Shown here piece after piece: positions 1 through 64,000 of a stretch of 64,000 nt of DNA. Both the position numbers and the translations under genes were made by a program. Numbering within the stretch: position 1 is the first letter of the stretch; each line of letters begins with the position of its first letter. This DNA comes from Bacillus sp. Y1 (GTDB lineage: Bacteria > Bacillota > Bacilli > Bacillales > Cytobacillaceae), in NCBI RefSeq assembly GCF_003586445.1, contig NZ_CP030028.1:4858501-4922500 (forward strand). The letters are read 5' to 3'. The notes beneath the pieces are model-generated. The model was not told where the DNA came from. It saw only the letters and a list, made by a program, of their open reading frames with translations, and did not search any database.

Positions 1-13
1 GGACAAGCTTCAT
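1..13 (-). CDS. Start of an unidentified protein (partial)
   Basis: An ATG on the minus strand is preceded by a strong GGAGGGG ribosome-binding site (about 18-26). Only four codons (M-K-L-V) lie inside the window. It follows mnmH in the same direction with a gap of about 54 nt, so it could belong to the same transcript. In selenium-using bacteria mnmH is often beside selD, but four residues cannot test that. Confidence 0.5.
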
Positions 14-67
14 AGTACCCCTCCAAAAATCAATCGTATACTTTAAAGCATTCCCCACAATGCTCCT

Positions 68-1138
68 TTATACTTCGATTTTCGCTCTTCTTGATTGCTC
101 AATAATCTCAGCGATCTTATTTGTTGCCTCTAAAACCGAATCACTGCAAACGAAGATTTCCGGGTTTTCATAGTCCCCTACTTTATTTCCGTAGCGAGGG
201 TCATAGTAATGCTCCATTAATAGCTTGATAAGTGGCATATAATCTCTTTCTTCCACACATCTTAGTAGCTCTGTTTGAATATCGAATGATTTTATTCTCT
301 TAATAATCATCTTCAAAGCAAGTTCAACACGTTCATGAAAAGCATCCGAATGCTCATAAGGTTTCACGTATTGCTCATAAATACGCTCCATCCGTTTTTC
401 GATAGAGGAATAAACAGTGATATGAAGTCCCTTCAGTTTTTTCTCTGTTAACTCTGGCGGCTGCACAGCATGTCCAATGCGTTTGCTCTCTCCTTCCATA
501 ATGAAATATGGAGAGCCTTTGAGCTTCTTTAAATCTTCAAAAAGAAGAGCATCAAACATCTTTTGGTTATGCGGTGTTTCCCCACCAATCGAGCCAAATA
601 CCGAGCCTTTATGATTCGCGTACTTCTCTAAATCGAGCACTGGATATCCTGCCGTATTTAAATGCTGAAGAATCTCTGTTTTTCCTGTTCCTGTCATCCC
701 GGTAATGACCACAGATTCAGCAGGAATTAAGTCAGAAATATGCTCTATCACATGCTCACGATAGGCACGGTAGCCCCCCTCGATTCTTCTCACATGAAGC
801 CCCGCGAGCGTGGCAAACGTGGCAACGGATTGGCTTCTCATTCCACCTCTCCAGCAGTACACCATTGGTTCGCGACCAGATTCTTCAATCTCTTGAATTC
901 GCGCAAGCATATCAGGAATTTTCGGACTAACAATCTCCATTGCCTTCCACTTGGCTTCCTTCTGTCCTTCTTGCTTATAAATGGTTCCAATCAATGCCCG
1001 CTCTTCATTTGTAAAAAGAGGAATATTGACCGATCCAGGTATATGGCTATCATCGAATTCACCTGGTGACCGAACATCGATCGTCGTATAGCGCTCTTTA
1101 TTTTCTAAAAACTTTTCAACTGAACAGTCTCTAATCAT
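68..1138 (-). CDS. mnmH: tRNA 2-selenouridine(34) synthase MnmH
   Basis: Family role: replaces the sulfur of 2-thiouridine at the wobble position of Lys, Glu and Gln tRNAs with selenium from selenophosphate, via a geranylated intermediate. Seen: an N-terminal rhodanese domain (about residues 10-125) with active-site Cys95 in the loop CWRGGMRS, then a P-loop GMTGTGKT (about 147-154) opening the C-terminal nucleotide-binding half. Length of 356 aa is normal. The ATG at 1138 is preferred because GGTGGAGG precedes it; the in-frame GTG at 1150 lies inside that site. It sits downstream of argS, with an argS terminator in its leader. It implies a selenophosphate source (SelD), which is not in the window. 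Confidence 0.93.
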   Translation of the reverse strand: MIRDCSVEKFLENKERYTTIDVRSPGEFDDSHIPGSVNIPLFTNEERALIGTIYKQEGQKEAKWKAMEIVSPKIPDMLARIQEIEESGREPMVYCWRGGMRSQSVATFATLAGLHVRRIEGGYRAYREHVIEHISDLIPAESVVITGMTGTGKTEILQHLNTAGYPVLDLEKYANHKGSVFGSIGGETPHNQKMFDALLFEDLKKLKGSPYFIMEGESKRIGHAVQPPELTEKKLKGLHITVYSSIEKRMERIYEQYVKPYEHSDAFHERVELALKMIIKRIKSFDIQTELLRCVEERDYMPLIKLLMEHYYDPRYGNKVGDYENPEIFVCSDSVLEATNKIAEIIEQSRRAKIEV

Positions 1139-1159
1139 GTCTTCCTCCACCTTTAAGTT

Positions 1160-1190
1160 TCAAAAGAGGCTCCCACTCCGGAAGCCTCTC
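1160..1190 (-). terminator. Intrinsic terminator after argS
   Basis: A 7-bp stem (AGAGGCT/AGCCTCT, 1165-1189) is followed on the minus strand by TTTTG. It lies between argS and mnmH, so mnmH is reached by read-through or has its own promoter. Confidence 0.6.
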
Positions 1191-1195
1191 ACTTG

Positions 1196-2866
1196 TTACA
1201 TTTTTTCAGGAGCGGAAACTCCGATTAATTTCAGTGCATTCTTTAACGTCGTTTGCACAGCTTTAATTAATGAAAGGCGTGCCTTTGTGCGCTCCGCGTT
1301 TTCCGCATCCAACACTTTTTCCGCATTGTAAAAGCTGTGGAAAGTTGAAGCAAGCTCATAAATATAGTTTGTCACTCGGTGTGGCATGCGCTTCTCGGCT
1401 GCTTCTGCCACCGCTAGAGGAAACTCACCAAGCTTTTTAAGCACTTCAATTTCCTTCTCAGCGCCGATTAAAGAGAAATCAGCGTTCGTATCATATGTGA
1501 ACCCATTCTCTTCCCCTTGGCGAAGGATGCTGCAAATACGAGCATGTGCGTATTGAGCATAGTATACTGGATTTTCATTGGATTGTGATACCGCTAAATC
1601 AAGATCAAAGTCCATATGCGTATCCGCACTTCTCATCGCAAAGAAGTAACGAGTCGCATCTAAGCCTACCTCTTCAACTAGATCACGCATCGTAACAGCT
1701 TTCCCTGTACGCTTACTCATCTTCATCTTTTCACCATTTTTGTATAGGTGAACAAGCTGGATAATTTCAACCTCAAGTACATCTTTTCCATATCCTAACG
1801 CTTCGATCGCTGCTTTCATTCTAGGAATATATCCGTGGTGATCCGCACCCCAAATATTGATAAGCTTTTCAAAGCCACGATCAAGCTTATTTTTATGATA
1901 AGCGATGTCAGGTGTTAAGTAGGTGTAAGAACCATCCTGCTTAATAAGCACGCGGTCTTTGTCATCTCCTAGATCTGTTGAGCGGAACCAAGTCGCTCCA
2001 TCTTCTTCGTAAATATAGCCATTTTCACGAAGCTTGTCTAAAGCTACATCAATTTTTCCATCTCCATAAAGAGATGTTTCTGAGTACCATACATCAAATG
2101 GAACGCGGAAGTCCTCAAGATCCTGCTTCAGCTTGGCCATTTCCTCCTTTAACCCGTAGCTACGGAAAAAGTCAAAGCGCTCTTTTTCATCAGTATTGAC
2201 GAACTTGTCGCCATACTCTTCAGCCAAACGTTTACCGATTCCAATAATATCTTCACCGTGGTATCCATCAGCCGGCATGTCTTTTTCCATACCAAGCGCT
2301 TGGAAGTAACGAGCTTCTACCGATAAAGCAAGGTTATTGATTTGGTTTCCTGCATCGTTAATATAGTATTCACGTGATACATCGTAACCAGCTTTTGCTA
2401 ACACATTACAAAGAGAATCCCCAACTGCCGCTCCACGAGCATGTCCAAGGTGAAGGTCCCCTGTTGGGTTCGCAGACACAAACTCAACTTGAATTTTTTG
2501 TCCGTTTCCAACCGTGGTTTCTCCGTACTTTTCACCAGCCGTAAGAATCGTCGGAATTAAGTCTGTTAAGTAATTATTGTTCATGTAAAAATTGATAAAT
2601 CCAGGTCCAGCGATATCAATTTTTTCAATCGATGCCTTGGATTGATCAAAGTTTGCCACAAGCGCCTCCGCAATCGCACGCGGTGCTTTCTTTGCCACTC
2701 TCGCTAACTGCATCGCCATATTGGTAGAGTAGTCCCCATTTGCTTTATCCTTTGGCGTTTCAAGAATCACATCTGGAAGCTGCTCCTCTGTTGCTAGCTC
2801 TGCTTTTATAACTGCCGCTTTTATTTCCTCTTTAAGCTTCAATTGTACCTGTTCAACGATATTCAA
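1196..2866 (-). CDS. argS: Arginine-tRNA ligase
   Basis: Class I aminoacyl-tRNA synthetase that charges tRNA-Arg with arginine in the cytoplasm. Seen: the N-terminal additional domain typical of ArgRS, the HIGH motif as HLGH (139-142), the KMSKR motif (382-386), and a C-terminal anticodon-binding helical domain. The 556-aa length is normal. The start is a TTG with GAGGAGG eight bases upstream. It overlaps the ywiB stop by 4 nt (TTGA), so the two are translationally coupled, the arrangement found in other Bacillus. Confidence 0.98.
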
Positions 2867-3306
2867 CGTTTTTCCTCCTCAAACACGATTTGCAATTTGT
2901 ATGTACCTGCTTTTGAGCCTTGTATCGAAAGATCGTATAAAACCTCAATCGTTCCTTTACTACTCTCACTGTTCCATCTATGCTGAAGTTCTTTTGTATC
3001 TGTGATCATTTGCAGCTCTCCAAACGGAGTCGTATAGCTGCCGCGATGCTTCTTCCTTTCTTCTAGCAGCATTCGCATCTTAATCGAGCCGCTTCTCATA
3101 AGAAGAATCACATCATCCGTAAGCTTCATCGTCGTTTTCATCGGCCCCTCTTCTGTACTTTCCTCGTATTGAAGATAGGCGCTCGCATTCTTTACATAGT
3201 ATCGACCAAAAGTAGTGAGTTCAAAAGTTTCCTTTTCCCCACCATTCTCAATGGACGTATATACCTTAATTTTTACGGGAATTTGATCCGCTGGACTATT
3301 CGACAA
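2863..3306 (-). CDS. ywiB: YwiB-like DUF1934 beta-barrel protein
   Basis: Small cytoplasmic protein of the DUF1934 family (calycin-like beta-barrel), function unknown, regularly encoded directly before argS. Seen: alternating beta-strand pattern, a core like [14 protein letters not shown] and [12 protein letters not shown], as in B. subtilis YwiB. I choose the TTG at 3306 because AAAGGAAGTG lies a suitable distance upstream; a longer reading from a TTG at 3330 has a weaker site. It overlaps argS by 4 nt. Confidence 0.85.
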
Positions 3307-3417
3307 CGGCCATACACTTCCTTTTATCAATGCTTTCTCTATAACTTAATAATTATAAAGATTTTGGAGGGGGAGCGCAAGGTGGTGTTGCTACTATTTG
3401 CTGTAGAGGAGCTGTAC

Positions 3418-3615
3418 TTATGACCTTATTGGAGAGGTAGCACCTTGTTATCATGTCATAACCTCGTTTTTATGACGTGTGCAGCCTGATTTTATATCTG
3501 TCTAAGGTCATAATATGAACTTTATGACGCATGGGCAATGGGATTTTTCTGTTACAGGTTATAAAGCTAATCTTATGACACTATTAAGTGTTTTTCCTTC
3601 TTACTCATGTCATAA
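3418..3615. repeat. Phased GTCATAA/TTATGAC palindrome array, copy 1
   Basis: This fills most of the gap 3307-3705. TTATGAC occurs at 3418, 3470, 3522 and 3573; its complement GTCATAA at 3455, 3507, 3609, with a GTTATAA variant at 3558. Each full unit is a 22-nt palindrome (7-bp arms, 8-nt variable centre), repeating every 51-52 nt with unrelated 29-30 nt between units. The same architecture recurs at 26327-26472. No ORF is supported here. Confidence 0.85.
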
Positions 3616-3661
3616 CTCTCTATTTGGTTTTTTTATAAGTGGCTTTTGTTAATTTCCCCTA

Positions 3662-3692
3662 CAAAAAAACACCCGCCAAAACCTGGCAGGTG
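3662..3692 (-). terminator. Intrinsic terminator after speB
   Basis: Stem CACCTGCC/GGCGGGTG with one mismatch, followed on the minus strand by seven T. It lies 14 nt beyond the speB stop. Confidence 0.85.
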
Positions 3693-3705
3693 CACGATTC
3701 CATCC

Positions 3706-4578
3706 TTATTTCACCCATCCAAGAATCATTTCGCGGATGAGTTTGCTTGCTGTGTTTGCTGTTTGTTCTGAGTGGTCGTAAATTGGGGCTACTTCTACTA
3801 AGTCTGCTCCCACTACATTAACTTCCGAGCGTGCAATTTCGTGAATGGAAGCTAGTAGCTCTTTAGAAGTGATTCCACCTGCATCAACTGTACCTGTTCC
3901 TGGTGCATGCGCAGGGTCAAGAACATCGATATCAATTGTTACATACACAGGACGTCCTGCTAATGTTGGCAATACTTTTTTCAAAGGCTCAAGCACTTCG
4001 AACGGAGAAATATGCATACCAACTTCCTTCGCCCATTGGAACTCTTCCTTCATGCCGCTTCGGATACCAAATGAATACACATTTTGTGGCCCGATTAAAT
4101 CTGCCACCTTACGAATCGGTGTAGAGTGAGATAATGGCTCTCCCTCATAGTTCTCACGAAGATCTGTGTGTGCATCCATATGTATGATGGCTAAATCCGG
4201 ATACTTTTTTACCATTGCTTTAAAAACTGGCCAAGAAACTAAATGCTCTCCACCCATGCCAAGCGGGAATTTTCCAGCATCAAGAACCTTGTCCACGAAC
4301 TCTTCGATCATATCTAAACTGCGTTGTGGATTTCCGAACGGAAGTGGAATATCACCCGCATCATAGTATTTCACATCTTCTAGCTCACGGTCTAAGTACA
4401 AGCTGTATTCTTCTAATCCAATGGACACTTCACGAATACGCGCTGGACCAAAACGAGATCCTGGTCGGTAACTTACTGTCCAGTCCATAGGCATTCCGTA
4501 CAATACCGCTTTACTTTCCTCAAAGCTTGGATGGCTTTTAATAAACACCTTACCTGAGTATGCTTCATCAAAACGCAT
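3706..4578 (-). CDS. speB: Agmatinase (agmatine ureohydrolase)
   Basis: Hydrolyses agmatine to putrescine and urea, the step between arginine decarboxylation and spermidine synthesis. Seen: ureohydrolase metal-binding motifs GGEH (109-112), DAHTD (135-139) and TIDIDVLDP (214-222), which coordinate the binuclear manganese centre. Length of 290 aa matches B. subtilis SpeB. The ATG follows AAAGGAGG. It lies downstream of speE in the same direction, with an intervening terminator and a structured hairpin element (4603-4675) ending just before its ribosome-binding site. Confidence 0.96.
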   Translation of the reverse strand: MRFDEAYSGKVFIKSHPSFEESKAVLYGMPMDWTVSYRPGSRFGPARIREVSIGLEEYSLYLDRELEDVKYYDAGDIPLPFGNPQRSLDMIEEFVDKVLDAGKFPLGMGGEHLVSWPVFKAMVKKYPDLAIIHMDAHTDLRENYEGEPLSHSTPIRKVADLIGPQNVYSFGIRSGMKEEFQWAKEVGMHISPFEVLEPLKKVLPTLAGRPVYVTIDIDVLDPAHAPGTGTVDAGGITSKELLASIHEIARSEVNVVGADLVEVAPIYDHSEQTANTASKLIREMILGWVK

Positions 4579-4602
4579 TTTGTTTCCTCCTTTAAATTAA
4601 GA

Positions 4603-4675
4603 GGGGGTCAGTTTCATATCCGCCAGCTGGTGTTACTACGTAACAAAGGCTTCCTTCAGGCGGAAACTGCCCCCC
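4603..4675 (-). other. Branched inverted repeat in the speB leader
   Basis: The outer arms pair as GGGGG/CCCCC, CAGTTT/AAACTG and CCGCC/GGCGG, with a one-base and a four- to five-base bulge. They enclose two small hairpins, AAGG-AAG-CCTT and TGTTAC-TAC-GTAACA, so the transcript could form a multi-branched fold. It starts after the speE terminator and ends about 12 nt before the speB ribosome-binding site. I cannot match it to a known riboswitch class. Confidence 0.6.
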
Positions 4676-4695
4676 ACAATCTAATTCTTCCACAG

Positions 4696-4723
4696 TAAAA
4701 AACGGGAGAGAAAATCCCCCCGT
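4696..4723 (-). terminator. Intrinsic terminator after speE
   Basis: Stem ACGGG/CCCGT with additional inner pairs, followed by a T run on the minus strand. It begins 8 nt past the speE stop. Confidence 0.75.
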
Positions 4724-4730
4724 CTTATAT

Positions 4731-5561
4731 TTAGCCTTCGATTAAATCTTTAACAAACTTCGGTAGCACAAATGCTGCATTGTGAAGTTCTTTTGTGTAA
4801 TACTTAGTATCAATATCATGGAAGCGCTCTTCAGCTACTTCAAGTGGATCATGCTTCTTTGATCCTAAAGTGAATGCCCACATTCCGCTTGGGTATGTTG
4901 GGATGTTTGCGATGTAAAGGCGAGTGATCGGGAAGATTTCCTTTACGTCTTTTTGTACAGAACGGATTAAGTCCGCTTTGAACCAAGGGTTATCTGATTG
5001 TGCAACGAAGATTCCGTCTTCTTTTAACGCCTTAGAAATCCCTGCATAGAATCCTTTTGTAAATAGGTTTACTGCTGGACCAACTGGCTCAGTTGAGTCT
5101 ACCATGATCACATCGTATACGTTTTCTGCTGTAGCGATGTGCATAAAACCATCATCCACTTTTACTTCTACACGTGGATCGTCTAGCTGTCCTGCGATCT
5201 CTGGAAGGTACTTTTTAGAGTACTCAATTACTTTTCCGTCGATTTCAACAAGAGTTGCTTTTTTCACGCTTGGGTGCTTAAGCACTTCGCGAATAACTCC
5301 TCCGTCTCCACCACCAACAACCAGTACATTTTCCGGATTTGGGTGAGTGAATAATGGAATATGAGCAACCATTTCGTGGTATACGAACTCATCTTTAATT
5401 GATGTCATTACCATGTCATCTAAAAGAAGCATATTGCCCCATTCTTCTGTTTCTACCATATCTAATTTTTGAAAGTCTGTTTGCTCCGTATGTAATGTGC
5501 GCTTTACCTTCATTGTGATGCCAAAATTCTCAGTTTGCTTTTCCGTAAACCAAAGTCCCAT
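4731..5561 (-). CDS. speE: Spermidine synthase (polyamine aminopropyltransferase)
   Basis: Transfers an aminopropyl group from decarboxylated S-adenosylmethionine to putrescine, giving spermidine. Seen: Rossmann-type methyltransferase fold with the nucleotide-binding loop GGGDGG (83-88), acidic residue in LVEIDGK, and the VDSTEPVGP active-site stretch (about 154-162). Length of 276 aa equals the Bacillus enzyme. The ATG follows AAGGAAGG. Together with speB it forms the final part of the arginine-agmatine-putrescine-spermidine route. Confidence 0.97.
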
Positions 5562-5797
5562 TTACGCCATCCTTCCTTATTTAAAAAATATCTATCGGTT
5601 TCAATACTCATTTTCCTGTATTGTTATTCTTCCCCAAAAAAACTCAAACATGAGAAAAAGTATAGATGAATCTAGCAAAATTGCAAGAAAAAAATTCTTT
5701 TTTTAATAGATAGGTGTTTAAAACAGCCTCTTTCTTTTCATACTAGTAAGAAAGATGGGAAAACAGGAAAAATCTATCTGAAGGTGAGGTGTCATCC

Positions 5798-7870
5798 TTG
5801 GAGGTTATTACGGATCAGCGGTTTAGAAGAACGATGAAATACATACGTGCCTTACTCATTCTTGGATCTATCGGTCTTGGTTTACTTGTTTTATTAGTGA
5901 CCGGTGTTCTTATATACGCCAAGGTGCAGGGCCCTCCTCCCCTCGCCGTGCCTCAATCGTCTCTATATTACTCGGATGATGGGCAGGTAATCGGCGAAAG
6001 CAATAATGGTGAAAAGAGATACTGGGTAGGAATCGATGAAATTTCCCCCCATTTAATTGAAGCAACCGTAGCGATTGAGGATCGATCCTTTTATAAGCAT
6101 AACGGATTTGATTTTAAACGAATTGCTGGTGCTGCTCTTGCTGACCTCAAGGCAATGGCGAAAGTTCAAGGAGCAAGTACGATTAGTCAACAGTATGCAC
6201 GAAATTTATTTCTCGAGCATGAAAAAACGTGGAAGCGTAAGCTACTAGAAGCACTTTACACGATTCGAATCGAAATGAATTATACGAAAAACGAGATCCT
6301 CGAAGGTTACTTAAATACCATCTATTATGGAAAAGGAGCTTACGGCATTCAAGCAGCCAGTCAGTATTATTTAGGAAAAAATGCTGCTGACTTGACTCTA
6401 GCTGAGGCCTCTATGCTAGCTGGGATTCCAAAAGGTCCAAGCATCTACTCTCCTCTTATTTCGGAGGAAAATGCAAAGGACCGTCAAAAAATCATTTTGG
6501 ATTCTATGGTGAAAAGTAAATACATTACCGAAGCTGATGCGAATACGGCTATTGATGAGACGCTATCATTTGTTGGAGAGCATTCCCATTCCGTGACACA
6601 AATTGCTCCGTATTTTCAAGATGCCGTTAAGCAAGCATTAAAAAATGACTTAGGTTTGGATGACCGAACGATTGAGCTTGGTGGACTACGTGTGTACACA
6701 ACACTTGATACCGAGCAGCAGGAGTTAGCAGAGAAAAATGTTTCCACTCATATGGCAAAGGATTCTGAATTGCAGGTAGCACTCGTGTCAATGAATCCGA
6801 AAAACGGGTATGTAAAGGCGATGGTAGGCGGAAGAGATTATGTGGAAAGTCCGTTCAACCGTGCCGTTCAAGCTGTTCGTCAACCGGGTTCTACCATCAA
6901 GCCGCTTCTCTACTATGCGGCGATTTCACAAGGATTTACGCCCGCATCATTAGTGAGAAGTGAAATGACAACCTTCCGTTTTGACGATAACCGAGCGGAG
7001 TATACACCGCATAATTTTAATAATAAGTACGCGGGAAAAGAAATCACAATGGCACAAGCACTCGCCCTTTCCGATAATGTGTATGCGGTTAAAACACATT
7101 TATTTTTAGGAGAAGACACACTCGTAAAAACAGCCAAGCAATTTGGAATTACGACTCCTATGGAAAACGTACCATCCTTAGCACTTGGGACAAGTGGGGT
7201 AAAGGTTATTGATATGGCAAATGCCTATAGTCTGTTTGCAAACGGTGGAAAAAAAGTGAAGCCGGTTCTTATTAAGAGAGTGGAAGACCATCGTGGGGAA
7301 GTCATTTACGAGTATGAAAAGGAAAACGAGCGTGTTCTAAAAGCTGACGCAGCGTTCGTTATGACCCATATGATGACAGGGATGTTTGATAAAAAGCTAG
7401 ATGGATATTCCAATGTGACCGGCAGCTCAATGATCAATGATATGACCCGAATTTATGCTGGGAAGTCTGGCTCCACTGATTCCGATAGCTGGATGGTCGG
7501 TTTTTCTCCTCAGCTAGTTACGGCCGTATGGACAGGTTACGACCAAGGAAATCCGATTGAAATCGTTGCCGAGAAATCGTACGCGAAAAACATTTGGGTC
7601 AACTATATGGAGGACGCACTAGCTGATGAGCCGATTAAAAACTTCAAAGCCCCTAAAGGAACAGTTGGAGTATATATCGACCCTGAAAGCGGCCTTTTAG
7701 CAACCGATGACTGCCCTGTCAAACGACTCACTTATTTTATCGCAGGAACCGAACCAACCAAGCACTGCATCGATCATCTAGAACATGATGCCGAAAAGCC
7801 AACCGAAAAGAAAAAAGAAGAAAAGAAAGAGAAAAAGACATGGTATAAGAGAATTTTTGATTGGAGCTAA
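5798..7870 (+). CDS. pbpG: Class A penicillin-binding protein (PBP 2d-like)
   Basis: Bifunctional peptidoglycan synthase anchored by one N-terminal membrane helix (about residues 18-43). Seen: GT51 glycosyltransferase motifs EDRSFY (94-99) and GASTISQQ; transpeptidase motifs STIK (365-368), SDN (425-427) and KSG (about 556-558, KSG in place of KTG); a lysine/glutamate-rich tail. The TTG at 5798 is preferred: AAGGTGAGG lies eight bases upstream, whereas the GTG at 5789 overlaps it. The position before ywhD-ywhC-ywhB matches B. subtilis pbpG, a sporulation PBP. 691 aa or so is normal. Confidence 0.93.
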   Translation: MEVITDQRFRRTMKYIRALLILGSIGLGLLVLLVTGVLIYAKVQGPPPLAVPQSSLYYSDDGQVIGESNNGEKRYWVGIDEISPHLIEATVAIEDRSFYKHNGFDFKRIAGAALADLKAMAKVQGASTISQQYARNLFLEHEKTWKRKLLEALYTIRIEMNYTKNEILEGYLNTIYYGKGAYGIQAASQYYLGKNAADLTLAEASMLAGIPKGPSIYSPLISEENAKDRQKIILDSMVKSKYITEADANTAIDETLSFVGEHSHSVTQIAPYFQDAVKQALKNDLGLDDRTIELGGLRVYTTLDTEQQELAEKNVSTHMAKDSELQVALVSMNPKNGYVKAMVGGRDYVESPFNRAVQAVRQPGSTIKPLLYYAAISQGFTPASLVRSEMTTFRFDDNRAEYTPHNFNNKYAGKEITMAQALALSDNVYAVKTHLFLGEDTLVKTAKQFGITTPMENVPSLALGTSGVKVIDMANAYSLFANGGKKVKPVLIKRVEDHRGEVIYEYEKENERVLKADAAFVMTHMMTGMFDKKLDGYSNVTGSSMINDMTRIYAGKSGSTDSDSWMVGFSPQLVTAVWTGYDQGNPIEIVAEKSYAKNIWVNYMEDALADEPIKNFKAPKGTVGVYIDPESGLLATDDCPVKRLTYFIAGTEPTKHCIDHLEHDAEKPTEKKKEEKKEKKTWYKRIFDWS

Positions 7871-7899
7871 CAGGTTTTTACCTGAGTTGGCTCCTTTTT
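7863..7899 (+). terminator. Intrinsic terminator of pbpG
   Basis: Hairpin with arms GGAGC-TAAC-AGGT and ACCT-GTT-GGCTCC and then TTTTTA. The left arm includes the pbpG stop codon. Confidence 0.85.
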
Positions 7900-7966
7900 A
7901 TTTGAAATTGCGGTTTTTCGAGGCCTCTGAGAGGAAAATGGGGATACCTAGTGAATTTTCTTCGGG

Positions 7967-8220
7967 ATATTTGCGATTTAACAGATTTATTTGCGATCTT
8001 CAGATTTTATTTGCGATTTCAAAAATTTATTTGCGATTCTCAGATTTTATTTGCGATTTCAAAAATTTATTTGCGATTCCCAGATTTTATTTGCGATTCC
8101 TGAAACTTATTTGCGATCATCAAAATTTATTTGCGATTCCTGAAACTTATTTGCGATCATCAAAATTTATTTGCGATTTGCCCAAGTTATTTGCGGTTCA
8201 CAATACTTACTTGCTTTTAC
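7967..8220. repeat. 20-nt phased TTATTTGCGAT repeat array, copy 1
   Basis: About 13 units start every 20 nt from 7967 (7967, 7987, 8007 ... 8187, 8207). Each unit is an 11-nt core TTATTTGCGAT plus a 9-nt segment. The 9-nt segments recur in pairs (CTCAGATT/TTCAAAAAT types, then CCTGAAAC/ATCAAAAT types), giving 40-nt higher-order duplications. The two last cores are degenerate (GCGGT, TTACTTGC). The array fills the gap between convergent pbpG and ywhD. The same core at the same period occurs at 20233-20390. Confidence 0.92.
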
Positions 8221-8255
8221 AGGCCATCGCCAAAACCCATCACTATTCAAATATA

Positions 8256-8293
8256 CGAAAAAGCCCCGAGTCACATGTACTCGGGGCTTTTTC
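8256..8293. terminator. Bidirectional terminator between pbpG and ywhD
   Basis: AAAAAGCCCCGAGT and ACTCGGGGCTTTTT form a perfect stem around a 7-nt loop, with T runs on both strands. It ends ywhD on the minus strand and blocks read-through of the repeat array from the plus side. Confidence 0.9.
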
Positions 8294-8402
8294 TGTCCTA
8301 GTGCTATAGCGTGTTATCGCTGTTTAAAGTTTACTTTTTTTAACGGAAAACGGCAAGTATTTCCTTACAATTTGTTTAAAAAACCTTTTTGGAATAATTT
8401 TC

Positions 8403-8912
8403 TTATCCCTGAAGATCCGACTTCAATCTCTCTTCTGATCTTTCCCACATACCCGCGTCATGGTTTTTCAAAAACTCAGCTAGAATTCCTTTTGAACGAC
8501 TATCCATATGATCGACGATGATATGACGTTTAATCGACTTATCCATGCGATTCACATGCTCTGGTAGTGACTTATAGCCACGACGAATTTCACGGTCCAC
8601 AGTCATTTCACAAGCGGTCACTCCCGCATAATACGGTCCTTCCTGCTTTCGATCAATCGTGACCCAAACCAGCCAATACGGCTTGGCGTTTGGAACTTCT
8701 TCCTTTGTTTTTAAAAACTTAATTCCTTTTTCCACAACACTTCTTGCGTGCATGGCACCAACATCAATGACTGCTTCCCCTGCTTCCACATCAATAATAA
8801 CGGGAGATACATTATCTAGGGTAAGAGCTCCTACACCAAATCCTCCATGCCCCTCGGTTGGATCACTTTTAATTATATTAAAACCAATACTTTTCTTCTT
8901 TTTTTCTTCCAT
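8403..8912 (-). CDS. ywhD: YwhD family protein
   Basis: Conserved Bacillaceae protein of unknown function, 169 aa, no signal peptide or membrane helix. Seen: lysine-rich start, a glycine-rich GHGGFGVGAL stretch near residue 22 and a long conserved core (PYWLVWVTIDR, GPYYAGVTACEM). ATG follows GGAGGCG. It lies downstream of the membrane protease gene ywhC (15-nt gap) on the same strand, the same order as in B. subtilis. Confidence 0.88.
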   Translation of the reverse strand: MEEKKKKSIGFNIIKSDPTEGHGGFGVGALTLDNVSPVIIDVEAGEAVIDVGAMHARSVVEKGIKFLKTKEEVPNAKPYWLVWVTIDRKQEGPYYAGVTACEMTVDREIRRGYKSLPEHVNRMDKSIKRHIIVDHMDSRSKGILAEFLKNHDAGMWERSEERLKSDLQG

Positions 8913-8927
8913 AAAAATGAACGCCTC

Positions 8928-9596
8928 CTACAAAAATAACTGATAAAAGAACTGATCTAAAGTCGAAAGAATCGACGGAACGACATTGGAATACAGTGGG
9001 TCAATCGTATATTGATCAAGCGGAGTTATAACTAAAATTAGAAAGATTAGTGCCCCGTACTGCTCATACTGTGTCATTTTAGCCCGCACATTCACCGGCA
9101 CGAGATCCTCAATGATTCGATATCCATCTAACGGTGGGAATGGCAACAGATTAAATACAAATAAAGCAACATTTAAATACAAAAATATATTAAGAAACTC
9201 AAACACGTATGATGGTAGAGTTTCCACCGCACCAGTAGCCACCAATCCATACAATAACACAAAGCCAAAAATGGATAGCAATAGATTGCTGAGGGGTCCT
9301 GCTATCGATACAAGAATACCTGCTAACCGAGGATTTTTAAAGAAAAAGCGATTGACTGGAACAGGTTTCGCCCACCCGAATCCAATTAAAAAAATTAACA
9401 ATGTGCCAAATGGGTCCAAGTGCTTCATCGGATTTAGAGTTAGTCTGCCCTGATTTTTCGCCGTATGATCCCCGAACTTAAAGGCCACCCACGCATGGGC
9501 AAATTCATGGACAGAAAACGCTATTATAAGCGTAATAACCACGTATGGAATCATTGCTAAATCAAAAGCTAAAAACCTAGATAATTGCTCCAACAC
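8928..9596 (-). CDS. ywhC: Site-2-protease family membrane metalloprotease (M50)
   Basis: Intramembrane zinc metalloprotease family; the natural substrate in Bacillus is not established. Seen: zinc motif HEFAH near residue 30, a second conserved motif PFPPLDGY near 152-160 supplying the third zinc ligand, and about five hydrophobic membrane segments. 222 aa, a compact S2P without a PDZ domain. The GTG start has AAAGGAG upstream. Co-directional with ywhD. Confidence 0.9.
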   Translation of the reverse strand: MLEQLSRFLAFDLAMIPYVVITLIIAFSVHEFAHAWVAFKFGDHTAKNQGRLTLNPMKHLDPFGTLLIFLIGFGWAKPVPVNRFFFKNPRLAGILVSIAGPLSNLLLSIFGFVLLYGLVATGAVETLPSYVFEFLNIFLYLNVALFVFNLLPFPPLDGYRIIEDLVPVNVRAKMTQYEQYGALIFLILVITPLDQYTIDPLYSNVVPSILSTLDQFFYQLFL

Positions 9597-9738
9597 GACA
9601 ACTCCTTTTCGAAGACTCTATTTAGCCAAATTATACATGAAATATAGGATAAATGGAAAAATGAGTATTCCTTTCTCCCGTTTGGAACATTATGATTATG
9701 TATGAAGAACTTACATATCTCTCAAGGAGGCAATCATC

Positions 9739-9924
9739 ATGCCATACGTAACCGTAAAAATGCTAGAAGGCCGTACAGACGACCAAAAGAAAGCTCTTGT
9801 GGAAAAAGTAACTGCTGCTGTTGTGGAAACAACTGGAGCACCTGCTGAGAAAGTCGTTGTATTCATAGATGAAATGACGAAAAATAATTATGGGATTGCT
9901 GGGAAAAGGCTGTCTGACGAATAA
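9739..9924 (+). CDS. ywhB: 4-oxalocrotonate tautomerase family protein
   Basis: Keto-enol tautomerase of the 4-OT superfamily, 61 aa. Seen: Pro immediately after the initiator Met (Pro1 general base), then PYVTVKMLEGR and the conserved Arg residues, with the typical beta-alpha-beta pattern. B. subtilis YwhB tautomerises phenylpyruvate-like substrates in vitro; the physiological substrate is unclear. ATG follows AAGGAGG. It is a single gene with a large inverted repeat just after it. Confidence 0.93.
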   Translation: MPYVTVKMLEGRTDDQKKALVEKVTAAVVETTGAPAEKVVVFIDEMTKNNYGIAGKRLSDE

Positions 9925-9939
9925 AATTAGTTACTGAGT

Positions 9940-10010
9940 GTCGGTTGTTATGCATGCTCTTCGCTGGTATTCCTATTGGAATACAGGATCGATCCTGCAT
10001 AACAACCGAC
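9940..10010. repeat. 71-nt inverted repeat with 15-bp perfect arms
   Basis: GTCGGTTGTTATGCA (9940-9954) and TGCATAACAACCGAC (9996-10010) are perfect complements. Inside are a second hairpin, GTATTCC-TATT-GGAATAC, and the palindrome GGATCGATCC. There is no T tract, and a proper terminator follows at 10027, so it is not simply the ywhB terminator. It could be a small palindromic mobile-type element or a structured 3-prime end. Confidence 0.8.
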
Positions 10011-10026
10011 AATTACATTTTCTAAC

Positions 10027-10067
10027 TAAAAAGGCTTGGACATAAAACGTCCAAGCCTCTTTTTTAT
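10027..10067. terminator. Bidirectional terminator between ywhB and ywgA
   Basis: AGGCTTGGAC/GTCCAAGCCT, 10-bp stem with A/T runs on both sides, serving convergent ywhB (plus) and ywgA (minus). Confidence 0.9.
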
Positions 10068-10573
10068 ACAGGGACTACTTTCCCCTTTAATGCTTCAATA
10101 TATTCATACGCCTGCTTAATTTCGTCTTCTGTGTATTTTTGCTTGCTCTTTAGAGTAAAGATTTTCTCCTTTACTTCCTCTACTTCTAAATCGTCAAAGA
10201 AAAGTACGGTTGATACCAGTTCTAGAAACCTAGCATTCTGGCTATTCATGTCGGTTAAACAATCCTCTAATGCTGGAAGTTCCACTAGGTTCATATTTAA
10301 AAATTCCATTCCCTCATCTGTTAAGGAGTAGCGGTACTGCATGTAACCGCCCTTTTTCTCCTTTACCTCGTTAAGAAAGCCCATATTGCATAGCTCTTCT
10401 ACGCGAAGGGTCAACTCTTCGGAGTAAGGTCCATAAAAGTGAAACTGAAACCTCTCTTGGAAAGGAAAATCTACTTTTTTCGCTATATAAATCATTTTTT
10501 GCAGTTTTTTCCGACCAACAATTTCCCCTGCCGCTGCAAAAGCTTGCATTATTTTGGCATGATCCTTTAACAA
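10064..10573 (-). CDS. ywgA: YwgA family protein
   Basis: Conserved Bacillaceae protein, 169 aa, function unknown. The order beside the HD phosphohydrolase ywfO supports the assignment. The N-terminal half (about 10-80) resembles a winged-helix-like fold with KKLQKMIYIAKK and a FYGPYSEEL stretch, a pattern shared with phage-antirepressor/antitoxin-like SocA domains; that link is inference. TTG start with GGAGAGGG upstream. It lies 42 nt downstream of ywfO and is probably cotranscribed. Confidence 0.82.
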   Translation of the reverse strand: MLKDHAKIMQAFAAAGEIVGRKKLQKMIYIAKKVDFPFQERFQFHFYGPYSEELTLRVEELCNMGFLNEVKEKKGGYMQYRYSLTDEGMEFLNMNLVELPALEDCLTDMNSQNARFLELVSTVLFFDDLEVEEVKEKIFTLKSKQKYTEDEIKQAYEYIEALKGKVVPV

Positions 10574-10615
10574 TGAGACCCTCTCCTACTTCTATATTTA
10601 TATCAAGCACCTATC

Positions 10616-11914
10616 TCATAGGTCTAGTAAGTTGCGAATTTGCTTTTTAATGTTCTTTTTTGATGAATCGTCCTTTATAAGATCCGCAGGGAAATATAAC
10701 TTATGATCCGTTCTTCTTTTCCCTGAAATGGCATCAACGATTTGCGATTCCCTTGAAAGCTCTCTTACTTCTCCATTTTTCATGAGCAGTTGTATCGGCA
10801 GGCGTTCTTCTTCTTCACCTGGGCGATAAAAGTCGTATGGTAAGTCAGACGAGGAATCAACTACCAAATAATATTCCGGATCAAGACCAGCCTTAGCAAA
10901 TAAAGTAGAAAGCTCGCTTAGCTTCTTATATTCTTTTGCTGGGTCAAACTCCACGTATTTAAACAGATTTCGATCCATAAAACGGACACATAAGTCACGC
11001 AAGATCAAATCCTCTTCCTCTTCCCACATTTGGAAGTAATAGAGAATAACCGCTTCATCTAATTTCAAATAGTCATGAAGGGTGATATTTTCAGCAAATA
11101 CAGAATAAAAATGAATCGGCTCTTGCTTAAATTGGTAGCCTTTTTGGTACAAATGCTTGGCACGGTGGAGTATCTTTGTCAGAATCACCTCTGCACTACG
11201 AGTAACGGGATGGAAGTACACCTGCCAATACATTTGGTATCGACTCATTATGTAGTCTTCCACTGCATGCATACCGCTTTGCTTAATAACGACTTGATCT
11301 TCCTTCGGCCGCATCACACGAAGAATCCGTTCCATATCAAAATGCCCATAGCTCACACCTGTAAAATACGCATCCCTCTGCAAATAATCCATACGGTCCG
11401 CGTCAATCTGGCTCGAAATCAAGCTAATCACAAGCTTGTTCGGTGAGGTTTTGGCGATCACCTCAGCGACCATCTTTGGAAAATCTTTGCTTACTTTTGT
11501 AAGAACCCTATTTACTTCTGTGTTGCCAAGAATAATCTTTTGGGTAAAAGCTTCATGATCGAGGTCAAATACTTTTTCAAACGAATGCGAAAAGGGTCCA
11601 TGTCCAAGGTCGTGAAGGAGTGCAGCACAAAGTGAAAGCAAGCGCTGCTCACTGTTCCACTCCGGTCGTCCATCAAACACATCATCAATAATGCGGCGTA
11701 TGATTTCATAGACTCCGAGCGAATGGTTAAAACGGCTATGCTCTGCCCCGTGAAATGTAAGATATGTCGTTCCAAGCTGCTTAATCCGGCGTAGACGTTG
11801 GAATTCCTTCGTACCAATCAAATCCCAAATCACACGGTCTCTCACATGTACATAACGATGAACGGGATCTTTAAAAACCTTTTCCTCCACTAGCTTTTCC
11901 TGTGAATATGCCAC
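10616..11914 (-). CDS. ywfO: HD-domain phosphohydrolase YwfO
   Basis: Cytoplasmic HD superfamily protein related to dNTP triphosphohydrolases (the Enterococcus homologue EF1143 is a dNTPase); the Bacillus substrate is not settled. Seen: HSRFNHSLGVYE and LLHDLGHGPFSH, supplying the H...HD...D metal ligands in the first 110 residues, and a YLQRDAYFTG stretch near 185. 432 aa, as in B. subtilis. GTG start with AGAGGG upstream. Followed by ywgA. Confidence 0.9.
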   Translation of the reverse strand: MAYSQEKLVEEKVFKDPVHRYVHVRDRVIWDLIGTKEFQRLRRIKQLGTTYLTFHGAEHSRFNHSLGVYEIIRRIIDDVFDGRPEWNSEQRLLSLCAALLHDLGHGPFSHSFEKVFDLDHEAFTQKIILGNTEVNRVLTKVSKDFPKMVAEVIAKTSPNKLVISLISSQIDADRMDYLQRDAYFTGVSYGHFDMERILRVMRPKEDQVVIKQSGMHAVEDYIMSRYQMYWQVYFHPVTRSAEVILTKILHRAKHLYQKGYQFKQEPIHFYSVFAENITLHDYLKLDEAVILYYFQMWEEEEDLILRDLCVRFMDRNLFKYVEFDPAKEYKKLSELSTLFAKAGLDPEYYLVVDSSSDLPYDFYRPGEEEERLPIQLLMKNGEVRELSRESQIVDAISGKRRTDHKLYFPADLIKDDSSKKNIKKQIRNLLDL

Positions 11915-12017
11915 TGTAGAATCCCTCTTCCTATCTATCTTTAAACTATTATAACTTGATTCATTCTACAATTCACCCTAAAAAAGGAAAAAATCTACAG
12001 AATTTCGACAAATTTAG

Positions 12018-12132
12018 AAAGCGGAAGCGCCTTGTTTAGACCCGACAGGAATAAGACGAAATCCGCAGGAAGGCCTGCCTTCTGAAGGATTTTGGCTTAT
12101 GACCCCGAGGGTCTAGGCGCTGGAGCTGGACT
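12018..12132. repeat. Dispersed GCGGAAGCGCC...GGCGCTGGAGC element, copy 1
   Basis: The element begins AAAGCGGAAGCGCC and ends TAGGCGCTGGAGCTGGAC; the ends are partly complementary (AGCGCC/GGCGCT), allowing a long hairpin. A second copy with the same ends and orientation but a longer interior lies at 52548-52698. Elements with these ends are, to my knowledge, dispersed in many Bacillaceae chromosomes. No ORF. It fills most of the 278-nt gap upstream of ywfO. Confidence 0.8.
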
Positions 12133-12155
12133 AAGTGTCCACAAGACTTTACAAA

Positions 12156-12192
12156 GAAAAAAACCACCTATCTTCCGTACCAATAGGTGATT
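12156..12192 (-). terminator. Intrinsic terminator after the DUF1450 gene
   Basis: CACCTAT/ATAGGTG stem followed by a seven-T run on the minus strand, starting directly after the stop codon at 12193. Confidence 0.85.
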
Positions 12193-12417
12193 TTATTTTT
12201 TCAGCTTCTTATTAATTTTATCCATTAATTCTTCTTCTGTTAGCGCGGCAAGGGGACGATTATTAACAAATGCGAATGTTTTCTTTCTCCCTGGTCCGCA
12301 GTATGATTGACAGCCAATTTCAATCGTTGCCTCAGGATCAATGTCCTTTAAGCGAGGAACCAACGTTTTTAAATTTACGGCCTGACAATCGTCACACACA
12401 CGAAATTCATTTGCCAT
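12193..12417 (-). CDS. DUF1450 (YuzB-like) small protein
   Basis: 74-aa cytoplasmic protein. Seen: CDDC at 8-11 and CQSYCGPG around residues 34-41, a four-cysteine pattern that in this family resembles a thioredoxin-like [2Fe-2S] ferredoxin; cluster binding here is inference. The end is lysine-rich. It has its own terminator and stands alone. The ATG has only a moderate ribosome-binding site (AAAGGGTTG). Confidence 0.85.
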
Positions 12418-12476
12418 CTATATTACAACCCTTTCTTCGGTGCAAACTAAGCCAAGTAAACTCTTTTTAATAATCT

Positions 12477-12495
12477 AAACGGTATTTTACCGTTT
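12477..12495. promoter_or_regulatory. Perfect palindrome AAACGGTA-TTT-TACCGTTT
   Basis: Eight-base perfect arms around TTT in the 265-nt gap between the divergent DUF1450 gene and rsfA, about 60 nt before the former and 188 nt before the latter. It could be an operator or, with the CTTTTCTCC that follows, a weak terminator. The remainder of the gap (12496-12682) shows nothing else I can assign. Confidence 0.45.
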
Positions 12496-12682
12496 CTTTT
12501 CTCCTAATGCAAGCTGTAATCCTTAGCCGATTATCCATAAAAAACCTGTCTATCTAGTGAAATCTTAAATATTTTAAAAAAAACTACTATCCTTGCAATC
12601 AATTGGTATAAAACCCGACGCATGTGGTCATGCTTTAACTAAGAACTTGAAAATGTAATTTATTGTTAGGGAGTTGAGTAGA

Positions 12683-13438
12683 ATGAAAGTTAGACAAGAC
12701 GCATGGACAGATGAAAATGATTTATTACTAGCAGAAACTGTTTTACGACATGTTAGAGAAGGAAGCACACAATTAAATGCATTTGAAGAGGTTGGGGACA
12801 AGCTTAATCGTACCTCTGCAGCATGTGGTTTCCGCTGGAATGCAGTGGTAAGGCATCGCTACGAAAAAGCGTTACAATTAGCGAAAAAGCAACGAAAGCA
12901 GCGTCAAAGAATACTAGGAAAAGACCAAGGTGGGAAAAAGAAACTATTGTACTCACCACCAGTTCCAACACTAGAAGAGGTTGGCCCAATTGCAGCAGCT
13001 GAAGTAGAAACTTACGAAGTACCAAACTTCTCTGAAGAAATGGCCATTGAGCCAGCAGCAATCGCTCAAAGCGTCACACAAGTAGCCTTACCAATCCCTG
13101 CCGCATCACAAATGCAAGCTCCAAGAGAGATGAATATGGAAACCGTAATCTCTTATCTACGATCACTAGGTGGGTCCAATATTCAAGTGGATATTTTAAA
13201 AAGTGAGAATGAGAGACTGAAACGTGAAATTGCTACATTGAAAAGACGTAATGAAGAGCTAGAAGGAAAAATCGATCATCTTGAGCAAAATACGGAAATT
13301 ATCCAAGAAGATTACGAGACATTAATGAAAATTATGAACCGTGCTCGTAAACTAGTGGTGTTAGAGGAAGAAGAAGACCGTCCTGCCACTAAATTCAAGA
13401 TGGACCGAAATGGAAATCTGGAGAAAATCGCTGAGTAA
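12683..13438 (+). CDS. rsfA: RsfA-family prespore transcription factor
   Basis: Sporulation regulator; B. subtilis RsfA (YwfN) is made in the forespore and fine-tunes sigma-F genes. Seen: an N-terminal Myb/SANT-like DNA-binding module (about 1-70; WTDENDLLLAETVL and CGFRWNAVVRHRY), a basic linker, a proline/alanine-rich middle, and a C-terminal coiled coil (about 165-215; ENERLKREIATLKRRNEEL). ATG at 12683 chosen: AGGGAG lies nine bases upstream; the TTG at 12674 overlaps it. Position between ywfO and lipL matches ywfN. Confidence 0.9.
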   Translation: MKVRQDAWTDENDLLLAETVLRHVREGSTQLNAFEEVGDKLNRTSAACGFRWNAVVRHRYEKALQLAKKQRKQRQRILGKDQGGKKKLLYSPPVPTLEEVGPIAAAEVETYEVPNFSEEMAIEPAAIAQSVTQVALPIPAASQMQAPREMNMETVISYLRSLGGSNIQVDILKSENERLKREIATLKRRNEELEGKIDHLEQNTEIIQEDYETLMKIMNRARKLVVLEEEEDRPATKFKMDRNGNLEKIAE

Positions 13439-13484
13439 AATATAGATATATTTTGGGAGAGTAGGCAATAATATCTCTTAGTTG

Positions 13485-13515
13485 AAAAGCCGTACCTGCA
13501 TTGGGTACGGCTTTT
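13485..13515. terminator. Bidirectional terminator between rsfA and lipL
   Basis: AAAAGCCGTACC/GGGTACGGCTTTT stem with a short loop, used by convergent rsfA and lipL. Confidence 0.9.
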
Positions 13516-13525
13516 GTACTTCTCT

Positions 13526-14374
13526 TTATTCATTCGCCTCAACTAAAAATTTGTCATTCCGCTCCACGACTCTTAAGACATACGAATCAAGCATTTGCAA
13601 TTCTTCATCCGTTAACACACCCGCCTGCAAGATCCCTGCCTTCTTTTTCAGGGTGAGCAATAGCCTAAGCATCACATCTTGAACCGTAAGTGGAACCCCA
13701 AACAACTCAGATAAAGAAGCCATGACCCTTGGCTCTATTTTTGGATAAGAGAACTTCGTCTCCTCTCCCTTAATCGCTCGATCGTAAAACTCTTGTATGA
13801 CCTTGGCACGTTCGCTCCCACTTCCCGTTACGCAAAGGTAGATTTGAACCGCCACCCCGCCTCGCAAGCGCCGCTGTGAGATTCCAGCAAACTTTTTTCC
13901 ATCAATGCTTAAGTCATAGCTTCCTGGACAGTAGGATCCTACAATTTCTCTCGCCTCAATCGAACAATTAAAATCAGCAAACATCTCTTGAACAAGCGTC
14001 CACATCGCATCGTATCCGCGATTGATATCGATTCCCTTCTCCTGTTCCGGGAGAATAATTGATAGATTTAGAACTCCCTCGTCGAGTACAACGGCTAATC
14101 CACCTGAATTACGAACGATATACTCGTAGTTTTGGTCTTTCAAGTACTCCAGTCCATCACTTATAAAAGGCAATCTAGTGTCTTGGATTCCAAGTACAAT
14201 GGTATCGGCATGAACCCATGCCCGAACCGTCGCAGGTGCTCCCTTTGTACCTATCGAGGCGCAGAGCGTATCATCATACCCAAACGAATGAAGAGCACTC
14301 ATATGAAGTCCCGTACTAGATTGATCAATAATTCGCCATGTAGGCTGGTTTAATAGTTTCTGCGCTTCTTCCAT
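13526..14374 (-). CDS. lipL: Octanoyl-[GcvH]:protein N-octanoyltransferase LipL
   Basis: Moves octanoyl groups from GcvH to the E2 subunits of 2-oxoacid dehydrogenases, the amidotransfer step of lipoate assembly in Bacillus. Seen: BPL/LplA catalytic-domain fold, [16 protein letters not shown] (about 85-100) and the acyl-acceptor Cys in [10 protein letters not shown] (near residue 146), then [11 protein letters not shown]. Starting at the ATG at 14374 gives 282 aa, close to B. subtilis LipL; the GTG at 14386 lies inside the AGAGGTG binding site. Confidence 0.93.
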
Positions 14375-14412
14375 CGTATCCGTCACCTCTTGTTTTCTTG
14401 CCTTTATTTTAC

Positions 14413-14446
14413 CATAGAAAAGAGCCAGCTAAAGAGGACTGGCTCA
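14413..14446 (-). terminator. Intrinsic terminator after pta
   Basis: GAGCCAG/CTGGCTC stem followed by TTTTC on the minus strand, 8 nt past the pta stop. Confidence 0.85.
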
Positions 14447-14453
14447 CTTGTCA

Positions 14454-15431
14454 TTATTGACTTAATGCTTGGGCAGCTGTGATTAGTGACAGCTTGTATA
14501 CATCTTCTTCGTTACAACCGCGAGAAAGATCGTTTACCGGGCGGTTTAAGCCTTGTAAAATAGGTCCAACCGCTTCAAAGTTTCCTAAACGCTGAGCAAT
14601 TTTGTAGCCGATATTACCAGCCTCTAGGCTTGGGAAAACAAATACGTTTGCATCCCCTTGAATCACTGAGTCTGGAGCTTTTTTCTTAGCTACAGAAGGA
14701 ACAAATGCAGCGTCAAATTGGAACTCTCCATCTAATACTAGAAGAGGATCTCTTAGCTTTGCTTCTTGCACAGCAGCAGATACCTTTTCCGTTTCTGGAG
14801 ATTTCGCAGAACCCTTTGTTGAGAAGCTAAGCATCGCTACTCTTGGTTCGATATCAAACATTCTTGCTGTTTTTGCACTTTCTACTGCGATTTCAGCTAA
14901 GTCTTGTGCATCTGGCGCAATGTTGATCGCGCAATCTGCAAACACATACTTTTCATCTTCGCGTACCATAACAAATACACCTGATGTTTTACGAACGCCT
15001 TCTTTTGTTTTGATGATTTGAAGCGCAGGTCTTACCGTATCAGCTGTTGAATGGGCTGCACCACTTACTAGTCCATCCGCTTTGTTTGAATAAACAAGCA
15101 TCGTTCCAAAGTAATTTTCATCAAGTAAAATCTTGCGTGCATCCTCTTCCGTTACTTTCCCTTTTCTTCTTTCGATAAAGGATGCCACTAACTCATCCAT
15201 CATCGCAAATTGACTTGGGTCGTAGATTTCAGCCTTCTCTAAAGACACGCCTAATTCTTTTGCCTTTGTTTCAATTGCTTCTATATTTCCTATTAAAATA
15301 GGCGTTAATACATTCTCTTCAGCTAAACGTCCAGCTGCACTAATAATTCTTTCGTCTAGACCTTCAGGAAAAACGATCTTAATGTTTTGTCCACTTACTT
15401 TTTCCTTCAGTCCTGTAAATAGGTCGCTCAT
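14454..15431 (-). CDS. pta: Phosphate acetyltransferase
   Basis: Interconverts acetyl-CoA and acetyl phosphate for overflow acetate production together with acetate kinase. Seen: the short, single-domain form (325 aa) with KIVFPEG near the start, GLVSGAAHSTADTVRPALQ (about 124-142) and the C-terminal NVFVFPSLEAGNIGYKI signature. ATG after GGGAGG. Likely carbon-regulated in Bacillus, though no clean cre box is visible upstream. The 274-nt gap to hemQ holds both promoters. Confidence 0.97.
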   Translation of the reverse strand: MSDLFTGLKEKVSGQNIKIVFPEGLDERIISAAGRLAEENVLTPILIGNIEAIETKAKELGVSLEKAEIYDPSQFAMMDELVASFIERRKGKVTEEDARKILLDENYFGTMLVYSNKADGLVSGAAHSTADTVRPALQIIKTKEGVRKTSGVFVMVREDEKYVFADCAINIAPDAQDLAEIAVESAKTARMFDIEPRVAMLSFSTKGSAKSPETEKVSAAVQEAKLRDPLLVLDGEFQFDAAFVPSVAKKKAPDSVIQGDANVFVFPSLEAGNIGYKIAQRLGNFEAVGPILQGLNRPVNDLSRGCNEEDVYKLSLITAAQALSQ

Positions 15432-15637
15432 GACGAATCCTCCCTTATGTACTATACCTTTAGCATACGCTTACCACATAAAATTTCAACCGTTTCACAT
15501 ATTGTTACCGTTTCCATCCAAAAAGTTTTTGTATTCTGAATAATCCACAAAATCCTCATCTACTTTACTATCTGCATTTCTCATTAAAATTATCCTTTTT
15601 AATAATACCATCGTGAAAATTCAGGTTTTATTCACAC

Positions 15638-15663
15638 GTTTCATGGTGAAACTATGGTATAGT
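15638..15663 (+). promoter_or_regulatory. hemQ promoter region with palindrome GTTTCA-TGG-TGAAAC
   Basis: A perfect six-base inverted repeat (15638-15652) lies immediately before a TATAGT -10-like hexamer (15658-15663), in the position of a repressor site. The -35 element is not convincing. No regulator can be named. Confidence 0.4.
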
Positions 15664-15705
15664 ATGTTTTGTACATTATAATAATTCTAATGAGGAGTGA
15701 AACAA

Positions 15706-16452
15706 ATGGCAGAAGCAGCACAAACTCTTGATGGCTGGTATTGTTTACATGACTTCCGTACAATTAATTGGACCGCTTGGAAATTACTATCAAGTGACGA
15801 CAGACAAACCGCTATTCATGAATTTTTAGGTTTAGTAGAAAAATGGAATGCCACTCAAGATAAGAAGGAAGGCAGCCATGCTTTATATACAATTGTTGGT
15901 CAAAAAGCTGATTTTATGATGATGATTTTACGTCCAACAATGGAAGAGTTAAATGAAATCGAAACAGAATTCAATAAGACCATGCTTGCTGAATATACCA
16001 TTCCAGCACATTCATACGTGTCAGTAGTTGAATTAAGCAACTATCTTCCAGCTGATCAGGATCCTTATCAAAGCCCTGAAATCCTTGCTCGTTTGTATCC
16101 AACTCTACCAAAAGCGAAGCATGTTTGCTTCTACCCAATGGACAAGCGTCGCCAAGGAAACGACAACTGGTACATGTTGCCGATGGAGGAGCGCCGTTCA
16201 ATGATGCGCAGCCACGGTATGATCGGTAGACAGTATGCAGGAAAAGTGAAGCAGATTATTACGGGATCTGTTGGCTTTGACGATTACGAATGGGGAGTAA
16301 CACTCTTCTCAGATGATGTTTTACAATTTAAAAAGCTCGTATACGAAATGCGCTTTGATGAAGTTAGTGCACGTTACGGTGAATTTGGTGCCTTCTTTGT
16401 AGGAAATTTACTAGAAATTGATCGTCTACATAGCTTCTTACACGTAAACTAA
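15706..16452 (+). CDS. hemQ: Coproheme decarboxylase HemQ
   Basis: Last enzyme of the coproporphyrin-dependent haem pathway of Gram-positive bacteria: oxidatively decarboxylates coproheme III to haem b with peroxide. Seen: chlorite-dismutase-like fold, catalytic Tyr in [10 protein letters not shown], and the proximal haem-ligand His in [10 protein letters not shown] (about residues 167-176). 248 aa. The ATG at 15706 is eight bases after GAGGAG; the GTG at 15697 overlaps it. Next to pta, as in other Bacillus. Confidence 0.95.
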
Positions 16453-16461
16453 TCATGTATG

Positions 16462-16491
16462 AACCCTCTAGCTTTGCTAGGGGGTTTTTTC
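16462..16491 (+). terminator. Intrinsic terminator after hemQ
   Basis: AACCCTCTAGC/GCTAGGGGGTT stem with a three-base loop followed by TTTTTTC. Confidence 0.9.
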
Positions 16492-16501
16492 TATCATCTA
16501 G

Positions 16502-16530
16502 GAATAAAAGAATTTCCCTTCACATACGAA
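16502..16530 (+). promoter_or_regulatory. Candidate sigma-E promoter of cwlJ-gerQ
   Basis: GAATAAA (-35-like) and CATACGAA (-10-like) are separated by 14 nt, close to the sigma-E consensus (KMATATT, 14-15 nt, CATACAMT). B. subtilis cwlJ is sigma-E dependent, so the match is expected; it is judged by eye only. Confidence 0.5.
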
Positions 16531-16608
16531 TGAATTAGTGAGCTTTCTTCTTTTATTTGACCCTTTCATCTCACCACAGAAGGTACAACACGAAGAGAGG
16601 TGAAATTT

Positions 16609-17031
16609 ATGGGTGTGATCCCTTACACAGAAGAGCATGTAAAGCTGTTGGCCCGATTAATTCGAGCAGAAGCTGAAGGCGATGGAAATTTAGGTATGCT
16701 GTTAGTTGGAAATGTTGGGGTGAACAGAGTAAGGGGACAATGTCTGGATTTTAAAGACATTCGTGACTTACGAAAAATGGTCTTTCAGCGTCCTGGTGGA
16801 TTTGAAGCAACCGTCAAAGGATACTTTTATCAAGCTCCAAGAGAAAATGAGATAAAGCTTGCAAGGCGTGTGATAAAAGGGGAGCGATTTCACCCCGGTT
16901 CAAATGCACTTTGGTTTTTTAGACCAACTGGTGCCTGTCCCTCTCAGTGGTATAACCAGTGGAACACAGGCCGCTTTAAGGCACACTGTTTCTTCAGTCC
17001 AACACAGCAGAATTGTCCGAAAGTCTATTAA
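16609..17031 (+). CDS. cwlJ: Spore cortex-lytic hydrolase CwlJ
   Basis: Degrades spore cortex peptidoglycan in calcium-dipicolinate-triggered germination; located at the coat-cortex interface. Seen: Hydrolase_2 fold with catalytic Glu region ARLIRAEAEGDGNLG near residues 15-29, and the C-terminal stretch NALWFFRPTGACPSQW. 140 aa, no signal peptide. The ATG at 16609 follows AGAGAGGTG; the GTG at 16600 is within it. gerQ, required for CwlJ assembly into the coat, follows after 30 nt. Confidence 0.95.
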   Translation: MGVIPYTEEHVKLLARLIRAEAEGDGNLGMLLVGNVGVNRVRGQCLDFKDIRDLRKMVFQRPGGFEATVKGYFYQAPRENEIKLARRVIKGERFHPGSNALWFFRPTGACPSQWYNQWNTGRFKAHCFFSPTQQNCPKVY

Positions 17032-17061
17032 AATGATCACTTTTTCTAGGAGGGATTTTCT

Positions 17062-17604
17062 TTGTCACAAAATTATGATCCAAATGCTTTCTACAGACAA
17101 ACAGGGTATCAACAACCTTATTTCGGAGCCCCTGTCCAGCCAAGTGCACCAAAATACCCGACAGCTGGCCAAGTAGCCGGTGCCGGCACCGGGGCACCTA
17201 CATACGGTGCACCGACCTATCCTACTATGCCAGCGGGATCAACGATTCCACCAACAGGAGCTGTTCCTGGTTACTCAGGTGCCTTTAACGCGCCATCAGC
17301 TGGTCCTCAAGTACCTGGTATGCTACCGCTTGAGGAATCGTATATCGAAAACATCTTCCGCCTGAACAAAGGAAAGCTAACCACCGTGTACACCAATTTT
17401 GACGGAAACGATGAAGGTTTATCCAGAACCTTTAAGGGAATTATAGAAGCTGCTGGACGTGATCACTTAATCCTAAGCGATCCACAAACCGGCATGAGAT
17501 ACTTAATTCCAATGGTGTACTTCGCATATGCAACCTTTGATGAGGAACTTGAGTATGACTATCCTGGTTTCACTCCTGGATTAGCCACTTATCCTCCGAG
17601 GTAA
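17062..17604 (+). CDS. gerQ: Spore coat protein GerQ
   Basis: Inner-coat protein needed for CwlJ localisation and crosslinked by transglutaminase in B. subtilis. Seen: a low-complexity N-terminal half (about 1-85) rich in Pro, Tyr, Gly, Ala and Thr, then a compact conserved C-terminal domain (about 90-180; SYIENIFRLNKGK, GIIEAAGRDHLILSDPQTG). TTG start with AGGAGGG upstream. Cotranscribed with cwlJ and followed by a terminator. Confidence 0.95.
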   Translation: MSQNYDPNAFYRQTGYQQPYFGAPVQPSAPKYPTAGQVAGAGTGAPTYGAPTYPTMPAGSTIPPTGAVPGYSGAFNAPSAGPQVPGMLPLEESYIENIFRLNKGKLTTVYTNFDGNDEGLSRTFKGIIEAAGRDHLILSDPQTGMRYLIPMVYFAYATFDEELEYDYPGFTPGLATYPPR

Positions 17605-17612
17605 TAAAAAAT

Positions 17613-17648
17613 GGGAGCATCCTTCATAGCAGGATGCTCCTTGTTGTT
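17613..17648 (+). terminator. Intrinsic terminator after gerQ
   Basis: GGAGCATCCT/AGGATGCTCC stem followed by TTGTTGTTT; the far end touches the ywdK stop on the other strand. Confidence 0.8.
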
Positions 17649-18019
17649 TACAAATATTTTACTGCTGCAACCACGATTAATATCCAAGCAGCTAAAAACG
17701 ACAAGCCCCCTAATGGTGTAATGGCACCAAGGATGCTAATTTTCGTTAACGTCATGACGTACAAGCTACCCGAGAAAAGAATGATACCAATTACCATCAT
17801 CCAGCCTGACCATGATAAAAGCGCATTGGCCGGCAAGCGTCCAAGCAATACACCTACAATCAGTAAGCCGGTTGCATGAAACATTTGATACGTTACTCCG
17901 GTTTTCCAAATCTCCAAGTACTTTTGCTCCACTCGCCCTTCAAGCCCGTGTGCTCCAAAGGCCCCAAATGCCACTGCTAAAAATGCATTAATGGCTCCAA
18001 GAATAATAAACGTTTTCAA
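17648..18019 (-). CDS. ywdK: DUF423 (YwdK) membrane protein
   Basis: Small integral membrane protein of unknown function, about 123 aa with four predicted helices. Seen: MKTFIILGAINAFLAVAFGAFGAHGLEG at the start (shown here as family signature in part), a TYQMFHATGLL helix and GAITPLGGLSF. The TTG at 18019 matches the conserved family start; a GTG three codons earlier is less likely. Upstream neighbour is ywdI, 18 nt away. Confidence 0.88.
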   Translation of the reverse strand: MKTFIILGAINAFLAVAFGAFGAHGLEGRVEQKYLEIWKTGVTYQMFHATGLLIVGVLLGRLPANALLSWSGWMMVIGIILFSGSLYVMTLTKISILGAITPLGGLSFLAAWILIVVAAVKYL

Positions 18020-18037
18020 CCTCTCCACCCCATTATG

Positions 18038-18325
18038 TTAAAAATCAAACAGTGAATCTCCATTGCTTTCATCATCTATTTGTAGCTTTTTCGGCTGTGT
18101 TTGAAGGGGTGAAGGAGTTAGAATTTGCTTTTCGTTTGTTGGAATCACAGGCTGACTACGGGGTAGTTCACGTGTGGTCTCACCCGATTGACTTTCAAGC
18201 ACAAGCTCGCATAACGTTTTAATCGCTTGAACTCGTTCTCTCACTTGTGAGTTTGTCCCACTTAATTTAGCTGCCTGCAGCTCCTGTTCCATTTTTAAAA
18301 GTAGCTTTTGCACACTAATATCCAA
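18038..18325 (-). CDS. ywdI: YwdI (DUF5327) protein
   Basis: About 95-aa soluble protein, function unknown. Seen: helical N-terminal part (VQKLLLKMEQELQ, RERVQAIKTLCELVLE) followed by a polar Pro/Ser/Gln-rich tail ending in DSLFDF. The TTG at 18325 follows GAGGTG at proper spacing; the GTG at 18334 overlaps that site. Part of the ung-ywdK cluster. Confidence 0.8.
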   Translation of the reverse strand: MDISVQKLLLKMEQELQAAKLSGTNSQVRERVQAIKTLCELVLESQSGETTRELPRSQPVIPTNEKQILTPSPLQTQPKKLQIDDESNGDSLFDF

Positions 18326-18394
18326 TTCGTTCACCTCATACCCTTGTCTACCCTATAGTATACGACCTGTCACTGATTTTTCCAAAGAATAGCG

Positions 18395-18562
18395 TTACTT
18401 TTTCTCAAAACGCAGGCAAGCCTGGCCCGAAGCCTTCATTACCTCAACTGACGGAAGCTGTCTTGTTTTAAACCCAAATGCTTTGCATCCCTTTGGAAAA
18501 TGAGGGTCCCAGGTCACGTAGAAATACTGGCACTTAAAGCAGTCCTTTTTTTCCAGCTTCAT
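18395..18562 (-). CDS. Small four-cysteine protein downstream of ung
   Basis: About 55 aa. Seen: CFKCQYFYVTWDPHFPKGC (two Cys three apart plus a third 15 residues on) and a fourth Cys near the end, CLRF, a pattern that could bind zinc or an iron-sulfur cluster. I do not know a function. The ATG at 18562 follows AAAGGTGG; an ATG at 18580 overlaps the ung stop but lacks a binding site. It follows ung directly and is probably cotranscribed. Confidence 0.8.
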   Translation of the reverse strand: MKLEKKDCFKCQYFYVTWDPHFPKGCKAFGFKTRQLPSVEVMKASGQACLRFEKK

Positions 18563-18576
18563 GTGATCCACCTTTT

Positions 18577-19242
18577 TCATTTAATTGTCCAATCAATCTC
18601 TGTGTAGCCATTTTCCTTCAGCCAGTCATTTGCTTTTGAAAACGGTCGGCTCCCAAAGAAGCCGCGATGAGCTGAAAGCGGGCTTGGATGAGGAGATTCA
18701 ATTATAAAATGATGGTTGGAAATCAACCTCTTTTTCTCTTGTGCTGGTTTCCCCCATAACACAAACACCATCGGTTTCTCTCTCTCACTAAGCTTTTTAA
18801 TCACTGCATCCGTAAAGATTTCCCAGCCTATTTTTTTATGGGAATGAGCCTGTGCCGCTCGAACGGTTAGGACAGTGTTTAACAGCAGAACTCCTTCATC
18901 GGCCCAATTTTTTAAATATCCGTGGTTTGGTACGGGAATGCCTATATCACTCTGTAACTCTTTGAAAATATTTTTTAACGATGGAGGCGTAGGAACTCCT
19001 GGTAGGACCGAGAAGCTCAGACCATGAGCTTGCTCTGGGCCATGATATGGATCTTGACCGAGTATGACGACCTTCACCTGCTCATACGATGTGTACTGTA
19101 GTGCAGAAAAGATATGCTCTCTTTTCGGATAGATTGTATACCGTTCAGACTCCTCTTCAATCAGGCGATCGAGCTTTGTGAAGTATTCCTGTTTAAACTC
19201 ATCCCCGATGTAAGATTCCCAGCCATTCAAATTACTCATCAT
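18577..19242 (-). CDS. ung: Uracil-DNA glycosylase (family 1)
   Basis: Removes uracil from DNA to start base excision repair. Seen: water-activating motif GQDPYHG near residues 62-68, the Leu-loop [10 protein letters not shown] near 186-195, and the uracil-binding NTVLTVR region. 221 aa is normal. It overlaps the end of the upstream DUF4230 gene by 11 nt, indicating coupled translation. Confidence 0.97.
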
Positions 19243-19966
19243 ATGTGATCACCGCGCGATATCCAAGTGCTGAGAAAAACTCTGTTAATGTTTTCTCTGC
19301 ATTTTTTTCTGCCACCTCAATTAGCCCTTGAGATAGTGCCTCTTCCTTTACGAGCCTCTTGGCTTCCTCTGCGAGCTCGTAAGCCTCATTCCAATTCACT
19401 TCATCCCGAAAGATTCCTTCCACTGAATACACTTGAGCTTGATCAAAATCTAGTGTTGGCTCTTGGATAATAGAAGCTTGTGGAAGCTTGATTTCTATTG
19501 TCTTTTCTTCTTCACTTACATGGAGATTTGATTCGGTGATTCCGGTTAAGTCAACTCCTGCCGTAACCGTGCCCGGGATAATAAGAAGGAACTTTCTCTT
19601 TGTTCCTGGAAGATTCGTACTAATTTCCTTCCCAAACAGCTGATTGTCCTCTTTTTCAATAACCGCCTTCACGTATGCCTGTGATGACGCAAGTGACGAC
19701 AAGTCTTTTATTTGCTCTATGAAACTACCTTTTTGTACGGTAGTTTGATTGGTTCCCTTTATCGTAAAAATCGCTCCGATTATGACTAGAATGAATAAGG
19801 CTATCCCTATTAGCTTCCATGTTATTGATTTCGGAATCACTCTTGCTTTTGGTCGGTTGTGATGCTGCAGTTCATTGACTGCAATCGAGGCCGCCATTTG
19901 CTGCTTCGCTTCCGTAAGTTCCTTCTGCAAGGCCTCTAATTGCGTCTGTACATCTTTCTCGTTCAT
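19232..19966 (-). CDS. DUF4230-like membrane-anchored protein
   Basis: 244 aa with a cytoplasmic helical N-terminus (about 5-45), one membrane segment (about 48-68; [18 protein letters not shown]) and an extracellular domain rich in beta-strand then helix. The extracellular part has the general layout of DUF4230 proteins; this family call is moderate. Function unknown. ATG at 19966 follows AAGGAGG; the GTG two codons earlier overlaps it. Overlaps ung by 11 nt. Confidence 0.72.
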
Positions 19967-20073
19967 CTTCACCCTCCTTACAAACTTCTAGATTTTATTA
20001 TAACGGTTGATGAGGGAATATGTAGAATTTTGCAGAAAGAAGTCGTATAGAAGATATTAGTAGATTTATTCAT

Positions 20074-20117
20074 GAAAAAACTGGTCGCAATGGTTGCGGC
20101 CAGCATGTTTTTTTATA
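20074..20117. terminator. Bidirectional terminator between moeB array and DUF4230 gene
   Basis: CTGGTCGCAA/TTGCGGCCAG stem with loop TGG and six or more T on either strand. On the minus strand it comes after the repeat array at 20233-20390, so a moeB transcript reaching it would carry the array in its 3-prime end. Confidence 0.8.
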
Positions 20118-20232
20118 GTTTTGGGCAATTTTTGGAGAGCTTTAATAGATTTGAGCTAAAATTTCAGTATACAAGTACGGTTCTGGTGAAGAAACACGAA
20201 GGTTTTATTAAGTTTTACATGATTTGAGAAGT

Positions 20233-20390
20233 TTATTTGCGATTTTCAAGATTTATTTGCGATCCTGGAATTTTATTTGCGATTCTCAGATTTTATTTGC
20301 GATCTTGAAAACTTATTTGCGATTCTCAGATTTTATTTGCGATCCTGAAAATTTATTTGCGATTCTCCCAAAATACTTGCGTTTCCCCAC
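20233..20390. repeat. 20-nt phased TTATTTGCGAT repeat array, copy 2
   Basis: Seven cores start at 20233, 20253, 20273, 20293, 20313, 20333 and 20353, with a degenerate eighth (ATACTTGCG) at 20373. Period 20 nt exactly. Intervening 9-mers include TCTCAGATT twice, also found in the array at 7967-8220. It ends 7 nt before the moeB stop. The remainder of the gap 19967-20396 contains only the terminator. Confidence 0.92.
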
Positions 20391-20396
20391 ACACAA

Positions 20397-21416
20397 CTAC
20401 CCCAACAATCTCTGATAAATCGAACGCGCCTGACTCATATCCTTTGTTCCATGAACCAGTCCTCGTCCATCTTTAAAAATAACGACACGTTGCTCGTCCA
20501 TTTCAACTGAAAGCAAATACGGATTTGCCTTCACCACGTAACCCAACTTAACTAGTCGACTCGCTAAATCTCCTAAATTTAGCTCACTTTGTCGTGGTGG
20601 CCGGATTTGCACCGTATCACGACCACAGAGTACCGTTGAGCGCGAAAGATTTTCCTTGTCCAAATACGGATACTCCCGAAGATCTCCACATGACAAGCAG
20701 CCTGGGTCCTTTGCTTTACCCATTTTCATGCTCGTGTATTGATTTCGCCATAAATCAAAGCTCGCAAACGAATCACGAACCGCCTCCCAATCCTCTACAA
20801 GAATCTTCAGTACCTCTGCTGACTGATGAGCAATAACCATCTGCACAGCCGGTCCGATAATTCCTCCTGTATCACAGGTCATTCCTTGAATAGGGATTCT
20901 TTTCAGCAAACAATTTAAGCAAGGAGTTTTGCCTGGAATAATCGTAAAGCTCATGCCGAAGCTCCCTACACAAGCGCCATAGATCCAAGGGATTTTGTAC
21001 TTTTGCGATATATCGTTAATGGCCATTCGAGTTTCAAAATTATCAGTCGCATCCAAAATCAAGTCCACATCCACGACAAGGTCCTCGAGCATGTCAGGCG
21101 ATGCATCTCCAACAACCGGCACAATCTCAACATCGCTGTTAATGGCCCGCAATCTCTTTTCAGCTGCAATCGCCTTCGGAAGCTTTTCTCGAACATCTTC
21201 TTCCGTATACAGCTGCTGTCTTTGAAGATTGCTCGCTTCTACATAATCTCTATCCACAATCGTTAGCTTCCCAACACCCGCGCGCGTAAGCACCTCTCCA
21301 TTTCCCGATCCAAGTGCACCGGCGCCAATCATCAACACATGTTTAGAGCCTAGCTTGTCCTGTCCATTTTTTCCAATCGGTGAAAAAAGAATTTGCCTCG
21401 AATACCGATCATCCAT
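20397..21416 (-). CDS. moeB: MoeB/ThiF-family adenylyltransferase
   Basis: E1-like enzyme that adenylates the C-terminus of the sulfur carrier MoaD in molybdopterin synthesis (ThiF does the same for ThiS). Seen: nucleotide-binding GAGALGSGNGEVL near residue 31, VDRDYVEASNLQRQ, and zinc cysteine pairs CLNC and CLSC. At 339 aa it has a C-terminal extension (about 245-339) beyond the core. Neighbouring moaD, moaE and mobA support MoeB. ATG after AGGAGG. Confidence 0.9.
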   Translation of the reverse strand: MDDRYSRQILFSPIGKNGQDKLGSKHVLMIGAGALGSGNGEVLTRAGVGKLTIVDRDYVEASNLQRQQLYTEEDVREKLPKAIAAEKRLRAINSDVEIVPVVGDASPDMLEDLVVDVDLILDATDNFETRMAINDISQKYKIPWIYGACVGSFGMSFTIIPGKTPCLNCLLKRIPIQGMTCDTGGIIGPAVQMVIAHQSAEVLKILVEDWEAVRDSFASFDLWRNQYTSMKMGKAKDPGCLSCGDLREYPYLDKENLSRSTVLCGRDTVQIRPPRQSELNLGDLASRLVKLGYVVKANPYLLSVEMDEQRVVIFKDGRGLVHGTKDMSQARSIYQRLLG

Positions 21417-21451
21417 GCTTAAAACCTCCTTCCTCTTTCCGGCTCAGCTAT

Positions 21452-21685
21452 TCACTTATCCCCACTAACTGGTGGTATAAAAGCAACCACATCTCCATCA
21501 CTCAACACATCTTCGTCACCAGCAAATTCTTCATTTACAGCTGCCATAACGGTATCCAAATTCACTCCATACCGCTCACTTAAAATCACCTTTGCTTCAG
21601 CAACTGTTTTTCCAGTAAGGTCTAACGATACTGATTCTTCTCCAGCCGCATCGCGCAAATGAGCGAAAAACATTACTTTATTCAT
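21452..21685 (-). CDS. moaD: MoaD-like sulfur carrier with altered C-terminus
   Basis: Small subunit of molybdopterin synthase; it normally ends in Gly-Gly, which is adenylated by MoeB and thiocarboxylated. Seen: ubiquitin-like protein (KVMFFAHLRDAAGEES, GDVVAFIPPVSG), 77 aa. The end is anomalous: it reads PPVSGDK and stop. The DNA has a run of four G (21460-21463); a fifth G would give PPVSGG and stop (GGG GGA TAA). So the gene is either frameshifted at the last codon or carries a sequence error. Overlaps moaE by 8 nt. Confidence 0.88.
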   Translation of the reverse strand: MNKVMFFAHLRDAAGEESVSLDLTGKTVAEAKVILSERYGVNLDTVMAAVNEEFAGDEDVLSDGDVVAFIPPVSGDK

Positions 21686-22142
21686 TTAGATCACTCTCCT
21701 CTGGTTTTCCTTTTGGATAAGCAACCGTTTCAAGTTGATTTCCGATCCATTCTTCTCCGTCTTCCCAGTGCTCTTTTTTCCAAATGGGAACGATCTCCTT
21801 GATTCGCTCGATTGCGTAACGATTAGCCTCGTATGCATCAGCACGATGTGGGGTAGATACAGCAATGACAACGGCTATATCCGTAATTTCAAGTTTTCCG
21901 ACTCGGTGCGATATCGCCACCTTTGCCCCCGGCCAGCGCTCTTCGATTTCACGTCCAATTTGCTCAAGCTTTTTAACAGCCATGCTCTCATATGCTTCGT
22001 AAATTAAATATAAAGTCTTTTTCCCAGCGGTTAGCTCTCTTACCGTTCCAATAAACGTTGTAATGGCTCCCGCTTCCCTTTGAACGACTTTCTCAATAAT
22101 CGATTGCGTATCAAGGGGTTCTTTAGATATTTCAAAATTCAT
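21678..22142 (-). CDS. moaE: Molybdopterin synthase catalytic subunit
   Basis: Inserts sulfur from MoaD thiocarboxylate into precursor Z (cPMP), giving molybdopterin. Seen: FIGTVRELTAGKKT near residue 30, YEAYESMAVKKLEQI, HRVGKLEITD and the active-site Lys region WKKEHWEDGEEW. About 154 aa. The ATG at 22142 follows GGGAGGTG; a longer reading from 22187 has no site. Coupled with moaD by overlap. Confidence 0.95.
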   Translation of the reverse strand: MNFEISKEPLDTQSIIEKVVQREAGAITTFIGTVRELTAGKKTLYLIYEAYESMAVKKLEQIGREIEERWPGAKVAISHRVGKLEITDIAVVIAVSTPHRADAYEANRYAIERIKEIVPIWKKEHWEDGEEWIGNQLETVAYPKGKPEESDLNE

Positions 22143-22183
22143 GTCTGCACCTCCCTTTCGTTCTTTAAACTGACTCGATTGTA

Positions 22184-22816
22184 TCATATTCCTTCGCTCT
22201 TCTCACAAAACGAGTTTCCATCACGATCCAGCTTTAACGCTTTTTCATACTCTATCTGATCATTCATATTAAAAACAGCGGTATCCTTCACACTGATGCC
22301 TTCTCTGCTCAAGATATCTTCTGAAATATACCTCACTTGAAGGTTCTGAAGCAGGCTCATGATACGAAGCTCGTTCCTCTCTAAAGACTGCGAAACAGCT
22401 TGCAATGCATCCTTTCGATATGCACCAAATAAAGGATGCATTCGACCTTCAAGCTTTGGAATAGCTGCCTGGTAGTCTTCTAACTCCTCTAGTAAAAATT
22501 CCCCCAGGCTTGAAGAGATAAACGGCATATCACAGGCCACAATTAAGTTTTTTTCTGATCGAGAAGCTTTAAGCCCTGCTTGTATGCCTGCAAGGGGACC
22601 TTTCCCCTTTTGCTCGTCTTCAACCATCGGTAAGTTCAAATATTTATATGTATGAAACGTGTTGGTGACGATGAGAAGTTCATCCGAAATTTTTCCGAGT
22701 TCGTTTGCAATTCTTTCGATGACTCGTACACCGTCAATCTTCATCAATGCCTTGTTTTGTCCCATACGACTTGATTGTCCACCTGCTAAAATAATCCCTG
22801 TTCTGCTCAGGCTCAT
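22184..22816 (-). CDS. mobA: Molybdenum cofactor guanylyltransferase
   Basis: Attaches GMP to molybdopterin to form the dinucleotide cofactor. Seen: the nucleotidyltransferase signature GIILAGGQSSRMGQNKALM (7-25, in the usual place), ACDMPFISS metal-binding Asp and a KLEGRMHPLFGAYRK stretch. 210 aa. First gene of the moco set (mobA-moaE-moaD-moeB). moaA, moaC, moeA and mobB are not in this window. ATG after AGGTGG. Confidence 0.93.
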   Translation of the reverse strand: MSLSRTGIILAGGQSSRMGQNKALMKIDGVRVIERIANELGKISDELLIVTNTFHTYKYLNLPMVEDEQKGKGPLAGIQAGLKASRSEKNLIVACDMPFISSSLGEFLLEELEDYQAAIPKLEGRMHPLFGAYRKDALQAVSQSLERNELRIMSLLQNLQVRYISEDILSREGISVKDTAVFNMNDQIEYEKALKLDRDGNSFCEKSEGI

Positions 22817-23008
22817 CGTCCACCTTTCTAAATGATATATTCCTCTATTTTAATATGGAAAGAGGAGAAAGACTATTACGTACGTTCGCCTTTATCTACA
22901 AATTCAGCACAGATTTTTACTAATTTAGGTAACCGAAAGAAAATACTAGAAACATCTGGGAAACTAGACTATGATTAGAAAAATAAAGCTCATAGGAGGT
23001 TCAACACA

Positions 23009-23830
23009 ATGACATTGAAAAAGGTAATGACCATCGCTGGTTCTGACACAAGCGGAGGCGCTGGCATTCAAGCAGATTTAAAAACATTCCAGGAGCTTGG
23101 CGTTTATGGAATGACCGCTCTTACAACCATCGTAACAATGGATCCTAAAAATCATTGGCATCACAATGTGTTTCCCATTGCGATTGAAACGCTAGAAGCA
23201 CAGCTTGAAACGATTCTATCTGTAGGAATCGATGCGATGAAGACAGGCATGTTAGGAACGGTGGAAATCATTGAGCTAGCTGCTAAGGTAATCGATGAAA
23301 ACCAACTTCAAACCGTCGTTATTGATCCAGTTATGGTATGTAAAGGGGAAGATGAAGTATTGCACCCAGAAACTACAGATGCTCTTCGTGAAATCCTAGT
23401 GCCACGTGCAACAGTTGTCACTCCAAATCTTTTTGAAGCAAGTCAGCTTGCACAAACCGCTCCTCTTCGTACGATTGAAGATATGAAGCAAGCAGCGGTA
23501 AAGATTCATGCACTTGGTGCCAAGTATGTATTAATTAAGGGTGGAAGTAAGCTAAATCACGAAAAAGCAGTCGATCTTCTGTTTGATGGTGCGGAATTTA
23601 CTCTACTTGAAAGTGAAAAAATTGATACTACTTACATTCATGGCGCAGGCTGTACCTACTCTTCAGCTATTACAGCAGAGCTTGCAAAAGGAGCATCCGT
23701 GAAGGACGCTGTTGCTACAGCAAAGGACTTCATTACTGCTGCTATCGCACATGGATTTAAGTTAAATGAGTATGTTGGACCAACAATGCACGGCGCGTAC
23801 CGTACTATTGGTGCAAAAGTGAATGCATAA
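23009..23830 (+). CDS. pdxK: Pyridoxine kinase (PdxK/ThiD family)
   Basis: Phosphorylates pyridoxal/pyridoxine in the vitamin B6 salvage route; the fold is that of ThiD. Seen: TIAGSDTSGGAGIQADLKTF near residue 8 (shown in part), VIDPVMVCKG, TPNLFEA and the C-terminal HGAGCTYSSAITAELAKG catalytic loop with Asp replaced by Cys-region typical of this group. 273 aa, strongly like B. subtilis PdxK (YwdB). An HMP kinase role (ThiD) cannot be excluded. ATG after AGGAGG. Confidence 0.88.
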   Translation: MTLKKVMTIAGSDTSGGAGIQADLKTFQELGVYGMTALTTIVTMDPKNHWHHNVFPIAIETLEAQLETILSVGIDAMKTGMLGTVEIIELAAKVIDENQLQTVVIDPVMVCKGEDEVLHPETTDALREILVPRATVVTPNLFEASQLAQTAPLRTIEDMKQAAVKIHALGAKYVLIKGGSKLNHEKAVDLLFDGAEFTLLESEKIDTTYIHGAGCTYSSAITAELAKGASVKDAVATAKDFITAAIAHGFKLNEYVGPTMHGAYRTIGAKVNA

Positions 23831-23840
23831 AATAGAGAGA

Positions 23841-23872
23841 GCCGCTGGTTGAATTCCAGCGGCCTTTCTATT
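23841..23872. terminator. Terminator between pdxK and ribH
   Basis: GCCGCTGG/CCAGCGGC stem followed by TTTCTATT on the plus strand; it ends at the ribH stop. Confidence 0.8.
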
Positions 23873-24338
23873 ATTCGAACATACGGCTTAGGTTTGCCAT
23901 TTCAATCGCTGAAACGGCAGATTCCCAGCCTTTGTTTCCAGCCTTTGTTCCTGCTCTTTCAATGGCTTGTTCAATCGTATTGGTTGTTAACACACCGAAA
24001 ATAACAGGAACTCCTGTGTTTAATGTGGTTGCCTGTACACCTTTTGCTGCTTCATTACATACATAATCAAAGTGTGGAGTGGATCCACGAATAACCGTTC
24101 CTAATGTGATTACCGCATCATATTTTTTGCTTTGTGCCATTTTTTGAGCAATTAACGGAATTTCGAATGCACCTGGTACCCAAGCTACATCTACATCTTC
24201 GTCAGCCACACCGTGTCTTTTAAGAGCATCGTGTGCTCCGCTTAGCAACCTGCTTGTAATAAACTCATTGAAACGCCCTACAACAATACCAACCTTTAAC
24301 CCACTACCAACTAAATTTCCTTCAAAGCTTCTTCCCAT
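23871..24338 (-). CDS. ribH: 6,7-dimethyl-8-ribityllumazine synthase
   Basis: Condenses 5-amino-6-ribitylaminouracil with dihydroxybutanone phosphate. Seen: [16 protein letters not shown] near residue 15, [31 protein letters not shown] with the conserved His, and [15 protein letters not shown]. About 155 aa. The ATG at 24338 follows AGGAGG by eight bases. Last gene of the rib operon here. Confidence 0.97.
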
Positions 24339-24350
24339 AATCAATTCCTC

Positions 24351-25544
24351 CTAAAAATGTAGTAAATGTCCTAGTTTACTTTGTTTTGTTTTTAAATACT
24401 TTTCGTTTTCTTCACGTGATTGCATTTGGATGGGCACACGATCAACAATTTCCAAGCCATACCCCTTTAATCCTTTGATTTTTCGGGGATTGTTCGTTAA
24501 CAGTCGGATTTGGCTAATTCCTAAATCTTTTAAAATTTGAGCACCAATCCCGTATTCTCGTAAATCGGCTCCAAAGCCAAGCTTTTCGTTGGCTTCAACC
24601 GTATCGTAACCTTCCTCTTGAAGCTTATACGCTCTTAGCTTGTTCAAAAGTCCAAGTCCGCGTCCTTCTTGACGCAAATACAGTAACACTCCTGTGCCTT
24701 CTTGCTCGATTTGACTTAATGCAGAATGAAGTTGTGGACCACAGTCGCAGCGATATGATCCGAACACATCACCCGTTAAGCATTCTGAGTGAACGCGAAC
24801 AAGAACTGGTTTGCTAGGGTCAATGGTTCCTTTTACTAAAGCCACATGCTCTTTGCCATCAATAACATTGGAATATCCAACGGCTCGGAATTGACCAAAT
24901 TCAGTAGGAAGCTCAATTTCCACTTCTCGCTGAATTAAACGATCCTCTCGATTGCGATACTCAATCAAATCTTTAATCGTAATCATTTTGACATTCAACT
25001 TATCGGCGATCTCTTTTAACTGTGGTACACGTGCCATACTGCCATCTTCATTCATGATTTCGCAAATAACCCCTGCTGGTTTTGCTCCTGATAGCAAGGC
25101 CAAGTCAACAGCAGCCTCCGTATGACCAGCACGCTTTAGTACCCCACCCTTTTTCGCAATTAACGGAAAAATATGACCTGGACGTTTAAAATCAGCTGCC
25201 TTTGATTCTGGGTTTAGCATTTGTAAAATCGTATCAGAACGTTCAAAGGCTGATATACCGGTCGTAGAGTTTTTATGATCAATACTTACGGTAAAGGCAG
25301 TCCCATGCGGATCCGTATTTCTAGCTACCATCGGCATGAGCTCAAGCTTCTGAGCTAGCTCCTCTTCGATCGGAACACAAATCAGCCCTCTCCCATGTGT
25401 GGCCATTAAATTGATTACCTCAGGGGTTGCTTTTTCCGCCAACGAAATGAAATCCCCTTCGTTTTCTCGATCTTCATCGTCACAGACGATGATCACTTTT
25501 CCATTCTTTAAGTCTTCCAATGCTTCTTCAATCGAATTAAACAT
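24351..25544 (-). CDS. ribBA: Bifunctional DHBP synthase / GTP cyclohydrolase II
   Basis: N-terminal half makes 3,4-dihydroxy-2-butanone 4-phosphate from ribulose 5-phosphate; C-terminal half opens GTP, starting riboflavin synthesis. Seen: [11 protein letters not shown] near residue 25 and [10 protein letters not shown] for RibB; zinc-binding [17 protein letters not shown] (about 246-262) and RQEGRGLGL for RibA. 397 aa from the ATG at 25544, which follows AAGGAGG; the longer frame from 25571 overlaps ribE and is less likely. Confidence 0.97.
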
Positions 25545-25557
25545 GTCTCTTTCCTCC

Positions 25558-26214
25558 TTATTTAAACCCATTTTCCTCTAGAAATTGAGCGGTAAGAGAA
25601 GAACTCTTTTGAATGGTTTGAGTGGCTTGTTTGGATAAAAAGTGTGAAATGTACTTGCTAATCATATCGCACTCAATATTCACAATGTCTCCAGCCCCTT
25701 TTCGCCCGATAATCGTTTCCGATAACGTGTGCGGGATCAGCGAAAGAAGGAAACTCGTCTCTGACACACCAAAAACCGTTAAACTTGTTCCATCTACTGT
25801 GACGGACCCTTTTTCGATAATGTAGTGTAAGAGGTCGCTTGGTGCTTCTATCTCGTAGTACACGGCATTGGCAACCTCTCTTTTTTCTTTAATTACCCCG
25901 AGGCCATCCACATGTCCCGACACAAAATGACCACCAAATCGTCCGCCAGCTGCCATCGCCCTTTCCAGGTTGACACGGGACCCTGGTTCCACATCTCGTA
26001 AGCTTGTTGCTTTAATCGTCTCTGGCATTACATCTACTGTGAATGCGTTAGACGTGAAAGAAGTGACCGTTAAACAAACTCCATTCACTGCGATACTGTC
26101 GCCGAGCTTTACATCCGTGAGAATATGATTGGCTTCAATCGTTAACACCGAAGATTGCCCTGTATTCTTTGTATTGGTTATAAGTCCAATTTCCTCAATA
26201 ATCCCCGTAAACAT
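25558..26214 (-). CDS. ribE: Riboflavin synthase alpha subunit
   Basis: Dismutates two lumazine molecules to riboflavin. Seen: the family start [10 protein letters not shown] and two lumazine-binding repeats (about 1-97 and 98-195), each with a GxSxxVNG/DGTSLTV loop. 218 aa. First structural gene after the FMN riboswitch. ribD, which begins this operon in B. subtilis, is absent; the leader from the riboswitch terminator to ribE is 257 nt long and holds a repeat array. Confidence 0.97.
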
Positions 26215-26311
26215 TTTTCTTGCCTCCTTCCATGGTTAAGCTATTTATGCCGCTCGTTTTACCGTTTCCTACTTGTAGCATCTCCGAAAACCTCGGGATT
26301 CTCTCGCATAA

Positions 26312-26472
26312 GACCGTATCAAATGCTTATGACTCAAAGAGACGATATTTTCATCAATACTGGTCATAAACCAGAGTTTATGACCTTTAAATCTGAATTT
26401 TCATATAGCAACAAGTCATAACCACTCTTTTATGACCTGTAGCCTCAATATTCCTTCGAAATGGAGTCATAA
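26312..26472. repeat. Phased GTCATAA/TTATGAC palindrome array, copy 2
   Basis: TTATGAC at 26327, 26378 and 26430; GTCATAA at 26363, 26415 and 26466. Two complete 22-nt palindromes (7-bp arms, 8-nt variable centre) plus half-sites at both ends; spacings are 51, 52, 52 and 51 nt with unrelated 29-30-nt intervals. It lies in the rib operon leader between the riboswitch terminator and ribE, where ribD would stand. Confidence 0.85.
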
Positions 26473-26510
26473 AAAAAACAAAACCCCGCACCAATAAAGG
26501 AACGGGGTCA
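26471..26510 (-). terminator. FMN riboswitch expression-platform terminator
   Basis: ACCCCG/CGGGGT stem followed on the minus strand by TTTTGTTTTTTTT, about 75 nt downstream of the aptamer and ahead of ribE. Expected to form when FMN is bound. Confidence 0.88.
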
Positions 26511-26582
26511 GAAAAATGGCAATATCAAATAAAGGTCTAAAAATGGGTACACTTCACCCATACACATAAACCAGAATTTTTT

Positions 26583-26728
26583 TTCCTTCTCCCATCCAGA
26601 CTTTTACTGTCGGCTCTGGAGTTTCACCAGATCCACCGTTTGAATGAACACTCAAACGGGTCACGGACTAAGAAGCTCTTGCTTCATCACCGCCGGTTGG
26701 GAATTGCACCCGACCCCGAAGGAATACT
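26583..26728 (-). promoter_or_regulatory. FMN riboswitch (RFN element)
   Basis: Minus-strand sequence shows the conserved RFN blocks in order: CTTCGGGGTCGGGTG, AATTCCC, ACCGGCGGTGAT, AGTCCGTGACCC, a variable hairpin (CCGTTTGAGTG...CATTCAAACGG), GGATCTGGTGAAACTCC, GCCGACAGT and AGTCTGGATGGGAGAAGG. It senses FMN and stops transcription of ribE-ribBA-ribH. Confidence 0.97.
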
Positions 26729-26743
26729 ATTTAAATTGCTCTC

Positions 26744-26772
26744 ATTATACATAAACTTTCCGTAAAAGGAAA
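26744..26772 (-). promoter_or_regulatory. Sigma-A promoter of the rib operon
   Basis: TATAAT (-10, 26749-26744) with TTTCCT (-35, 26772-26767) 17 nt upstream. Transcription would start close to the 5-prime edge of the riboswitch. The rest of the gap up to yojF (26773-26895) contains the yojF ribosome-binding site and no other clear element. Confidence 0.75.
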
Positions 26773-26895
26773 CCTAAAACTCTTACCGACACAATTTTGT
26801 TGTAAAATCAACCAATCCTACTTTTCGCTTTTCCAGCACGTTTTTAGTAGAATATAGATTATTATATGCGTTAAAGAAGTGAAGGAGGAAATAAC

Positions 26896-27243
26896 ATGGA
26901 GCTCGTCATAGTGGAAGAAGTTCAAAAAGAGCTAAACCGTCTTGCAAACCAAGATGTGTATATACATTTAGAAACGACTAATGGAGCGTATGCGACTCAT
27001 AATGATGAATCCTTTTTTTCCTCAGGGGCATTTATTCGCAATGCACTGGTGAAATACGAGATTGGTCAAATCAAAGGAAATGGTCCTTACCGCATTGGCT
27101 TGAAGCTGAACATTGGCTGGGTTTACGCTGAAGGAATTACTCATTTTGAAGTAGACGATCAAAATAGATTATTAATGGCTGGACACGATTATCAAGGAAA
27201 ACTAGCAGTTGCCTTCCAAATCAGTCCAACTCCATTTGAGTAG
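26896..27243 (+). CDS. yojF: YojF family protein
   Basis: DUF1806 protein of 115 aa, function unknown, always near bshB2 in Bacillus. Seen: ELVIVEEVQKELNRLANQDVY start and GYAEGITHFEV-like core (here GWVYAEGITHFEV). ATG after AAGGAGG. Its stop lies 13 nt before the bshB2 start, so the two are cotranscribed and YojF may work with bacillithiol metabolism (inference from context). Confidence 0.9.
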   Translation: MELVIVEEVQKELNRLANQDVYIHLETTNGAYATHNDESFFSSGAFIRNALVKYEIGQIKGNGPYRIGLKLNIGWVYAEGITHFEVDDQNRLLMAGHDYQGKLAVAFQISPTPFE

Positions 27244-27256
27244 AAAGGAGCGCATC

Positions 27257-27922
27257 ATGGAAAAAGAACGTCAAATTTTAGTCATTTTCCCTCATCCTGA
27301 CGACGAGGCATTCGGTGTTTCAGGTACCCTTGCTTTGCATATCCAAAACGGAACACCCGTCACCTATGCTTGCTTAACGCTTGGTGAAATGGGGCGGAAC
27401 CTAGGAAATCCACCGTTTGCAACAAGAGAATCGCTCCCACATATTCGTAAAGTGGAACTTCAAAATGCAGCAAAATCAATTGGAATTCAAGATTTACGCA
27501 TGCTTGGATATCGCGATAAAACGGTAGAGTTTGAGGATCCTGAAAAATTAGCGGATCATATGGGAGAAATCATTGCCGATGTGAACCCGTCCTTAATTAT
27601 CACGTTTTATCCTGGATATTCCGTACACCCTGATCATGATGCAACGGGGGCTGCGGTTGTAAAAGCCGTCGGTCGATTAGCTCCAGAAAAAAGACCAAAG
27701 CTGCACTGTGTAGCTTTTTCGAAAAACTCGTTGGATGAGCTCGGAGCACCCGACATCGTAAATGATGTAACTGCTGTATCTGATCAAAAAATCGCCACCA
27801 TTAAGGCTCATGCGTCACAAACGCAATTAATGATTCAAAATATGGCCGAAAAGCTTAAAGCAAATGATCCCGACATGATTGCTTGGGTAAATAAAGAACG
27901 TTTTTGGACGTATAAATTTTAA
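27257..27922 (+). CDS. bshB2: Bacillithiol biosynthesis deacetylase BshB2
   Basis: Removes acetate from GlcNAc-malate, the second step of bacillithiol synthesis. Seen: LmbE-like zinc motif PHPDDEAFG (about 10-18) and the third ligand in HPDHDA (about 132-137). 221 aa. The ATG at 27257 follows AAAGGAG; the frame is open further upstream but that part overlaps yojF without a site. Matches B. subtilis YojG. Confidence 0.94.
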   Translation: MEKERQILVIFPHPDDEAFGVSGTLALHIQNGTPVTYACLTLGEMGRNLGNPPFATRESLPHIRKVELQNAAKSIGIQDLRMLGYRDKTVEFEDPEKLADHMGEIIADVNPSLIITFYPGYSVHPDHDATGAAVVKAVGRLAPEKRPKLHCVAFSKNSLDELGAPDIVNDVTAVSDQKIATIKAHASQTQLMIQNMAEKLKANDPDMIAWVNKERFWTYKF

Positions 27923-27924
27923 AA

Positions 27925-27966
27925 ACAAAGCCCACAGGATTCATAGCCTGTGGGCTCTATCTTTAT
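27925..27966. terminator. Terminator between bshB2 and the SRPBCC gene
   Basis: GCCCACAGG/CCTGTGGGC stem (27930-27955) followed by TCTATCTTTAT on the plus strand; convergent genes share it. Confidence 0.8.
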
Positions 27967-28412
27967 CTATGAACTTCTTGCGCCTCAAGAACTTCTTTTA
28001 ACTTCTGTAACTGTCCGCCATCTTCATTTTTAATTATTTTGACTAGCTGTTTTTTCGTAAGGAAGCTTAAAAATCCTCCTGTTTTGACCTCAGCTTCCAT
28101 CTCGACCTGGGTACCTTCCTCAATCGCTGAAAATGTATAGTGATAAAGGATTTCTACTCCATTGGATACGCTTTTTGAGGTAAAGGCGGTTGGTCGATCG
28201 AACTTGGTCATGTGAACTTCCGCTTGTATACGTCTTCTTCTGACTAGCCTTGTTTCCAAGAATCGACTTCCATGTCCAACTGGTCCATTAGACAATTTCT
28301 CCATATCCGTCACAAACGGCAATAGGTTTGTGGAGTTTTCTAGGTTAGATAGATAACTAAATACTTCTTCGATTGGTCGGTGAATGATCTCACTTACTCG
28401 AAAATCAGCCAT
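27963..28412 (-). CDS. SRPBCC family protein
   Basis: 149-aa START/polyketide-cyclase-like protein that probably binds a small hydrophobic ligand; no specific role known. Seen: the usual start pattern (ADFRVSEIIHRPIEEVFSYLSNLEN), a beta-rich middle and a C-terminal helix (GGQLQKLKEVLEAQ). ATG after GAGGTG. Transcribed alone, divergent from the ABC operon. Confidence 0.85.
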   Translation of the reverse strand: MADFRVSEIIHRPIEEVFSYLSNLENSTNLLPFVTDMEKLSNGPVGHGSRFLETRLVRRRRIQAEVHMTKFDRPTAFTSKSVSNGVEILYHYTFSAIEEGTQVEMEAEVKTGGFLSFLTKKQLVKIIKNEDGGQLQKLKEVLEAQEVHR

Positions 28413-28497
28413 TTATTATGCACCTCGGGACGATTGTTTGTCCTTATTATACTAAAATCCCGTAAAACATCTGTCGAAAATATTCACAAAATCTCCC

Positions 28498-28547
28498 TTT
28501 TCATTTGAAAAATTTTCGCTTATGATCATAGTGAGTGATTACTCACT
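28498..28547 (+). promoter_or_regulatory. Promoter and TetR-type operator of the ABC exporter operon
   Basis: TTTTCA (-35, 28498-28503), 17 nt, TATGAT (-10, 28521-28526). Immediately after comes the perfect palindrome AGTGAGT-GATT-ACTCACT (28530-28547), typical in size and place for a TetR-family operator. The TetR gene is the third gene of this operon, so autoregulation is likely. Confidence 0.75.
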
Positions 28548-28569
28548 TTTATTTTAAGGAGGGATTCAA

Positions 28570-29289
28570 TTGAATCCAATTGTCCAAATTGAACAGGTGA
28601 CAAAGCACTTTGGAAAGCAAGAGGTATTAAAAGGAATTAGTTTAGATATTAACGAAGGAGAAATCTTCGGGTTACTTGGTCCATCCGGCGCAGGGAAAAC
28701 GACACTCGTTAAGCAGCTTGTGGGTCTTGAGCTTCCTTCAACTGGTAAAAACAAAGTATTTAGCATTGTAATGCCCTCACTTGATGTGATCTCAAAAATC
28801 GGTTATATGGCACAGTCTGATGCCTTATACGGGGAACTTACGGCAAGAGAAAACCTTCAATTCTTTGCTTCTTTATATGGACTAAACGGAGCACGTCAAA
28901 AAGAAAGAATTAAAGCTTGTATGGAGATTGTTCAGCTAAATGATCATACCGATAAACAAGTTTCCAATTACTCAGGTGGAATGAAGCGCCGCCTCTCACT
29001 TGCAATTGCCCTTATCCATGAACCAAAGCTATTAATTTTAGATGAGCCTACGGTTGGGATTGACCCTGTGCTGCGGAAAAGCATTTGGGAGTCCTTTTAT
29101 GAGCTAAAAAAGCAAGGAGTAACGATTATTGTCACCACACATGTCATGGATGAAGCAGATAAATGCGATCGACTAGGGATGATAAGAGACGGACACTTAA
29201 TCGCTGTAGGTACACCTCAAGCTCTAAAAGAAAATATGAACAGCTCGAGTCTTGAAGATGCCTTTTTGAGCTATGGAGGTGGTAACTAA
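28570..29289 (+). CDS. ABC transporter ATP-binding protein
   Basis: Nucleotide-binding subunit of an ABC-2 type exporter, 239 aa. Seen: Walker A GPSGAGKTT near residue 38, signature YSGGMKRR near 138, Walker B LLILDEP near 157 and a TTHVMDEADKC H-loop. TTG start after AAGGAGGG. It overlaps the permease start by one base. Cargo unknown; a lipid, drug or peptide is typical of such pairs. Confidence 0.93.
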   Translation: MNPIVQIEQVTKHFGKQEVLKGISLDINEGEIFGLLGPSGAGKTTLVKQLVGLELPSTGKNKVFSIVMPSLDVISKIGYMAQSDALYGELTARENLQFFASLYGLNGARQKERIKACMEIVQLNDHTDKQVSNYSGGMKRRLSLAIALIHEPKLLILDEPTVGIDPVLRKSIWESFYELKKQGVTIIVTTHVMDEADKCDRLGMIRDGHLIAVGTPQALKENMNSSSLEDAFLSYGGGN

Positions 29290-30308
29290 TGCGCATCATG
29301 GCCCTTGTAAGAAGAATTTTAAAACAAATTATTCGTGATAAACGGACGATGGGGTTGCTCATTATGGCTCCAATCCTTGTTTTAACGATGCTTCATCTCG
29401 TCTTTAATGGAGAAAGCTATACACCAAAGGTTGGTTTCGTTGACCTTCCCACTCCCCTTGTAGAACAGCTCGATGATGATGATGCAACCATAAGGAAATA
29501 CGAAACAACCGACGAAGCAAAGACTGCCCTAAAGGAACGAAACATTGATGGATATGTGAATATGTCAGGTAGCTCTCTTCAGCTGACGTTAGAAGGTAGT
29601 GACCCCACCATCAATGGAGCGACGATGAAGTGGTTACAGGAGTCTATAAAGTCTGACTCTTCCGCTAACATGCTTGAAGTCGACTATCTTCACGGTTCAA
29701 GCAAGATGAGCCAGTTTGATTCATTCGGGCCCGTGTTGCTAGGATTTTTCATCTTCTTTTTCGTATTCCTTATTGCTGGAGTATCCTTTTTACGAGAAAG
29801 AACGACCGGAACGCTTGAAAGACTACTTTGTAGTCCTCTTCGAAAATGGGAAATCGTGGTTGGGTATGTGATTGGTTTTGGAATTTTCACGATGATACAA
29901 GCAACCATTATAGCATCGTATGCGATCTATGTTCTTGGAATGATGATGGAAGGAGCGTTCATTTATGTTCTTGTCATCACCTTACTTTTATCACTGACCG
30001 CCTTAACACTCGGAGTACTGCTGTCCGCATTTGCAAACAATGAGTTGCAAATGATTCAGTTTATTCCGCTTGTGATTGTTCCACAGATCTTTTTCTCCGG
30101 ATTATTTAATCTTGAGTCGATTTCTGATTATGTAAGCTGGATTGGTCCACTCACACCCTTGTACTATGGAGCAGAAGCATTAAGAAATGTTATGATAAGA
30201 GGGTATGGGTGGGGTGAGATTTCATTTGATTTGCTTATGTTAGCAGGATTTTCACTTCTGTTCATGATTCTAAACATCCTTGCCCTAAAAAAATATCGTT
30301 CCATTTAA
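29289..30308 (+). CDS. ABC-2 type permease
   Basis: Membrane subunit of the exporter, 339 aa. Seen: a first helix near residue 20-40, a large extracytoplasmic domain (about 40-155) between helices 1 and 2 as in YhgE/LinA-like ABC-2 permeases, then five helices (about 160-335) including FLRERTTGTLERLLCSPLRKWEI on the cytoplasmic side. Starts within the stop of the ATPase gene (TAATG). Confidence 0.9.
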   Translation: MRIMALVRRILKQIIRDKRTMGLLIMAPILVLTMLHLVFNGESYTPKVGFVDLPTPLVEQLDDDDATIRKYETTDEAKTALKERNIDGYVNMSGSSLQLTLEGSDPTINGATMKWLQESIKSDSSANMLEVDYLHGSSKMSQFDSFGPVLLGFFIFFFVFLIAGVSFLRERTTGTLERLLCSPLRKWEIVVGYVIGFGIFTMIQATIIASYAIYVLGMMMEGAFIYVLVITLLLSLTALTLGVLLSAFANNELQMIQFIPLVIVPQIFFSGLFNLESISDYVSWIGPLTPLYYGAEALRNVMIRGYGWGEISFDLLMLAGFSLLFMILNILALKKYRSI

Positions 30309-30320
30309 CGAGGAGTTTAT

Positions 30321-30974
30321 ATGTCAGATAATCATATTATTGATGAAGTTATTGATAAAAACGAAAATCTTACTGAAAAGCAAAAGCTCATTCTTGAAGC
30401 TGCTATAGAATCCTTTGCTGAAAAAGGCTACGCCGCTACCTCCACGAGCGAAATCGCAAAGAAAGCGGGTGTAGCTGAGGGAACCATTTTTCGCCATTAT
30501 AAAACGAAAAAGGATCTCTTGTTATCCATTGTTGCTCCTATGATGGCAAAGCTGATTGCACCGTTTGTGATAAAAGACTTGAATAAGGTGTTGAACCAGG
30601 ATTTTGAGAACTTAGAAGATTTTTTACGGGCAATGATTCAGAATCGTGCCGAGTTTCTAAATTCAAACATTCCCTTGTTCAAAATTATCCTTCAGGAACT
30701 TCCTTTTCAACCTGAACTTCAAAAGCAATTCAAGGAGCATATTGCGATTAAGGTATACGAAAGAATGGAAGCTATTATCAAACATTATCAAGAGGCCGGC
30801 CAGCTGATTGACCTTCCTCCTTATCAGGTAGTACGGATGACAGCTTCCAGTATTTTCGGATTCCTTATCGGTCGCTATCTTCTTTTTCCCGAGCTAGATT
30901 GGGATGATGAACAAGAAATCGAAGCAACGATTCAATTTATTTTGCATGGATTAGCACCTAAAGAAAAGGCTTGA
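30321..30974 (+). CDS. TetR/AcrR family regulator
   Basis: 217-aa repressor. Seen: N-terminal helix-turn-helix (about 25-65; TSEIAKKAGVAEGTIFRHYKTKKDLL) and a C-terminal ligand-binding helical domain. It is 12 nt after the permease and in the same operon; the AGTGAGT palindrome upstream of the first gene is its likely operator. The inducer is unknown. Confidence 0.93.
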   Translation: MSDNHIIDEVIDKNENLTEKQKLILEAAIESFAEKGYAATSTSEIAKKAGVAEGTIFRHYKTKKDLLLSIVAPMMAKLIAPFVIKDLNKVLNQDFENLEDFLRAMIQNRAEFLNSNIPLFKIILQELPFQPELQKQFKEHIAIKVYERMEAIIKHYQEAGQLIDLPPYQVVRMTASSIFGFLIGRYLLFPELDWDDEQEIEATIQFILHGLAPKEKA

Positions 30975-31000
30975 GGGTTTTATTCCTCAAGCCTTTCTAT
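30964..31000. terminator. Bidirectional terminator between tetR and HAD genes
   Basis: AAAGGCTTGAGG/CCTCAAGCCTTT, 12-bp stem overlapping the TetR stop codon. Confidence 0.9.
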
Positions 31001-31858
31001 TTACTCAGCTAATGCTTGTAGGATGGCTTCTCCTACACCGCTTTCGTCATTTCTCAATGTCACGTGAGTGCATCGTTCTTTAATATCGTCGTTTGCATTG
31101 CCCATGGCTACTGATCGACCAACCACTCGAAACATGGATAAGTCATTATAATTGTCGCCAACCGCCATCGTGTCCTGTAGGGCAATTCCCTTTTCTTCCA
31201 CGAACTCAGCTAATGCAATTCCCTTTTGTGCTTGTGTGTTCATCAGTTCTAGGTTACCAAATGCTGAAGAGGTCACTTCTAGATGATCAATTTGCTTAAG
31301 CTTTTCCTCGACCTCATCTAAAAAGCTATGGTCCTTATGGAATACTAATAGCTTATAAATGGTTTTTTCTCCGTTTAAAATATGATCATAGCTATCAACT
31401 TTATGAATCAATCCTTTTTCATAACGGTGATGCGCTTCTTCCTGCACAAGCTCTCTTGAAAGCTCAGGATTCGCGGTCGTAAAAATGTCGATAATGATTT
31501 CAACTCCCTTATCATAATCGACTGTGTAAGTACCTTCACTTGTATAAATTTCGTAGTAAATGCCGACTTGATTTAACACGTCTGCTGCTTGTTTCGCGAT
31601 TTTGTGATCTAGAGGATGAGCTTTGACTACTTCCCCCTCTTTTGTTCGTATCTCTGCCCCATTGGCACAAATAATCGGTAGCTGTAAGCCAGACTCCTGT
31701 AAAACTGACATAGCCTCTTCATAGGAACGACCCGTTGCAATAACGACTTCTACTCCTGAATTCAATGCCTTTTGAATCGCCTCGCGGTTCTTTTCGGATA
31801 CTTCCTGCTTTGAGTTTAATAATGTTCCATCCATATCACTAGCGATGCATTTAATCAT
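31001..31858 (-). CDS. Cof-type HAD-IIB phosphatase
   Basis: Phosphatase of sugar phosphates or similar small metabolites. Seen: nucleophile motif DMDGTLL (about 7-13), ATGRSYEEA (motif II Ser/Thr region), Lys of motif III near 195, and GDNYNDLSMF (motif IV). 285 aa. ATG at 31858 follows GAGGTGG; the GTG four codons earlier overlaps it. 14 nt downstream of the AlkD-like gene. Confidence 0.92.
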   Translation of the reverse strand: MIKCIASDMDGTLLNSKQEVSEKNREAIQKALNSGVEVVIATGRSYEEAMSVLQESGLQLPIICANGAEIRTKEGEVVKAHPLDHKIAKQAADVLNQVGIYYEIYTSEGTYTVDYDKGVEIIIDIFTTANPELSRELVQEEAHHRYEKGLIHKVDSYDHILNGEKTIYKLLVFHKDHSFLDEVEEKLKQIDHLEVTSSAFGNLELMNTQAQKGIALAEFVEEKGIALQDTMAVGDNYNDLSMFRVVGRSVAMGNANDDIKERCTHVTLRNDESGVGEAILQALAE

Positions 31859-31872
31859 AATCAGTTCCACCT

Positions 31873-32535
31873 CTATATGTATTTACTGCCTTCACGAATA
31901 CTGAGCTTTGATAAAGATGTGCGCTCAATAAAATTCTTTACACTGCTCGGATTCGTTTTTGAGTATTCACGCAATGCCCAGCCAATCCCTTTTTGTATAA
32001 AAAACTCCTTGCTGTCTGCGTTTTCTCTACAATAACGATACAAAAGCTCTTCATTTGTATTCTTTTTATATTTTAACTGAAAAAGAATCGCTGCGCGCCT
32101 TAACCATAAATCATCACCATACGCCCAATTATCAATCGTTTCCTTAATCACTTCTGGATGATCGGCTGCTATTTTCCCGACTGCTTTGGGACCGAGAACA
32201 TCAACTGTGTCCCACCACGACTTAGTTGTGATGAGCTTTTCAATACCAGGCAAATGCTGTTTCTCCAGTTTTTTTAACGATTTTTCCATATAATCAAGTG
32301 CAGCTGCTTGAAACTCCCTTTCTGGAAGGGCCCATACCTCTTCTACAAATTCTTCATTATATGGCTGTTTTAATATACCGGTTTCCTCAAAAAACTGCTT
32401 CATGAGCTCACGCCTTAATGGGGTTTTGATTCCCAGAAAAGGAAACTGGTTTCGCATATATTTTTCCATATAATAAGCATTCTCGCGATTACTATTCGCT
32501 CGAAATAATTTTGTTAAGATGAGGATCTCTTTCAT
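31873..32535 (-). CDS. AlkD-like DNA alkylation repair protein
   Basis: HEAT-like-repeat DNA glycosylase family acting on N3/N7-alkylated purines without base flipping. Seen: TKSWWDTVDVLGPKAVG, DDLWLRRAAILFQL and FFIQKGIGWALREYSKTNP, the family signature blocks. 220 aa. ATG after AAGGAG. Probable two-gene operon with the HAD phosphatase. Confidence 0.9.
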   Translation of the reverse strand: MKEILILTKLFRANSNRENAYYMEKYMRNQFPFLGIKTPLRRELMKQFFEETGILKQPYNEEFVEEVWALPEREFQAAALDYMEKSLKKLEKQHLPGIEKLITTKSWWDTVDVLGPKAVGKIAADHPEVIKETIDNWAYGDDLWLRRAAILFQLKYKKNTNEELLYRYCRENADSKEFFIQKGIGWALREYSKTNPSSVKNFIERTSLSKLSIREGSKYI

Positions 32536-32677
32536 ACAGTGCTCCTTTATAGTGACATAACTTTATTGTAAGAGTTTTTTTGTAAATTTTCCAACGATGC
32601 AACTGTAAAAATATATTAAAGGTTGATGCCCACGTAAGTAGGGGGTTCCGTTTTGAAGTGTTTTTCTTAAAATAAGT

Positions 32678-32862
32678 TAAGCGGAGATTTTCCGGTTAGA
32701 TGCAGAATGGAGCTCATTTCGGGGTAAATAAGAGGAGGATTTCCGCTTATGCAAAGCAAAACCTCCCCTTTTCGAGTTTTTTGAGCCAATAGGCGGAATC
32801 TCTCCGTCTAATTAAAGCTTTTTTAATAGCAATTACAAATTAAGCGGAATTTCTCCGCCTAT
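32678..32862. repeat. Phased TAAGCGGA/TCCGCTTA palindromes
   Basis: Four units begin at 32678, 32729, 32790 and 32841 (spacing 51, 61, 51 nt). Each is a 21-22-nt imperfect palindrome, for example TAAGCGGA-ATTTC-TCCGCCTA. The intervening 29-39 nt are unrelated. This occupies the gap 32536-32961 along with the terminator at 32917; nothing else is seen there. Confidence 0.82.
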
Positions 32863-32916
32863 TTATCAGTTCAGGTGCTTAACCTGAGCTCCCATTCGAT
32901 AATGAGGACATTCATA

Positions 32917-32953
32917 GAAAAAGGCACGAACCCAGATGAGTTCATGCCTTTTC
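32917..32953 (-). terminator. Intrinsic terminator after the FPGGG gene
   Basis: AAAAGGCATGAAC/GTTCGTGCCTTTTT stem with a T tail on the minus strand. Confidence 0.85.
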
Positions 32954-32961
32954 TGTCTTAT

Positions 32962-33522
32962 CTATCTTCCACCGCATTGGAAGCTGCTGATTCTTCTTAA
33001 ATCAGTACCATAATAAACCCAACGTCTATTTCTCCAACGGTAACCCGCAATAGAATCTCTTCCAACAAACGTTGGATAGAACCAGAAGCTGTTTCCATTA
33101 ATTAACCAAATATACGTGAAGCGGAATCGGCATCTTCTAATGGCACCAGGGTCAACCGCAAAAGGGGAAATACCTTGTTGCGGTACGTATGAAGGTGGTG
33201 GGCCTGATGGTGGACCATATTGGTCACCTCCACCGCCTCCTCCTGGGAATCCGCCACCCGGAAAGTCGTCACCCCCTCCTGGAAAGCCTCCTCCTGGAAA
33301 ACCGCCGCCCGGGAAGCCTCCTCCTGGAAAACCGCCGCCTGGGAAGCCCCCTCCTGGAAAACCGCCGCCTGGGAAACCTCCTCCTGGAAAGCCACCACCC
33401 GGGAAGCCTCCTCCTGGGAATCCGCCGCCTGGAAAACCTCCTCCTGGAAAGCCTCCCGGGAAGCCTCCAATTGTTGGCTGCTGTCGATCATCTAAAAAAT
33501 AATTTGGATGATAATAGTTCAC
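32962..33522 (-). CDS. Glycine-rich FPGGG-repeat protein
   Basis: About 186 aa. Seen: a short N-terminus rich in Tyr/His/Asn, then about fourteen FPGGG pentapeptides (roughly residues 20-95), a Gly/Pro/Gln linker, and a conserved-looking C-terminal segment (about 130-186) rich in Trp, Tyr, Phe and Arg (RFRFTYIWLINGNSFWFYP, YRWRNRRWVYYG) ending in FQCGGR. No signal peptide. I infer a spore-coat or surface protein; not proven. Start uncertain: GTG at 33522 has AGAGAGGGG at good spacing, ATGs at 33528 and 33546 do not. Confidence 0.82.
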   Translation of the reverse strand: MNYYHPNYFLDDRQQPTIGGFPGGFPGGGFPGGGFPGGGFPGGGFPGGGFPGGGFPGGGFPGGGFPGGGFPGGGFPGGGFPGGGDDFPGGGFPGGGGGGDQYGPPSGPPPSYVPQQGISPFAVDPGAIRRCRFRFTYIWLINGNSFWFYPTFVGRDSIAGYRWRNRRWVYYGTDLRRISSFQCGGR

Positions 33523-33591
33523 ATACATACCCCTCTCTACAAACATCTCGTTGTAATGTATGCAAAACGCCTACGAGGGGTGAATTGTCAT

Positions 33592-34686
33592 CTATATTTC
33601 TTCGAGTTGATGAATCATATCTTGAACGTGTTCTGTCAGTTCATTGACCTTTTCAAAGTCCATAGCATCTGTATAAATTTGTTCTAGTTCTTGATTGTAC
33701 TCACTTGATTCCTTTAAAAAGCCCATCGCTTGATCCATCATATTTTTATAGGCTGCTTTATGGTTTGAAATTTCTTCTTCGAAAATTTCATCGGTTCCAC
33801 TAGCAATGACGGAGCCGTACATATCAACAATCTCGTCTCCATCTCGGCTTGGAAAATATTCATGAGGTGCCGTACTGTCAAAGATGGCCATTCCCAGCTC
33901 CCTAACAATAACCATATCCAGACTATTTGGATCAAATCCACAATGATATACTTCTACATCTAATCCACGTACTTGTGCTTCTTCAGCAATTTTTCTTAGC
34001 ATCGTTGATTTCCCGGATCCTGGTCTTCCTTTAATAAAATACCTTTTGGCAACATCCTCCGTTAAATTAGGAACATGGTCAACCGCTCCATCCGGAGTAG
34101 CTGCACCTAAAAAACGGTGCTTTACCGTTGATTCTTTATTTAAGGTCATATTTCCATAAAACTGTGATACTAATTTTCTAGTCAAATCATCTGCTTTCTG
34201 GAAATCCATCGCTTCAATATAGATTTTTTCCCAATTGTCATGAATGCTTAACGCTTCGGCAAAGTGCTCATACGCTTTTTGTTTGGCGTTACCTGCTAGC
34301 ATGGACAATCTCAGAATTTGGTCCGTTTGTTCTGTTAGTTTACTTGAGTCCCAACCTTCTCCTAAGTTTACGTATTCCTCTATTGCACCAAGTGCCCTTG
34401 GGGTAATCGTATAGAAACTCGAACCGTTCACGATTCCCACCTTGAGCTCTGGAATGATCACTCCATCAACAGAGGAAGTATCTAGAGGACAATGCATGTA
34501 TTCCACCTGATAATTTCTTCCTGCCCAGTACTCTCCCACTTTCTTCATAAGTGTTGATTTTCCCGTTCCTGGTGCCCCTTGCAATATAAAGACCTTCTGT
34601 AAATCTTTTAAACAGTCATCAAATAAACTATGAAAACCCTTAGCTGTATTTCCGCCAGCATAGTAGTTTCTAACACTCCCAGCCAT
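33592..34686 (-). CDS. Tandem P-loop ATPase-like protein (PRK06851 type)
   Basis: 364 aa made of two homologous halves, each starting with a Walker A motif: GAPGTGKST near residue 40 and GRPGSGKST near 220; each half also repeats AMDFxKxxxLT near its end. Function unknown; such proteins are widespread in spore formers. ATG at 34686 follows AAAGGATG. It lies 69 nt upstream of the FPGGG gene in the same direction. Confidence 0.85.
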   Translation of the reverse strand: MAGSVRNYYAGGNTAKGFHSLFDDCLKDLQKVFILQGAPGTGKSTLMKKVGEYWAGRNYQVEYMHCPLDTSSVDGVIIPELKVGIVNGSSFYTITPRALGAIEEYVNLGEGWDSSKLTEQTDQILRLSMLAGNAKQKAYEHFAEALSIHDNWEKIYIEAMDFQKADDLTRKLVSQFYGNMTLNKESTVKHRFLGAATPDGAVDHVPNLTEDVAKRYFIKGRPGSGKSTMLRKIAEEAQVRGLDVEVYHCGFDPNSLDMVIVRELGMAIFDSTAPHEYFPSRDGDEIVDMYGSVIASGTDEIFEEEISNHKAAYKNMMDQAMGFLKESSEYNQELEQIYTDAMDFEKVNELTEHVQDMIHQLEEI

Positions 34687-34798
34687 TCGCACACATCCTT
34701 TGCTGAAAATTCATACGTGGAGCATTAGAAATATATGCGTTTCTCTCCTTGTCTTAGCACATGATCTAACATAGAGGATGACCAAATATAATTTTTAC

Positions 34799-35281
34799 TT
34801 ATTCATTCGTGAGTTCCGCTAATTTCCCACCTGTAACAAAAAGTAAGTCTTGCAGCTTCAGATCCATTTGGACTCCGATTTTTCCACCGCTCACGATGAT
34901 GGAAGATAACTCTTCTGCACTTTCGTCAATTACGGTTGGGTACTGTTTTTTCATCCCTACAGGAGAACATCCACCACGAATATATCCTGTCCATTTTTGA
35001 ATATCCTTGACGGGAATCATCTCTATTTTTTTCTCACCACATGCTTGCGCCCCTTTTTTCAGGTTTAGCTCCTTCTCAACAGGAACGATAAAAACATACA
35101 GTTGCTTGCTCGCACCTTGGGCAACAAGCGTTTTATACACCTGCTTTGGGTCTTTTCCTATCTTTTCTGCCACAGACACTCCATCAATTTTCTCGTCATG
35201 TGAATCGTACGTGATTAATTCATAGTCGATTTTTTTACTATCTAGAATTCGCATCGCATTTGTTTTTGCCTGCTTTGCCAT
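34799..35281 (-). CDS. ybaK: Cys-tRNA(Pro)/Cys-tRNA(Cys) deacylase YbaK
   Basis: Hydrolyses mischarged Cys-tRNA-Pro in trans. Seen: YbaK/ProX fold with the conserved Lys in QVYKTLVAQG, GEKKIEMIP, and GYIRGGCSPVGMKKQYPTV. About 160 aa. ATG at 35281 follows AGGGTGG. Monocistronic by position. Confidence 0.93.
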   Translation of the reverse strand: MAKQAKTNAMRILDSKKIDYELITYDSHDEKIDGVSVAEKIGKDPKQVYKTLVAQGASKQLYVFIVPVEKELNLKKGAQACGEKKIEMIPVKDIQKWTGYIRGGCSPVGMKKQYPTVIDESAEELSSIIVSGGKIGVQMDLKLQDLLFVTGGKLAELTNE

Positions 35282-35310
35282 ACACCCCACCCTTTTTATT
35301 TTTTATGATA

Positions 35311-35344
35311 CGAAAAAAGGCAGGGAGATACAATTCCCTGCCCA
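35311..35344 (-). terminator. Intrinsic terminator after the first ugd
   Basis: GGCAGGGA/TCCCTGCC stem followed by six T on the minus strand. Confidence 0.88.
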
Positions 35345-35356
35345 CTGAAGGTATAT

Positions 35357-36676
35357 TTAATAGCGGAATATAGGTGTCTTCCTCTCTACTACTTCTCGAC
35401 CGATTGAGATATACGTGATATCCGCCTGTTTCGCTTCTTCTAGCTTATAACAATTCCGACCGTCAATAAGGAGTGGTTCTCGCATCATTCGTTTGTACAT
35501 GTCTAGTGGAAATTCCTTAATTTCTCCCCATTCCGTTACGATACACACCAAATCGGCTTGCTCGATAGCGTTCTCTATCGTTTCCGAATAGTGGATTGTA
35601 TTCTGATATCTCTTTTTGACATGATGATGGGCAATAGGATCATACGCACGGACATGGGCCCCTGCTTCAATTAAATCATCCATCAGCGGAATAGAGGGAG
35701 CATCCCTTATATCATCTGTGTTTGGTTTAAAGGAAAGACCCAAAACTGCAACGGTTTTTCCTTCCACACTCCCCATACGATCGATGGCTTTTTCAAAAAG
35801 AAGTGACTTTTGCTTCTCATTCACATTTATGACGGAACGAAGAATTTGAAACTCGTATCCATACAGGCTTGCCACATTTTCTAATGCTTTCGTATCCTTC
35901 GGAAAACAGGACCCGCCAAAACCGATTCCCGCCTTTAAAAAAGGTGTCCCAATTCGACTGTCCATCCCCATTCCAAGAGCTACATCCTCTACATTTGCAC
36001 CCGTATACTCACAAAGCTTCGCTATTTCATTTATAAACGAAATCTTCGTCGCTAAAAAGGTATTGGATGCGTACTTAACCATTTCCGCACTTCGTATACT
36101 CATATGAATAATTGGAATTTGAAGAGGTTGAAAGATTTTCTCCACTTTCTCCTTGGCTTCTTTGTGATTGGAACCAATCACAATCCGTTCACCGTGAAAC
36201 GTATCATAGATGCCCGAACCTTCCCGCAAGAATTCTGGATTAGAAACTACATTGACAGGCACATCTTTGCCGTCAAACATCGCTTGGAGCCGGTCATTAG
36301 TACCAATGGGGACGGTGCTTTTTGTTACGATGATTGTATGTGAAACGATATGTTGTGCAATGGTTTCTACAGCTTGTTCTATGAACGTTAAGTCTGCCGC
36401 TCCATCTTCTTTTTCAGGGGTGCCAACAGCTAGAAAAATCACCTCGGGTTCTTTGTAAGCTTGCTTTGCATCTGTAGAAAAGTGGAGCCTTTTTGCGAGA
36501 AGCTGCTTTAACAGGAGCTCTTCTAAACCTGGTTCATAAATCGGACAAATTCCCTCTTTGAGCATGTTAATTTTTTGTTCATCTGTATCAAAACAAACCA
36601 CCTCATGCCCTATTTCAGCTAAGCAAACACCGGTTACCAACCCAACATACCCTGTCCCGCAGACGGTAATCTTCAT
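35357..36676 (-). CDS. ugd: UDP-glucose 6-dehydrogenase (copy 1)
   Basis: Oxidises UDP-glucose to UDP-glucuronate with two NAD+. Seen: N-terminal Rossmann GTGYVGLVTGVCLAE (7-21), catalytic Cys in GFGGSCFPKD near residue 258-267, and VLGLSFKPNTDDIRDAP in the C-terminal NAD domain. 439 aa. ATG after GGAGGG. It stands alone, unlike the paralogue at 52751-54070 inside a glycosyltransferase operon. Confidence 0.96.
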   Translation of the reverse strand: MKITVCGTGYVGLVTGVCLAEIGHEVVCFDTDEQKINMLKEGICPIYEPGLEELLLKQLLAKRLHFSTDAKQAYKEPEVIFLAVGTPEKEDGAADLTFIEQAVETIAQHIVSHTIIVTKSTVPIGTNDRLQAMFDGKDVPVNVVSNPEFLREGSGIYDTFHGERIVIGSNHKEAKEKVEKIFQPLQIPIIHMSIRSAEMVKYASNTFLATKISFINEIAKLCEYTGANVEDVALGMGMDSRIGTPFLKAGIGFGGSCFPKDTKALENVASLYGYEFQILRSVINVNEKQKSLLFEKAIDRMGSVEGKTVAVLGLSFKPNTDDIRDAPSIPLMDDLIEAGAHVRAYDPIAHHHVKKRYQNTIHYSETIENAIEQADLVCIVTEWGEIKEFPLDMYKRMMREPLLIDGRNCYKLEEAKQADITYISIGREVVERKTPIFRY

Positions 36677-36763
36677 TCAGACCCTCCTCACTAATTTCTC
36701 CCTGTCTTACTATCAGTATAGTTTGTATAAATGGAGAGAATTGCTAAGATCGTGTTAAGAAAT

Positions 36764-36798
36764 TGAAAAGACCATATCGAGTGGATATAGTCTTTTCA
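36764..36798 (-). terminator. Terminator after the first GH13 gene
   Basis: TGAAAAGACTATATC/GATATGGTCTTTTCA stem just beyond the stop at 36806, with T-rich flank. Confidence 0.75.
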
Positions 36799-36805
36799 AG
36801 GGATA

Positions 36806-38470
36806 TTATGTCAAACGATATACTCTTGTTTCAAACGGTTTTAATATAAGTCCGTTAATGTTGTCGTGGGGATCAATCTCATAATTCGCTAATAACAGCT
36901 GATCGTGTTTTAATTCTAATCCGTCTACAGCGAAGCTTGCCGCTTCCCCTGTTAGATTTGATAGAACAACAACCTTATCGTTGTCACTTTCGCGTGTGTA
37001 CACGTAAATTTGCGGATCTTCTTCTAATAGAAGCTCATATTTTCCGTACGTAAACACTTCATTGTTCTTTTTCAGATGAATCATTTTTTTATAAAAAGAG
37101 AGGATAGAGTGTTCGTCTTCTAGCTGCTTTTTCACATTGATTTCTTTATAGTTTGGGTTCACCTTCATCCAAGGTGTTCCTGTTGAAAACCCAGCTTCGT
37201 GATCATCTGACCATTGCATAGGAGTACGGCTGTTGTCTCTTGAAGTGGCCCAAATGATGTCCATAATGTCCTCATGAGAAACCCCTTCTTCACGCTTCAA
37301 ACGATACATATTCTTTACAGCCACATCATCATAATCATCAATACTTGAGAAGTGGACATTGGTCATTCCAATTTCCTGACCTTGATAAATAAATGGTGTC
37401 CCCTGCATCAGGAAATACATCGCTGCCATGCTTGTTGCACTTTCGTACCAGTATTCTTTGTCGTTCCCCCATGTTGAGACAATTCGCGGCTTATCGTGAT
37501 TTTCAATAAATAACGCATTCCAGCCGTCCTTTTCTAATCCCTTTTGCCAGCGTGTGAGCACTTTTTTCAAGCCTAAAATATCAAGACCTTTGGCAGGATC
37601 GGTATCCCAAAGATCCAGATGCTCAAACTGGAATACCATGTTCATTTTACCTTCTTCTTCTCCTACCCAAAGATGCGCTTCGTCTACTGACACCCCATTC
37701 GCTTCTCCTACAGTCATAACATCATATTTTCCGTACGTCTTTTCTTGCATCTCGGACAGGAACTCATGAATTCCTTCCTGATTCATATGCATGTCAAAAG
37801 AAGAAACGTATTTCTTATTTTCTGGGTTTGGCATATCTGGGAATCCTGGACGCTTTTTAATATGGCTAATTGCATCAATTCGGAACCCGTCTATGCCTTT
37901 ATCTAACCAGTAATTCATCATACTATAGACAGCTTCACGAACCTCCGGGTTTTCCCAATTCAAGTCAGGCTGTTTGGTTGAAAACACATGCAAATAGTAT
38001 TGATGTGTTTGTTCATCGTATTGCCAAGCAGAACCTCCGAAAATACTCTCCCAGTTATTCGGCTCTGCTCCATCTTTCCCGTCACGCCAAATATACCAAT
38101 CTCGCTTCGGATTGTCCTTAGATTGACGTGATTCGATAAACCATTGATGCTCATCGCTTGTGTGATTAGGGACCAGATCAATAATCAGCTTCATTCCACG
38201 ATCATGAACAGCTGCTAACAGAGCATCAAAGTCCTCCATCGTCCCGAAGTCTTCCATAATGTCTTCGTAATCGGAAATATCGTATCCATTATCGTCATTC
38301 GGTGATTTATACATGGGACAAATCCAAATCACATCAATCCCAAGATCCTTTATATAATCAAGTCGTTGAATCATCCCTTGTAAATCGCCAATTCCATCTC
38401 CATTTGAATCCTGGAAGCTTCTTGGATAAATTTGATAAGCCACGGCTTCCTTCCACCATATCTTCTTCAT
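36806..38470 (-). CDS. GH13 alpha-glucosidase, probable alpha-1,4 type
   Basis: Cytoplasmic exo-glucosidase, 554 aa, releasing glucose from maltose-type oligosaccharides. Seen: GH13 catalytic triad Asp199 (DGFRIDAISH), Glu256 (VGEANG) and Asp326 (ENHDKPR). The residue after the nucleophile is Ala200; in characterised relatives Ala/Gly/Thr there goes with alpha-1,4 and Val with alpha-1,6 preference. ATG follows GAGGGG. The leader carries a promoter with a cre-like box, a hairpin and a GCAACCGTTTGC operator. Confidence 0.93.
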   Translation of the reverse strand: MKKIWWKEAVAYQIYPRSFQDSNGDGIGDLQGMIQRLDYIKDLGIDVIWICPMYKSPNDDNGYDISDYEDIMEDFGTMEDFDALLAAVHDRGMKLIIDLVPNHTSDEHQWFIESRQSKDNPKRDWYIWRDGKDGAEPNNWESIFGGSAWQYDEQTHQYYLHVFSTKQPDLNWENPEVREAVYSMMNYWLDKGIDGFRIDAISHIKKRPGFPDMPNPENKKYVSSFDMHMNQEGIHEFLSEMQEKTYGKYDVMTVGEANGVSVDEAHLWVGEEEGKMNMVFQFEHLDLWDTDPAKGLDILGLKKVLTRWQKGLEKDGWNALFIENHDKPRIVSTWGNDKEYWYESATSMAAMYFLMQGTPFIYQGQEIGMTNVHFSSIDDYDDVAVKNMYRLKREEGVSHEDIMDIIWATSRDNSRTPMQWSDDHEAGFSTGTPWMKVNPNYKEINVKKQLEDEHSILSFYKKMIHLKKNNEVFTYGKYELLLEEDPQIYVYTRESDNDKVVVLSNLTGEAASFAVDGLELKHDQLLLANYEIDPHDNINGLILKPFETRVYRLT

Positions 38471-38525
38471 ACATTACCCCTCTGACATTCTATTTTTTCA
38501 TGCTGTAAACTGCTTTTTAGAGAGC

Positions 38526-38537
38526 GCAACCGTTTGC
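38526..38537. promoter_or_regulatory. LacI/CcpA-type operator GCAAACGGTTGC
   Basis: Symmetric GCAA-N-CG-N-TTGC core, typical of LacI-family sites (CcpA or a maltose regulator), 56 nt before the GH13 start. An equivalent site lies upstream of the second GH13 gene. Confidence 0.6.
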
Positions 38538-38547
38538 ATAAATAGGT

Positions 38548-38570
38548 AAAAAAATAACCTTTAAAAGGTT
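38548..38570 (-). promoter_or_regulatory. Leader hairpin with U tract (possible attenuator)
   Basis: On the minus strand AACCTTT-T-AAAGGTT is followed by ATTTTTTT, i.e. a weak intrinsic terminator between the promoter at 38585-38613 and the GH13 start. It could also be a protein operator. Confidence 0.5.
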
Positions 38571-38584
38571 GCACTGTTGTTAAT

Positions 38585-38613
38585 ATTTTAACGCTTACAA
38601 GAATTTTACACAA
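38585..38613 (-). promoter_or_regulatory. Promoter of the first GH13 gene with cre-like box
   Basis: TTGTGT (-35, 38613-38608), 17 nt, TAAAAT (-10, 38590-38585). TGTAAGCGTTAAAA (38599-38586) inside it matches the CcpA cre consensus except one conserved base, so glucose repression is likely. Confidence 0.65.
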
Positions 38614-38664
38614 TACCGGGTTCTTTTTTGCAGGAATTTCGTTAATCCATCGCAAATATAAATC

Positions 38665-38692
38665 ATCTGGCCGTCCTAAAAAACGGCCAGTT
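38665..38692 (-). terminator. Terminator after the TrxB-like gene
   Basis: CTGGCCGT/ACGGCCAG stem just downstream of the stop at 38699; the T tract is weak (ATGATTTAT). Confidence 0.7.
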
Positions 38693-38698
38693 TCCCAT

Positions 38699-39598
38699 TC
38701 AGGATTCACTCATCAATGATTTATGAATAAAAATCGCCGCTTGAAGTCCTTCTCCCATCGCAACTGTCACTTGCTCGGAATGAGCTACCACATCACCTGC
38801 TGCCCATACATGTTTGATATTCGTCATTTTTGAACGAGGATCAACAAGAATATGTTTATTTTCCATGCGTTCCACTCCAAGCTGAGCAGCAAGCTCGGAA
38901 CGTACCTCGTTGTTTCCAAACGCGACAAATCCGTGGGTTGAAACTAACTGAGTTCCATCTGCCAAAGTGACACCTTGAAACTGACCGTCCTTCGCCTGTA
39001 CCTGTTCAATCGACTGTTCATAGTACTCAATATTCTCCTTTTTAAGCTGTTTAAGGAGTTTTTCATCCACTTCTTTTCGCTCGTGATTCACATAAACAAG
39101 CTTTTTTGACCAAAACAATAAAGTCAACGCCGCATTAGCACCGACATTACCAGAGCCAATCACGATACATTCCTCGTCTTTGATTTCGTATCCATCACAA
39201 TCAGGACATATATACACACTCTGCCCTAGACATGGGTACAGTTCAGGGATGGGCGGGATCCGGTCCATTACCCCAGTTGCAATTAACAATCTCTTTGCCT
39301 TTTTCTCGTCCCCATGATGAGTGGTTACATGAAAAATCTCTTTTTTCTTTTCCACTTTTGCAACTTTTTCTAGTAAAAACTCGACTCCATACTGCTTTGC
39401 CTGTTTCTCCCCAATCGACCGTAAATACTCACCGCTCACTCCGGATGGATAGCCGAGCACATTATGATAGCTTCGGCACAGAGTAGACCTTCCGTCACCT
39501 GAATCAATCACGAGCACCTTATACATATATCTTCCTAACTGTATCGCACACTGTAATCCAGCAATTCCTCCACCAATAATCACGCAATCATACACCAC
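38699..39598 (-). CDS. Thioredoxin-reductase-like FAD/NAD(P) oxidoreductase
   Basis: 299 aa. Seen: FAD-binding GGGIAGLQCAIQLGR (about 8-22), a CPDC dithiol near residue 138-141 like the CxxC of thioredoxin reductase, NAD(P)-binding GSGNVGANAA near 156-165, and the C-terminal FAD motif VWAAGDVV near 264-271. It is shorter than typical TrxB and diverged, so the electron acceptor is unknown. GTG start after AAAGGAG. Confidence 0.88.
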   Translation of the reverse strand: MVYDCVIIGGGIAGLQCAIQLGRYMYKVLVIDSGDGRSTLCRSYHNVLGYPSGVSGEYLRSIGEKQAKQYGVEFLLEKVAKVEKKKEIFHVTTHHGDEKKAKRLLIATGVMDRIPPIPELYPCLGQSVYICPDCDGYEIKDEECIVIGSGNVGANAALTLLFWSKKLVYVNHERKEVDEKLLKQLKKENIEYYEQSIEQVQAKDGQFQGVTLADGTQLVSTHGFVAFGNNEVRSELAAQLGVERMENKHILVDPRSKMTNIKHVWAAGDVVAHSEQVTVAMGEGLQAAIFIHKSLMSES

Positions 39599-39654
39599 TG
39601 TTTTCCGCTCCTTTCTACCTCCTTACCTTGCCCAACTACCCGGTATTTTTGCTA

Positions 39655-39690
39655 TAAAAAAAGAAAAAGCTGACCCACTAAGGGCCAACT
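39655..39690 (-). terminator. Terminator after the ABC exporter pair
   Basis: GTTGGCCC/GGGTCAGC imperfect stem followed on the minus strand by TTTTTCTTTTTTT. Confidence 0.75.
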
Positions 39691-39691
39691 T

Positions 39692-41461
39692 TCACATAAT
39701 TGCCTTTTGTTGCTGTGTACGAACTAAGTCTGCATAAAATCCATTTTGTTTCAGTAGCTCTTTGTTTGAGCCTTTTTCAATGACTTGACCATCTTTTAAC
39801 ACAACGATTAGGTCTGCATTTTGAATCGTGTTCAGGCGATGGGCAATCACAAATGTGGTTCGGTCCTTCATCAACCTTTCTAACGCCTCAATAATTTTCA
39901 TTTCCGTAATGGTGTCAATACTGCTTGTCGCCTCGTCTAGAATCAACAGAGCTGGGTCCGCTAGTAACGCACGGGCAATGGATAACAACTGTCGCTGTCC
40001 GTGACTAATTCCTGTCCCCTCCCCATTTAGCACGGTATCGTATCCATCGGGAAGCTTCATGATAAAATCATGCGCATTTGCTTCCTTCGCTGCCTGGAGA
40101 ACCTCTTCGTCAGTAGCATTTAGACGACCAAACCGAATATTTTCTCGAACGGTTGATTCAAATAAAATAGAATCCTGTAAAACAAAACCGATTTGCTTTC
40201 TTAAGCTGTCTCGTGTAATTTCCTTGCTATCTCTTCCATCAATCCAAATCGTCCCCTGATCACTGTCGTAAAAACGAGCAAGCAAGGAGATGACCGTCGT
40301 TTTCCCCGCTCCCGTTGGTCCAACTAGGGCAACCGTCTCACCAGCTCTTGCTTGGAAACTTACATCCCTTAATGTCGCAAGGCCCTTATCATAGGAAAAA
40401 CCAACCTGATCGAATACAATCTCTCCACGCAAACAATCAATGGAGTTTGCTTTCCCTTCATCATCCTGTTCTTCTTTTTCATCCACGATTTGAAACACAC
40501 GCTCTGCACCAGCAACAGCCGATAAGATCATGTTGAACTGGTTAGCGAGATCATTTAATGGTCTCGTGAACTGCCTAGAGTATGTAGTAAAGGTAACAAT
40601 GATACCGATTGAAACCGATCCCTTGATGGCAAGAATTCCACCAATCCCAACAATGATCGCAAAACTTACGTTGTTTAGCATATTCATCAGTTTCGGAATA
40701 AAGCCCGAGTAAGTTTGAGCCCAATAATTTGATTCTTTTAATGCATCGTTTTTCTCCGCAAACTGTTGGATCACTTTCCGTTCCTGCGAGTACATTTTCA
40801 CAATTTTTTGACCCGACAGTGTTTCCTCAATGAAACCGTTCATATCGCCGAGTGTTTTTTGCTGCTCCTTAAAAAACTTCCCTGTTCGGTTCGTAATCCA
40901 TTTCAATCCGGCAAACATGACAGGGACTATCGTTAATGTTAATACCGTTAACAAAGGGCTCAGCCATAACATCATGGCAACAGTTCCTACTATCGTTAAC
41001 GTACTTGTAACCACTTGAATAATGGCTGAATTCAATGTTCGACTGACATTTTCCATATCATTTGTTAAGCGACTCATAAGCTCACCATGCTGACGCTTCT
41101 GAAAAAAGGAAATGGGGAGCATATGCAGTTTTTTGAAAAGCTGGTTTCTCATTCGAAAAACTATTTCTTGAGCAATTCCAATCATCCAATAGTTCTGGAA
41201 AAACAGTGCCCCTGATTGCAAAAGAAAGACGATGATGACTCCAAATAACAATAATAAAAATCGTTCTTTATTGGTTCCTGCAATAACATCGTCAACCGCC
41301 ACTCCTAATAAATAGGGACCAATCAAGGAAAAAACAGAACTTGCAATCACCATAAAAAGAACCCAAGAGAGCAGTGTCTTTTCTTTGTTTGCGTAGCCAA
41401 GAACCCTAAGCAGTGTTCTCTTCATATTCTTTGCTTTTGGCTTTGTTTGAGGTTTATGCAA
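39692..41461 (-). CDS. ABC exporter half-transporter, canonical catalytic subunit
   Basis: 589 aa: six-helix membrane domain (about 20-320) fused to an ATPase domain. Seen: Walker A GPTGAGKTT near 385, Walker B LLILDEATSS with catalytic Glu, H-loop FVIAHR, but a degenerate signature ISHGQRQ. With its neighbour it should form a heterodimeric multidrug/lipid exporter like YfiBC or BmrCD. TTG start overlapping the partner gene by 8 nt. Confidence 0.92.
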   Translation of the reverse strand: MHKPQTKPKAKNMKRTLLRVLGYANKEKTLLSWVLFMVIASSVFSLIGPYLLGVAVDDVIAGTNKERFLLLLFGVIIVFLLQSGALFFQNYWMIGIAQEIVFRMRNQLFKKLHMLPISFFQKRQHGELMSRLTNDMENVSRTLNSAIIQVVTSTLTIVGTVAMMLWLSPLLTVLTLTIVPVMFAGLKWITNRTGKFFKEQQKTLGDMNGFIEETLSGQKIVKMYSQERKVIQQFAEKNDALKESNYWAQTYSGFIPKLMNMLNNVSFAIIVGIGGILAIKGSVSIGIIVTFTTYSRQFTRPLNDLANQFNMILSAVAGAERVFQIVDEKEEQDDEGKANSIDCLRGEIVFDQVGFSYDKGLATLRDVSFQARAGETVALVGPTGAGKTTVISLLARFYDSDQGTIWIDGRDSKEITRDSLRKQIGFVLQDSILFESTVRENIRFGRLNATDEEVLQAAKEANAHDFIMKLPDGYDTVLNGEGTGISHGQRQLLSIARALLADPALLILDEATSSIDTITEMKIIEALERLMKDRTTFVIAHRLNTIQNADLIVVLKDGQVIEKGSNKELLKQNGFYADLVRTQQQKAIM

Positions 41462-43181
41462 GCTGCTCCATCTCCTTTTGCATCTGGGACTTGTATATTC
41501 TACGGTAGCTGTCGCTTTCTTTCAGCAATTGTTCATGCGTCCCTTTTGCGACCAACGATCCTTCTTCGAGGAGAAGGATTTGATCCGCTTTTATGACCGA
41601 GCTAATTTTTTGAGCTATGATAAAAGTGGTACATGCTTGGTCTTTTATTGAAGCTAGAATGTTAGCCTCAGTTTTGGCGTCAAGCGCACTCGTACTATCA
41701 TCCAATAACAAGATGCTTGGCTGTCTTACGATTGCCCGCGCGATGGAGAGACGTTGCTTTTGACCACCTGATAAATTTACCCCACGCTGTCCTACCATAG
41801 TTTCGTATTGGTTCGGGAGAGTCATGATGAACTCATGAATTTCTGCCTTTTTCGCAGCTTCTATAATCTCATCAAAAGTGGCATTCTCCTTCCCCCAGCC
41901 AATATTCTCTTTTACCGTCCCCGTAAATAAATGTGCTTCTTGAGGAACCATTCCGATTTGCTTTCTTAATTCTTCCTTTTCATACTTCTTGATATCCTCG
42001 TCATCAATCGTAATATGTCCTTCAGTTGCCTCAAACAAGCGAGGGATTAACTGAAATAGGGACGTTTTCCCTGACCCTGTTTCCCCTAAGATTCCGATTC
42101 TTTGACCTGCCTCGGCCGTAAAACTAATGTCTTTCAGTGTTGGCTTGAGCGCTTGTGGATAGTGGAAACTCACGTGATGAAACTCCACTCGTCCGTCTAT
42201 TATTTTTCCTGTTGAAGGATTTTTCAGCTGTTCAGCATCCGTTTCTTGCTCAAGTATTTCAACAAGCCTTCCTGAGGAAGCTTGTGCCCTAGAGTAATTC
42301 ATCATAACAAAAGAAAAAACGGTAAAAGCAAACATAATTTTGGTTCCATAATTAAGCACAGCGACGATTTCCCCCGCTTGTGCCCCACCGATATCCAGCT
42401 GAAGAGAGCCAAACCACAGAATAATAACCATCGCAACATTCATTCCGAACATGAGAATAGGCATCGTCATCTCCATGATTTGAAGAGCTTTTTTATTGTC
42501 CTCTCTTAGGAGCTTGTTTACTTTTTCAAACCGTCCCTGCTCATGTTCACCTCTTGTAAACGCTTTAATAAGTCGAATACCTACTAAATTTTCCTGGATG
42601 ATACTGTTCACTGTATCAAGCTTTTTTTGTACCAGTTGAAAAAGAGTGACTCCTTTTCGAATAAGGGTCAGAACGATCACCAATAAAAGAGGAACGGATA
42701 TAAGCAGAATAGTAGCAAGCTTCACGTTAACCGTAAACGCCATAATCATTCCACCCAATATAAACAAAGGAGCTCGGAGTGCAATACGTAAGCTCATAAA
42801 TAGGAAGTTCTGTATTTGTGTCACATCGTTTGTAAGCCTCGTAATTAAGGAAGAAGTGGGGATTTCCTGAAAGTCCTTAAAGGCAAATTGTTGAATCTTT
42901 CCAAATAGGTCTCTCCTAAGATCGTAACCGATCCCTTGACCTACTTGCGAGGAGTAAAAGGAGTTTACAATTCCTGCAACAAAGGCGATAAACGAAAGAA
43001 GTAGGAGAATGCCTCCCCATAGGTAGACGGGATTCATGTCTCCGTTTGTAATACCCTCATCTATGATTTTTGCCATGAGTACAGGCTGTATTAGTTCAAC
43101 CACCAACTCAAAGCCCGTAAGTGATAAAGCGATTATCGTGGCGTATTTATAGGGAAATATATATTTAAAAAGCTTCTTCAT
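41454..43181 (-). CDS. ABC exporter half-transporter, degenerate catalytic subunit
   Basis: 575 aa: six membrane helices then ATPase domain. Seen: Walker A GETGSGKTS, canonical signature LSGGQKQR, but Walker B LLLDDSTSALD (Asp for catalytic Glu) and AQK in place of the switch-His motif AHR. These are the marks of the non-hydrolysing subunit of a heterodimer. ATG at 43181 follows GGAGGGATCC; the frame is open seven codons further. First gene of the pair. Confidence 0.92.
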   Translation of the reverse strand: MKKLFKYIFPYKYATIIALSLTGFELVVELIQPVLMAKIIDEGITNGDMNPVYLWGGILLLLSFIAFVAGIVNSFYSSQVGQGIGYDLRRDLFGKIQQFAFKDFQEIPTSSLITRLTNDVTQIQNFLFMSLRIALRAPLFILGGMIMAFTVNVKLATILLISVPLLLVIVLTLIRKGVTLFQLVQKKLDTVNSIIQENLVGIRLIKAFTRGEHEQGRFEKVNKLLREDNKKALQIMEMTMPILMFGMNVAMVIILWFGSLQLDIGGAQAGEIVAVLNYGTKIMFAFTVFSFVMMNYSRAQASSGRLVEILEQETDAEQLKNPSTGKIIDGRVEFHHVSFHYPQALKPTLKDISFTAEAGQRIGILGETGSGKTSLFQLIPRLFEATEGHITIDDEDIKKYEKEELRKQIGMVPQEAHLFTGTVKENIGWGKENATFDEIIEAAKKAEIHEFIMTLPNQYETMVGQRGVNLSGGQKQRLSIARAIVRQPSILLLDDSTSALDAKTEANILASIKDQACTTFIIAQKISSVIKADQILLLEEGSLVAKGTHEQLLKESDSYRRIYKSQMQKEMEQLA

Positions 43182-43297
43182 GGTGGATCCCTCCATTTCC
43201 ATTACAGAAAAATCTACAAATTATTTAGTCACCCTTAATATTTTAATTGTAACATATTAATAAAGTGTACAAAATATTCAATCATCTTTCATAGCAA

Positions 43298-43320
43298 ACA
43301 AAAAAGCCTTATGCAGGCTC
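43298..43320 (-). terminator. Terminator after tnrA
   Basis: AGCCT/AGGCT short stem followed by TTTTTTG on the minus strand, 11 nt past the stop. Confidence 0.65.
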
Positions 43321-43331
43321 TCAAGTAAGGG

Positions 43332-43661
43332 CTATTGATTTTTTTGAATTCCAAACCTAGCGTTAATTTGGCCACGAAGCATTTTGTTACGGAGTTTTTC
43401 ATCTTTGGCTAAATTATTTTTCTTAATCATATCCTGCCTAATTTCGTACGTTCGAACGCCTTCTTCTCGCTTATTAGCTATTTCTATTAGCGTTTCTACA
43501 TCAGAGAATGAATATTTTCGGTTTCCTCGTTCAGACCGCTCAGGGAAAATGAGCTTTCTTTCCTCGTAATAACGGATTTGCCTCTCGGAAAGGCCTGTTA
43601 ATTCACTAACTACACCAATCGTTATGACTTTTCGGCTTTTATATGATGTATCTTCCCCCAT
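43332..43661 (-). CDS. tnrA: Global nitrogen regulator TnrA (MerR family)
   Basis: 109 aa, the length of B. subtilis TnrA. Binds TGTNA-N7-TNACA sites under nitrogen limitation and is inhibited by feedback-inhibited glutamine synthetase. Seen: MerR winged helix (about 14-75; SELTGLSERQIRYYEERKL) and the short C-terminal glutamine-synthetase-binding tail (MLRGQINARFG). A perfect TnrA box stands upstream at activating distance, which separates it from its paralogue GlnR. ATG after GGAGG. Confidence 0.92.
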   Translation of the reverse strand: MGEDTSYKSRKVITIGVVSELTGLSERQIRYYEERKLIFPERSERGNRKYSFSDVETLIEIANKREEGVRTYEIRQDMIKKNNLAKDEKLRNKMLRGQINARFGIQKNQ

Positions 43662-43697
43662 GGTTTATTCCTCCGTTTCCCACACCGTTTGCTTCTA

Positions 43698-43750
43698 GAT
43701 TATACCATTACCTTACACAATAGACGTCTAACCTGTAAGATTTTCTTACA
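43698..43750 (-). promoter_or_regulatory. tnrA promoter with TnrA box
   Basis: TGTAAGATTTTCTTACA (43734-43750) matches the TnrA consensus TGTNANAWWWTNTNACA at all positions. TATAAT (43703-43698) is the -10 with a poor -35, so the box centre falls about 50 nt upstream of the expected start, the position used for TnrA activation. The divergent small genes might share it. Confidence 0.88.
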
Positions 43751-43850
43751 AGTTTTAAAAATGCTGTTAATTAAACTAACACTAGAAGTGATAACTACTT
43801 CCATTCCACTTACAATAACGTTAATACCAATCAGAAAGGATGAACTCCCC

Positions 43851-44036
43851 ATGGCGCTTCTAAGAGAAATGGTTGAGAAAAGGCGAAAAGAGTATGAGAG
43901 TCTCCTAACAAAAGCCGGTGCCCTCACAGTTCGTAAAGACTCAGCTGATTTCACTCTTACCGAAATGGAAGAGGTCTATAGAAAATGGGTAGCATCAAGA
44001 AAGGAAAAGGAGAGGAAGAATGATGATGAAAAATGA
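43851..44036 (+). CDS. FbpA-like small basic protein
   Basis: 61 aa. The pattern LLREMVEKRRKEYESLLTKAG followed by FTLTEMEEVYRKW (parts of the FbpA signature: LRxAVExxKxxLIxxLxxxG ... LTLSELExEY) assigns it to the Fur-regulated basic protein FbpA family; in B. subtilis these act in the iron-sparing response. No clear Fur box is visible upstream. ATG after AAAGGATG; the frame is open upstream but crosses the tnrA control region. Overlaps the next gene. Confidence 0.7.
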   Translation: MALLREMVEKRRKEYESLLTKAGALTVRKDSADFTLTEMEEVYRKWVASRKEKERKNDDEK

Positions 44037-44163
44037 AGATGCGATTACCTTAGCCAAGATGATTATTGAACTAGATCTACTTCGAGACGAAATCTGGGAG
44101 AGTCTAACAAGTGAAGCCGGTGATAAAGCATTTGAAATTCTTCGATACGTCCAAAATAGTTAA
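44020..44163 (+). CDS. 47-residue acidic micro-protein
   Basis: Starts MMMKNEDAITLAKM and reads through ELDLLRDEIWESL to an end ...ILRYVQNS. Helical, acidic. It overlaps the FbpA-like gene by 17 nt and is preceded by AAAGGAGAGG, so translation is well supported, and both are followed by a strong terminator. I do not recognise the family. By the position it may act with the FbpA-like protein. Confidence 0.72.
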   Translation: MMMKNEDAITLAKMIIELDLLRDEIWESLTSEAGDKAFEILRYVQNS

Positions 44164-44168
44164 CTCCA

Positions 44169-44208
44169 AAAGCCTGCTGTCATGAATCAGCAGGCTTACC
44201 TTTTTTCT
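44169..44208 (+). terminator. Terminator after the two micro-protein genes
   Basis: AAGCCTGCTG/CAGCAGGCTT stem followed by ACCTTTTTTC. Confidence 0.88.
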
Positions 44209-44224
44209 TATTTTATACAAGCAG

Positions 44225-45340
44225 CTATCGTAAGCTTTGTGGTACATACACGCAAAATGGTTCACTCGCTAAGTAGTCCCCTGTCATAGCATATGCTCGA
44301 GAACGGGAACCTCCACAAATTTGACGATACTCACACATCCCACATTTTCCTTTGTAGAGGTCTGGATTACGAAGTTCCTTTAAGACTGGTGATGTTCGGT
44401 AAATATGATCTAACCGATTCTCACGGATATTACCGACTTTTATTGGCAGCAATCCACTCGGAAACACATCTCCCGTATGAGAAACAAAGATAAAACCATT
44501 TCCATCATTCACACCCTTTGGTGCTCGCTTTAAACCATCTCGGATTCTGTCCTGATCCATCGTCATGGTATCTTCGTAGCGAATATGACCTGTTTCTACT
44601 TTATGCTCTTTCACTTTTTGCTGAAGAACCACACGTCGATAATGCTGTGCTGCCGTTGTTTTAATATCATAAGGGACTTTTTTACTTAGGTCGTACAACC
44701 ACCTAAATACCTTTTCGTGTTCAAGTGGCGTTAAACAATCATCCACTTGGCCTCTTCCGGTTGGTACGAGTAAAAAGATATACCACATCACCACATCGAG
44801 ATCTTCCATTAGTTTGGCCATTTGCTCAAGATGGTCGTAATTGTAACGCGAAATCACTGTGTTGATTTGAAGCGGCATGTTTAACTCACGCAAGTACGCC
44901 ACTTTCTCGAGTGTTAAGTCAAATGAACCAGGGATGCCACGGAATTGGTCATGGATATCAGCAGTAGGTCCATCCATGCTAAATCCCCACCTTGATAACC
45001 CCACCTGTTTTGCTAGTCTCATCTTCTCCTTTGTCACATTTGCCGTTGCACTAGGAGTCATAGAAACACGCATTCCTTTTTTAACCGCATAGTCCGCTAA
45101 CTCCAGTAAATCGTCACGCATCATGCAGTCACCACCACTAAAAACAAGCATCGGGTTATTCATTTCAAAAATTTCATCGATTAAAGCGATCCCTTCCACA
45201 TGGGTTAACTCATTTGGATCTGGCGTCAACTGTGCGTCCGCTCGACAGTGCACGCACTTAAGCTGACAAGCTCTCGTTACTTCCCATATGACAATAAACG
45301 GATTTTGGCTGTAATCAACAGGAACATGTTTCCCATGCAT
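44225..45340 (-). CDS. Radical SAM/SPASM protein (TIGR04053-like)
   Basis: 371 aa. Seen: radical-SAM cluster motif CQLKCVHC (about 26-33), GGD loop FSGGDCMMR, SAM-binding SMDGPTADIHD, and a C-terminal SPASM-type cysteine set (CGMCEYRQICGG ... FC) for a second iron-sulfur cluster. The family resembles haem-biosynthetic AhbD/NirJ and peptide-modifying enzymes; no precursor peptide is adjacent. ATG after AGGTG. Exact reaction unknown. Confidence 0.88.
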   Translation of the reverse strand: MHGKHVPVDYSQNPFIVIWEVTRACQLKCVHCRADAQLTPDPNELTHVEGIALIDEIFEMNNPMLVFSGGDCMMRDDLLELADYAVKKGMRVSMTPSATANVTKEKMRLAKQVGLSRWGFSMDGPTADIHDQFRGIPGSFDLTLEKVAYLRELNMPLQINTVISRYNYDHLEQMAKLMEDLDVVMWYIFLLVPTGRGQVDDCLTPLEHEKVFRWLYDLSKKVPYDIKTTAAQHYRRVVLQQKVKEHKVETGHIRYEDTMTMDQDRIRDGLKRAPKGVNDGNGFIFVSHTGDVFPSGLLPIKVGNIRENRLDHIYRTSPVLKELRNPDLYKGKCGMCEYRQICGGSRSRAYAMTGDYLASEPFCVYVPQSLR

Positions 45341-45509
45341 CGTATCACCTAACCATCTTTTAATTTTTCATTGTTCTCATTATAGGAGGTAACAAACTCG
45401 TTGAATCATCCATATTGTTACAATCCTCTTACACTTGCTACTTTCTAATAAGATTTCATTGTCGTATAGTGAAAGTAGATGATTATTCCAAGGAAAAAGG
45501 AGAAAACCC

Positions 45510-47162
45510 ATGCTATTACCTTGTCTTACTGATGTGTTAGCTTTCACCAAACAGCTCGTTCAAATTGAAAGTGTCGTCAATACAGATGGAGAAAAAGTCA
45601 TTTCTCATTCATTGCATACACTCCTGAATTCATTTCCTTATTTTCAAGAAAACCCTTCACACCTCGTAATTGAACCTACCATTGATGACGATTACGAACG
45701 ATATAATGTTCTAGCCTTTGTAAAAGGAACAAAAGGCACAAGTAACCGCACGGTCATTCTGATGGGTCATGTGGATACCGTTGGGATAGATGATTTCAAT
45801 CAATTAAAAAGCCTTGCTTGTTATCCAGACGAGCTAGCTGAAGCTTTAAAGAAAGAAGACCTAGCTGAAGAGGTAAAGGAACAGCTCGAATCTGGCGACT
45901 GGCTCTTCGGTAGAGGCACCCTAGATATGAAGAGCGGAGTTGCCAGCCACCTTTATCTACTAAAATATTACTCAGAACATCCTGAGGAGCTTGATGGAAA
46001 CCTTGTCTTCTTGGCAGAATGTGATGAGGAGGACAGTTCAAACGGAATTCTATCATCGTTAAAAACATTAAAAAGGTGGAAGACTGAGCATCAATTCGAC
46101 TATGTTGCGGCGATCAATGCTGATTTCGTTGCTCCCCGGTTTAAAGGGGATCAAAATCGTTACATATACAAAGGGACCGTCGGAAAGCTCCTGCCTTCCT
46201 TTTTCATCACAGGTGCGGAAACACATGTCGGCTCTTGCTTTGAAGGATTAGACCCCAATTTTTTAGCAGCAGAGTTAACTCAGCAAATCAATTATAATCC
46301 GGAGCTTTGCAACGAGGCGTTAGGGGAAACGACCGTACCTCCTGTATCGTTAAAACAAATGGATATGAAGCCTTCGTATGACGTACAAACCGCCTTAGCT
46401 GCTTATGTGTACTATAACTTTTTTATTCATTCGTGGACGCCAAAGGATGTCATCGATAAGCTGACCGAACAAGCGACAATTGCTTTTGATCGTGCCTTAC
46501 GTACATATGATGAGCGCTATAAAAATTATTGTAAAATTAGCGGAGAAACTTACCGACCGATTCCATGGAAAACAAGAGTGTTTACTTATGAACAGATGGA
46601 AGAAAAGCTGCTTGCTGAACATGGGGACACGTACAAAGAACATATGAACCAATTTAAAGATCAACTGCAGCAGGACAAATCATTGGATAGCCGGATGTAT
46701 GCCGCGCGTGTAGTAGAGGAAGCATGGAAGTGGATGAAGGACAAGAGCCCTGCCATGATTTTGTTTTATTCATCGTTGTATTCACCAAGGATTGAACTAA
46801 CAGGGAAAACATCTGATGAATCCATCCTTATTCATGCACTTGATGAAGCCGTTGCTGAAGTACAGTCAGACTACCCATACCCGATCGTCACGCGTAACTT
46901 TTTCCCTTATATCTCTGATATGAGCTTTGTTGCATTAAGCGATGATGATGCAGGCCTTCAAGCAGTCACAAACAACAATCCGAGCTGGGGACGGAAGCAT
47001 TATATTAATTTCCAAGATATACGAGATATCAATGTTCCTGTCGTCAATATTGGACCATACGGAATTGACGCACATAAGCGATTAGAAAGACTAGAAATGA
47101 CCTACTCCTTAGAAGTGGTTCCCACACTGACCAAACGAGTGATTGAGGGTGTATTAAAATAG
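45510..47162 (+). CDS. rocB: M20-family peptidase, RocB-like
   Basis: 550 aa, the large M20 form related to B. subtilis RocB (arginine utilisation locus; reaction not established). Seen: metal-binding ILMGHVDTVG near residue 88-97, GRGTLDMKSGV (bridging Asp) near 136-146, CDEEDSSNG near 171-179 and THVGSCFEG dimer-domain stretch. ATG after AAAGGAG. Monocistronic. Confidence 0.88.
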   Translation: MLLPCLTDVLAFTKQLVQIESVVNTDGEKVISHSLHTLLNSFPYFQENPSHLVIEPTIDDDYERYNVLAFVKGTKGTSNRTVILMGHVDTVGIDDFNQLKSLACYPDELAEALKKEDLAEEVKEQLESGDWLFGRGTLDMKSGVASHLYLLKYYSEHPEELDGNLVFLAECDEEDSSNGILSSLKTLKRWKTEHQFDYVAAINADFVAPRFKGDQNRYIYKGTVGKLLPSFFITGAETHVGSCFEGLDPNFLAAELTQQINYNPELCNEALGETTVPPVSLKQMDMKPSYDVQTALAAYVYYNFFIHSWTPKDVIDKLTEQATIAFDRALRTYDERYKNYCKISGETYRPIPWKTRVFTYEQMEEKLLAEHGDTYKEHMNQFKDQLQQDKSLDSRMYAARVVEEAWKWMKDKSPAMILFYSSLYSPRIELTGKTSDESILIHALDEAVAEVQSDYPYPIVTRNFFPYISDMSFVALSDDDAGLQAVTNNNPSWGRKHYINFQDIRDINVPVVNIGPYGIDAHKRLERLEMTYSLEVVPTLTKRVIEGVLK

Positions 47163-47192
47163 GCGAGGGTTCATCCCTCGCCTGTTTTCTTA
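47160..47192. terminator. Terminator between rocB and the second GH13 gene
   Basis: GGCGAGGG/CCCTCGCC stem with T-rich sequence after it; touches both stop codons. Confidence 0.85.
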
Positions 47193-48866
47193 TCTGTATT
47201 TATAAACGACTGCTTCGTATGGACGAAGCTTGATCGAAGAAACATCCGGTTCCTCTGGCTGCTCGTAATTGCTAATTAATACTTCTACATCACGACAAAT
47301 CATATCCTCTGGAAGTCTAAACACTGGTCGATGATCAGAAAAATTCAGGATAACCAGTAGCTTTTCTTTCTTCAGTGTTCTCGTATAGGCATAGATTTGT
47401 TCATGATCATCAAGAAGAACATCATATGTCCCATACACAATGACATCATTCTCTTTTCTTAATTTGATTAGCTGTTTGTAGTAATGGAAAATCGAATCCG
47501 GATCAGCCACTGCTTGTTCTACATTCACTTCTTTGTAATTTGGATTAACGGCAATCCATGGCGTTCCTGTTGTAAAACCAGCATGTTCACTAGCATTCCA
47601 CTGTACCGGAGTACGTGCATTGTCCCTCCCTTTCACATAGATCGATTCCATTACTTTCGCTTCGTCTTCCTTATTTTCTTTGACCTTTTCGTTATACATA
47701 TTCAGTGTTTCAATATCTTTATACTCTTCAATGGAGTCAAATTTGACATTCGTCATGCCGATTTCCTCACCTTGATAAATATAAGGAGTTCCTTGTAGAG
47801 TGTGAAGGAAGGTAGCAAGCATCTTTGCTGATTCTACTCGATACTTCCCGTCATTTCCAAATCGAGAAACCATACGAGGCTGGTCATGGTTGTTTAAGTA
47901 CAAACTATTCCAACCTTCCCCTTCAAGCCCCTTTTGCCATTTGGTAAAATTGTCTCTCAAGTCTTTTAACTTTAACGGACGCAAATCCCATTTCCCACCT
48001 GGTCCTGAATCAAGATCCATATGTTCAAATTGGAACACCATATTCAGCTCATTTCGATCTGAACCTGTATAAAGCTTTGCCTGCTCCACATCTACACCTG
48101 GCGTCTCACCAACCGTAACGACACCTTTTGAAAGCACCTCTTTATTCATTTCCTGTAAATACTCATGTATTTTAGGACCATTAAAGAAATACTCTGCACC
48201 TGACACATACTTTTTCCCTTCCATATTCGGTGCATCCTGGTACCCGGCCTTAGAAATTAAATTAATCACATCCATTCGGAAGCCATCGACACCCTTGTCA
48301 ATCCACCAATTCATCATATCGTATACTTCTCTACGAAGCTTCGGATTTTCCCAATTTAAATCAGGCTGCTTTTTACTAAAAAGATGGAGAAAGTATTCAT
48401 CGGTCGTTTCATCATACTCCCATGCCGAACCGCTAAAGAATGATTCCCAGTTCGTTGGCTCTTTACCATCCTTTCCCTTGCGCCAAATATAATAATTCCG
48501 GTATGGGTTGTCCTTTGACTTTTTTGCTTCAATGAACCAACGATGCTCATCTGATGAGTGGTTTACTACGAGGTCCATCATGAGCTTCATTTCACGGTCA
48601 TGCATCTCCTGAATCAAATGTTCCCAATCTGCCATTGTTCCAAACTCATCCATAACATCTTGGTAATCGCTTACATCGTATCCATTATCGTCGTTTGGAG
48701 ATTTATATACAGGAGACAGCCAAATGATATCAACACCAAGCTCCTTTAAATAATCAAGCTTTTCAATAATACCTTGAAGGTCACCAATTCCATCTCCATT
48801 GCTATCCTTAAAGCTTCGAGGATAGATTTGATAAACGACACTTTCTTTCCACCATGATTGATCCAT
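47190..48866 (-). CDS. GH13 oligo-1,6-glucosidase
   Basis: 558-aa cytoplasmic alpha-glucosidase. Seen: catalytic Asp199 in DGFRMDVINLIS, Glu in VGETPG and Asp in NNHDQPR. Val200 follows the nucleophile, the residue associated with alpha-1,6 specificity, while the paralogue at 36806-38470 has Ala200. ATG at 48866 follows GAGGAG; the frame extends 12 codons further without a site. A GCAAGCGTTTGC operator lies 33 nt upstream of the start. Confidence 0.93.
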   Translation of the reverse strand: MDQSWWKESVVYQIYPRSFKDSNGDGIGDLQGIIEKLDYLKELGVDIIWLSPVYKSPNDDNGYDVSDYQDVMDEFGTMADWEHLIQEMHDREMKLMMDLVVNHSSDEHRWFIEAKKSKDNPYRNYYIWRKGKDGKEPTNWESFFSGSAWEYDETTDEYFLHLFSKKQPDLNWENPKLRREVYDMMNWWIDKGVDGFRMDVINLISKAGYQDAPNMEGKKYVSGAEYFFNGPKIHEYLQEMNKEVLSKGVVTVGETPGVDVEQAKLYTGSDRNELNMVFQFEHMDLDSGPGGKWDLRPLKLKDLRDNFTKWQKGLEGEGWNSLYLNNHDQPRMVSRFGNDGKYRVESAKMLATFLHTLQGTPYIYQGEEIGMTNVKFDSIEEYKDIETLNMYNEKVKENKEDEAKVMESIYVKGRDNARTPVQWNASEHAGFTTGTPWIAVNPNYKEVNVEQAVADPDSIFHYYKQLIKLRKENDVIVYGTYDVLLDDHEQIYAYTRTLKKEKLLVILNFSDHRPVFRLPEDMICRDVEVLISNYEQPEEPDVSSIKLRPYEAVVYKYR

Positions 48867-48898
48867 ATGTATAACTCCTCTCAAACGCACTGATTTGT

Positions 48899-48910
48899 GC
48901 AAACGCTTGC
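48899..48910. promoter_or_regulatory. LacI/CcpA-type operator GCAAGCGTTTGC
   Basis: Symmetric GCAA-N-CG-N-TTGC core; the extended TGCAAACGCTTGCT is near the cre consensus. Placed at the expected start of the GH13 transcript, a repressing position. Confidence 0.65.
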
Positions 48911-48939
48911 TTTTAATAAGGATAGCATTAATTGACTCG

Positions 48940-48978
48940 AAAAAAAATAACCTTTCACATGAAAGAAAGGCTATTTTT
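48940..48978 (-). terminator. Terminator after the acyl-CoA dehydrogenase gene
   Basis: AATAGCC-TTTC/GAAA-GGTTATT stem with an internal bulge and eight T on the minus strand. Confidence 0.75.
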
Positions 48979-48986
48979 TGACATAT

Positions 48987-50153
48987 CTATTTCTCATTAC
49001 TCGCTCTTTGTGCAAGCAGGGAGATAACCGCATCATCCATTGGCGGATTATGAAGGCCGGCTCGAACATCTCGGTAATATCTTTGCAGTGGATTTTTATG
49101 ATACAGACTTTGCGCTCCTACGATGCGCATAGCTTTATCAACAATCTCCATGGCTGTATTGGTGACCACTTGTTTCACCGCTGCAAGCTCCGCATGTAGT
49201 TCATAGCGATGTTCAACATCTTGATCCCATCTTTCCGCTACAGAATAAAGAAAGGTTCTTGCACTCATTAACTTAAGCTCCATTTCCCCGATAAGCTGAC
49301 GAATATTAGGAAGCTCACTGATGGGACCTTTGATAGAGTTTGGTTTGTAATTGTTTGCATATGTCACCGCATAATTTCTTGCTGCCAAGGCAATTCCCAT
49401 ATAACAAGCTGGTATATGCAAAAGCCAACCAGTTGCCTTCTTCTTTGATTCCTGATCAAGAACTTGTACAAGTGCATCGTAAGGAACTCTCACATCTTGT
49501 AAAAGAATGTCATGACTTCCTGTTCCACGCATCGCCATGGTGTCCCATGTTTCGACGATTTCCAACCCTTTTGTTTCACGTGGAACAATAAACTGAGCAA
49601 TTTCGCCATTTTTCTCCACCGCTGCAACGACAATAAAATAATCGAGTACAGGAGACATCGTTGTAAACGTTTTTCGACCGTTCAATACCCAATGCTCTTC
49701 TTCTTGTACGGCAAGAGTTTGCGGTCTGCCTCCTCTTGTTGGACTCCCTGTTGCTGCCTCGGAAACCGCACTGTTTAATAACGCTCCATGATGTACGATG
49801 TCTTTTGCGATTTTCTCAAAAGCGCCATTTTTCCATAACTTCTTTTCGGCAGTATCCATGACAATTCCTAAATGCCAGCCGATAGAAAGAGCAGTCGAGG
49901 CATCTCCCTGGGCGAGTCTTTCCTGTAGGAGAACAAGTTCATAAAGTGAAATTCCTTCTCCTCCCAATTCCTTTGGAACAGAAAGCTTCGTGTAGCCACT
50001 TTTCTTTAACTCCTCGATATTTTCATAGGGGAAGCTCCCCTCCCGGTCATATTGTTCTGAGCGTTCTTGAAAGGAATCAGCTAGCTTACTAACCATGCTA
50101 TAGAGCTCTTTGTGACGGTTTGTTTTTAGAAAATATTGCTCATGATAACCCAT
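48987..50153 (-). CDS. Acyl-CoA dehydrogenase family flavoprotein
   Basis: 388 aa. Seen: N-terminal helical domain, beta-domain motif SEAATGSPTRGGRPQT (about 123-138) and WVLNGRKTFTT, and a C-terminal helical domain with QRYYRDVRAGLHNPP. The usual catalytic Glu is not obvious at its standard place, and related proteins include FMN-dependent monooxygenases and DszC-like enzymes, so the substrate is open. ATG after AAGGGAG. Confidence 0.87.
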   Translation of the reverse strand: MGYHEQYFLKTNRHKELYSMVSKLADSFQERSEQYDREGSFPYENIEELKKSGYTKLSVPKELGGEGISLYELVLLQERLAQGDASTALSIGWHLGIVMDTAEKKLWKNGAFEKIAKDIVHHGALLNSAVSEAATGSPTRGGRPQTLAVQEEEHWVLNGRKTFTTMSPVLDYFIVVAAVEKNGEIAQFIVPRETKGLEIVETWDTMAMRGTGSHDILLQDVRVPYDALVQVLDQESKKKATGWLLHIPACYMGIALAARNYAVTYANNYKPNSIKGPISELPNIRQLIGEMELKLMSARTFLYSVAERWDQDVEHRYELHAELAAVKQVVTNTAMEIVDKAMRIVGAQSLYHKNPLQRYYRDVRAGLHNPPMDDAVISLLAQRASNEK

Positions 50154-50248
50154 TAAAAAAACTCCCTTCCCTGCCTATTAGTGCGAATGTAACTCTAATA
50201 ATCGTTCCTGCTATTTATATAAGTATAACGGTACGGCTCTTCCCTTGT

Positions 50249-50282
50249 AAAAAAAGAACCCCTTAGAATATCTAAGAGGTTA
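50249..50282 (-). terminator. Terminator after the membrane transporter gene
   Basis: AACCTCTTAGA/TCTAAGGGGTT stem followed by CTTTTTTT on the minus strand. Confidence 0.85.
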
Positions 50283-50314
50283 GGTCATCAACAGAAGCTA
50301 AAATTGATGTCTAG

Positions 50315-51646
50315 TTAACTAATAAATGAAATAATCGTGACTCCTACGATCGCAACGAGGGACATATGCATTCCATTCGCTCGCAATCCAACCTGAACAC
50401 CAGAAATTCCAGCAAATCGGCTAACCATTAAGTTTAAGCCAGAGAACGGACTAAGCGCCGTTGACATCGCCCAAGTGAGTAACAATAATAGCGCCAGAGA
50501 AATACTCGTTATGCCAAGCTCAGCAGGCTGCAACTGCATCGCTAGCGCTCCCACAACAGCAATCTGGTGAATTCCCATATAGGTGAGTACAAGTACGATC
50601 GCAATGACGGCTAATGCAAAGAGGAAAAAGGACTCCTTCGCAAACCCAGTAAGAACAGAATTGACTCCCTCTGCTAACGCAGTTCCTTTTATGGCAAAGG
50701 CCAGCATTCCCGCACTCATAAAGAGCATCATTTCATTGTTCATCAGTGGAACGGTACGATCTCGGTAATCGATTAACAGTGGGCGCATTTTCTCCCAGTT
50801 GCGAGGAAAAACCGCAAATGCGGCCGGAACAAGAACGGAGATCAGACAAACAATGACGATCATCGACCAGTGAGTTGCCAACTCAATTAAAAGACAAGCT
50901 CCCATTAACAAAACAACAAAGAATACTAGGCTTATAAGCTGATTACGAATCTTGTTATCTAGTAAATGAGATTGTGTTGATTCCACATTAATAGGGTTTC
51001 TCTTCTGCCAAAGGGCAAATAAGACATTTCCGATTAGTAAAGATAAAAATGATAGAACCATTCCATATCCAATGTACTGAGTGAACGGAACATGCAAATA
51101 ATGAAGCACTAAAGAGACAGATGCAAAATACGGAGACCAAAAAATGGCGGTCGTAAAACCAACGAGATAGCTTTTCGCCGACATCATCGATGGAAGCTTT
51201 AACTCATCTAAAAATTCATTGATAATCCGAACTGAGCCAAGATTTAAGACCGGACTTAATAAAAACAAAGTACCCGTAATTCCGGCATATAGTTTCTTTG
51301 GCTGCTGCATCAACTTTTTTAGAAGAAGAGCTACCGCTTCAAAGTATCCTCCGAATCGTAATGGAATCGACAACAGAGGTGCTAACGTAATTAAACAAAG
51401 AAGAGGTAAAATAAGAAACTGGCCATCACTTATTCCTTCAACACCTGTCCCCTTCCCCATTTCAAGGACAATTCCAAGTCCCATCATAAAAAAGCCAAGA
51501 AGTCTTGGTAAAGGGTCTGCTTTCGGAGCACTACCGACAAACGCAATCAAAGCAAGAGCCACCACAACATACCGAAGCCACGTGAGCTCTACAAAAAATT
51601 GAATCAAATAAAGGCCACACATCGCTAAAATGAGATAGCTTCGCAT
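50315..51646 (-). CDS. Multi-pass membrane protein, transporter-like
   Basis: 443 aa with about eleven hydrophobic helices and a central charged loop (near 215-230, LWQKRNPINVEST). The two-halves pattern with a re-entrant-looking STALSPFSGLNLM near 400 resembles ion-transporter superfamily members (DcuC/ArsB type), but I do not recognise a specific family or substrate. ATG after AGGAGAAG. Monocistronic. Confidence 0.8.
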   Translation of the reverse strand: MRSYLILAMCGLYLIQFFVELTWLRYVVVALALIAFVGSAPKADPLPRLLGFFMMGLGIVLEMGKGTGVEGISDGQFLILPLLCLITLAPLLSIPLRFGGYFEAVALLLKKLMQQPKKLYAGITGTLFLLSPVLNLGSVRIINEFLDELKLPSMMSAKSYLVGFTTAIFWSPYFASVSLVLHYLHVPFTQYIGYGMVLSFLSLLIGNVLFALWQKRNPINVESTQSHLLDNKIRNQLISLVFFVVLLMGACLLIELATHWSMIVIVCLISVLVPAAFAVFPRNWEKMRPLLIDYRDRTVPLMNNEMMLFMSAGMLAFAIKGTALAEGVNSVLTGFAKESFFLFALAVIAIVLVLTYMGIHQIAVVGALAMQLQPAELGITSISLALLLLLTWAMSTALSPFSGLNLMVSRFAGISGVQVGLRANGMHMSLVAIVGVTIISFIS

Positions 51647-51841
51647 AGGGCAACTTCTCCTAATGAACTAGTAATCTTATGTTTCATCGTACTCCTATCA
51701 TTCGATAGATTCAATCGGTTCTTCTAGAAAAAAGAATTGAAATTAGAGTGAATGAAACCCTACATCTACCCACCCGCTTGAAAACAAGCAAACAATTGCT
51801 GTATTCTTTAAAGGACAAAACACCTAAAGGATGTAAAAATA

Positions 51842-52546
51842 ATGAGATTAAATAAATTTATTAGCGAATCGGGCTTTACTTCCAGACGCGGAGCAGACAA
51901 GCTCATTAGTGAAGGAAAAGTGACGATTAATGGGCGTGTCGCTGAGCTTGGGAGTCAGGTGGAAGCGGGAGACGATGTGAGGGTGAACGGCAAATCCATC
52001 GTGGTAGCGAGAAACTATGTATATATTGCGCTTAATAAACCCGTCGGAATTACGAGTACAACCGAGCGTCATATTAAAGGGAATATTATCGATCTCGTAA
52101 ACCATCCACTAAGGATATTCCATATTGGAAGGCTCGATAAAGACTCCGATGGTTTAATCCTGCTAACAAATGACGGAGACATCGTCAACGAAATTCTTCG
52201 AGCAGAAAACAGACATGAGAAGGAGTACATCGTGACTGTAGACAGACCTATCACAAAAGAGTTTGTCACAAAAATGTCTTCGGGCGTGGAAATTCTTGAT
52301 ACAAAAACCCTTCCTTGTAAAGTGGAGCAACTATCAAAATACGTGTTTAAAATTATTTTAACACAAGGCTTAAACCGACAAATTCGCCGCATGTGTTCAA
52401 GCTTAGGGTACGGAGTCGTTCGCCTCCAACGCACAAGAATTATGAACATCCATCTTGGCAACCTCCCCATTGGTCAGTGGAGGGATTTAACAAAAGAAGA
52501 AAAAAGGGAACTGTTTAAAGAACTGAATTACGAACCGAAACAGTAA
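51842..52546 (+). CDS. rluF: 23S rRNA pseudouridine synthase RluF-type
   Basis: Isomerises uridine in 23S rRNA (U2604 in E. coli). Seen: N-terminal S4 RNA-binding domain ([16 protein letters not shown], 1-60), catalytic [10 protein letters not shown] (about 97-106) with the Asp, and [17 protein letters not shown] near 178-194. 234 aa. ATG after AAGGATG. Confidence 0.92.
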
Positions 52547-52547
52547 G

Positions 52548-52698
52548 AAAAGCGGAAGCGCCCTGTTCAGCGCACGACAGGCCTGGAGCGCTCCAACTGA
52601 GATAAAGGAAACACGATGAGCCAGAGGCGCATTCGTGCTTGACTTATCGTAGGGCGGAGAGCGAAGGACACTAGGCGCTAGGGCGCTGGAGCTAGACA
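52548..52698. repeat. Dispersed GCGGAAGCGCC...GGCGCTGGAGC element, copy 2
   Basis: Same ends and orientation as 12018-12132: starts AAAAGCGGAAGCGCC and ends AGGGCGCTGGAGCTAGACA, with an interior about 35 nt longer and different in the middle. It lies just past the rluF stop, between convergent genes. Confidence 0.82.
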
Positions 52699-52731
52699 AT
52701 TCTCAAAGTCGAAAATCTTATTCTTTCTTTT

Positions 52732-52761
52732 AAAAAAGCTGAAGACCTCTTCAGCTTTTTC
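52732..52761. terminator. Bidirectional terminator between rluF and the second ugd
   Basis: AAAAAGCTGAAGA/TCTTCAGCTTTTT perfect stem; overlaps the ugd stop. Confidence 0.9.
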
Positions 52762-54070
52762 TCATGATGATTGCTGGCTTTCCGATCGGATAATACTCAA
52801 TTTCCTTACAGTCCAGAACAGCCTCTTCAGAGAAACTGTTTCTTCCATCAAATACGATTGGCTCTTTCATATGAGAAATAACTTCTGATAATACGAGCTG
52901 TTTGATTTCCTTCCACTCCGTAACGATAAAGACAGCATCTGCCTCTTTTAATGCCTCTTCCACCGAAGCAGCATACACGATTTGTTCTCCGAAGATCGTT
53001 TTCGCATTACGAGTTGCCACTGGGTCGTATCCAATTACGCTTGCTCCTTCTTTCAGCAAAGAATGGATAATCGTAATCGAAGGTGCTTCTCTCATATCAT
53101 CTGTGTCCGGTTTAAAAGCAAAGCCTAATACAGCTATTTTCTTATGCTTCAGATTTCCAAAACGATTCAGAGCCTTATTCACAAGAAGCTGCTTCTGTCG
53201 GTTGTTAATCATCATGGTTTCTTCAATCATTGTAAAAGGCACATGATTTTCTTTCGCAATGGCTAAAAGTGCACTAACATCCTTAGGAAAACAGGACCCG
53301 CCATAACCGATTCCACTTTGTAAAAAAGCTGCCCCTATCCGTTGATCTAGCCCCATCCCTTTAGATACAGCTTCTACGTTTGCACCTACTGCCTCACAAA
53401 GGTTTCCTATATTATTAATAAAGCTAATTTTTGTTGCTAAAAAGGCATTCGATGCATACTTAATCATTTCCGCACTTCTTGCATCTGTCGTGACAATTGG
53501 AGCGTTTAGAGGAGCATACATCTTTTCGATCACTGCAGCTGCCTCCTTGTTCTCACACCCAACCACAATGCGGTCAGGATATAATGTATCTGACACCGCT
53601 GATCCTTGTCGCAAAAATTCCGGATTGGATACAACTGAAGGTGAGATTTTCTTTTGACTAGCTCCCTCCAGCCATTCTTTCACCTTTTCATTTGTACCAA
53701 CGGGTACGGTACTCTTTATCACAATAATCGCGTCTTCTTTTAAATATGGAGCAGCATCGTGGATCGCCTGAAATAGATACGTTAAGTCTGCTTCCCCGCT
53801 AGTTTTCTGTGGAGTACCAACAGCAACGATTATGACTTCTGCCTTCTCCAACCCTTCTTGATGCGACGTTGTGAACTGTAATCGTTTGTCATCCATATTT
53901 TTCGTAATCAATTCTTCCATTCCTGGTTCATAGATGGGAGATATTCCTCCACGAAGAAGGTTTATCTTTTCTTCACTAGTATCAATGCATGTAACATGAT
54001 GTCCGATTTCTGCTAAACAAACACCTGTAGATAGTCCCACATAACCCGTTCCAATTACAGCAATTCTCAT
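52751..54070 (-). CDS. ugd: UDP-glucose 6-dehydrogenase (copy 2)
   Basis: 439 aa, same family and length as the copy at 35357. Seen: GTGYVGLSTGVCLAE (7-21), catalytic Cys in GYGGSCFPKD, and VLGFAFKPDTDDMREAP. It overlaps galU by 4 nt and ends a four-gene operon (GT4, HipA-like, galU, ugd), so it would turn the UDP-glucose made by GalU into UDP-glucuronate for a polysaccharide. Confidence 0.95.
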   Translation of the reverse strand: MRIAVIGTGYVGLSTGVCLAEIGHHVTCIDTSEEKINLLRGGISPIYEPGMEELITKNMDDKRLQFTTSHQEGLEKAEVIIVAVGTPQKTSGEADLTYLFQAIHDAAPYLKEDAIIVIKSTVPVGTNEKVKEWLEGASQKKISPSVVSNPEFLRQGSAVSDTLYPDRIVVGCENKEAAAVIEKMYAPLNAPIVTTDARSAEMIKYASNAFLATKISFINNIGNLCEAVGANVEAVSKGMGLDQRIGAAFLQSGIGYGGSCFPKDVSALLAIAKENHVPFTMIEETMMINNRQKQLLVNKALNRFGNLKHKKIAVLGFAFKPDTDDMREAPSITIIHSLLKEGASVIGYDPVATRNAKTIFGEQIVYAASVEEALKEADAVFIVTEWKEIKQLVLSEVISHMKEPIVFDGRNSFSEEAVLDCKEIEYYPIGKPAIIMRKS

Positions 54071-54972
54071 ATTCCATCATTCTCTCGTTGTTGAAAATCG
54101 ATATTCTCATAGATGTCTTTTATATACTCTAGAACCACTTCCCTCATGTCTTCCCTTCTTAGCGCAAAATCGAGTGTTGCTTTCACAAACCCGAGTTTGT
54201 CTCCAATATCGTAACGTGTACCCTCAAATGAGTAAGCAAAAACTGCTTGCTCTTTATTCAGTTCATTAATTGCGTCAGTTAACTGCAATTCGACATTAGG
54301 AACGATCGGTAATGACTCAAGCTTTTCAAAAATTTCTGGTCTAAACACGTATCTCCCGATAATCGCATAGTTTGAGGGAGCATCCTCTTTCCTTGGCTTT
54401 TCGACTAATGATTCAAGTGAAAATAGATTAGGAATTCCGATGGCTCCTTTTGGTTTCACAATTCCGTACTTGCTCACCTCATCGTCGCTTACCGTTTGAA
54501 CGGCCACAACCGAGCTATTACAGTATTCGAAAGCATTCATTAGCTGCTTTAAGCAAGGTACTTCTGATTCCACAATGTCATCACCCAGCATAACGGCAAA
54601 CGGCTCATTACCGATAAAGCTTTTCGCACATAGAATCGCGTGCCCCAATCCAAGCGGTTCCTTTTGCCTTACATAATAGATGGATACTAAACTTGATAAC
54701 TTGCGAATTTCTTCTAGAAGCTCTACCTGATTCTTTCGTGTTAATGTGTCTTCAAGCTCATAGGATTTATCAAAATGATCTTCAATCGAACGTTTGCCTC
54801 GTCCGATAATAATGACAATTTCTTTAATTCCAGCTGCTACTGCCTCTTCGACTATATATTGAATCGTCGGTTTATCGACGATGGGCAACATTTCTTTTGG
54901 CTGTGCCTTGGTTGCTGGCAAGAATCTTGTTCCCAATCCTGCAGCAGGGATAATTGCCTTTCGTACCTTCAT
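54067..54972 (-). CDS. galU: UTP-glucose-1-phosphate uridylyltransferase
   Basis: Makes UDP-glucose from UTP and glucose 1-phosphate. Seen: AAGLGTRFLPATKAQPKEMLP (11-31, nucleotide-binding loop, cited in part), VEEAVAAGI, MLGDDI metal site and LVEKPRKEDAPSNYAIIGRYV. 301 aa. ATG after GGAGGG. Overlaps both neighbours by 4 nt. A housekeeping gtaB may exist elsewhere. Confidence 0.96.
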   Translation of the reverse strand: MKVRKAIIPAAGLGTRFLPATKAQPKEMLPIVDKPTIQYIVEEAVAAGIKEIVIIIGRGKRSIEDHFDKSYELEDTLTRKNQVELLEEIRKLSSLVSIYYVRQKEPLGLGHAILCAKSFIGNEPFAVMLGDDIVESEVPCLKQLMNAFEYCNSSVVAVQTVSDDEVSKYGIVKPKGAIGIPNLFSLESLVEKPRKEDAPSNYAIIGRYVFRPEIFEKLESLPIVPNVELQLTDAINELNKEQAVFAYSFEGTRYDIGDKLGFVKATLDFALRREDMREVVLEYIKDIYENIDFQQRENDGI

Positions 54973-55763
54973 CCTTCACCCTCCCCTCTGTTCTTCTCTG
55001 GCGACTGATACGGGAGGTACTCCCTATCCATGAATTTCTTCAAACTACGTGGAAGCATCTTTTTACGGCGTCTTATTAAATACTGAGAAAGTATTTTTTT
55101 CTCCTCCGCGCTCACTTGCCAATCATCCGGAATTATGCTGAGAATTTCCTCAATTAGAAAGTTAGGAATGGTTTGAATCACTTTCATTGCTTCATAAAAG
55201 TCCGATTCATCTTTTACAAATTGGGCCATTAACCGGTGAGTGGCACTTTTTAATATTTTCACAGGAAGATCTTCTACCTGTTCTCCTTTCCAGTTATAGG
55301 AACCAAAGCATTCCGCATGGTCAATGATCCATAGATGATATGTCTCATTGCCCGCTTCTTTTAGTAAGATATTTTTCTTCGTTCGGTCGCGGTTTGATAA
55401 CCAATAATCAAATAAAATAATCGAAGCTAGTTGTTGCTCGTTTACGATTTTCCTAATTTGAGAGACTTCATGTCCATTGTAGCAATCGGGAATATATCGT
55501 GAAGCAAACTGATATTGACTGGCACTTTCAATAAAATCAGGAATTTGAGAGGAGAATTCAGTTGGTATTTCTACAATTTGAGCATAGGGAATTGGTAACT
55601 GTAAGTATCTGGCTAAGCAGTATGCTACCCATTCGTTTGGCAATGATTTTTCGAACCTCTGTATAAAATACTTCACTGCATATTCATGTCCATCGTCAAA
55701 CTTGATTAAGTGAGTGTTTGATTTCCCTTCTAACTTCTTTACATATGAAACTGGCTTAATCAT
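54969..55763 (-). CDS. HipA-like kinase family protein
   Basis: 264 aa. Seen: an ATP-binding N-lobe (THLIKFDDGHEYAVKYF), a catalytic-loop-like LFDYWLSNRDRTKKNILL near residue 117-134 and a DFG-like WIIDHAECFG near 145-154, the arrangement of the HipA-type kinase fold (HipA_2 group). There is no HipB-like antitoxin beside it. It overlaps the glycosyltransferase by 8 nt and galU by 4 nt, so it works within this operon; substrate unknown. Confidence 0.82.
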   Translation of the reverse strand: MIKPVSYVKKLEGKSNTHLIKFDDGHEYAVKYFIQRFEKSLPNEWVAYCLARYLQLPIPYAQIVEIPTEFSSQIPDFIESASQYQFASRYIPDCYNGHEVSQIRKIVNEQQLASIILFDYWLSNRDRTKKNILLKEAGNETYHLWIIDHAECFGSYNWKGEQVEDLPVKILKSATHRLMAQFVKDESDFYEAMKVIQTIPNFLIEEILSIIPDDWQVSAEEKKILSQYLIRRRKKMLPRSLKKFMDREYLPYQSPEKNRGEGEG

Positions 55764-56877
55764 CCACCTTCACCACACCATCTTTACCTGTTTCTTTTTG
55801 CATAATTGCTAGTAAAAACTGGACATATTTCTCGGCCACCCGATGAATATGAAAGTTCTCAAGAGTGTGCAAAATCGCCGCCTCGGACATCTCTTTCTGT
55901 ACCTCAGGCTGATCGATAATGAAATATAGCTTCTTGATTGCCTCATCTATATTCATTCCGTGAAATAGTTTCCCTGTTTCCCCATCTTTCACAATCTCTG
56001 TGACGGGCATCATTCGAGAGGCAACTACTGGAACTCCACAAAGCATAGATTCCACAAATGTGTTCCCAAATGACTCCGTCTTTGTAGTCGCGATGGTACA
56101 GCCACCAGATTGACGAATCTTTGCATACACATGTGGCATTTGCTGGTAAGGAATCACCGGAAACCACTTGATGATGTCAGTTAATCCTTCTTCTTCCCAC
56201 TTTGCAGCAAACTCTTCTCTCTGCACACTTTGTGCTCCACCTGTGACCCAAAATTCCATATCATTTCGATCCTGTTTAACTCTTTTAGCGATTTCCATAA
56301 GCATTGGCCAGTTCTTCCTTTTATCTAATCGTCCAATCCAACCGATAACCTTTTTATTCTTTGGAAGGATGGGCTCCAAATCATAATCGATTTCTTCTTC
56401 ATTAAGTGCATAATAATAAGCTGGGTCGATTCCGTTATAAATCACCTCGATTGGAATTCCTTCAATAAGGATGGATACAAGCCTTTTTTGATAATGGGAG
56501 GGAACAATGATGGCTACCGGTTGAATACCCTGAAAGTTCTGGAGATGAGGAGTGATTTTTATAAGTTCTGGAGTACGTGCTTCGACTATTACAGGTCCGT
56601 TGTAATTGGCCATTTGCAGCCACTTAAAGGCATCCTTTGTATCAACAACAATTATTGCGTCATATTGATTATCTTGTATGATTTTCACTATTTCGTTTTT
56701 GTCCTTCGTCAAGTAAACGGGAGCGATATCTTCCATAATATGCATACCACCGTGATCTGTCTTATACAGAAACTCTGTTTTTATGCCATATTTTTTAAAA
56801 TATATCGCCCGATTACGCCACCCAGCATTCACCCCTCCAACCGTGAGTAGACGCCAGATTACTAGTATTTTCATCAT
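55756..56877 (-). CDS. GT4-family glycosyltransferase
   Basis: 373 aa retaining glycosyltransferase. Seen: GT-B fold, IGWIGRLDKRKNWPML in the nucleotide-sugar domain, and the E-x7-E motif ESFGNTFVE near residue 276-284. No signal peptide. First gene of the operon; its donor could be UDP-glucose or UDP-glucuronate from the downstream enzymes (inference). Similar sets (ytcABC, cotSA) in B. subtilis belong to the spore coat. ATG after AGGAG. Confidence 0.9.
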   Translation of the reverse strand: MMKILVIWRLLTVGGVNAGWRNRAIYFKKYGIKTEFLYKTDHGGMHIMEDIAPVYLTKDKNEIVKIIQDNQYDAIIVVDTKDAFKWLQMANYNGPVIVEARTPELIKITPHLQNFQGIQPVAIIVPSHYQKRLVSILIEGIPIEVIYNGIDPAYYYALNEEEIDYDLEPILPKNKKVIGWIGRLDKRKNWPMLMEIAKRVKQDRNDMEFWVTGGAQSVQREEFAAKWEEEGLTDIIKWFPVIPYQQMPHVYAKIRQSGGCTIATTKTESFGNTFVESMLCGVPVVASRMMPVTEIVKDGETGKLFHGMNIDEAIKKLYFIIDQPEVQKEMSEAAILHTLENFHIHRVAEKYVQFLLAIMQKETGKDGVVKVDD

Positions 56878-57027
56878 GACTCTCCTTACTTTTCACCTTT
56901 CTACCATACTATTCACGGTCTACAAACTAGTGTTTTATTTACATTCTCTTTACATTAGATTCATAAAATTAAAAAGTGTACAGGCTATTAACTAGGGAAA
57001 AAGCGGAATTTTGCTTATCGGAAAATA

Positions 57028-57062
57028 AAAGAGGGAATGACCCAAGTCATTCCCTCTTTCTT
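57028..57062. terminator. Terminator after the YiaA/B gene
   Basis: AAAGAGGGAATGA/TCATTCCCTCTTT stem, A/T-rich on both sides. A lone AAGCGGAATTTTGCTTATCGG (56999-57021) just before it resembles one unit of the repeats at 32678. Confidence 0.88.
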
Positions 57063-57321
57063 ACTCAATACTATTCGAATGTGAACGCTGACGCTCTTGT
57101 TCAGCGAGAATTTCGTTATCCTCTGCATTGTCTCTTGTTACTTTTTGCGTCAGGATCGCCCCTACAGCAACTAAGATCATGACAGCGATATAATACCCTT
57201 TTTCATTTAGTTCAAGACTATCAGCGTTATAAAGACCGATACTAAAAAGGAATACCCCTGCAAAGAAAGTAAAATAAGCTAGTACGGTGAAGGCCGTGGT
57301 ATTTCTACGTCTGTACTTCAT
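57061..57321 (-). CDS. YiaA/YiaB-family inner membrane protein
   Basis: 86 aa with two membrane helices (about 8-28 and 40-60) and a charged C-terminal tail (TRDNAEDNEILAEQERQR). Seen: NTTAFTVLAYFTFFAGVFLF then GYYIAVMILVAVGAI, as in the YiaAB domain. Function unknown. The ATG at 57321 has AGGGGG six bases upstream; upstream in-frame starts lack a site. Confidence 0.85.
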   Translation of the reverse strand: MKYRRRNTTAFTVLAYFTFFAGVFLFSIGLYNADSLELNEKGYYIAVMILVAVGAILTQKVTRDNAEDNEILAEQERQRSHSNSIE

Positions 57322-57405
57322 ATTCATCCCCCTAAAACCAACTATAAGTTCCATTTCAGGTATATTATACCAAGTAGACATGGTGTAAATCTACACTTTT
57401 TTTCA

Positions 57406-57435
57406 TAAAAAAAGGCTGACTTTTAATCGTCAGCT
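57406..57435 (-). terminator. Terminator after opuAC
   Basis: GCTGAC/GTCAGC stem followed by CTTTTTTT on the minus strand. Confidence 0.85.
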
Positions 57436-57448
57436 CTTCTTCCTGTTA

Positions 57449-58327
57449 TTACTCACCCTTAATCGCTTTTACTTCATCAGGATGATTATCAATCCATTCC
57501 TGTGCCACTTCTTCCGCATCGCGATTATTATCTTCAATTTCAACAATCATCTTTTCAATATCTGATACATCCATGCTCCAGTTGCTTAATAATTCATATG
57601 CTTCTGGTGCTTTATCTTTTAACTCATTGTTTGTAATAACATGAACTTCTGATGTGTCAAAGTATCCTTCTGGACTTGGAAGTACCTTTAAATCATAGTT
57701 AGCAAACATTGGATGTGGTCTCCAGCCAAGGAAAAGCACGGGCTCTTCTTTCGCCATTAGACGCTGCGCTTGTGCAAGCATACCACCTTCACTGGAAGCT
57801 ACATATTCAAGATCCAACCCAAGCTCTTCAATCATTTTATGAGAAGTAACCGTCATCCCTGCTCCTTCTTCAATTCCATAAACCTTGCCCCCAAATAAAT
57901 CTTCTTTGCCCTTTATATCTTCAACCGACTCAATTCCTTCTACATACGTTGGAATGACCCATCCAAGCTCACCATCTGCATAACTTACCGCTGTATCATC
58001 AAGACTATCTACATATTTCTCCATATAATTGGCGTGCATATCTGGTAGCCATGCATCCATAAATATATCAAGATCTCCTTTTGAAAGGCCCGTGTACACT
58101 CCACCAGCATCAGCACTTGTTTCTTTTACTGTATAACCCATGTCTTCAAGAAGAAGCTTGGCAACCTTTGTAGGTGGGATTGTACTCGTCCACGGTGTTA
58201 CTCCAAAGTTAATGGTGACATTTTTGCTGTCTTCTCCAGTTTCCCCAGAAGTACTTGCTCCACTGCTACAACCTACAAGTAAAATGAAGGTTAGTAGTAA
58301 TAATAAGCTTACCTTTAGTTTTTTCAA
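57449..58327 (-). CDS. opuAC: Glycine betaine-binding lipoprotein
   Basis: 292 aa. Seen: signal peptide with lipobox LLVGCSS (Cys20), and ligand-cage Trp residues in TPWTS, DAWLPDMH and LGWRPHPMF, as in OpuAC/ProX proteins that hold the trimethylammonium head group. TTG start after AAGGAG. Third gene of the opuAA-AB-AC operon. Confidence 0.94.
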   Translation of the reverse strand: MKKLKVSLLLLLTFILLVGCSSGASTSGETGEDSKNVTINFGVTPWTSTIPPTKVAKLLLEDMGYTVKETSADAGGVYTGLSKGDLDIFMDAWLPDMHANYMEKYVDSLDDTAVSYADGELGWVIPTYVEGIESVEDIKGKEDLFGGKVYGIEEGAGMTVTSHKMIEELGLDLEYVASSEGGMLAQAQRLMAKEEPVLFLGWRPHPMFANYDLKVLPSPEGYFDTSEVHVITNNELKDKAPEAYELLSNWSMDVSDIEKMIVEIEDNNRDAEEVAQEWIDNHPDEVKAIKGE

Positions 58328-58344
58328 TCTTCCCCACTCCTTGA

Positions 58345-59181
58345 CTATTTTTTATTTTTATTACCTAAACCTTGAGTAATACGGTCTAGGATAATAGCTA
58401 ACACAACAATTCCTAATCCACCAACCAAACCTAATCCAACGTTAACGCTAGATATTCCAGCTAATACGGTTGAACCAAGTCCTGGTGCGCCGATCATAGA
58501 TGCAATAACTGCCATTGATAGGGCCAACATAATTGTTTGATTTACCCCTGCCATAATCGTTGGGATCGCAACGGGTAATTGTACTTTCACAAGCATTTGC
58601 CATGAAGTGGATCCGAAAGCCCTTGCTGCTTCGACCATATCTTCAGGCACTTGTTTAATGGCCAGGGTTGTCATTCGCACCGCTGGCGGAGTTGCAAACA
58701 CAAAAGTTGATATAACAGCTGGAACTTCACCTAATCCAAATAACAGAATAGCCGGTATCAAATACACAAAGCTCGGTAAAGTTTGCATAAAGTCCAATAT
58801 TGGACGAACAATTTTATCTAAAACTGCATATTTTGCAGTTAAAATCCCTAATGGAAGTCCTATGATGATTGAAAAGACGGTTGCTACCACAACAACGGCT
58901 AATGTTAGCATCGCATCTTCCCAAAGATTAACGGAACCAAGATATAAAGTACCGATTAATGTAAAAATAGCAATTCCTTTTCCAGCAAGTTTCCACGCTA
59001 ATAAAATGAATAGTAAAGCAATAATTTCAGCTGGAATCATGAGAAATAAATCAGCTACGCCATTGATGAAAAAAGAGATAATGGAGCTGACGGAGTCAAA
59101 AAAGCCACCCATGACCGGGATTAACCAGTCGTAAACAAAGTCATTTGTCCAATCCTCTAACGGTAATGTAAAATAGTTCAT
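58345..59181 (-). CDS. opuAB: Glycine betaine/proline betaine ABC permease
   Basis: 278 aa membrane subunit. Seen: about seven helices, with the EAA loop VPEDMVEAARAFGSTSWQMLVKVQLP near residue 180 (in part) that contacts the ATPase. Overlaps opuAA by 4 nt. Length and layout match B. subtilis OpuAB. Confidence 0.94.
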   Translation of the reverse strand: MNYFTLPLEDWTNDFVYDWLIPVMGGFFDSVSSIISFFINGVADLFLMIPAEIIALLFILLAWKLAGKGIAIFTLIGTLYLGSVNLWEDAMLTLAVVVVATVFSIIIGLPLGILTAKYAVLDKIVRPILDFMQTLPSFVYLIPAILLFGLGEVPAVISTFVFATPPAVRMTTLAIKQVPEDMVEAARAFGSTSWQMLVKVQLPVAIPTIMAGVNQTIMLALSMAVIASMIGAPGLGSTVLAGISSVNVGLGLVGGLGIVVLAIILDRITQGLGNKNKK

Positions 59182-60377
59182 TCTTTCATCCCCTCGCTTT
59201 GCTCTTTCCCTAACACGAGTCCCGAAAGAATCGAAACTCTTACGATAATTCCTACTAGCTTGTTTTCCTCAACAACAGCGATAGGATATTTTGATTCTGC
59301 TGCTAAACCAATTAGCTCACTTAACGGAGTAGTAGGTGCAGTCGTATGAAAATCTGACTCTAGCACATCCTCAACCCATTTATTTTCCTTATAGGCTTTG
59401 ATGGCAGCATCGATCGTTAAAATTCCTTTTAAGTTTTTATCCTTATCTACGACGAAAATACTTGAGAGGCCTGCATCCTCCATCTTCTTCATTGCTACTC
59501 TTGGGCCATCCTTCCAAGTTGTGATTACGTCAGGCTTTTTCATAATATTAGAAGCCATGAGTACCTTCGAGCGATCCACGTCCTCAACAAAGTTGTACAC
59601 ATATTCATTGGCTGGATTCTCAAGAATTTCTTCAGCGGTTCCAATTTGAACGATTTCTCCATTTTTCATAATCGCAATTCTGTCGCCAAGTTTCAGCGCT
59701 TCATCAAGATCATGTGTGATAAAGAGAATGGTTTTTCCAAGCTTGCTCTGAAGCTGAAGAAGCTCATCCTGCATCTCTTTACGAATAATTGGATCTAATG
59801 CACTGAACGCTTCGTCCATGAGAAGGATATCGGAATCATTCGCAAGAGCTCTCGCAAGCCCCACTCTTTGCTGCATTCCACCACTCAGTTGATCCGGATA
59901 GCTATTCTCGTACCCTTTTAACCCAACATCTTCAATTGCCTTTAGTGCCTTTTCCTCTCTAACGCCTTTCTCGACTCCTTGTACTTCCAGTCCGTAAGCG
60001 ACATTTTCAAGTACATTGCGATGTGGAAACAAAGCAAACTTTTGAAACACCATTGATAGTTTTTTTCTCCTTGTTTGCATCAAGTCGTTTTTATTCATTT
60101 TTGTAATGTCTTGACCATCAATGAGAACTTCACCATCGGTCGGTTCAATCAAACGATTGATTAAGCGAATCAATGTCGACTTCCCACTCCCTGAAAGTCC
60201 CATAAGAACGAAGAATTCCCCTGGCTTCACTTCAAAGGAAGCATTGTTGACACCTACGGTCATGCCTGTTTCTCTTAATATTTGTTCCTTGGTCTGCCCT
60301 TGTTGTAAGCGCTTAACTCCTTCTTTTGGATTTGAGCCAAACACCTTTGTGAGATATTTCACATGAATTTTATTCAT
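59178..60377 (-). CDS. opuAA: Glycine betaine ABC transporter ATPase with CBS domains
   Basis: 399 aa. Seen: Walker A GLSGSGKST near residue 60, signature LSGGMQQR near 164, Walker B ILLMDEAFSALD, and a C-terminal CBS pair (about 275-390), which in OpuA senses ionic strength or c-di-AMP. ATG after AAGGGG. First gene of the operon; an ATCTAT...ATAGAT palindrome stands just upstream. Confidence 0.95.
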   Translation of the reverse strand: MNKIHVKYLTKVFGSNPKEGVKRLQQGQTKEQILRETGMTVGVNNASFEVKPGEFFVLMGLSGSGKSTLIRLINRLIEPTDGEVLIDGQDITKMNKNDLMQTRRKKLSMVFQKFALFPHRNVLENVAYGLEVQGVEKGVREEKALKAIEDVGLKGYENSYPDQLSGGMQQRVGLARALANDSDILLMDEAFSALDPIIRKEMQDELLQLQSKLGKTILFITHDLDEALKLGDRIAIMKNGEIVQIGTAEEILENPANEYVYNFVEDVDRSKVLMASNIMKKPDVITTWKDGPRVAMKKMEDAGLSSIFVVDKDKNLKGILTIDAAIKAYKENKWVEDVLESDFHTTAPTTPLSELIGLAAESKYPIAVVEENKLVGIIVRVSILSGLVLGKEQSEGMKE

Positions 60378-60397
60378 TTTATAACCCCTTTTTGTAT

Positions 60398-60416
60398 ATC
60401 TATTTATTTGATAGAT
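60398..60416. promoter_or_regulatory. Inverted repeat ATCTAT-N7-ATAGAT upstream of opuAA
   Basis: Six-base arms 7 nt apart, 20 nt before the opuAA start, with two more GATAGATTG-type half sites next to it. The regulator gene has the same half-site motif at 60668-60677. Likely operator of the GbsR-type regulator. The gap 60378-60703 shows no other clear element. Confidence 0.55.
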
Positions 60417-60660
60417 TGATAGATTGGTAAGATGTGTATTGTATATAAGAGGAAAAACGAAGAGAGTGAGTAGTTTAAAGTTTTCCTGCCCTTTTATTGT
60501 AGCTTGATTGTCATGTGTTTAACAAAGCCGAAATTTCTGTATATTCCGTAGATATTGTTCGTAAAGTTTTAACTGTACAAATTAGACGATAGAATGGTTA
60601 AAATTCCTCCCGAATGCTCCATAATCCTCCAAAATAATAGGTTTCTACTTTTAAATTCAA

Positions 60661-60677
60661 TATGATAATCTATAGAT
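60661..60677 (+). promoter_or_regulatory. Regulator promoter with palindrome ATCTATAGAT
   Basis: TATGAT (-10-like, 60661-60666) immediately followed by the perfect palindrome ATCTATAGAT (60668-60677), about 27 nt before the regulator's TTG start. Shares half-sites with the opuAA upstream repeat. Confidence 0.55.
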
Positions 60678-60703
60678 AGAAAGCTCAGGGAAGTGAAAAT
60701 ATC

Positions 60704-61237
60704 TTGAATGAACAAGACAAACTATTGAAGGCAAGAGATCGTTTTATTGATTCAATGGCTAAAAATATGAGTCTATATGGAATTACCCATTCGGTAGGAA
60801 GACTATATGGATTATTATATTTTAGTGAAAAGCCAATGACTCTTGATGAAATGAAAGACGAGCTTGGAATGAGCAAAACGAGTATGAGCACAGCTGTCAG
60901 ACAGCTTCAAGAACTAAATATGGTAGAAAAAGTGTGGAAGAAAGGTGAAAGAAAAGATTTATACCAAGCCGCAGACGACTGGTACGAATCCTTCTCTGCC
61001 TTGTTTACCACAAGCTGGCGAACAGGCATCTCCCTTAACATCTCTACTATTAATAAATCACTGAAAGAGCTCCGTTCTCTTCTTGAAAATCCAGAAACAA
61101 GTGACGAAGTAAAGGCTTCTGCAGCGTTAGATATTGAAAAATATCAATATGCACTAGATTACTATGACTGGCTTAACCGTTTTGTTGACAGCCTCGAATC
61201 AAAGGAAATATTTAATCATATTCCAAAAAAGGAGTAG
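60704..61237 (+). CDS. GbsR/MarR-type regulator of the opuA operon
   Basis: 177 aa. Seen: winged helix (about 25-90; MTLDEMKDELGMSKTSMSTAVRQLQEL) and a helical C-terminus, as in GbsR/OpcR/OpuAR proteins that respond to choline or glycine betaine. Divergent from opuAA. TTG start after GGGAAGTG. Confidence 0.92.
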   Translation: MNEQDKLLKARDRFIDSMAKNMSLYGITHSVGRLYGLLYFSEKPMTLDEMKDELGMSKTSMSTAVRQLQELNMVEKVWKKGERKDLYQAADDWYESFSALFTTSWRTGISLNISTINKSLKELRSLLENPETSDEVKASAALDIEKYQYALDYYDWLNRFVDSLESKEIFNHIPKKE

Positions 61238-61269
61238 TGGATGTCTAACCATCCGCTGCTTCTTTTTTG
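61231..61269 (+). terminator. Terminator after the GbsR-type gene
   Basis: AGTAGTGGATG/CATCCGCTGCT stem (two G-U pairs in RNA) followed by TCTTTTTTG; it includes the stop codon. Confidence 0.85.
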
Positions 61270-61284
61270 TTTTAATGAAATACC

Positions 61285-61317
61285 CAGGTTGGGGAAAGCC
61301 CAAACCTGATTTTTTTA
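61285..61317 (+). terminator. Second hairpin with T tract
   Basis: CAGGTT-GGG/CCC-AACCTG stem followed by ATTTTTTT, 16 nt after the first terminator; a back-up terminator ahead of the repeat array. Confidence 0.7.
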
Positions 61318-61331
61318 TTTTTTGGGCTAGT

Positions 61332-61690
61332 CTATTTGACCGGTCGGTGACTTTTTGGGTAGATGCAGGCAATTAGAGATGTGCTATTTGACCGGTTGAT
61401 GACCTTTTAGGTTGCAATGGGCAATTTGAGCCGCACTATTTGACCGGTTGATGACTTTTTGGATCGCTCCGGGCAATTTGAGATGCGCTATTTGACCGGT
61501 TGATGACTTTTTGGATCGCTCCGGGCAATTTGAGATGCGCTATTTGACCGGTTGATGACCTTTTAGGTTGCAGCGGGCAATTTGAGCCGCACTATTTGAC
61601 CGGTTGATGACTTTTTGGGTTGCTGCGGGCAATTAGAATATCCCTATCTTACCGATTAACAGCTTTTTCTAAACTAACGGGCACTGAAAC
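61332..61690. repeat. 52-nt tandem repeat array (CTATTTGACCGGTT...)
   Basis: Six clear units start at 61332, 61384, 61436, 61488, 61540 and 61592, exactly 52 nt apart, and a decayed seventh at 61644. Core CTATTTGACCGGTTGATGAC plus a GGGCAATT block. Units 3 and 4 are identical; units 2 and 5 form another subtype (GACCTTTTAGGTTGCA), giving a mirror order. Fills the gap between the regulator and lytS; the lytS promoter must lie in 61691-61778 or within the array. Confidence 0.93.
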
Positions 61691-61778
61691 CCCCAACCAC
61701 TAAAAATTAAAATGCCCCCTCCCTACAAAACTGCTAAAATATAAATAGAAGAGTAATCACGATAAGGGGTCTTGCGCA

Positions 61779-63533
61779 ATGTTTGAATTATTGCTCACGA
61801 TGGTTGAACGGTTGGGGATTATTGTTACGATTGCGTTCGTGTTGACACGGTTTCCCTTTTTCCGGGACATGATTTATCAAGAACAACTGGATCGAAAACA
61901 GCAATATACGGCCATCCTATTTTTCGGCTTCTTTGGCATTATTGGAACTTATTCTGGATTAACATTAAGCACGGAAAGCTTACACTTTAGCTCGTGGACA
62001 GCGGGTTTGAACCAAGATGAAGCGATTGCGAACTCTCGTGTCGTAGGCGTAGTGATTGCCGGACTGCTTGGAGGTTATAAAGTAGGAATTGGGGCAGGAA
62101 TCATTGCTGGTCTACACCGGTTCACGCTCGGGGGCTTTACCGGCATCTCTTGTGGGCTAGCCGCCATCATCGCTGGAGTTCTCGCTGGTCTGTTTCATCG
62201 CAAAAATAAACATGTTCGATTACAATCCGCATTTTTTATCGGTGCCCTAGCAGAATCCGTTCAAATGCTCATTATATTACTGATTTCTCATCCGTTTGAA
62301 AAAGCTTGGACACTTGTAGAAATTATCGGTGTTCCTATGATTCTTGCAAACGGAATTGGAAGCGCACTCTTTTTACTAATTATCAAAAGTGTAATTAACG
62401 AAGAAGAGCGAACAGGTGCAATTCAAGCACAAAAAACACTTCGTATTGCTGAAAAAACGCTTAGCCATTTACGCCATGGACTGTCCCAGGATTCGGCAAA
62501 AGCAGTTTGTCATATTCTCCATAACGAAATCCGTACAAGTGCCGTCTCTATGACCAATACGAAGGAAATTCTTGCGCATGTGGGACTTGGTTATGACCAC
62601 CATCAAGTCGGGAGCCCTATACAGACGCAAATTACTCAGTCGGCTATCCAGAAAGGCGAAACGATTGTTGCTGATAAAAATGCCATCCATTGCCGTGAAA
62701 AGAGTTGCCCTCTTGGTGCTGTAGTTGTTGCGCCATTACGACAAAGAGGAGAAACGATCGGAACGTTAAAATTTTACTTTCGTTCTGAAAAAGAAATTAC
62801 TCCTGTAATTATGGAGCTTGTGTCAGGATTAAGTTCATTATTAAGTAACCAGCTCGAAATCGCTGATGTTGACCGTGCTTATCAGCTTGCAAAAGAAGCG
62901 GAAATTAAAGCGTTGCAGGCACAAATTAGTCCGCATTTTTTATTTAATACACTGAACACGATTCTGTCGCTCATTCGTCTAGACCCTATGAAGGCACGTA
63001 AGCTTCTCGTTTCACTGTCGCATTTTTTACGCCAAAACTTGTCCGTTACCACTCAAAGCTTAACTACGCTCGAGCAGGAACTGAAGCATGTGAAAGCTTA
63101 CTTAGCCATTGAGGAGGCAAGATTCGCCAATAAATTATCGGTCACCTATGATATAGACGAAAACACACTGTTACAAAATATCCCTCCGCTTACGCTTCAA
63201 CCCATTGTTGAAAATGCGATTAAGCATGGATTTAAAGATAAAGAAAAGAATTGTTTCATCCATATTTCTACTAAAAAAGAACCAACACATATCCTTGTCA
63301 CCATCGAAGATAATGGCGAAGGAATTCCTCCTGAGAGAATGCAGCAATTATTAGCGCAACCCATTTCATCTGAAATAGGAAGCGGAGTCGCGCTATACAA
63401 TGTAAATCGCCGCCTATCATTTGTATTTGGTGAAAAAACTACCCTTCAAATCAACAGCACATTACAACAAGGTACGAGCATACAGTTTTCGATACCAATT
63501 GGGGAGGTAAACGAAGATGGATCCATTCATTAA
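61779..63533 (+). CDS. lytS: LytS-type sensor histidine kinase
   Basis: 584 aa. Seen: N-terminal 5TM-5TMR_LYT membrane region (about 1-205), a GAF-like domain (about 225-360; CREKSCPLGAVVVAPL), the His_kinase motif ISPHFLFNTLN with the phospho-His near 388, and an ATPase domain (NAIKHGF, DNGEGIP). In B. subtilis LytST controls pyruvate transporter pftAB (lrgAB-like). ATG after AAGGGG. Overlaps lytT by 17 nt. Confidence 0.95.
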   Translation: MFELLLTMVERLGIIVTIAFVLTRFPFFRDMIYQEQLDRKQQYTAILFFGFFGIIGTYSGLTLSTESLHFSSWTAGLNQDEAIANSRVVGVVIAGLLGGYKVGIGAGIIAGLHRFTLGGFTGISCGLAAIIAGVLAGLFHRKNKHVRLQSAFFIGALAESVQMLIILLISHPFEKAWTLVEIIGVPMILANGIGSALFLLIIKSVINEEERTGAIQAQKTLRIAEKTLSHLRHGLSQDSAKAVCHILHNEIRTSAVSMTNTKEILAHVGLGYDHHQVGSPIQTQITQSAIQKGETIVADKNAIHCREKSCPLGAVVVAPLRQRGETIGTLKFYFRSEKEITPVIMELVSGLSSLLSNQLEIADVDRAYQLAKEAEIKALQAQISPHFLFNTLNTILSLIRLDPMKARKLLVSLSHFLRQNLSVTTQSLTTLEQELKHVKAYLAIEEARFANKLSVTYDIDENTLLQNIPPLTLQPIVENAIKHGFKDKEKNCFIHISTKKEPTHILVTIEDNGEGIPPERMQQLLAQPISSEIGSGVALYNVNRRLSFVFGEKTTLQINSTLQQGTSIQFSIPIGEVNEDGSIH

Positions 63534-64000
63534 AGTGATGGTGGTGGACGATGAACCGTACAGTCGCGAAGAATTAAAGCATCTGCTGCAGTCCTTTTCA
63601 ACGATTCAAGTGGTTGGAGAAGCAGAGTCTGGTGAAGCGGCCCTTATGAAGGTATTACAGCTTCAGCCGGATGTCATCTTTTTAGACGTAGAAATGCCTC
63701 GAATGAACGGAATGGAATTAGCAAAGGCACTTAAAGAGTTTAAAAAACCTCCTTATATTGTGTTTGCTACTGCCTATCCTGAGTTTGCTGCGGAAGCCTT
63801 TCGATATGATGCCCTGGATTATTTGTTGAAGCCTTTTGATGAAGAGCAGCTACACGAAACCATCCGAAGATTAGAAAAAAAGCTTGCGCCGATAAAAGAG
63901 CAAAGCAAAACCTCCGGAAAGCTTGCGATTGAAGCAGACGGCGAGATTTTATTTATTGATCCAAAGGAAGTTTACTATATTGTGAGAGATGAAAAGAGTA
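63517..64000 (+). CDS. lytT: LytT-type response regulator (partial)
   Basis: The window ends inside the gene (161 codons seen). Seen: receiver domain (about 1-120) with acidic pocket VVDDEP, phospho-acceptor Asp in FLDVEMP near residue 56, Thr/Ala in FATAYPEFA and KPFDEEQ Lys; then the start of a LytTR DNA-binding domain. ATG after GGGGAGG. Partner of LytS. Confidence 0.94.
   Translation, partial: MDPFIKVMVVDDEPYSREELKHLLQSFSTIQVVGEAESGEAALMKVLQLQPDVIFLDVEMPRMNGMELAKALKEFKKPPYIVFATAYPEFAAEAFRYDALDYLLKPFDEEQLHETIRRLEKKLAPIKEQSKTSGKLAIEADGEILFIDPKEVYYIVRDEKS

Follow-up and report, generated by a model that had tools for sequence, protein, structure and literature searches.

The window analysed in the current study, a stretch of 64,000 nt from Bacillus sp. 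Y1, carries repeats at six intergenic loci. All six had been pointed out in an earlier sequence-only reading, and the periods given there (20, 51–52, 52 and 51/61/51 nt) were recovered. That reading regarded all six as arrays; five are tandem arrays, and the feature at 32678 is instead one copy of a dispersed element with four dyads. The features are as follows.

3418–3615, no strand assigned: TTATGAC/GTCATAA array with eight half-sites in four units, each about 52 nt long, step 51–52, dyad p 0.010.
7967–8197, plus strand: 20-nt direct-repeat array with core TTTATTTGCGAT, 12 units, every step 20.
20233–20385, plus strand: 20-nt direct-repeat array with the same core, seven units (20233–20363) and one decayed, steps 20.
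26327–26472, no strand assigned: TTATGAC/GTCATAA array, three units with six half-sites, step 51–52, dyad p 0.005.
32678–32861, plus strand: a single copy of the dispersed element, its four dyads starting at 32678, 32729, 32790 and 32841, steps 51/61/51.
61332–61683, plus strand: 52-nt array of about six to seven units, period 52, arms CTATTTGACCG and CGGGCAATT with conserved mismatches.

The half-sites in the 3418–3615 array are inverted and spaced 8 and about 30 nt apart; exact GTCATAA-N8-TTATGAC dyads occur 37 times in the genome, against none for the reversed control. The array at 26327–26472 is flanked by an FMN riboswitch (26580–26727, minus strand) and the riboflavin synthase gene ribE (25558–26214, minus strand), a position which suggests that it is probably part of the ribE mRNA leader. 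At 61332–61683 the consensus unit has no significant dyad (p 0.453), and variation is 2.5% in the arms and 15.6% in the remainder. TTATGAC, CTATTTGACC and TAAGCGGA sites are found again at other genome positions. The 7967–8197 array sits between convergent genes, a PBP1A-type gene ending at 7870 and a minus-strand ORF (8403–8912), and an orthologous array, with both flanking genes kept, is present in a congener (locus L202). The 20233–20385 array lies directly downstream of a MoeB/ThiF-family gene (20397–21416, minus strand).

Many more such repeats are present in the genome, as had been anticipated. TRF detected 31 non-coding arrays in a sample of 1.124 Mb (53 stretches, 22% of the genome), and the four-dyad element occupies 25 loci, each of them intergenic according to crude ORF calls. 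All 18 sample arrays scoring above 150 have a unit of 20/40 or 52/104 nt, the 20-nt share being inflated because six of the 53 stretches were chosen for holding 20-nt matches. Several repeat families of unlike sequence occur in this one genome, non-coding as judged by crude ORF calls only. In the sample, repeats are in excess at lags that are multiples of 20 or of 52, and helical multiples as a class show no such excess. Across 453 intergenic-type regions, the mean number of regions with repeated 8-mers was 6.4 for a helical lag, 7.0 for an antiphase lag and about 5.2 in shuffles; no excess appears at the other helical multiples, which speaks against the earlier proposal that spacings cluster at helical multiples. 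Further high lags were 18 (22 regions against 6.6 shuffled, from only 34 pairs), 66 and 117 (14 regions each against about 5).

The 52-nt units are built of inverted half-sites of 7–10 nt each. The families had been called unrelated, and their letters do differ, but most of those of 51–52 nt share this anatomy, a dyad being found in the consensus unit at p<=0.05 in 13 of 20 arrays and none of that significance in seven. Variation is lower in the half-sites (65/1608, 4.0%) than in the remainder (414/3384, 12.2%), and this is so in each of 14 arrays that were chosen by TRF period alone, with arms partly set by eye beforehand; six of the 20 dyad-tested arrays were not used. Steps are exactly 52 nt, or five turns at 10.4, in 574 of 637 chained cases, a chain in which values of 41–43 or 62–63 are impossible by construction. 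The period is common to families with unlike dyads, of 25 nt with a 27-nt linker or of 22 nt with a 30-nt linker. The linkers of any one array resemble one another (9.5% mismatch to the array consensus), unlike CRISPR spacers. A tendency of arrays to end in complete half-units was weak, and the idea was set aside (complete N27 units at both the beginning and the end in 23, complete dyads in 10, 31 mixed and 22 cut off).

The largest body of evidence concerns arrays with the half-site ATTCGGAC, most of whose loci were retrieved with an exact-arm pattern. Identity between these arrays is 0.97 in the arms, 0.35 in the gap and 0.37 in the linker. The inner gap is rigid, at exactly 9 in 431 of 433 short gaps, and the loop is 26–28. 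Per column, variants that several units have in common occur at 0.040 in arms and 0.210 in linkers, a fivefold deficit, and single-unit variants at 0.156 and 0.233, a deficit of only 1.5-fold; this stronger depletion of the shared variants suggests removal after mutation. Among 440 distinct dyads, changes on both sides numbered 16, against a chance expectation of 15.2, and eight were Watson–Crick; one-sided changes, once oriented, comprised 99 G.T and 110 A.C, giving no preference for G.U. As changes in one half are uncompensated in the other, the apparent target of selection is the half-site in duplex form and not an RNA stem. With the depletion of shared half-site variants, this points to recognition of duplex DNA, and the question is reduced to a simple pull-down. 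In an unconstrained list of consecutive ATTCGGAC dyads, steps of 31, 32, 40 and 48 occur once each, 62–63 never, and 51 or 53 in 56 cases. In the 1.124-Mb sample, ATTCGGAC dyads were found only within arrays, unlike ordinary operators.

The four-dyad element has the consensus TARNCGGA-N5-TCCGNYTA (half-site TARNCGGA, inner gap 5, dyads of 21 nt). The 51/61/51 layout is common to all 24 copies first retrieved from this genome, and, with no constraint placed on the step, each of the 62 steps found measures 50–52 or 61–62. Linkers of copies within the genome are related (0.61); the spacing also holds between copies with linkers no more alike than shuffled (27% of between-genome pairs). No similar entry was found in Rfam or in the literature searched, and this dispersed version looks new, the tandem repeats being already catalogued. 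Having one spacing across at least 13 genera, in three families of the order, the element could serve as a compact probe for the putative protein and let helical phasing be tested directly in living cells.

The arrays of 20 nt are direct repeats; their paired pattern gave 92 genome matches, against none with the reversed control. The step is held at 20, not 20.8–21, over up to 36 units, so that sites turn by roughly 30 degrees per unit and do not stay on one helix face. Hairpins with a constant TTTATTTGCGAT loop, an idea formed by eye, were not supported (alternating stems 7% vs 5.4% shuffled, sd 1.2). A conserved core and the strict step suggest that the 20-nt arrays probably form a platform of a related kind, built on direct repeats.

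Relatives, to which the sequence-only reading had looked for comparison, also carry these repeats. Positions of 20-nt arrays are common to congeners, both flanks matching at five of eight G002 loci and two of five G003 loci. A two-dyad core of the four-dyad element is present in 22 of 81 genomes, from 13 genera. The ATTCGGAC half-site occurs in 14 of the 81 and in 23 organisms among the matches listed, and is therefore not species-specific.

Every kind of repeat favours convergent gene pairs and shuns divergent ones. Odds ratios for convergent and divergent gaps are 3.4 and 0.24 for the 52-nt loci and 3.9 and 0.24 for the 20-nt arrays, and the 25 four-dyad copies comprise 13 convergent, 12 co-directional and no divergent locations (OR 7.5, p 2e-5). 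Placement near 3' ends is equally expected from neutral insertion.

The best explanation, for which we would put the chances as even, is that short duplex-DNA sites, clustered in the 52-nt arrays and in the four-dyad element, are read by putative dedicated dimeric proteins. Such sequence-specific proteins would bind the inverted half-sites as dimers, with the dyads held about five (or five, six and five) helical turns apart. Whole-turn spacing would make neighbouring dimers face the same way, so that they could touch or bridge. Situated downstream of genes, in places that avoid divergent promoters, the resulting platform could organize the DNA or stop RNA polymerase while leaving promoters unblocked. 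The inverted half-sites, their lower variation, the uncompensated changes of the ATTCGGAC family, the constant spacing and the placement were observed; the reading by a protein, its dimeric state and what the platform does we infer. A broader version, put forward tentatively, would be a putative Bacillaceae family of sequence-specific DNA-binding proteins assembling on dedicated phased platforms. These would be open-ended 52-nt arrays, with half-sites in several dialects, and a closed module of four dyads at steps of five, six and five turns. The module would lie at gene ends, convergent ones above all, and organize the chromosome or stop polymerase as a bacterial counterpart of an insulator. 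No binding protein was found. BldC-like TIGR01764 proteins, the one candidate family tested, are present in 76 of 81 genomes irrespective of arrays, with no co-distribution, and no common neighbour gene emerged, the largest protein cluster beside 80 loci covering six of 23 organisms and resembling, by eye, an ABC transporter.

The repeats could instead be selfish or mutational, a transposase or slippage copying the units, with intact half-sites as the required substrate, and copies surviving only where they are harmless, downstream of genes. We consider this rather unlikely, although local homogenization of linkers, variable copy number, the patchy spread of ATTCGGAC and of the four-dyad core, the related linkers of dispersed four-dyad copies and the avoidance of divergent gaps would all be expected of it. 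Preferential copying of intact-arm units would also deplete shared arm variants; against this, variant arms are copied as well, units with ATTTGGAC repeating along one locus (L051). The 20-nt positions shared with congeners also argue against it, and no repeat copy was found in IMG/VR, nor any copy of the 32678 element in plasmids. The fixed unit length, taken on its own, could also result from a fixed amplification step, the second option of the sequence-only reading. Its first option, phasing for general nucleoid or looping proteins with the spacing itself selected in every family, is unlikely. Helical phasing as such is supported in part: the whole-turn periods stand for 52 (5 x 10.4) and for 51/61 (five and six turns of about 10.2–10.3), and spacing is maintained despite diverged linkers; however, a strictly held 20 fits poorly, helical multiples are not enriched in general, and the unconstrained ATTCGGAC steps include 56 of 51 or 53 and none of 62–63. 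The implied pitch varies among repeat kinds (10.0, 10.2–10.3 and 10.4).

Transcribed structured RNAs, in which the inverted half-sites would form stems, either in small RNAs or at the 3' ends of mRNAs, are very unlikely to be the explanation. In their favour, the 52-nt repeats of Bacillus coagulans are transcribed according to published RNA-seq searches (PMC8625621), and the predicted folding of the four-dyad element surpasses that of its shuffles (z -3.2 and -3.9), as is expected of any palindromic DNA. The element also leans slightly towards pairing on two of five measures, the covariation score (0.081 vs 0.071, reached by 17 of 500 shuffles) and double changes (10 vs 6.9, 38 of 500), and at dyad 3, whose position 3 is paired in 97% against 84%, an excess which may reflect subfamilies. 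Overall, paired cells amount to 87.8% vs 87.4% shuffled, several dyad positions are conserved non-pairs (unpaired in 22, 18 and 16 of 24 copies), and long-range pairing of dyads 1–4 and 2–3 was rejected with scores below shuffles. The ATTCGGAC family lacks the compensatory stem changes of a structured RNA family, the alternating stems of the 20-nt arrays failed, and Rfam searches of five sources gave only the FMN riboswitch above cut-off, with no family near 32678.

Whether the 52-nt and 20-nt repeats represent small RNAs or sites for a nucleoid protein is an earlier question. Subirana & Messeguer (2021; PMC8161180) described tandem repeats in Bacillus whose size is constant (52 or 20–21 nt) and whose sequence varies, and ideas of a nucleoid protein and of two-turn spacing are already published there. 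Five of the six features belong with these repeats in unit length (52/20) and in forming several unlike non-coding families. The arrays follow the length rule of 51–53 or 20–21 nt and the 32678 element, at 51/61/51, does not; under the detection rule, which asks for four or more repeats with 60% equal in length, the arrays at 7967, 20233, 61332 and 3418 (four units) have enough repeats, and that at 26327 has three. The same source notes short conserved signals often paired with their own reverse in one repeat, and the half-site found here is present, as TTCGGACTC...CTGTCCGAA, in family 79_52_5 of B. oceanisediminis listed there. It deems the sequences species specific, in contrast to the half-site shared by 23 listed organisms. 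The rigid inner gap, half-site selection, non-compensation, placement by gene orientation and the 51/61/51 element go beyond the parts of that source drawn on here.

Like the REP/BIME sequences of enterobacteria and pseudomonads (PMC3733652, PMC2817692), which are short, imperfect, dispersed extragenic palindromes with regular spacing, the four-dyad element consists of palindromes within 20–40 nt, its 21-nt dyads lying at 25 extragenic loci. It differs in its fixed layout, in the little evidence here of conserved stem pairing and in having neither a GTAG nor a CGTC tag beside the dyads (24-copy consensus, by eye). The MerR-like BldC of Streptomyces binds 9-bp direct repeats, AATTCGGAC (PMC5859096), and the optimized repeat contains ATTCGGAC; the sites of the present arrays are inverted, at distances of 17 and 35 nt, and the match is probably a coincidence. 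Beggiatoaceae have abundant sets of short direct repeats between genes, TAACTGA (PMC4679880), which differ in sequence.

The chromosomal distribution of the 20-nt arrays was striking at first and is now a lead only. None of the 13 exact-pattern arrays is more than 1.1 Mb from the origin, all 13 are aligned with the replichore, and for 15 arrays origin proximity (KS p 4.6e-5) and replichore orientation (13/15, p 0.007) were significant. The trend is weakened by arrays found later in this genome (reversed at 4.60 Mb, at 884 kb, and degenerate and reversed at 2.11 Mb) and by the single clear array of genome G001, which lies near the terminus. In the revised tally, among 100 of 212 relaxed-census matches listed, 13 of 16 arrays are replichore-aligned and 15 of 16 origin-proximal.

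The genome is a single contig of 5,028,825 bp, with an origin near position 0 and a terminus near 2.75 Mb according to GC skew in the sampled stretches. The sample comprised the window and 53 stretches of 20 kb (1.124 Mb, 22% of the genome), six of the 53 being positioned on known 20-nt matches; gene calls throughout are crude ORF calls. All six repeat features picked out by the sequence-only reading were found in place:

3418–3615, TTATGAC/GTCATAA array
7967–8197, array of 20-nt direct repeats
20233–20385, array of 20-nt direct repeats
26327–26472, TTATGAC/GTCATAA array, between an FMN riboswitch (26580–26727, minus strand) and ribE
32678–32861, four-dyad element
61332–61683, array of 52-nt units

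Analysis with TRF identified 31 non-coding arrays in the sample, and the unit was 20/40 or 52/104 nt in all 18 with a score above 150. Repeated 8-mers were then counted by lag in 453 regions (294 kb) outside ORFs of at least 600 nt. Lag 52 was found in 27 regions, compared with 5.8 in shuffles, and lags 51, 40 and 20 in 19, 15 and 12; pair counts were dominated by lags 52, 104, 156 and 208 and by 20, 40, 60, 80 and 120. Lag 18 was also high (22 regions, 34 pairs), as were lags 66 and 117 by region count. Other lags near multiples of 10.4 averaged 6.4 regions, against 7.0 in antiphase and approximately 5.2 in shuffles. The sequence therefore holds two fixed unit lengths, and the proposed general intergenic enrichment at helical multiples is not borne out. 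Two such lengths in non-coding repeats are already largely known: a catalogue of 176 Bacillus genomes describes constant repeat sizes of 20–21 and 51–53 nt with variable sequence, for which a small RNA or nucleoid protein was proposed (Subirana and Messeguer, PMC8161180).

The anatomy of the 52-nt units was examined in 80 loci from 23 organisms, among the matches listed (80 of at least 118 stretches). ATTCGGAC and GTCCGAAT alternate along these arrays; the gap GTCCGAAT-N-ATTCGGAC is 9 nt in 431 of 433 short gaps, and the loop is 27 nt in 394 of 435 loops of 26–28 nt. Of the 637 steps in 86 arrays (723 units), which were chained at 50–54 only, 574 are 52 nt long, 32 are 51 and 27 are 53. TTATGAC arrays combine a 22-nt dyad with a 30-nt linker, leaving the step unchanged. 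The consensus unit contains a dyad at p≤0.05 in 13 of 20 sample arrays; the seven without a significant dyad include that at window 61332, which has conserved mismatches in its arms. The ATTCGGAC pair was present in 14 of 81 genomes, the window's own included, and 10 of 57 genera; its reversed control gave no match in those 14 and one each in two others (G036 and G067). No ATTCGGAC array was found in IMG/VR.

L051:625–1571 is a higher-order 104-nt array in which ATTCGGAC and ATTTGGAC half-sites occur by turns, so the variant half-site was copied together with its partner. In the congener G001, a 31–32-nt tandem array (L211:12442–12553) has arms TGGTCCGAAA...GCGGACT; its unit is near three helical turns and its CCGAA letters resemble the ATTCGGAC family. 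The pyrimidine-rich strand of the sampled 52-nt arrays tracks the replichore more strongly than background, plus-strand pyrimidine being <0.469 in 7/9 left-arm and >0.525 in 10/11 right-arm arrays.

In 14 TRF-picked arrays, mismatch to the consensus was 65/1608 (4.0%) in half-sites and 414/3384 (12.2%) in the rest, and half-sites were the less variable in all 14; six of the 20 consensus-tested arrays were omitted (the 104-nt L051 array, two at L059 and the window's three weak ones). For the ATTCGGAC arrays, mismatch was 4.0% and 1.9% in the arms, figures to be read with the caveat that these loci were retrieved by an exact-arm pattern, 14.5% in the gap and 9.5% in the linker. Arms of ATTCGGAC arrays carried 1.5 times fewer single-unit variants than linkers, and five times fewer variants common to several units. 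Judged from these patterns, the half-sites of 52-nt arrays appear to be under selection.

Among 440 distinct ATTCGGAC dyads, both pair partners had changed 16 times (15.2 expected), with 8 of the 16 Watson–Crick; one-sided changes gave 99 G.T and 110 A.C in arrays oriented by the pyrimidine-rich strand, and pairing of N9 gap bases was below expectation at three of four positions. RNA folding is therefore not the conserved trait of these repeats.

The four-dyad element is dispersed. TARGCGGA-N5-TCCGCYTA, with up to two mismatches, gave 116 genomic sites (100 of them listed), against four for the reversed control. Four dyads stood at steps of 50–52, 59–62 and 50–52 in all 24 loci examined, the search having looked for such steps; a 25th copy lies at L060. 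Without the step constraint, 62/62 neighbouring-dyad steps in three sets were 50–52 or 61–62, 12 of these loci having been selected by a first step of 50–52. Half-site positions 1, 2, 6 and 8 of TARNCGGA are 98–100% conserved (192 half-sites). The two-dyad core occurs in 22 of 81 genomes, spread over 13 of 57 genera; two of these genomes belong to other families of the order. Named carriers of the element are Robertmurraya massiliosenegalensis, Neobacillus cucumis and the MAG SS36439bin_11 (three dyads in the last). Linker identity among 39 elements from 15 genomes was 0.61 within the window's genome, 0.52 between genomes and 0.35 when shuffled; 27% of between-genome pairs fell in the shuffled range, so some of the elements have kept their spacing longer than their linker sequence. 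Most copies are clearly related by descent. In the R. massiliosenegalensis element (L176), three of the four dyads carry TCCTGTTA half-sites in place of TCCGNYTA; this looks like a joint change of several half-sites, as if tracking an altered protein.

A long-range pairing model of the element was rejected, scoring below shuffles. Paired cells amounted to 87.8% (87.4% shuffled), the slightly raised covariation score and double changes were equalled by 17 and 38 of 500 shuffles, and at three pair positions the bases do not pair in most of the 24 copies (22, 18 and 16). Position 3 of dyad 3 covaries (paired 97% versus 84%), which two subfamilies could cause. Single-strand folds were better than shuffles on both strands. 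Rfam gave only matches far under cut-off; IMG/VR, and a plasmid set searched by blastn with the window copy, held no copy, and six 13-nt dyad strings had no match in the papers searched, a weak indication because papers seldom print sequences.

The 20-nt arrays (up to 36 units) keep a step of 20 almost without exception. A stem reading of them was tested and failed. The pattern was found only in four of five genomes of the host genus among the 81 searched. Array positions are common to congeners and unit numbers differ: both flanks match the window's genome at five of eight loci in G002 and two of five in G003, and the two loci of G004 gave no array of at least three units. In the window's genome, where the census is incomplete, 16 arrays are known, with the window's two among them; 13 run with the replichore and 15 are no more than 1.1 Mb from the origin. 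This pattern was not seen in G001.

The half-sites of the dyad families may be read by dimeric proteins on duplex DNA, since the rigid inner gap, softer linker, half-site selection and absent compensation fit such binding. The dimers would touch on one helix face, as 52 is 5 × 10.4 and 51/61/51 corresponds to 5, 6 and 5 turns of approximately 10.2. The shared helical phasing suggested earlier, attributed to one-face protein sites or fixed-slip amplification, thus finds partial support for the dyad families and poor support for the strict 20-nt arrays. We infer a binding protein and an outcome such as organisation, roadblock or insulation for the dyad platforms.

The main competing explanation is that the repeats arose as selfish elements or by mutation and are tolerated near gene ends. 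Gaps were classed against the sample's array-free gaps of at least 250 nt, of which 110 are co-directional, 43 divergent and 22 convergent. Convergent gaps are enriched and divergent gaps depleted for 52-nt loci in genomes other than this one (33, 4 and 18, in the same order), 20-nt arrays (16, 2 and 10) and four-dyad copies (12, 0 and 13), in tests that are partly dependent, since a single genome supplied the background and the 20-nt set includes orthologous arrays. The sample's own array-bearing gaps (16, 2 and 7) point in the same direction, not significantly (p 0.06, 0.07). In co-directional gaps the stop codon is closer than the next start for 11 of 12 four-dyad copies. An exception in kind is the TTATGAC array at 26327–26472, which probably belongs to the leader of ribE, given its location between the riboswitch and this riboflavin synthase gene.

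Some repeats lie in coding sequence. In-frame 15/30-nt repeats of CCTCCTGGAAAGCCT units (window 33275–33468) lie within an ORF for a proline- and glycine-rich repeat protein, and L057:13773–15756 holds approximately seven copies of a 273-nt unit in a long ORF encoding a large repeat protein.
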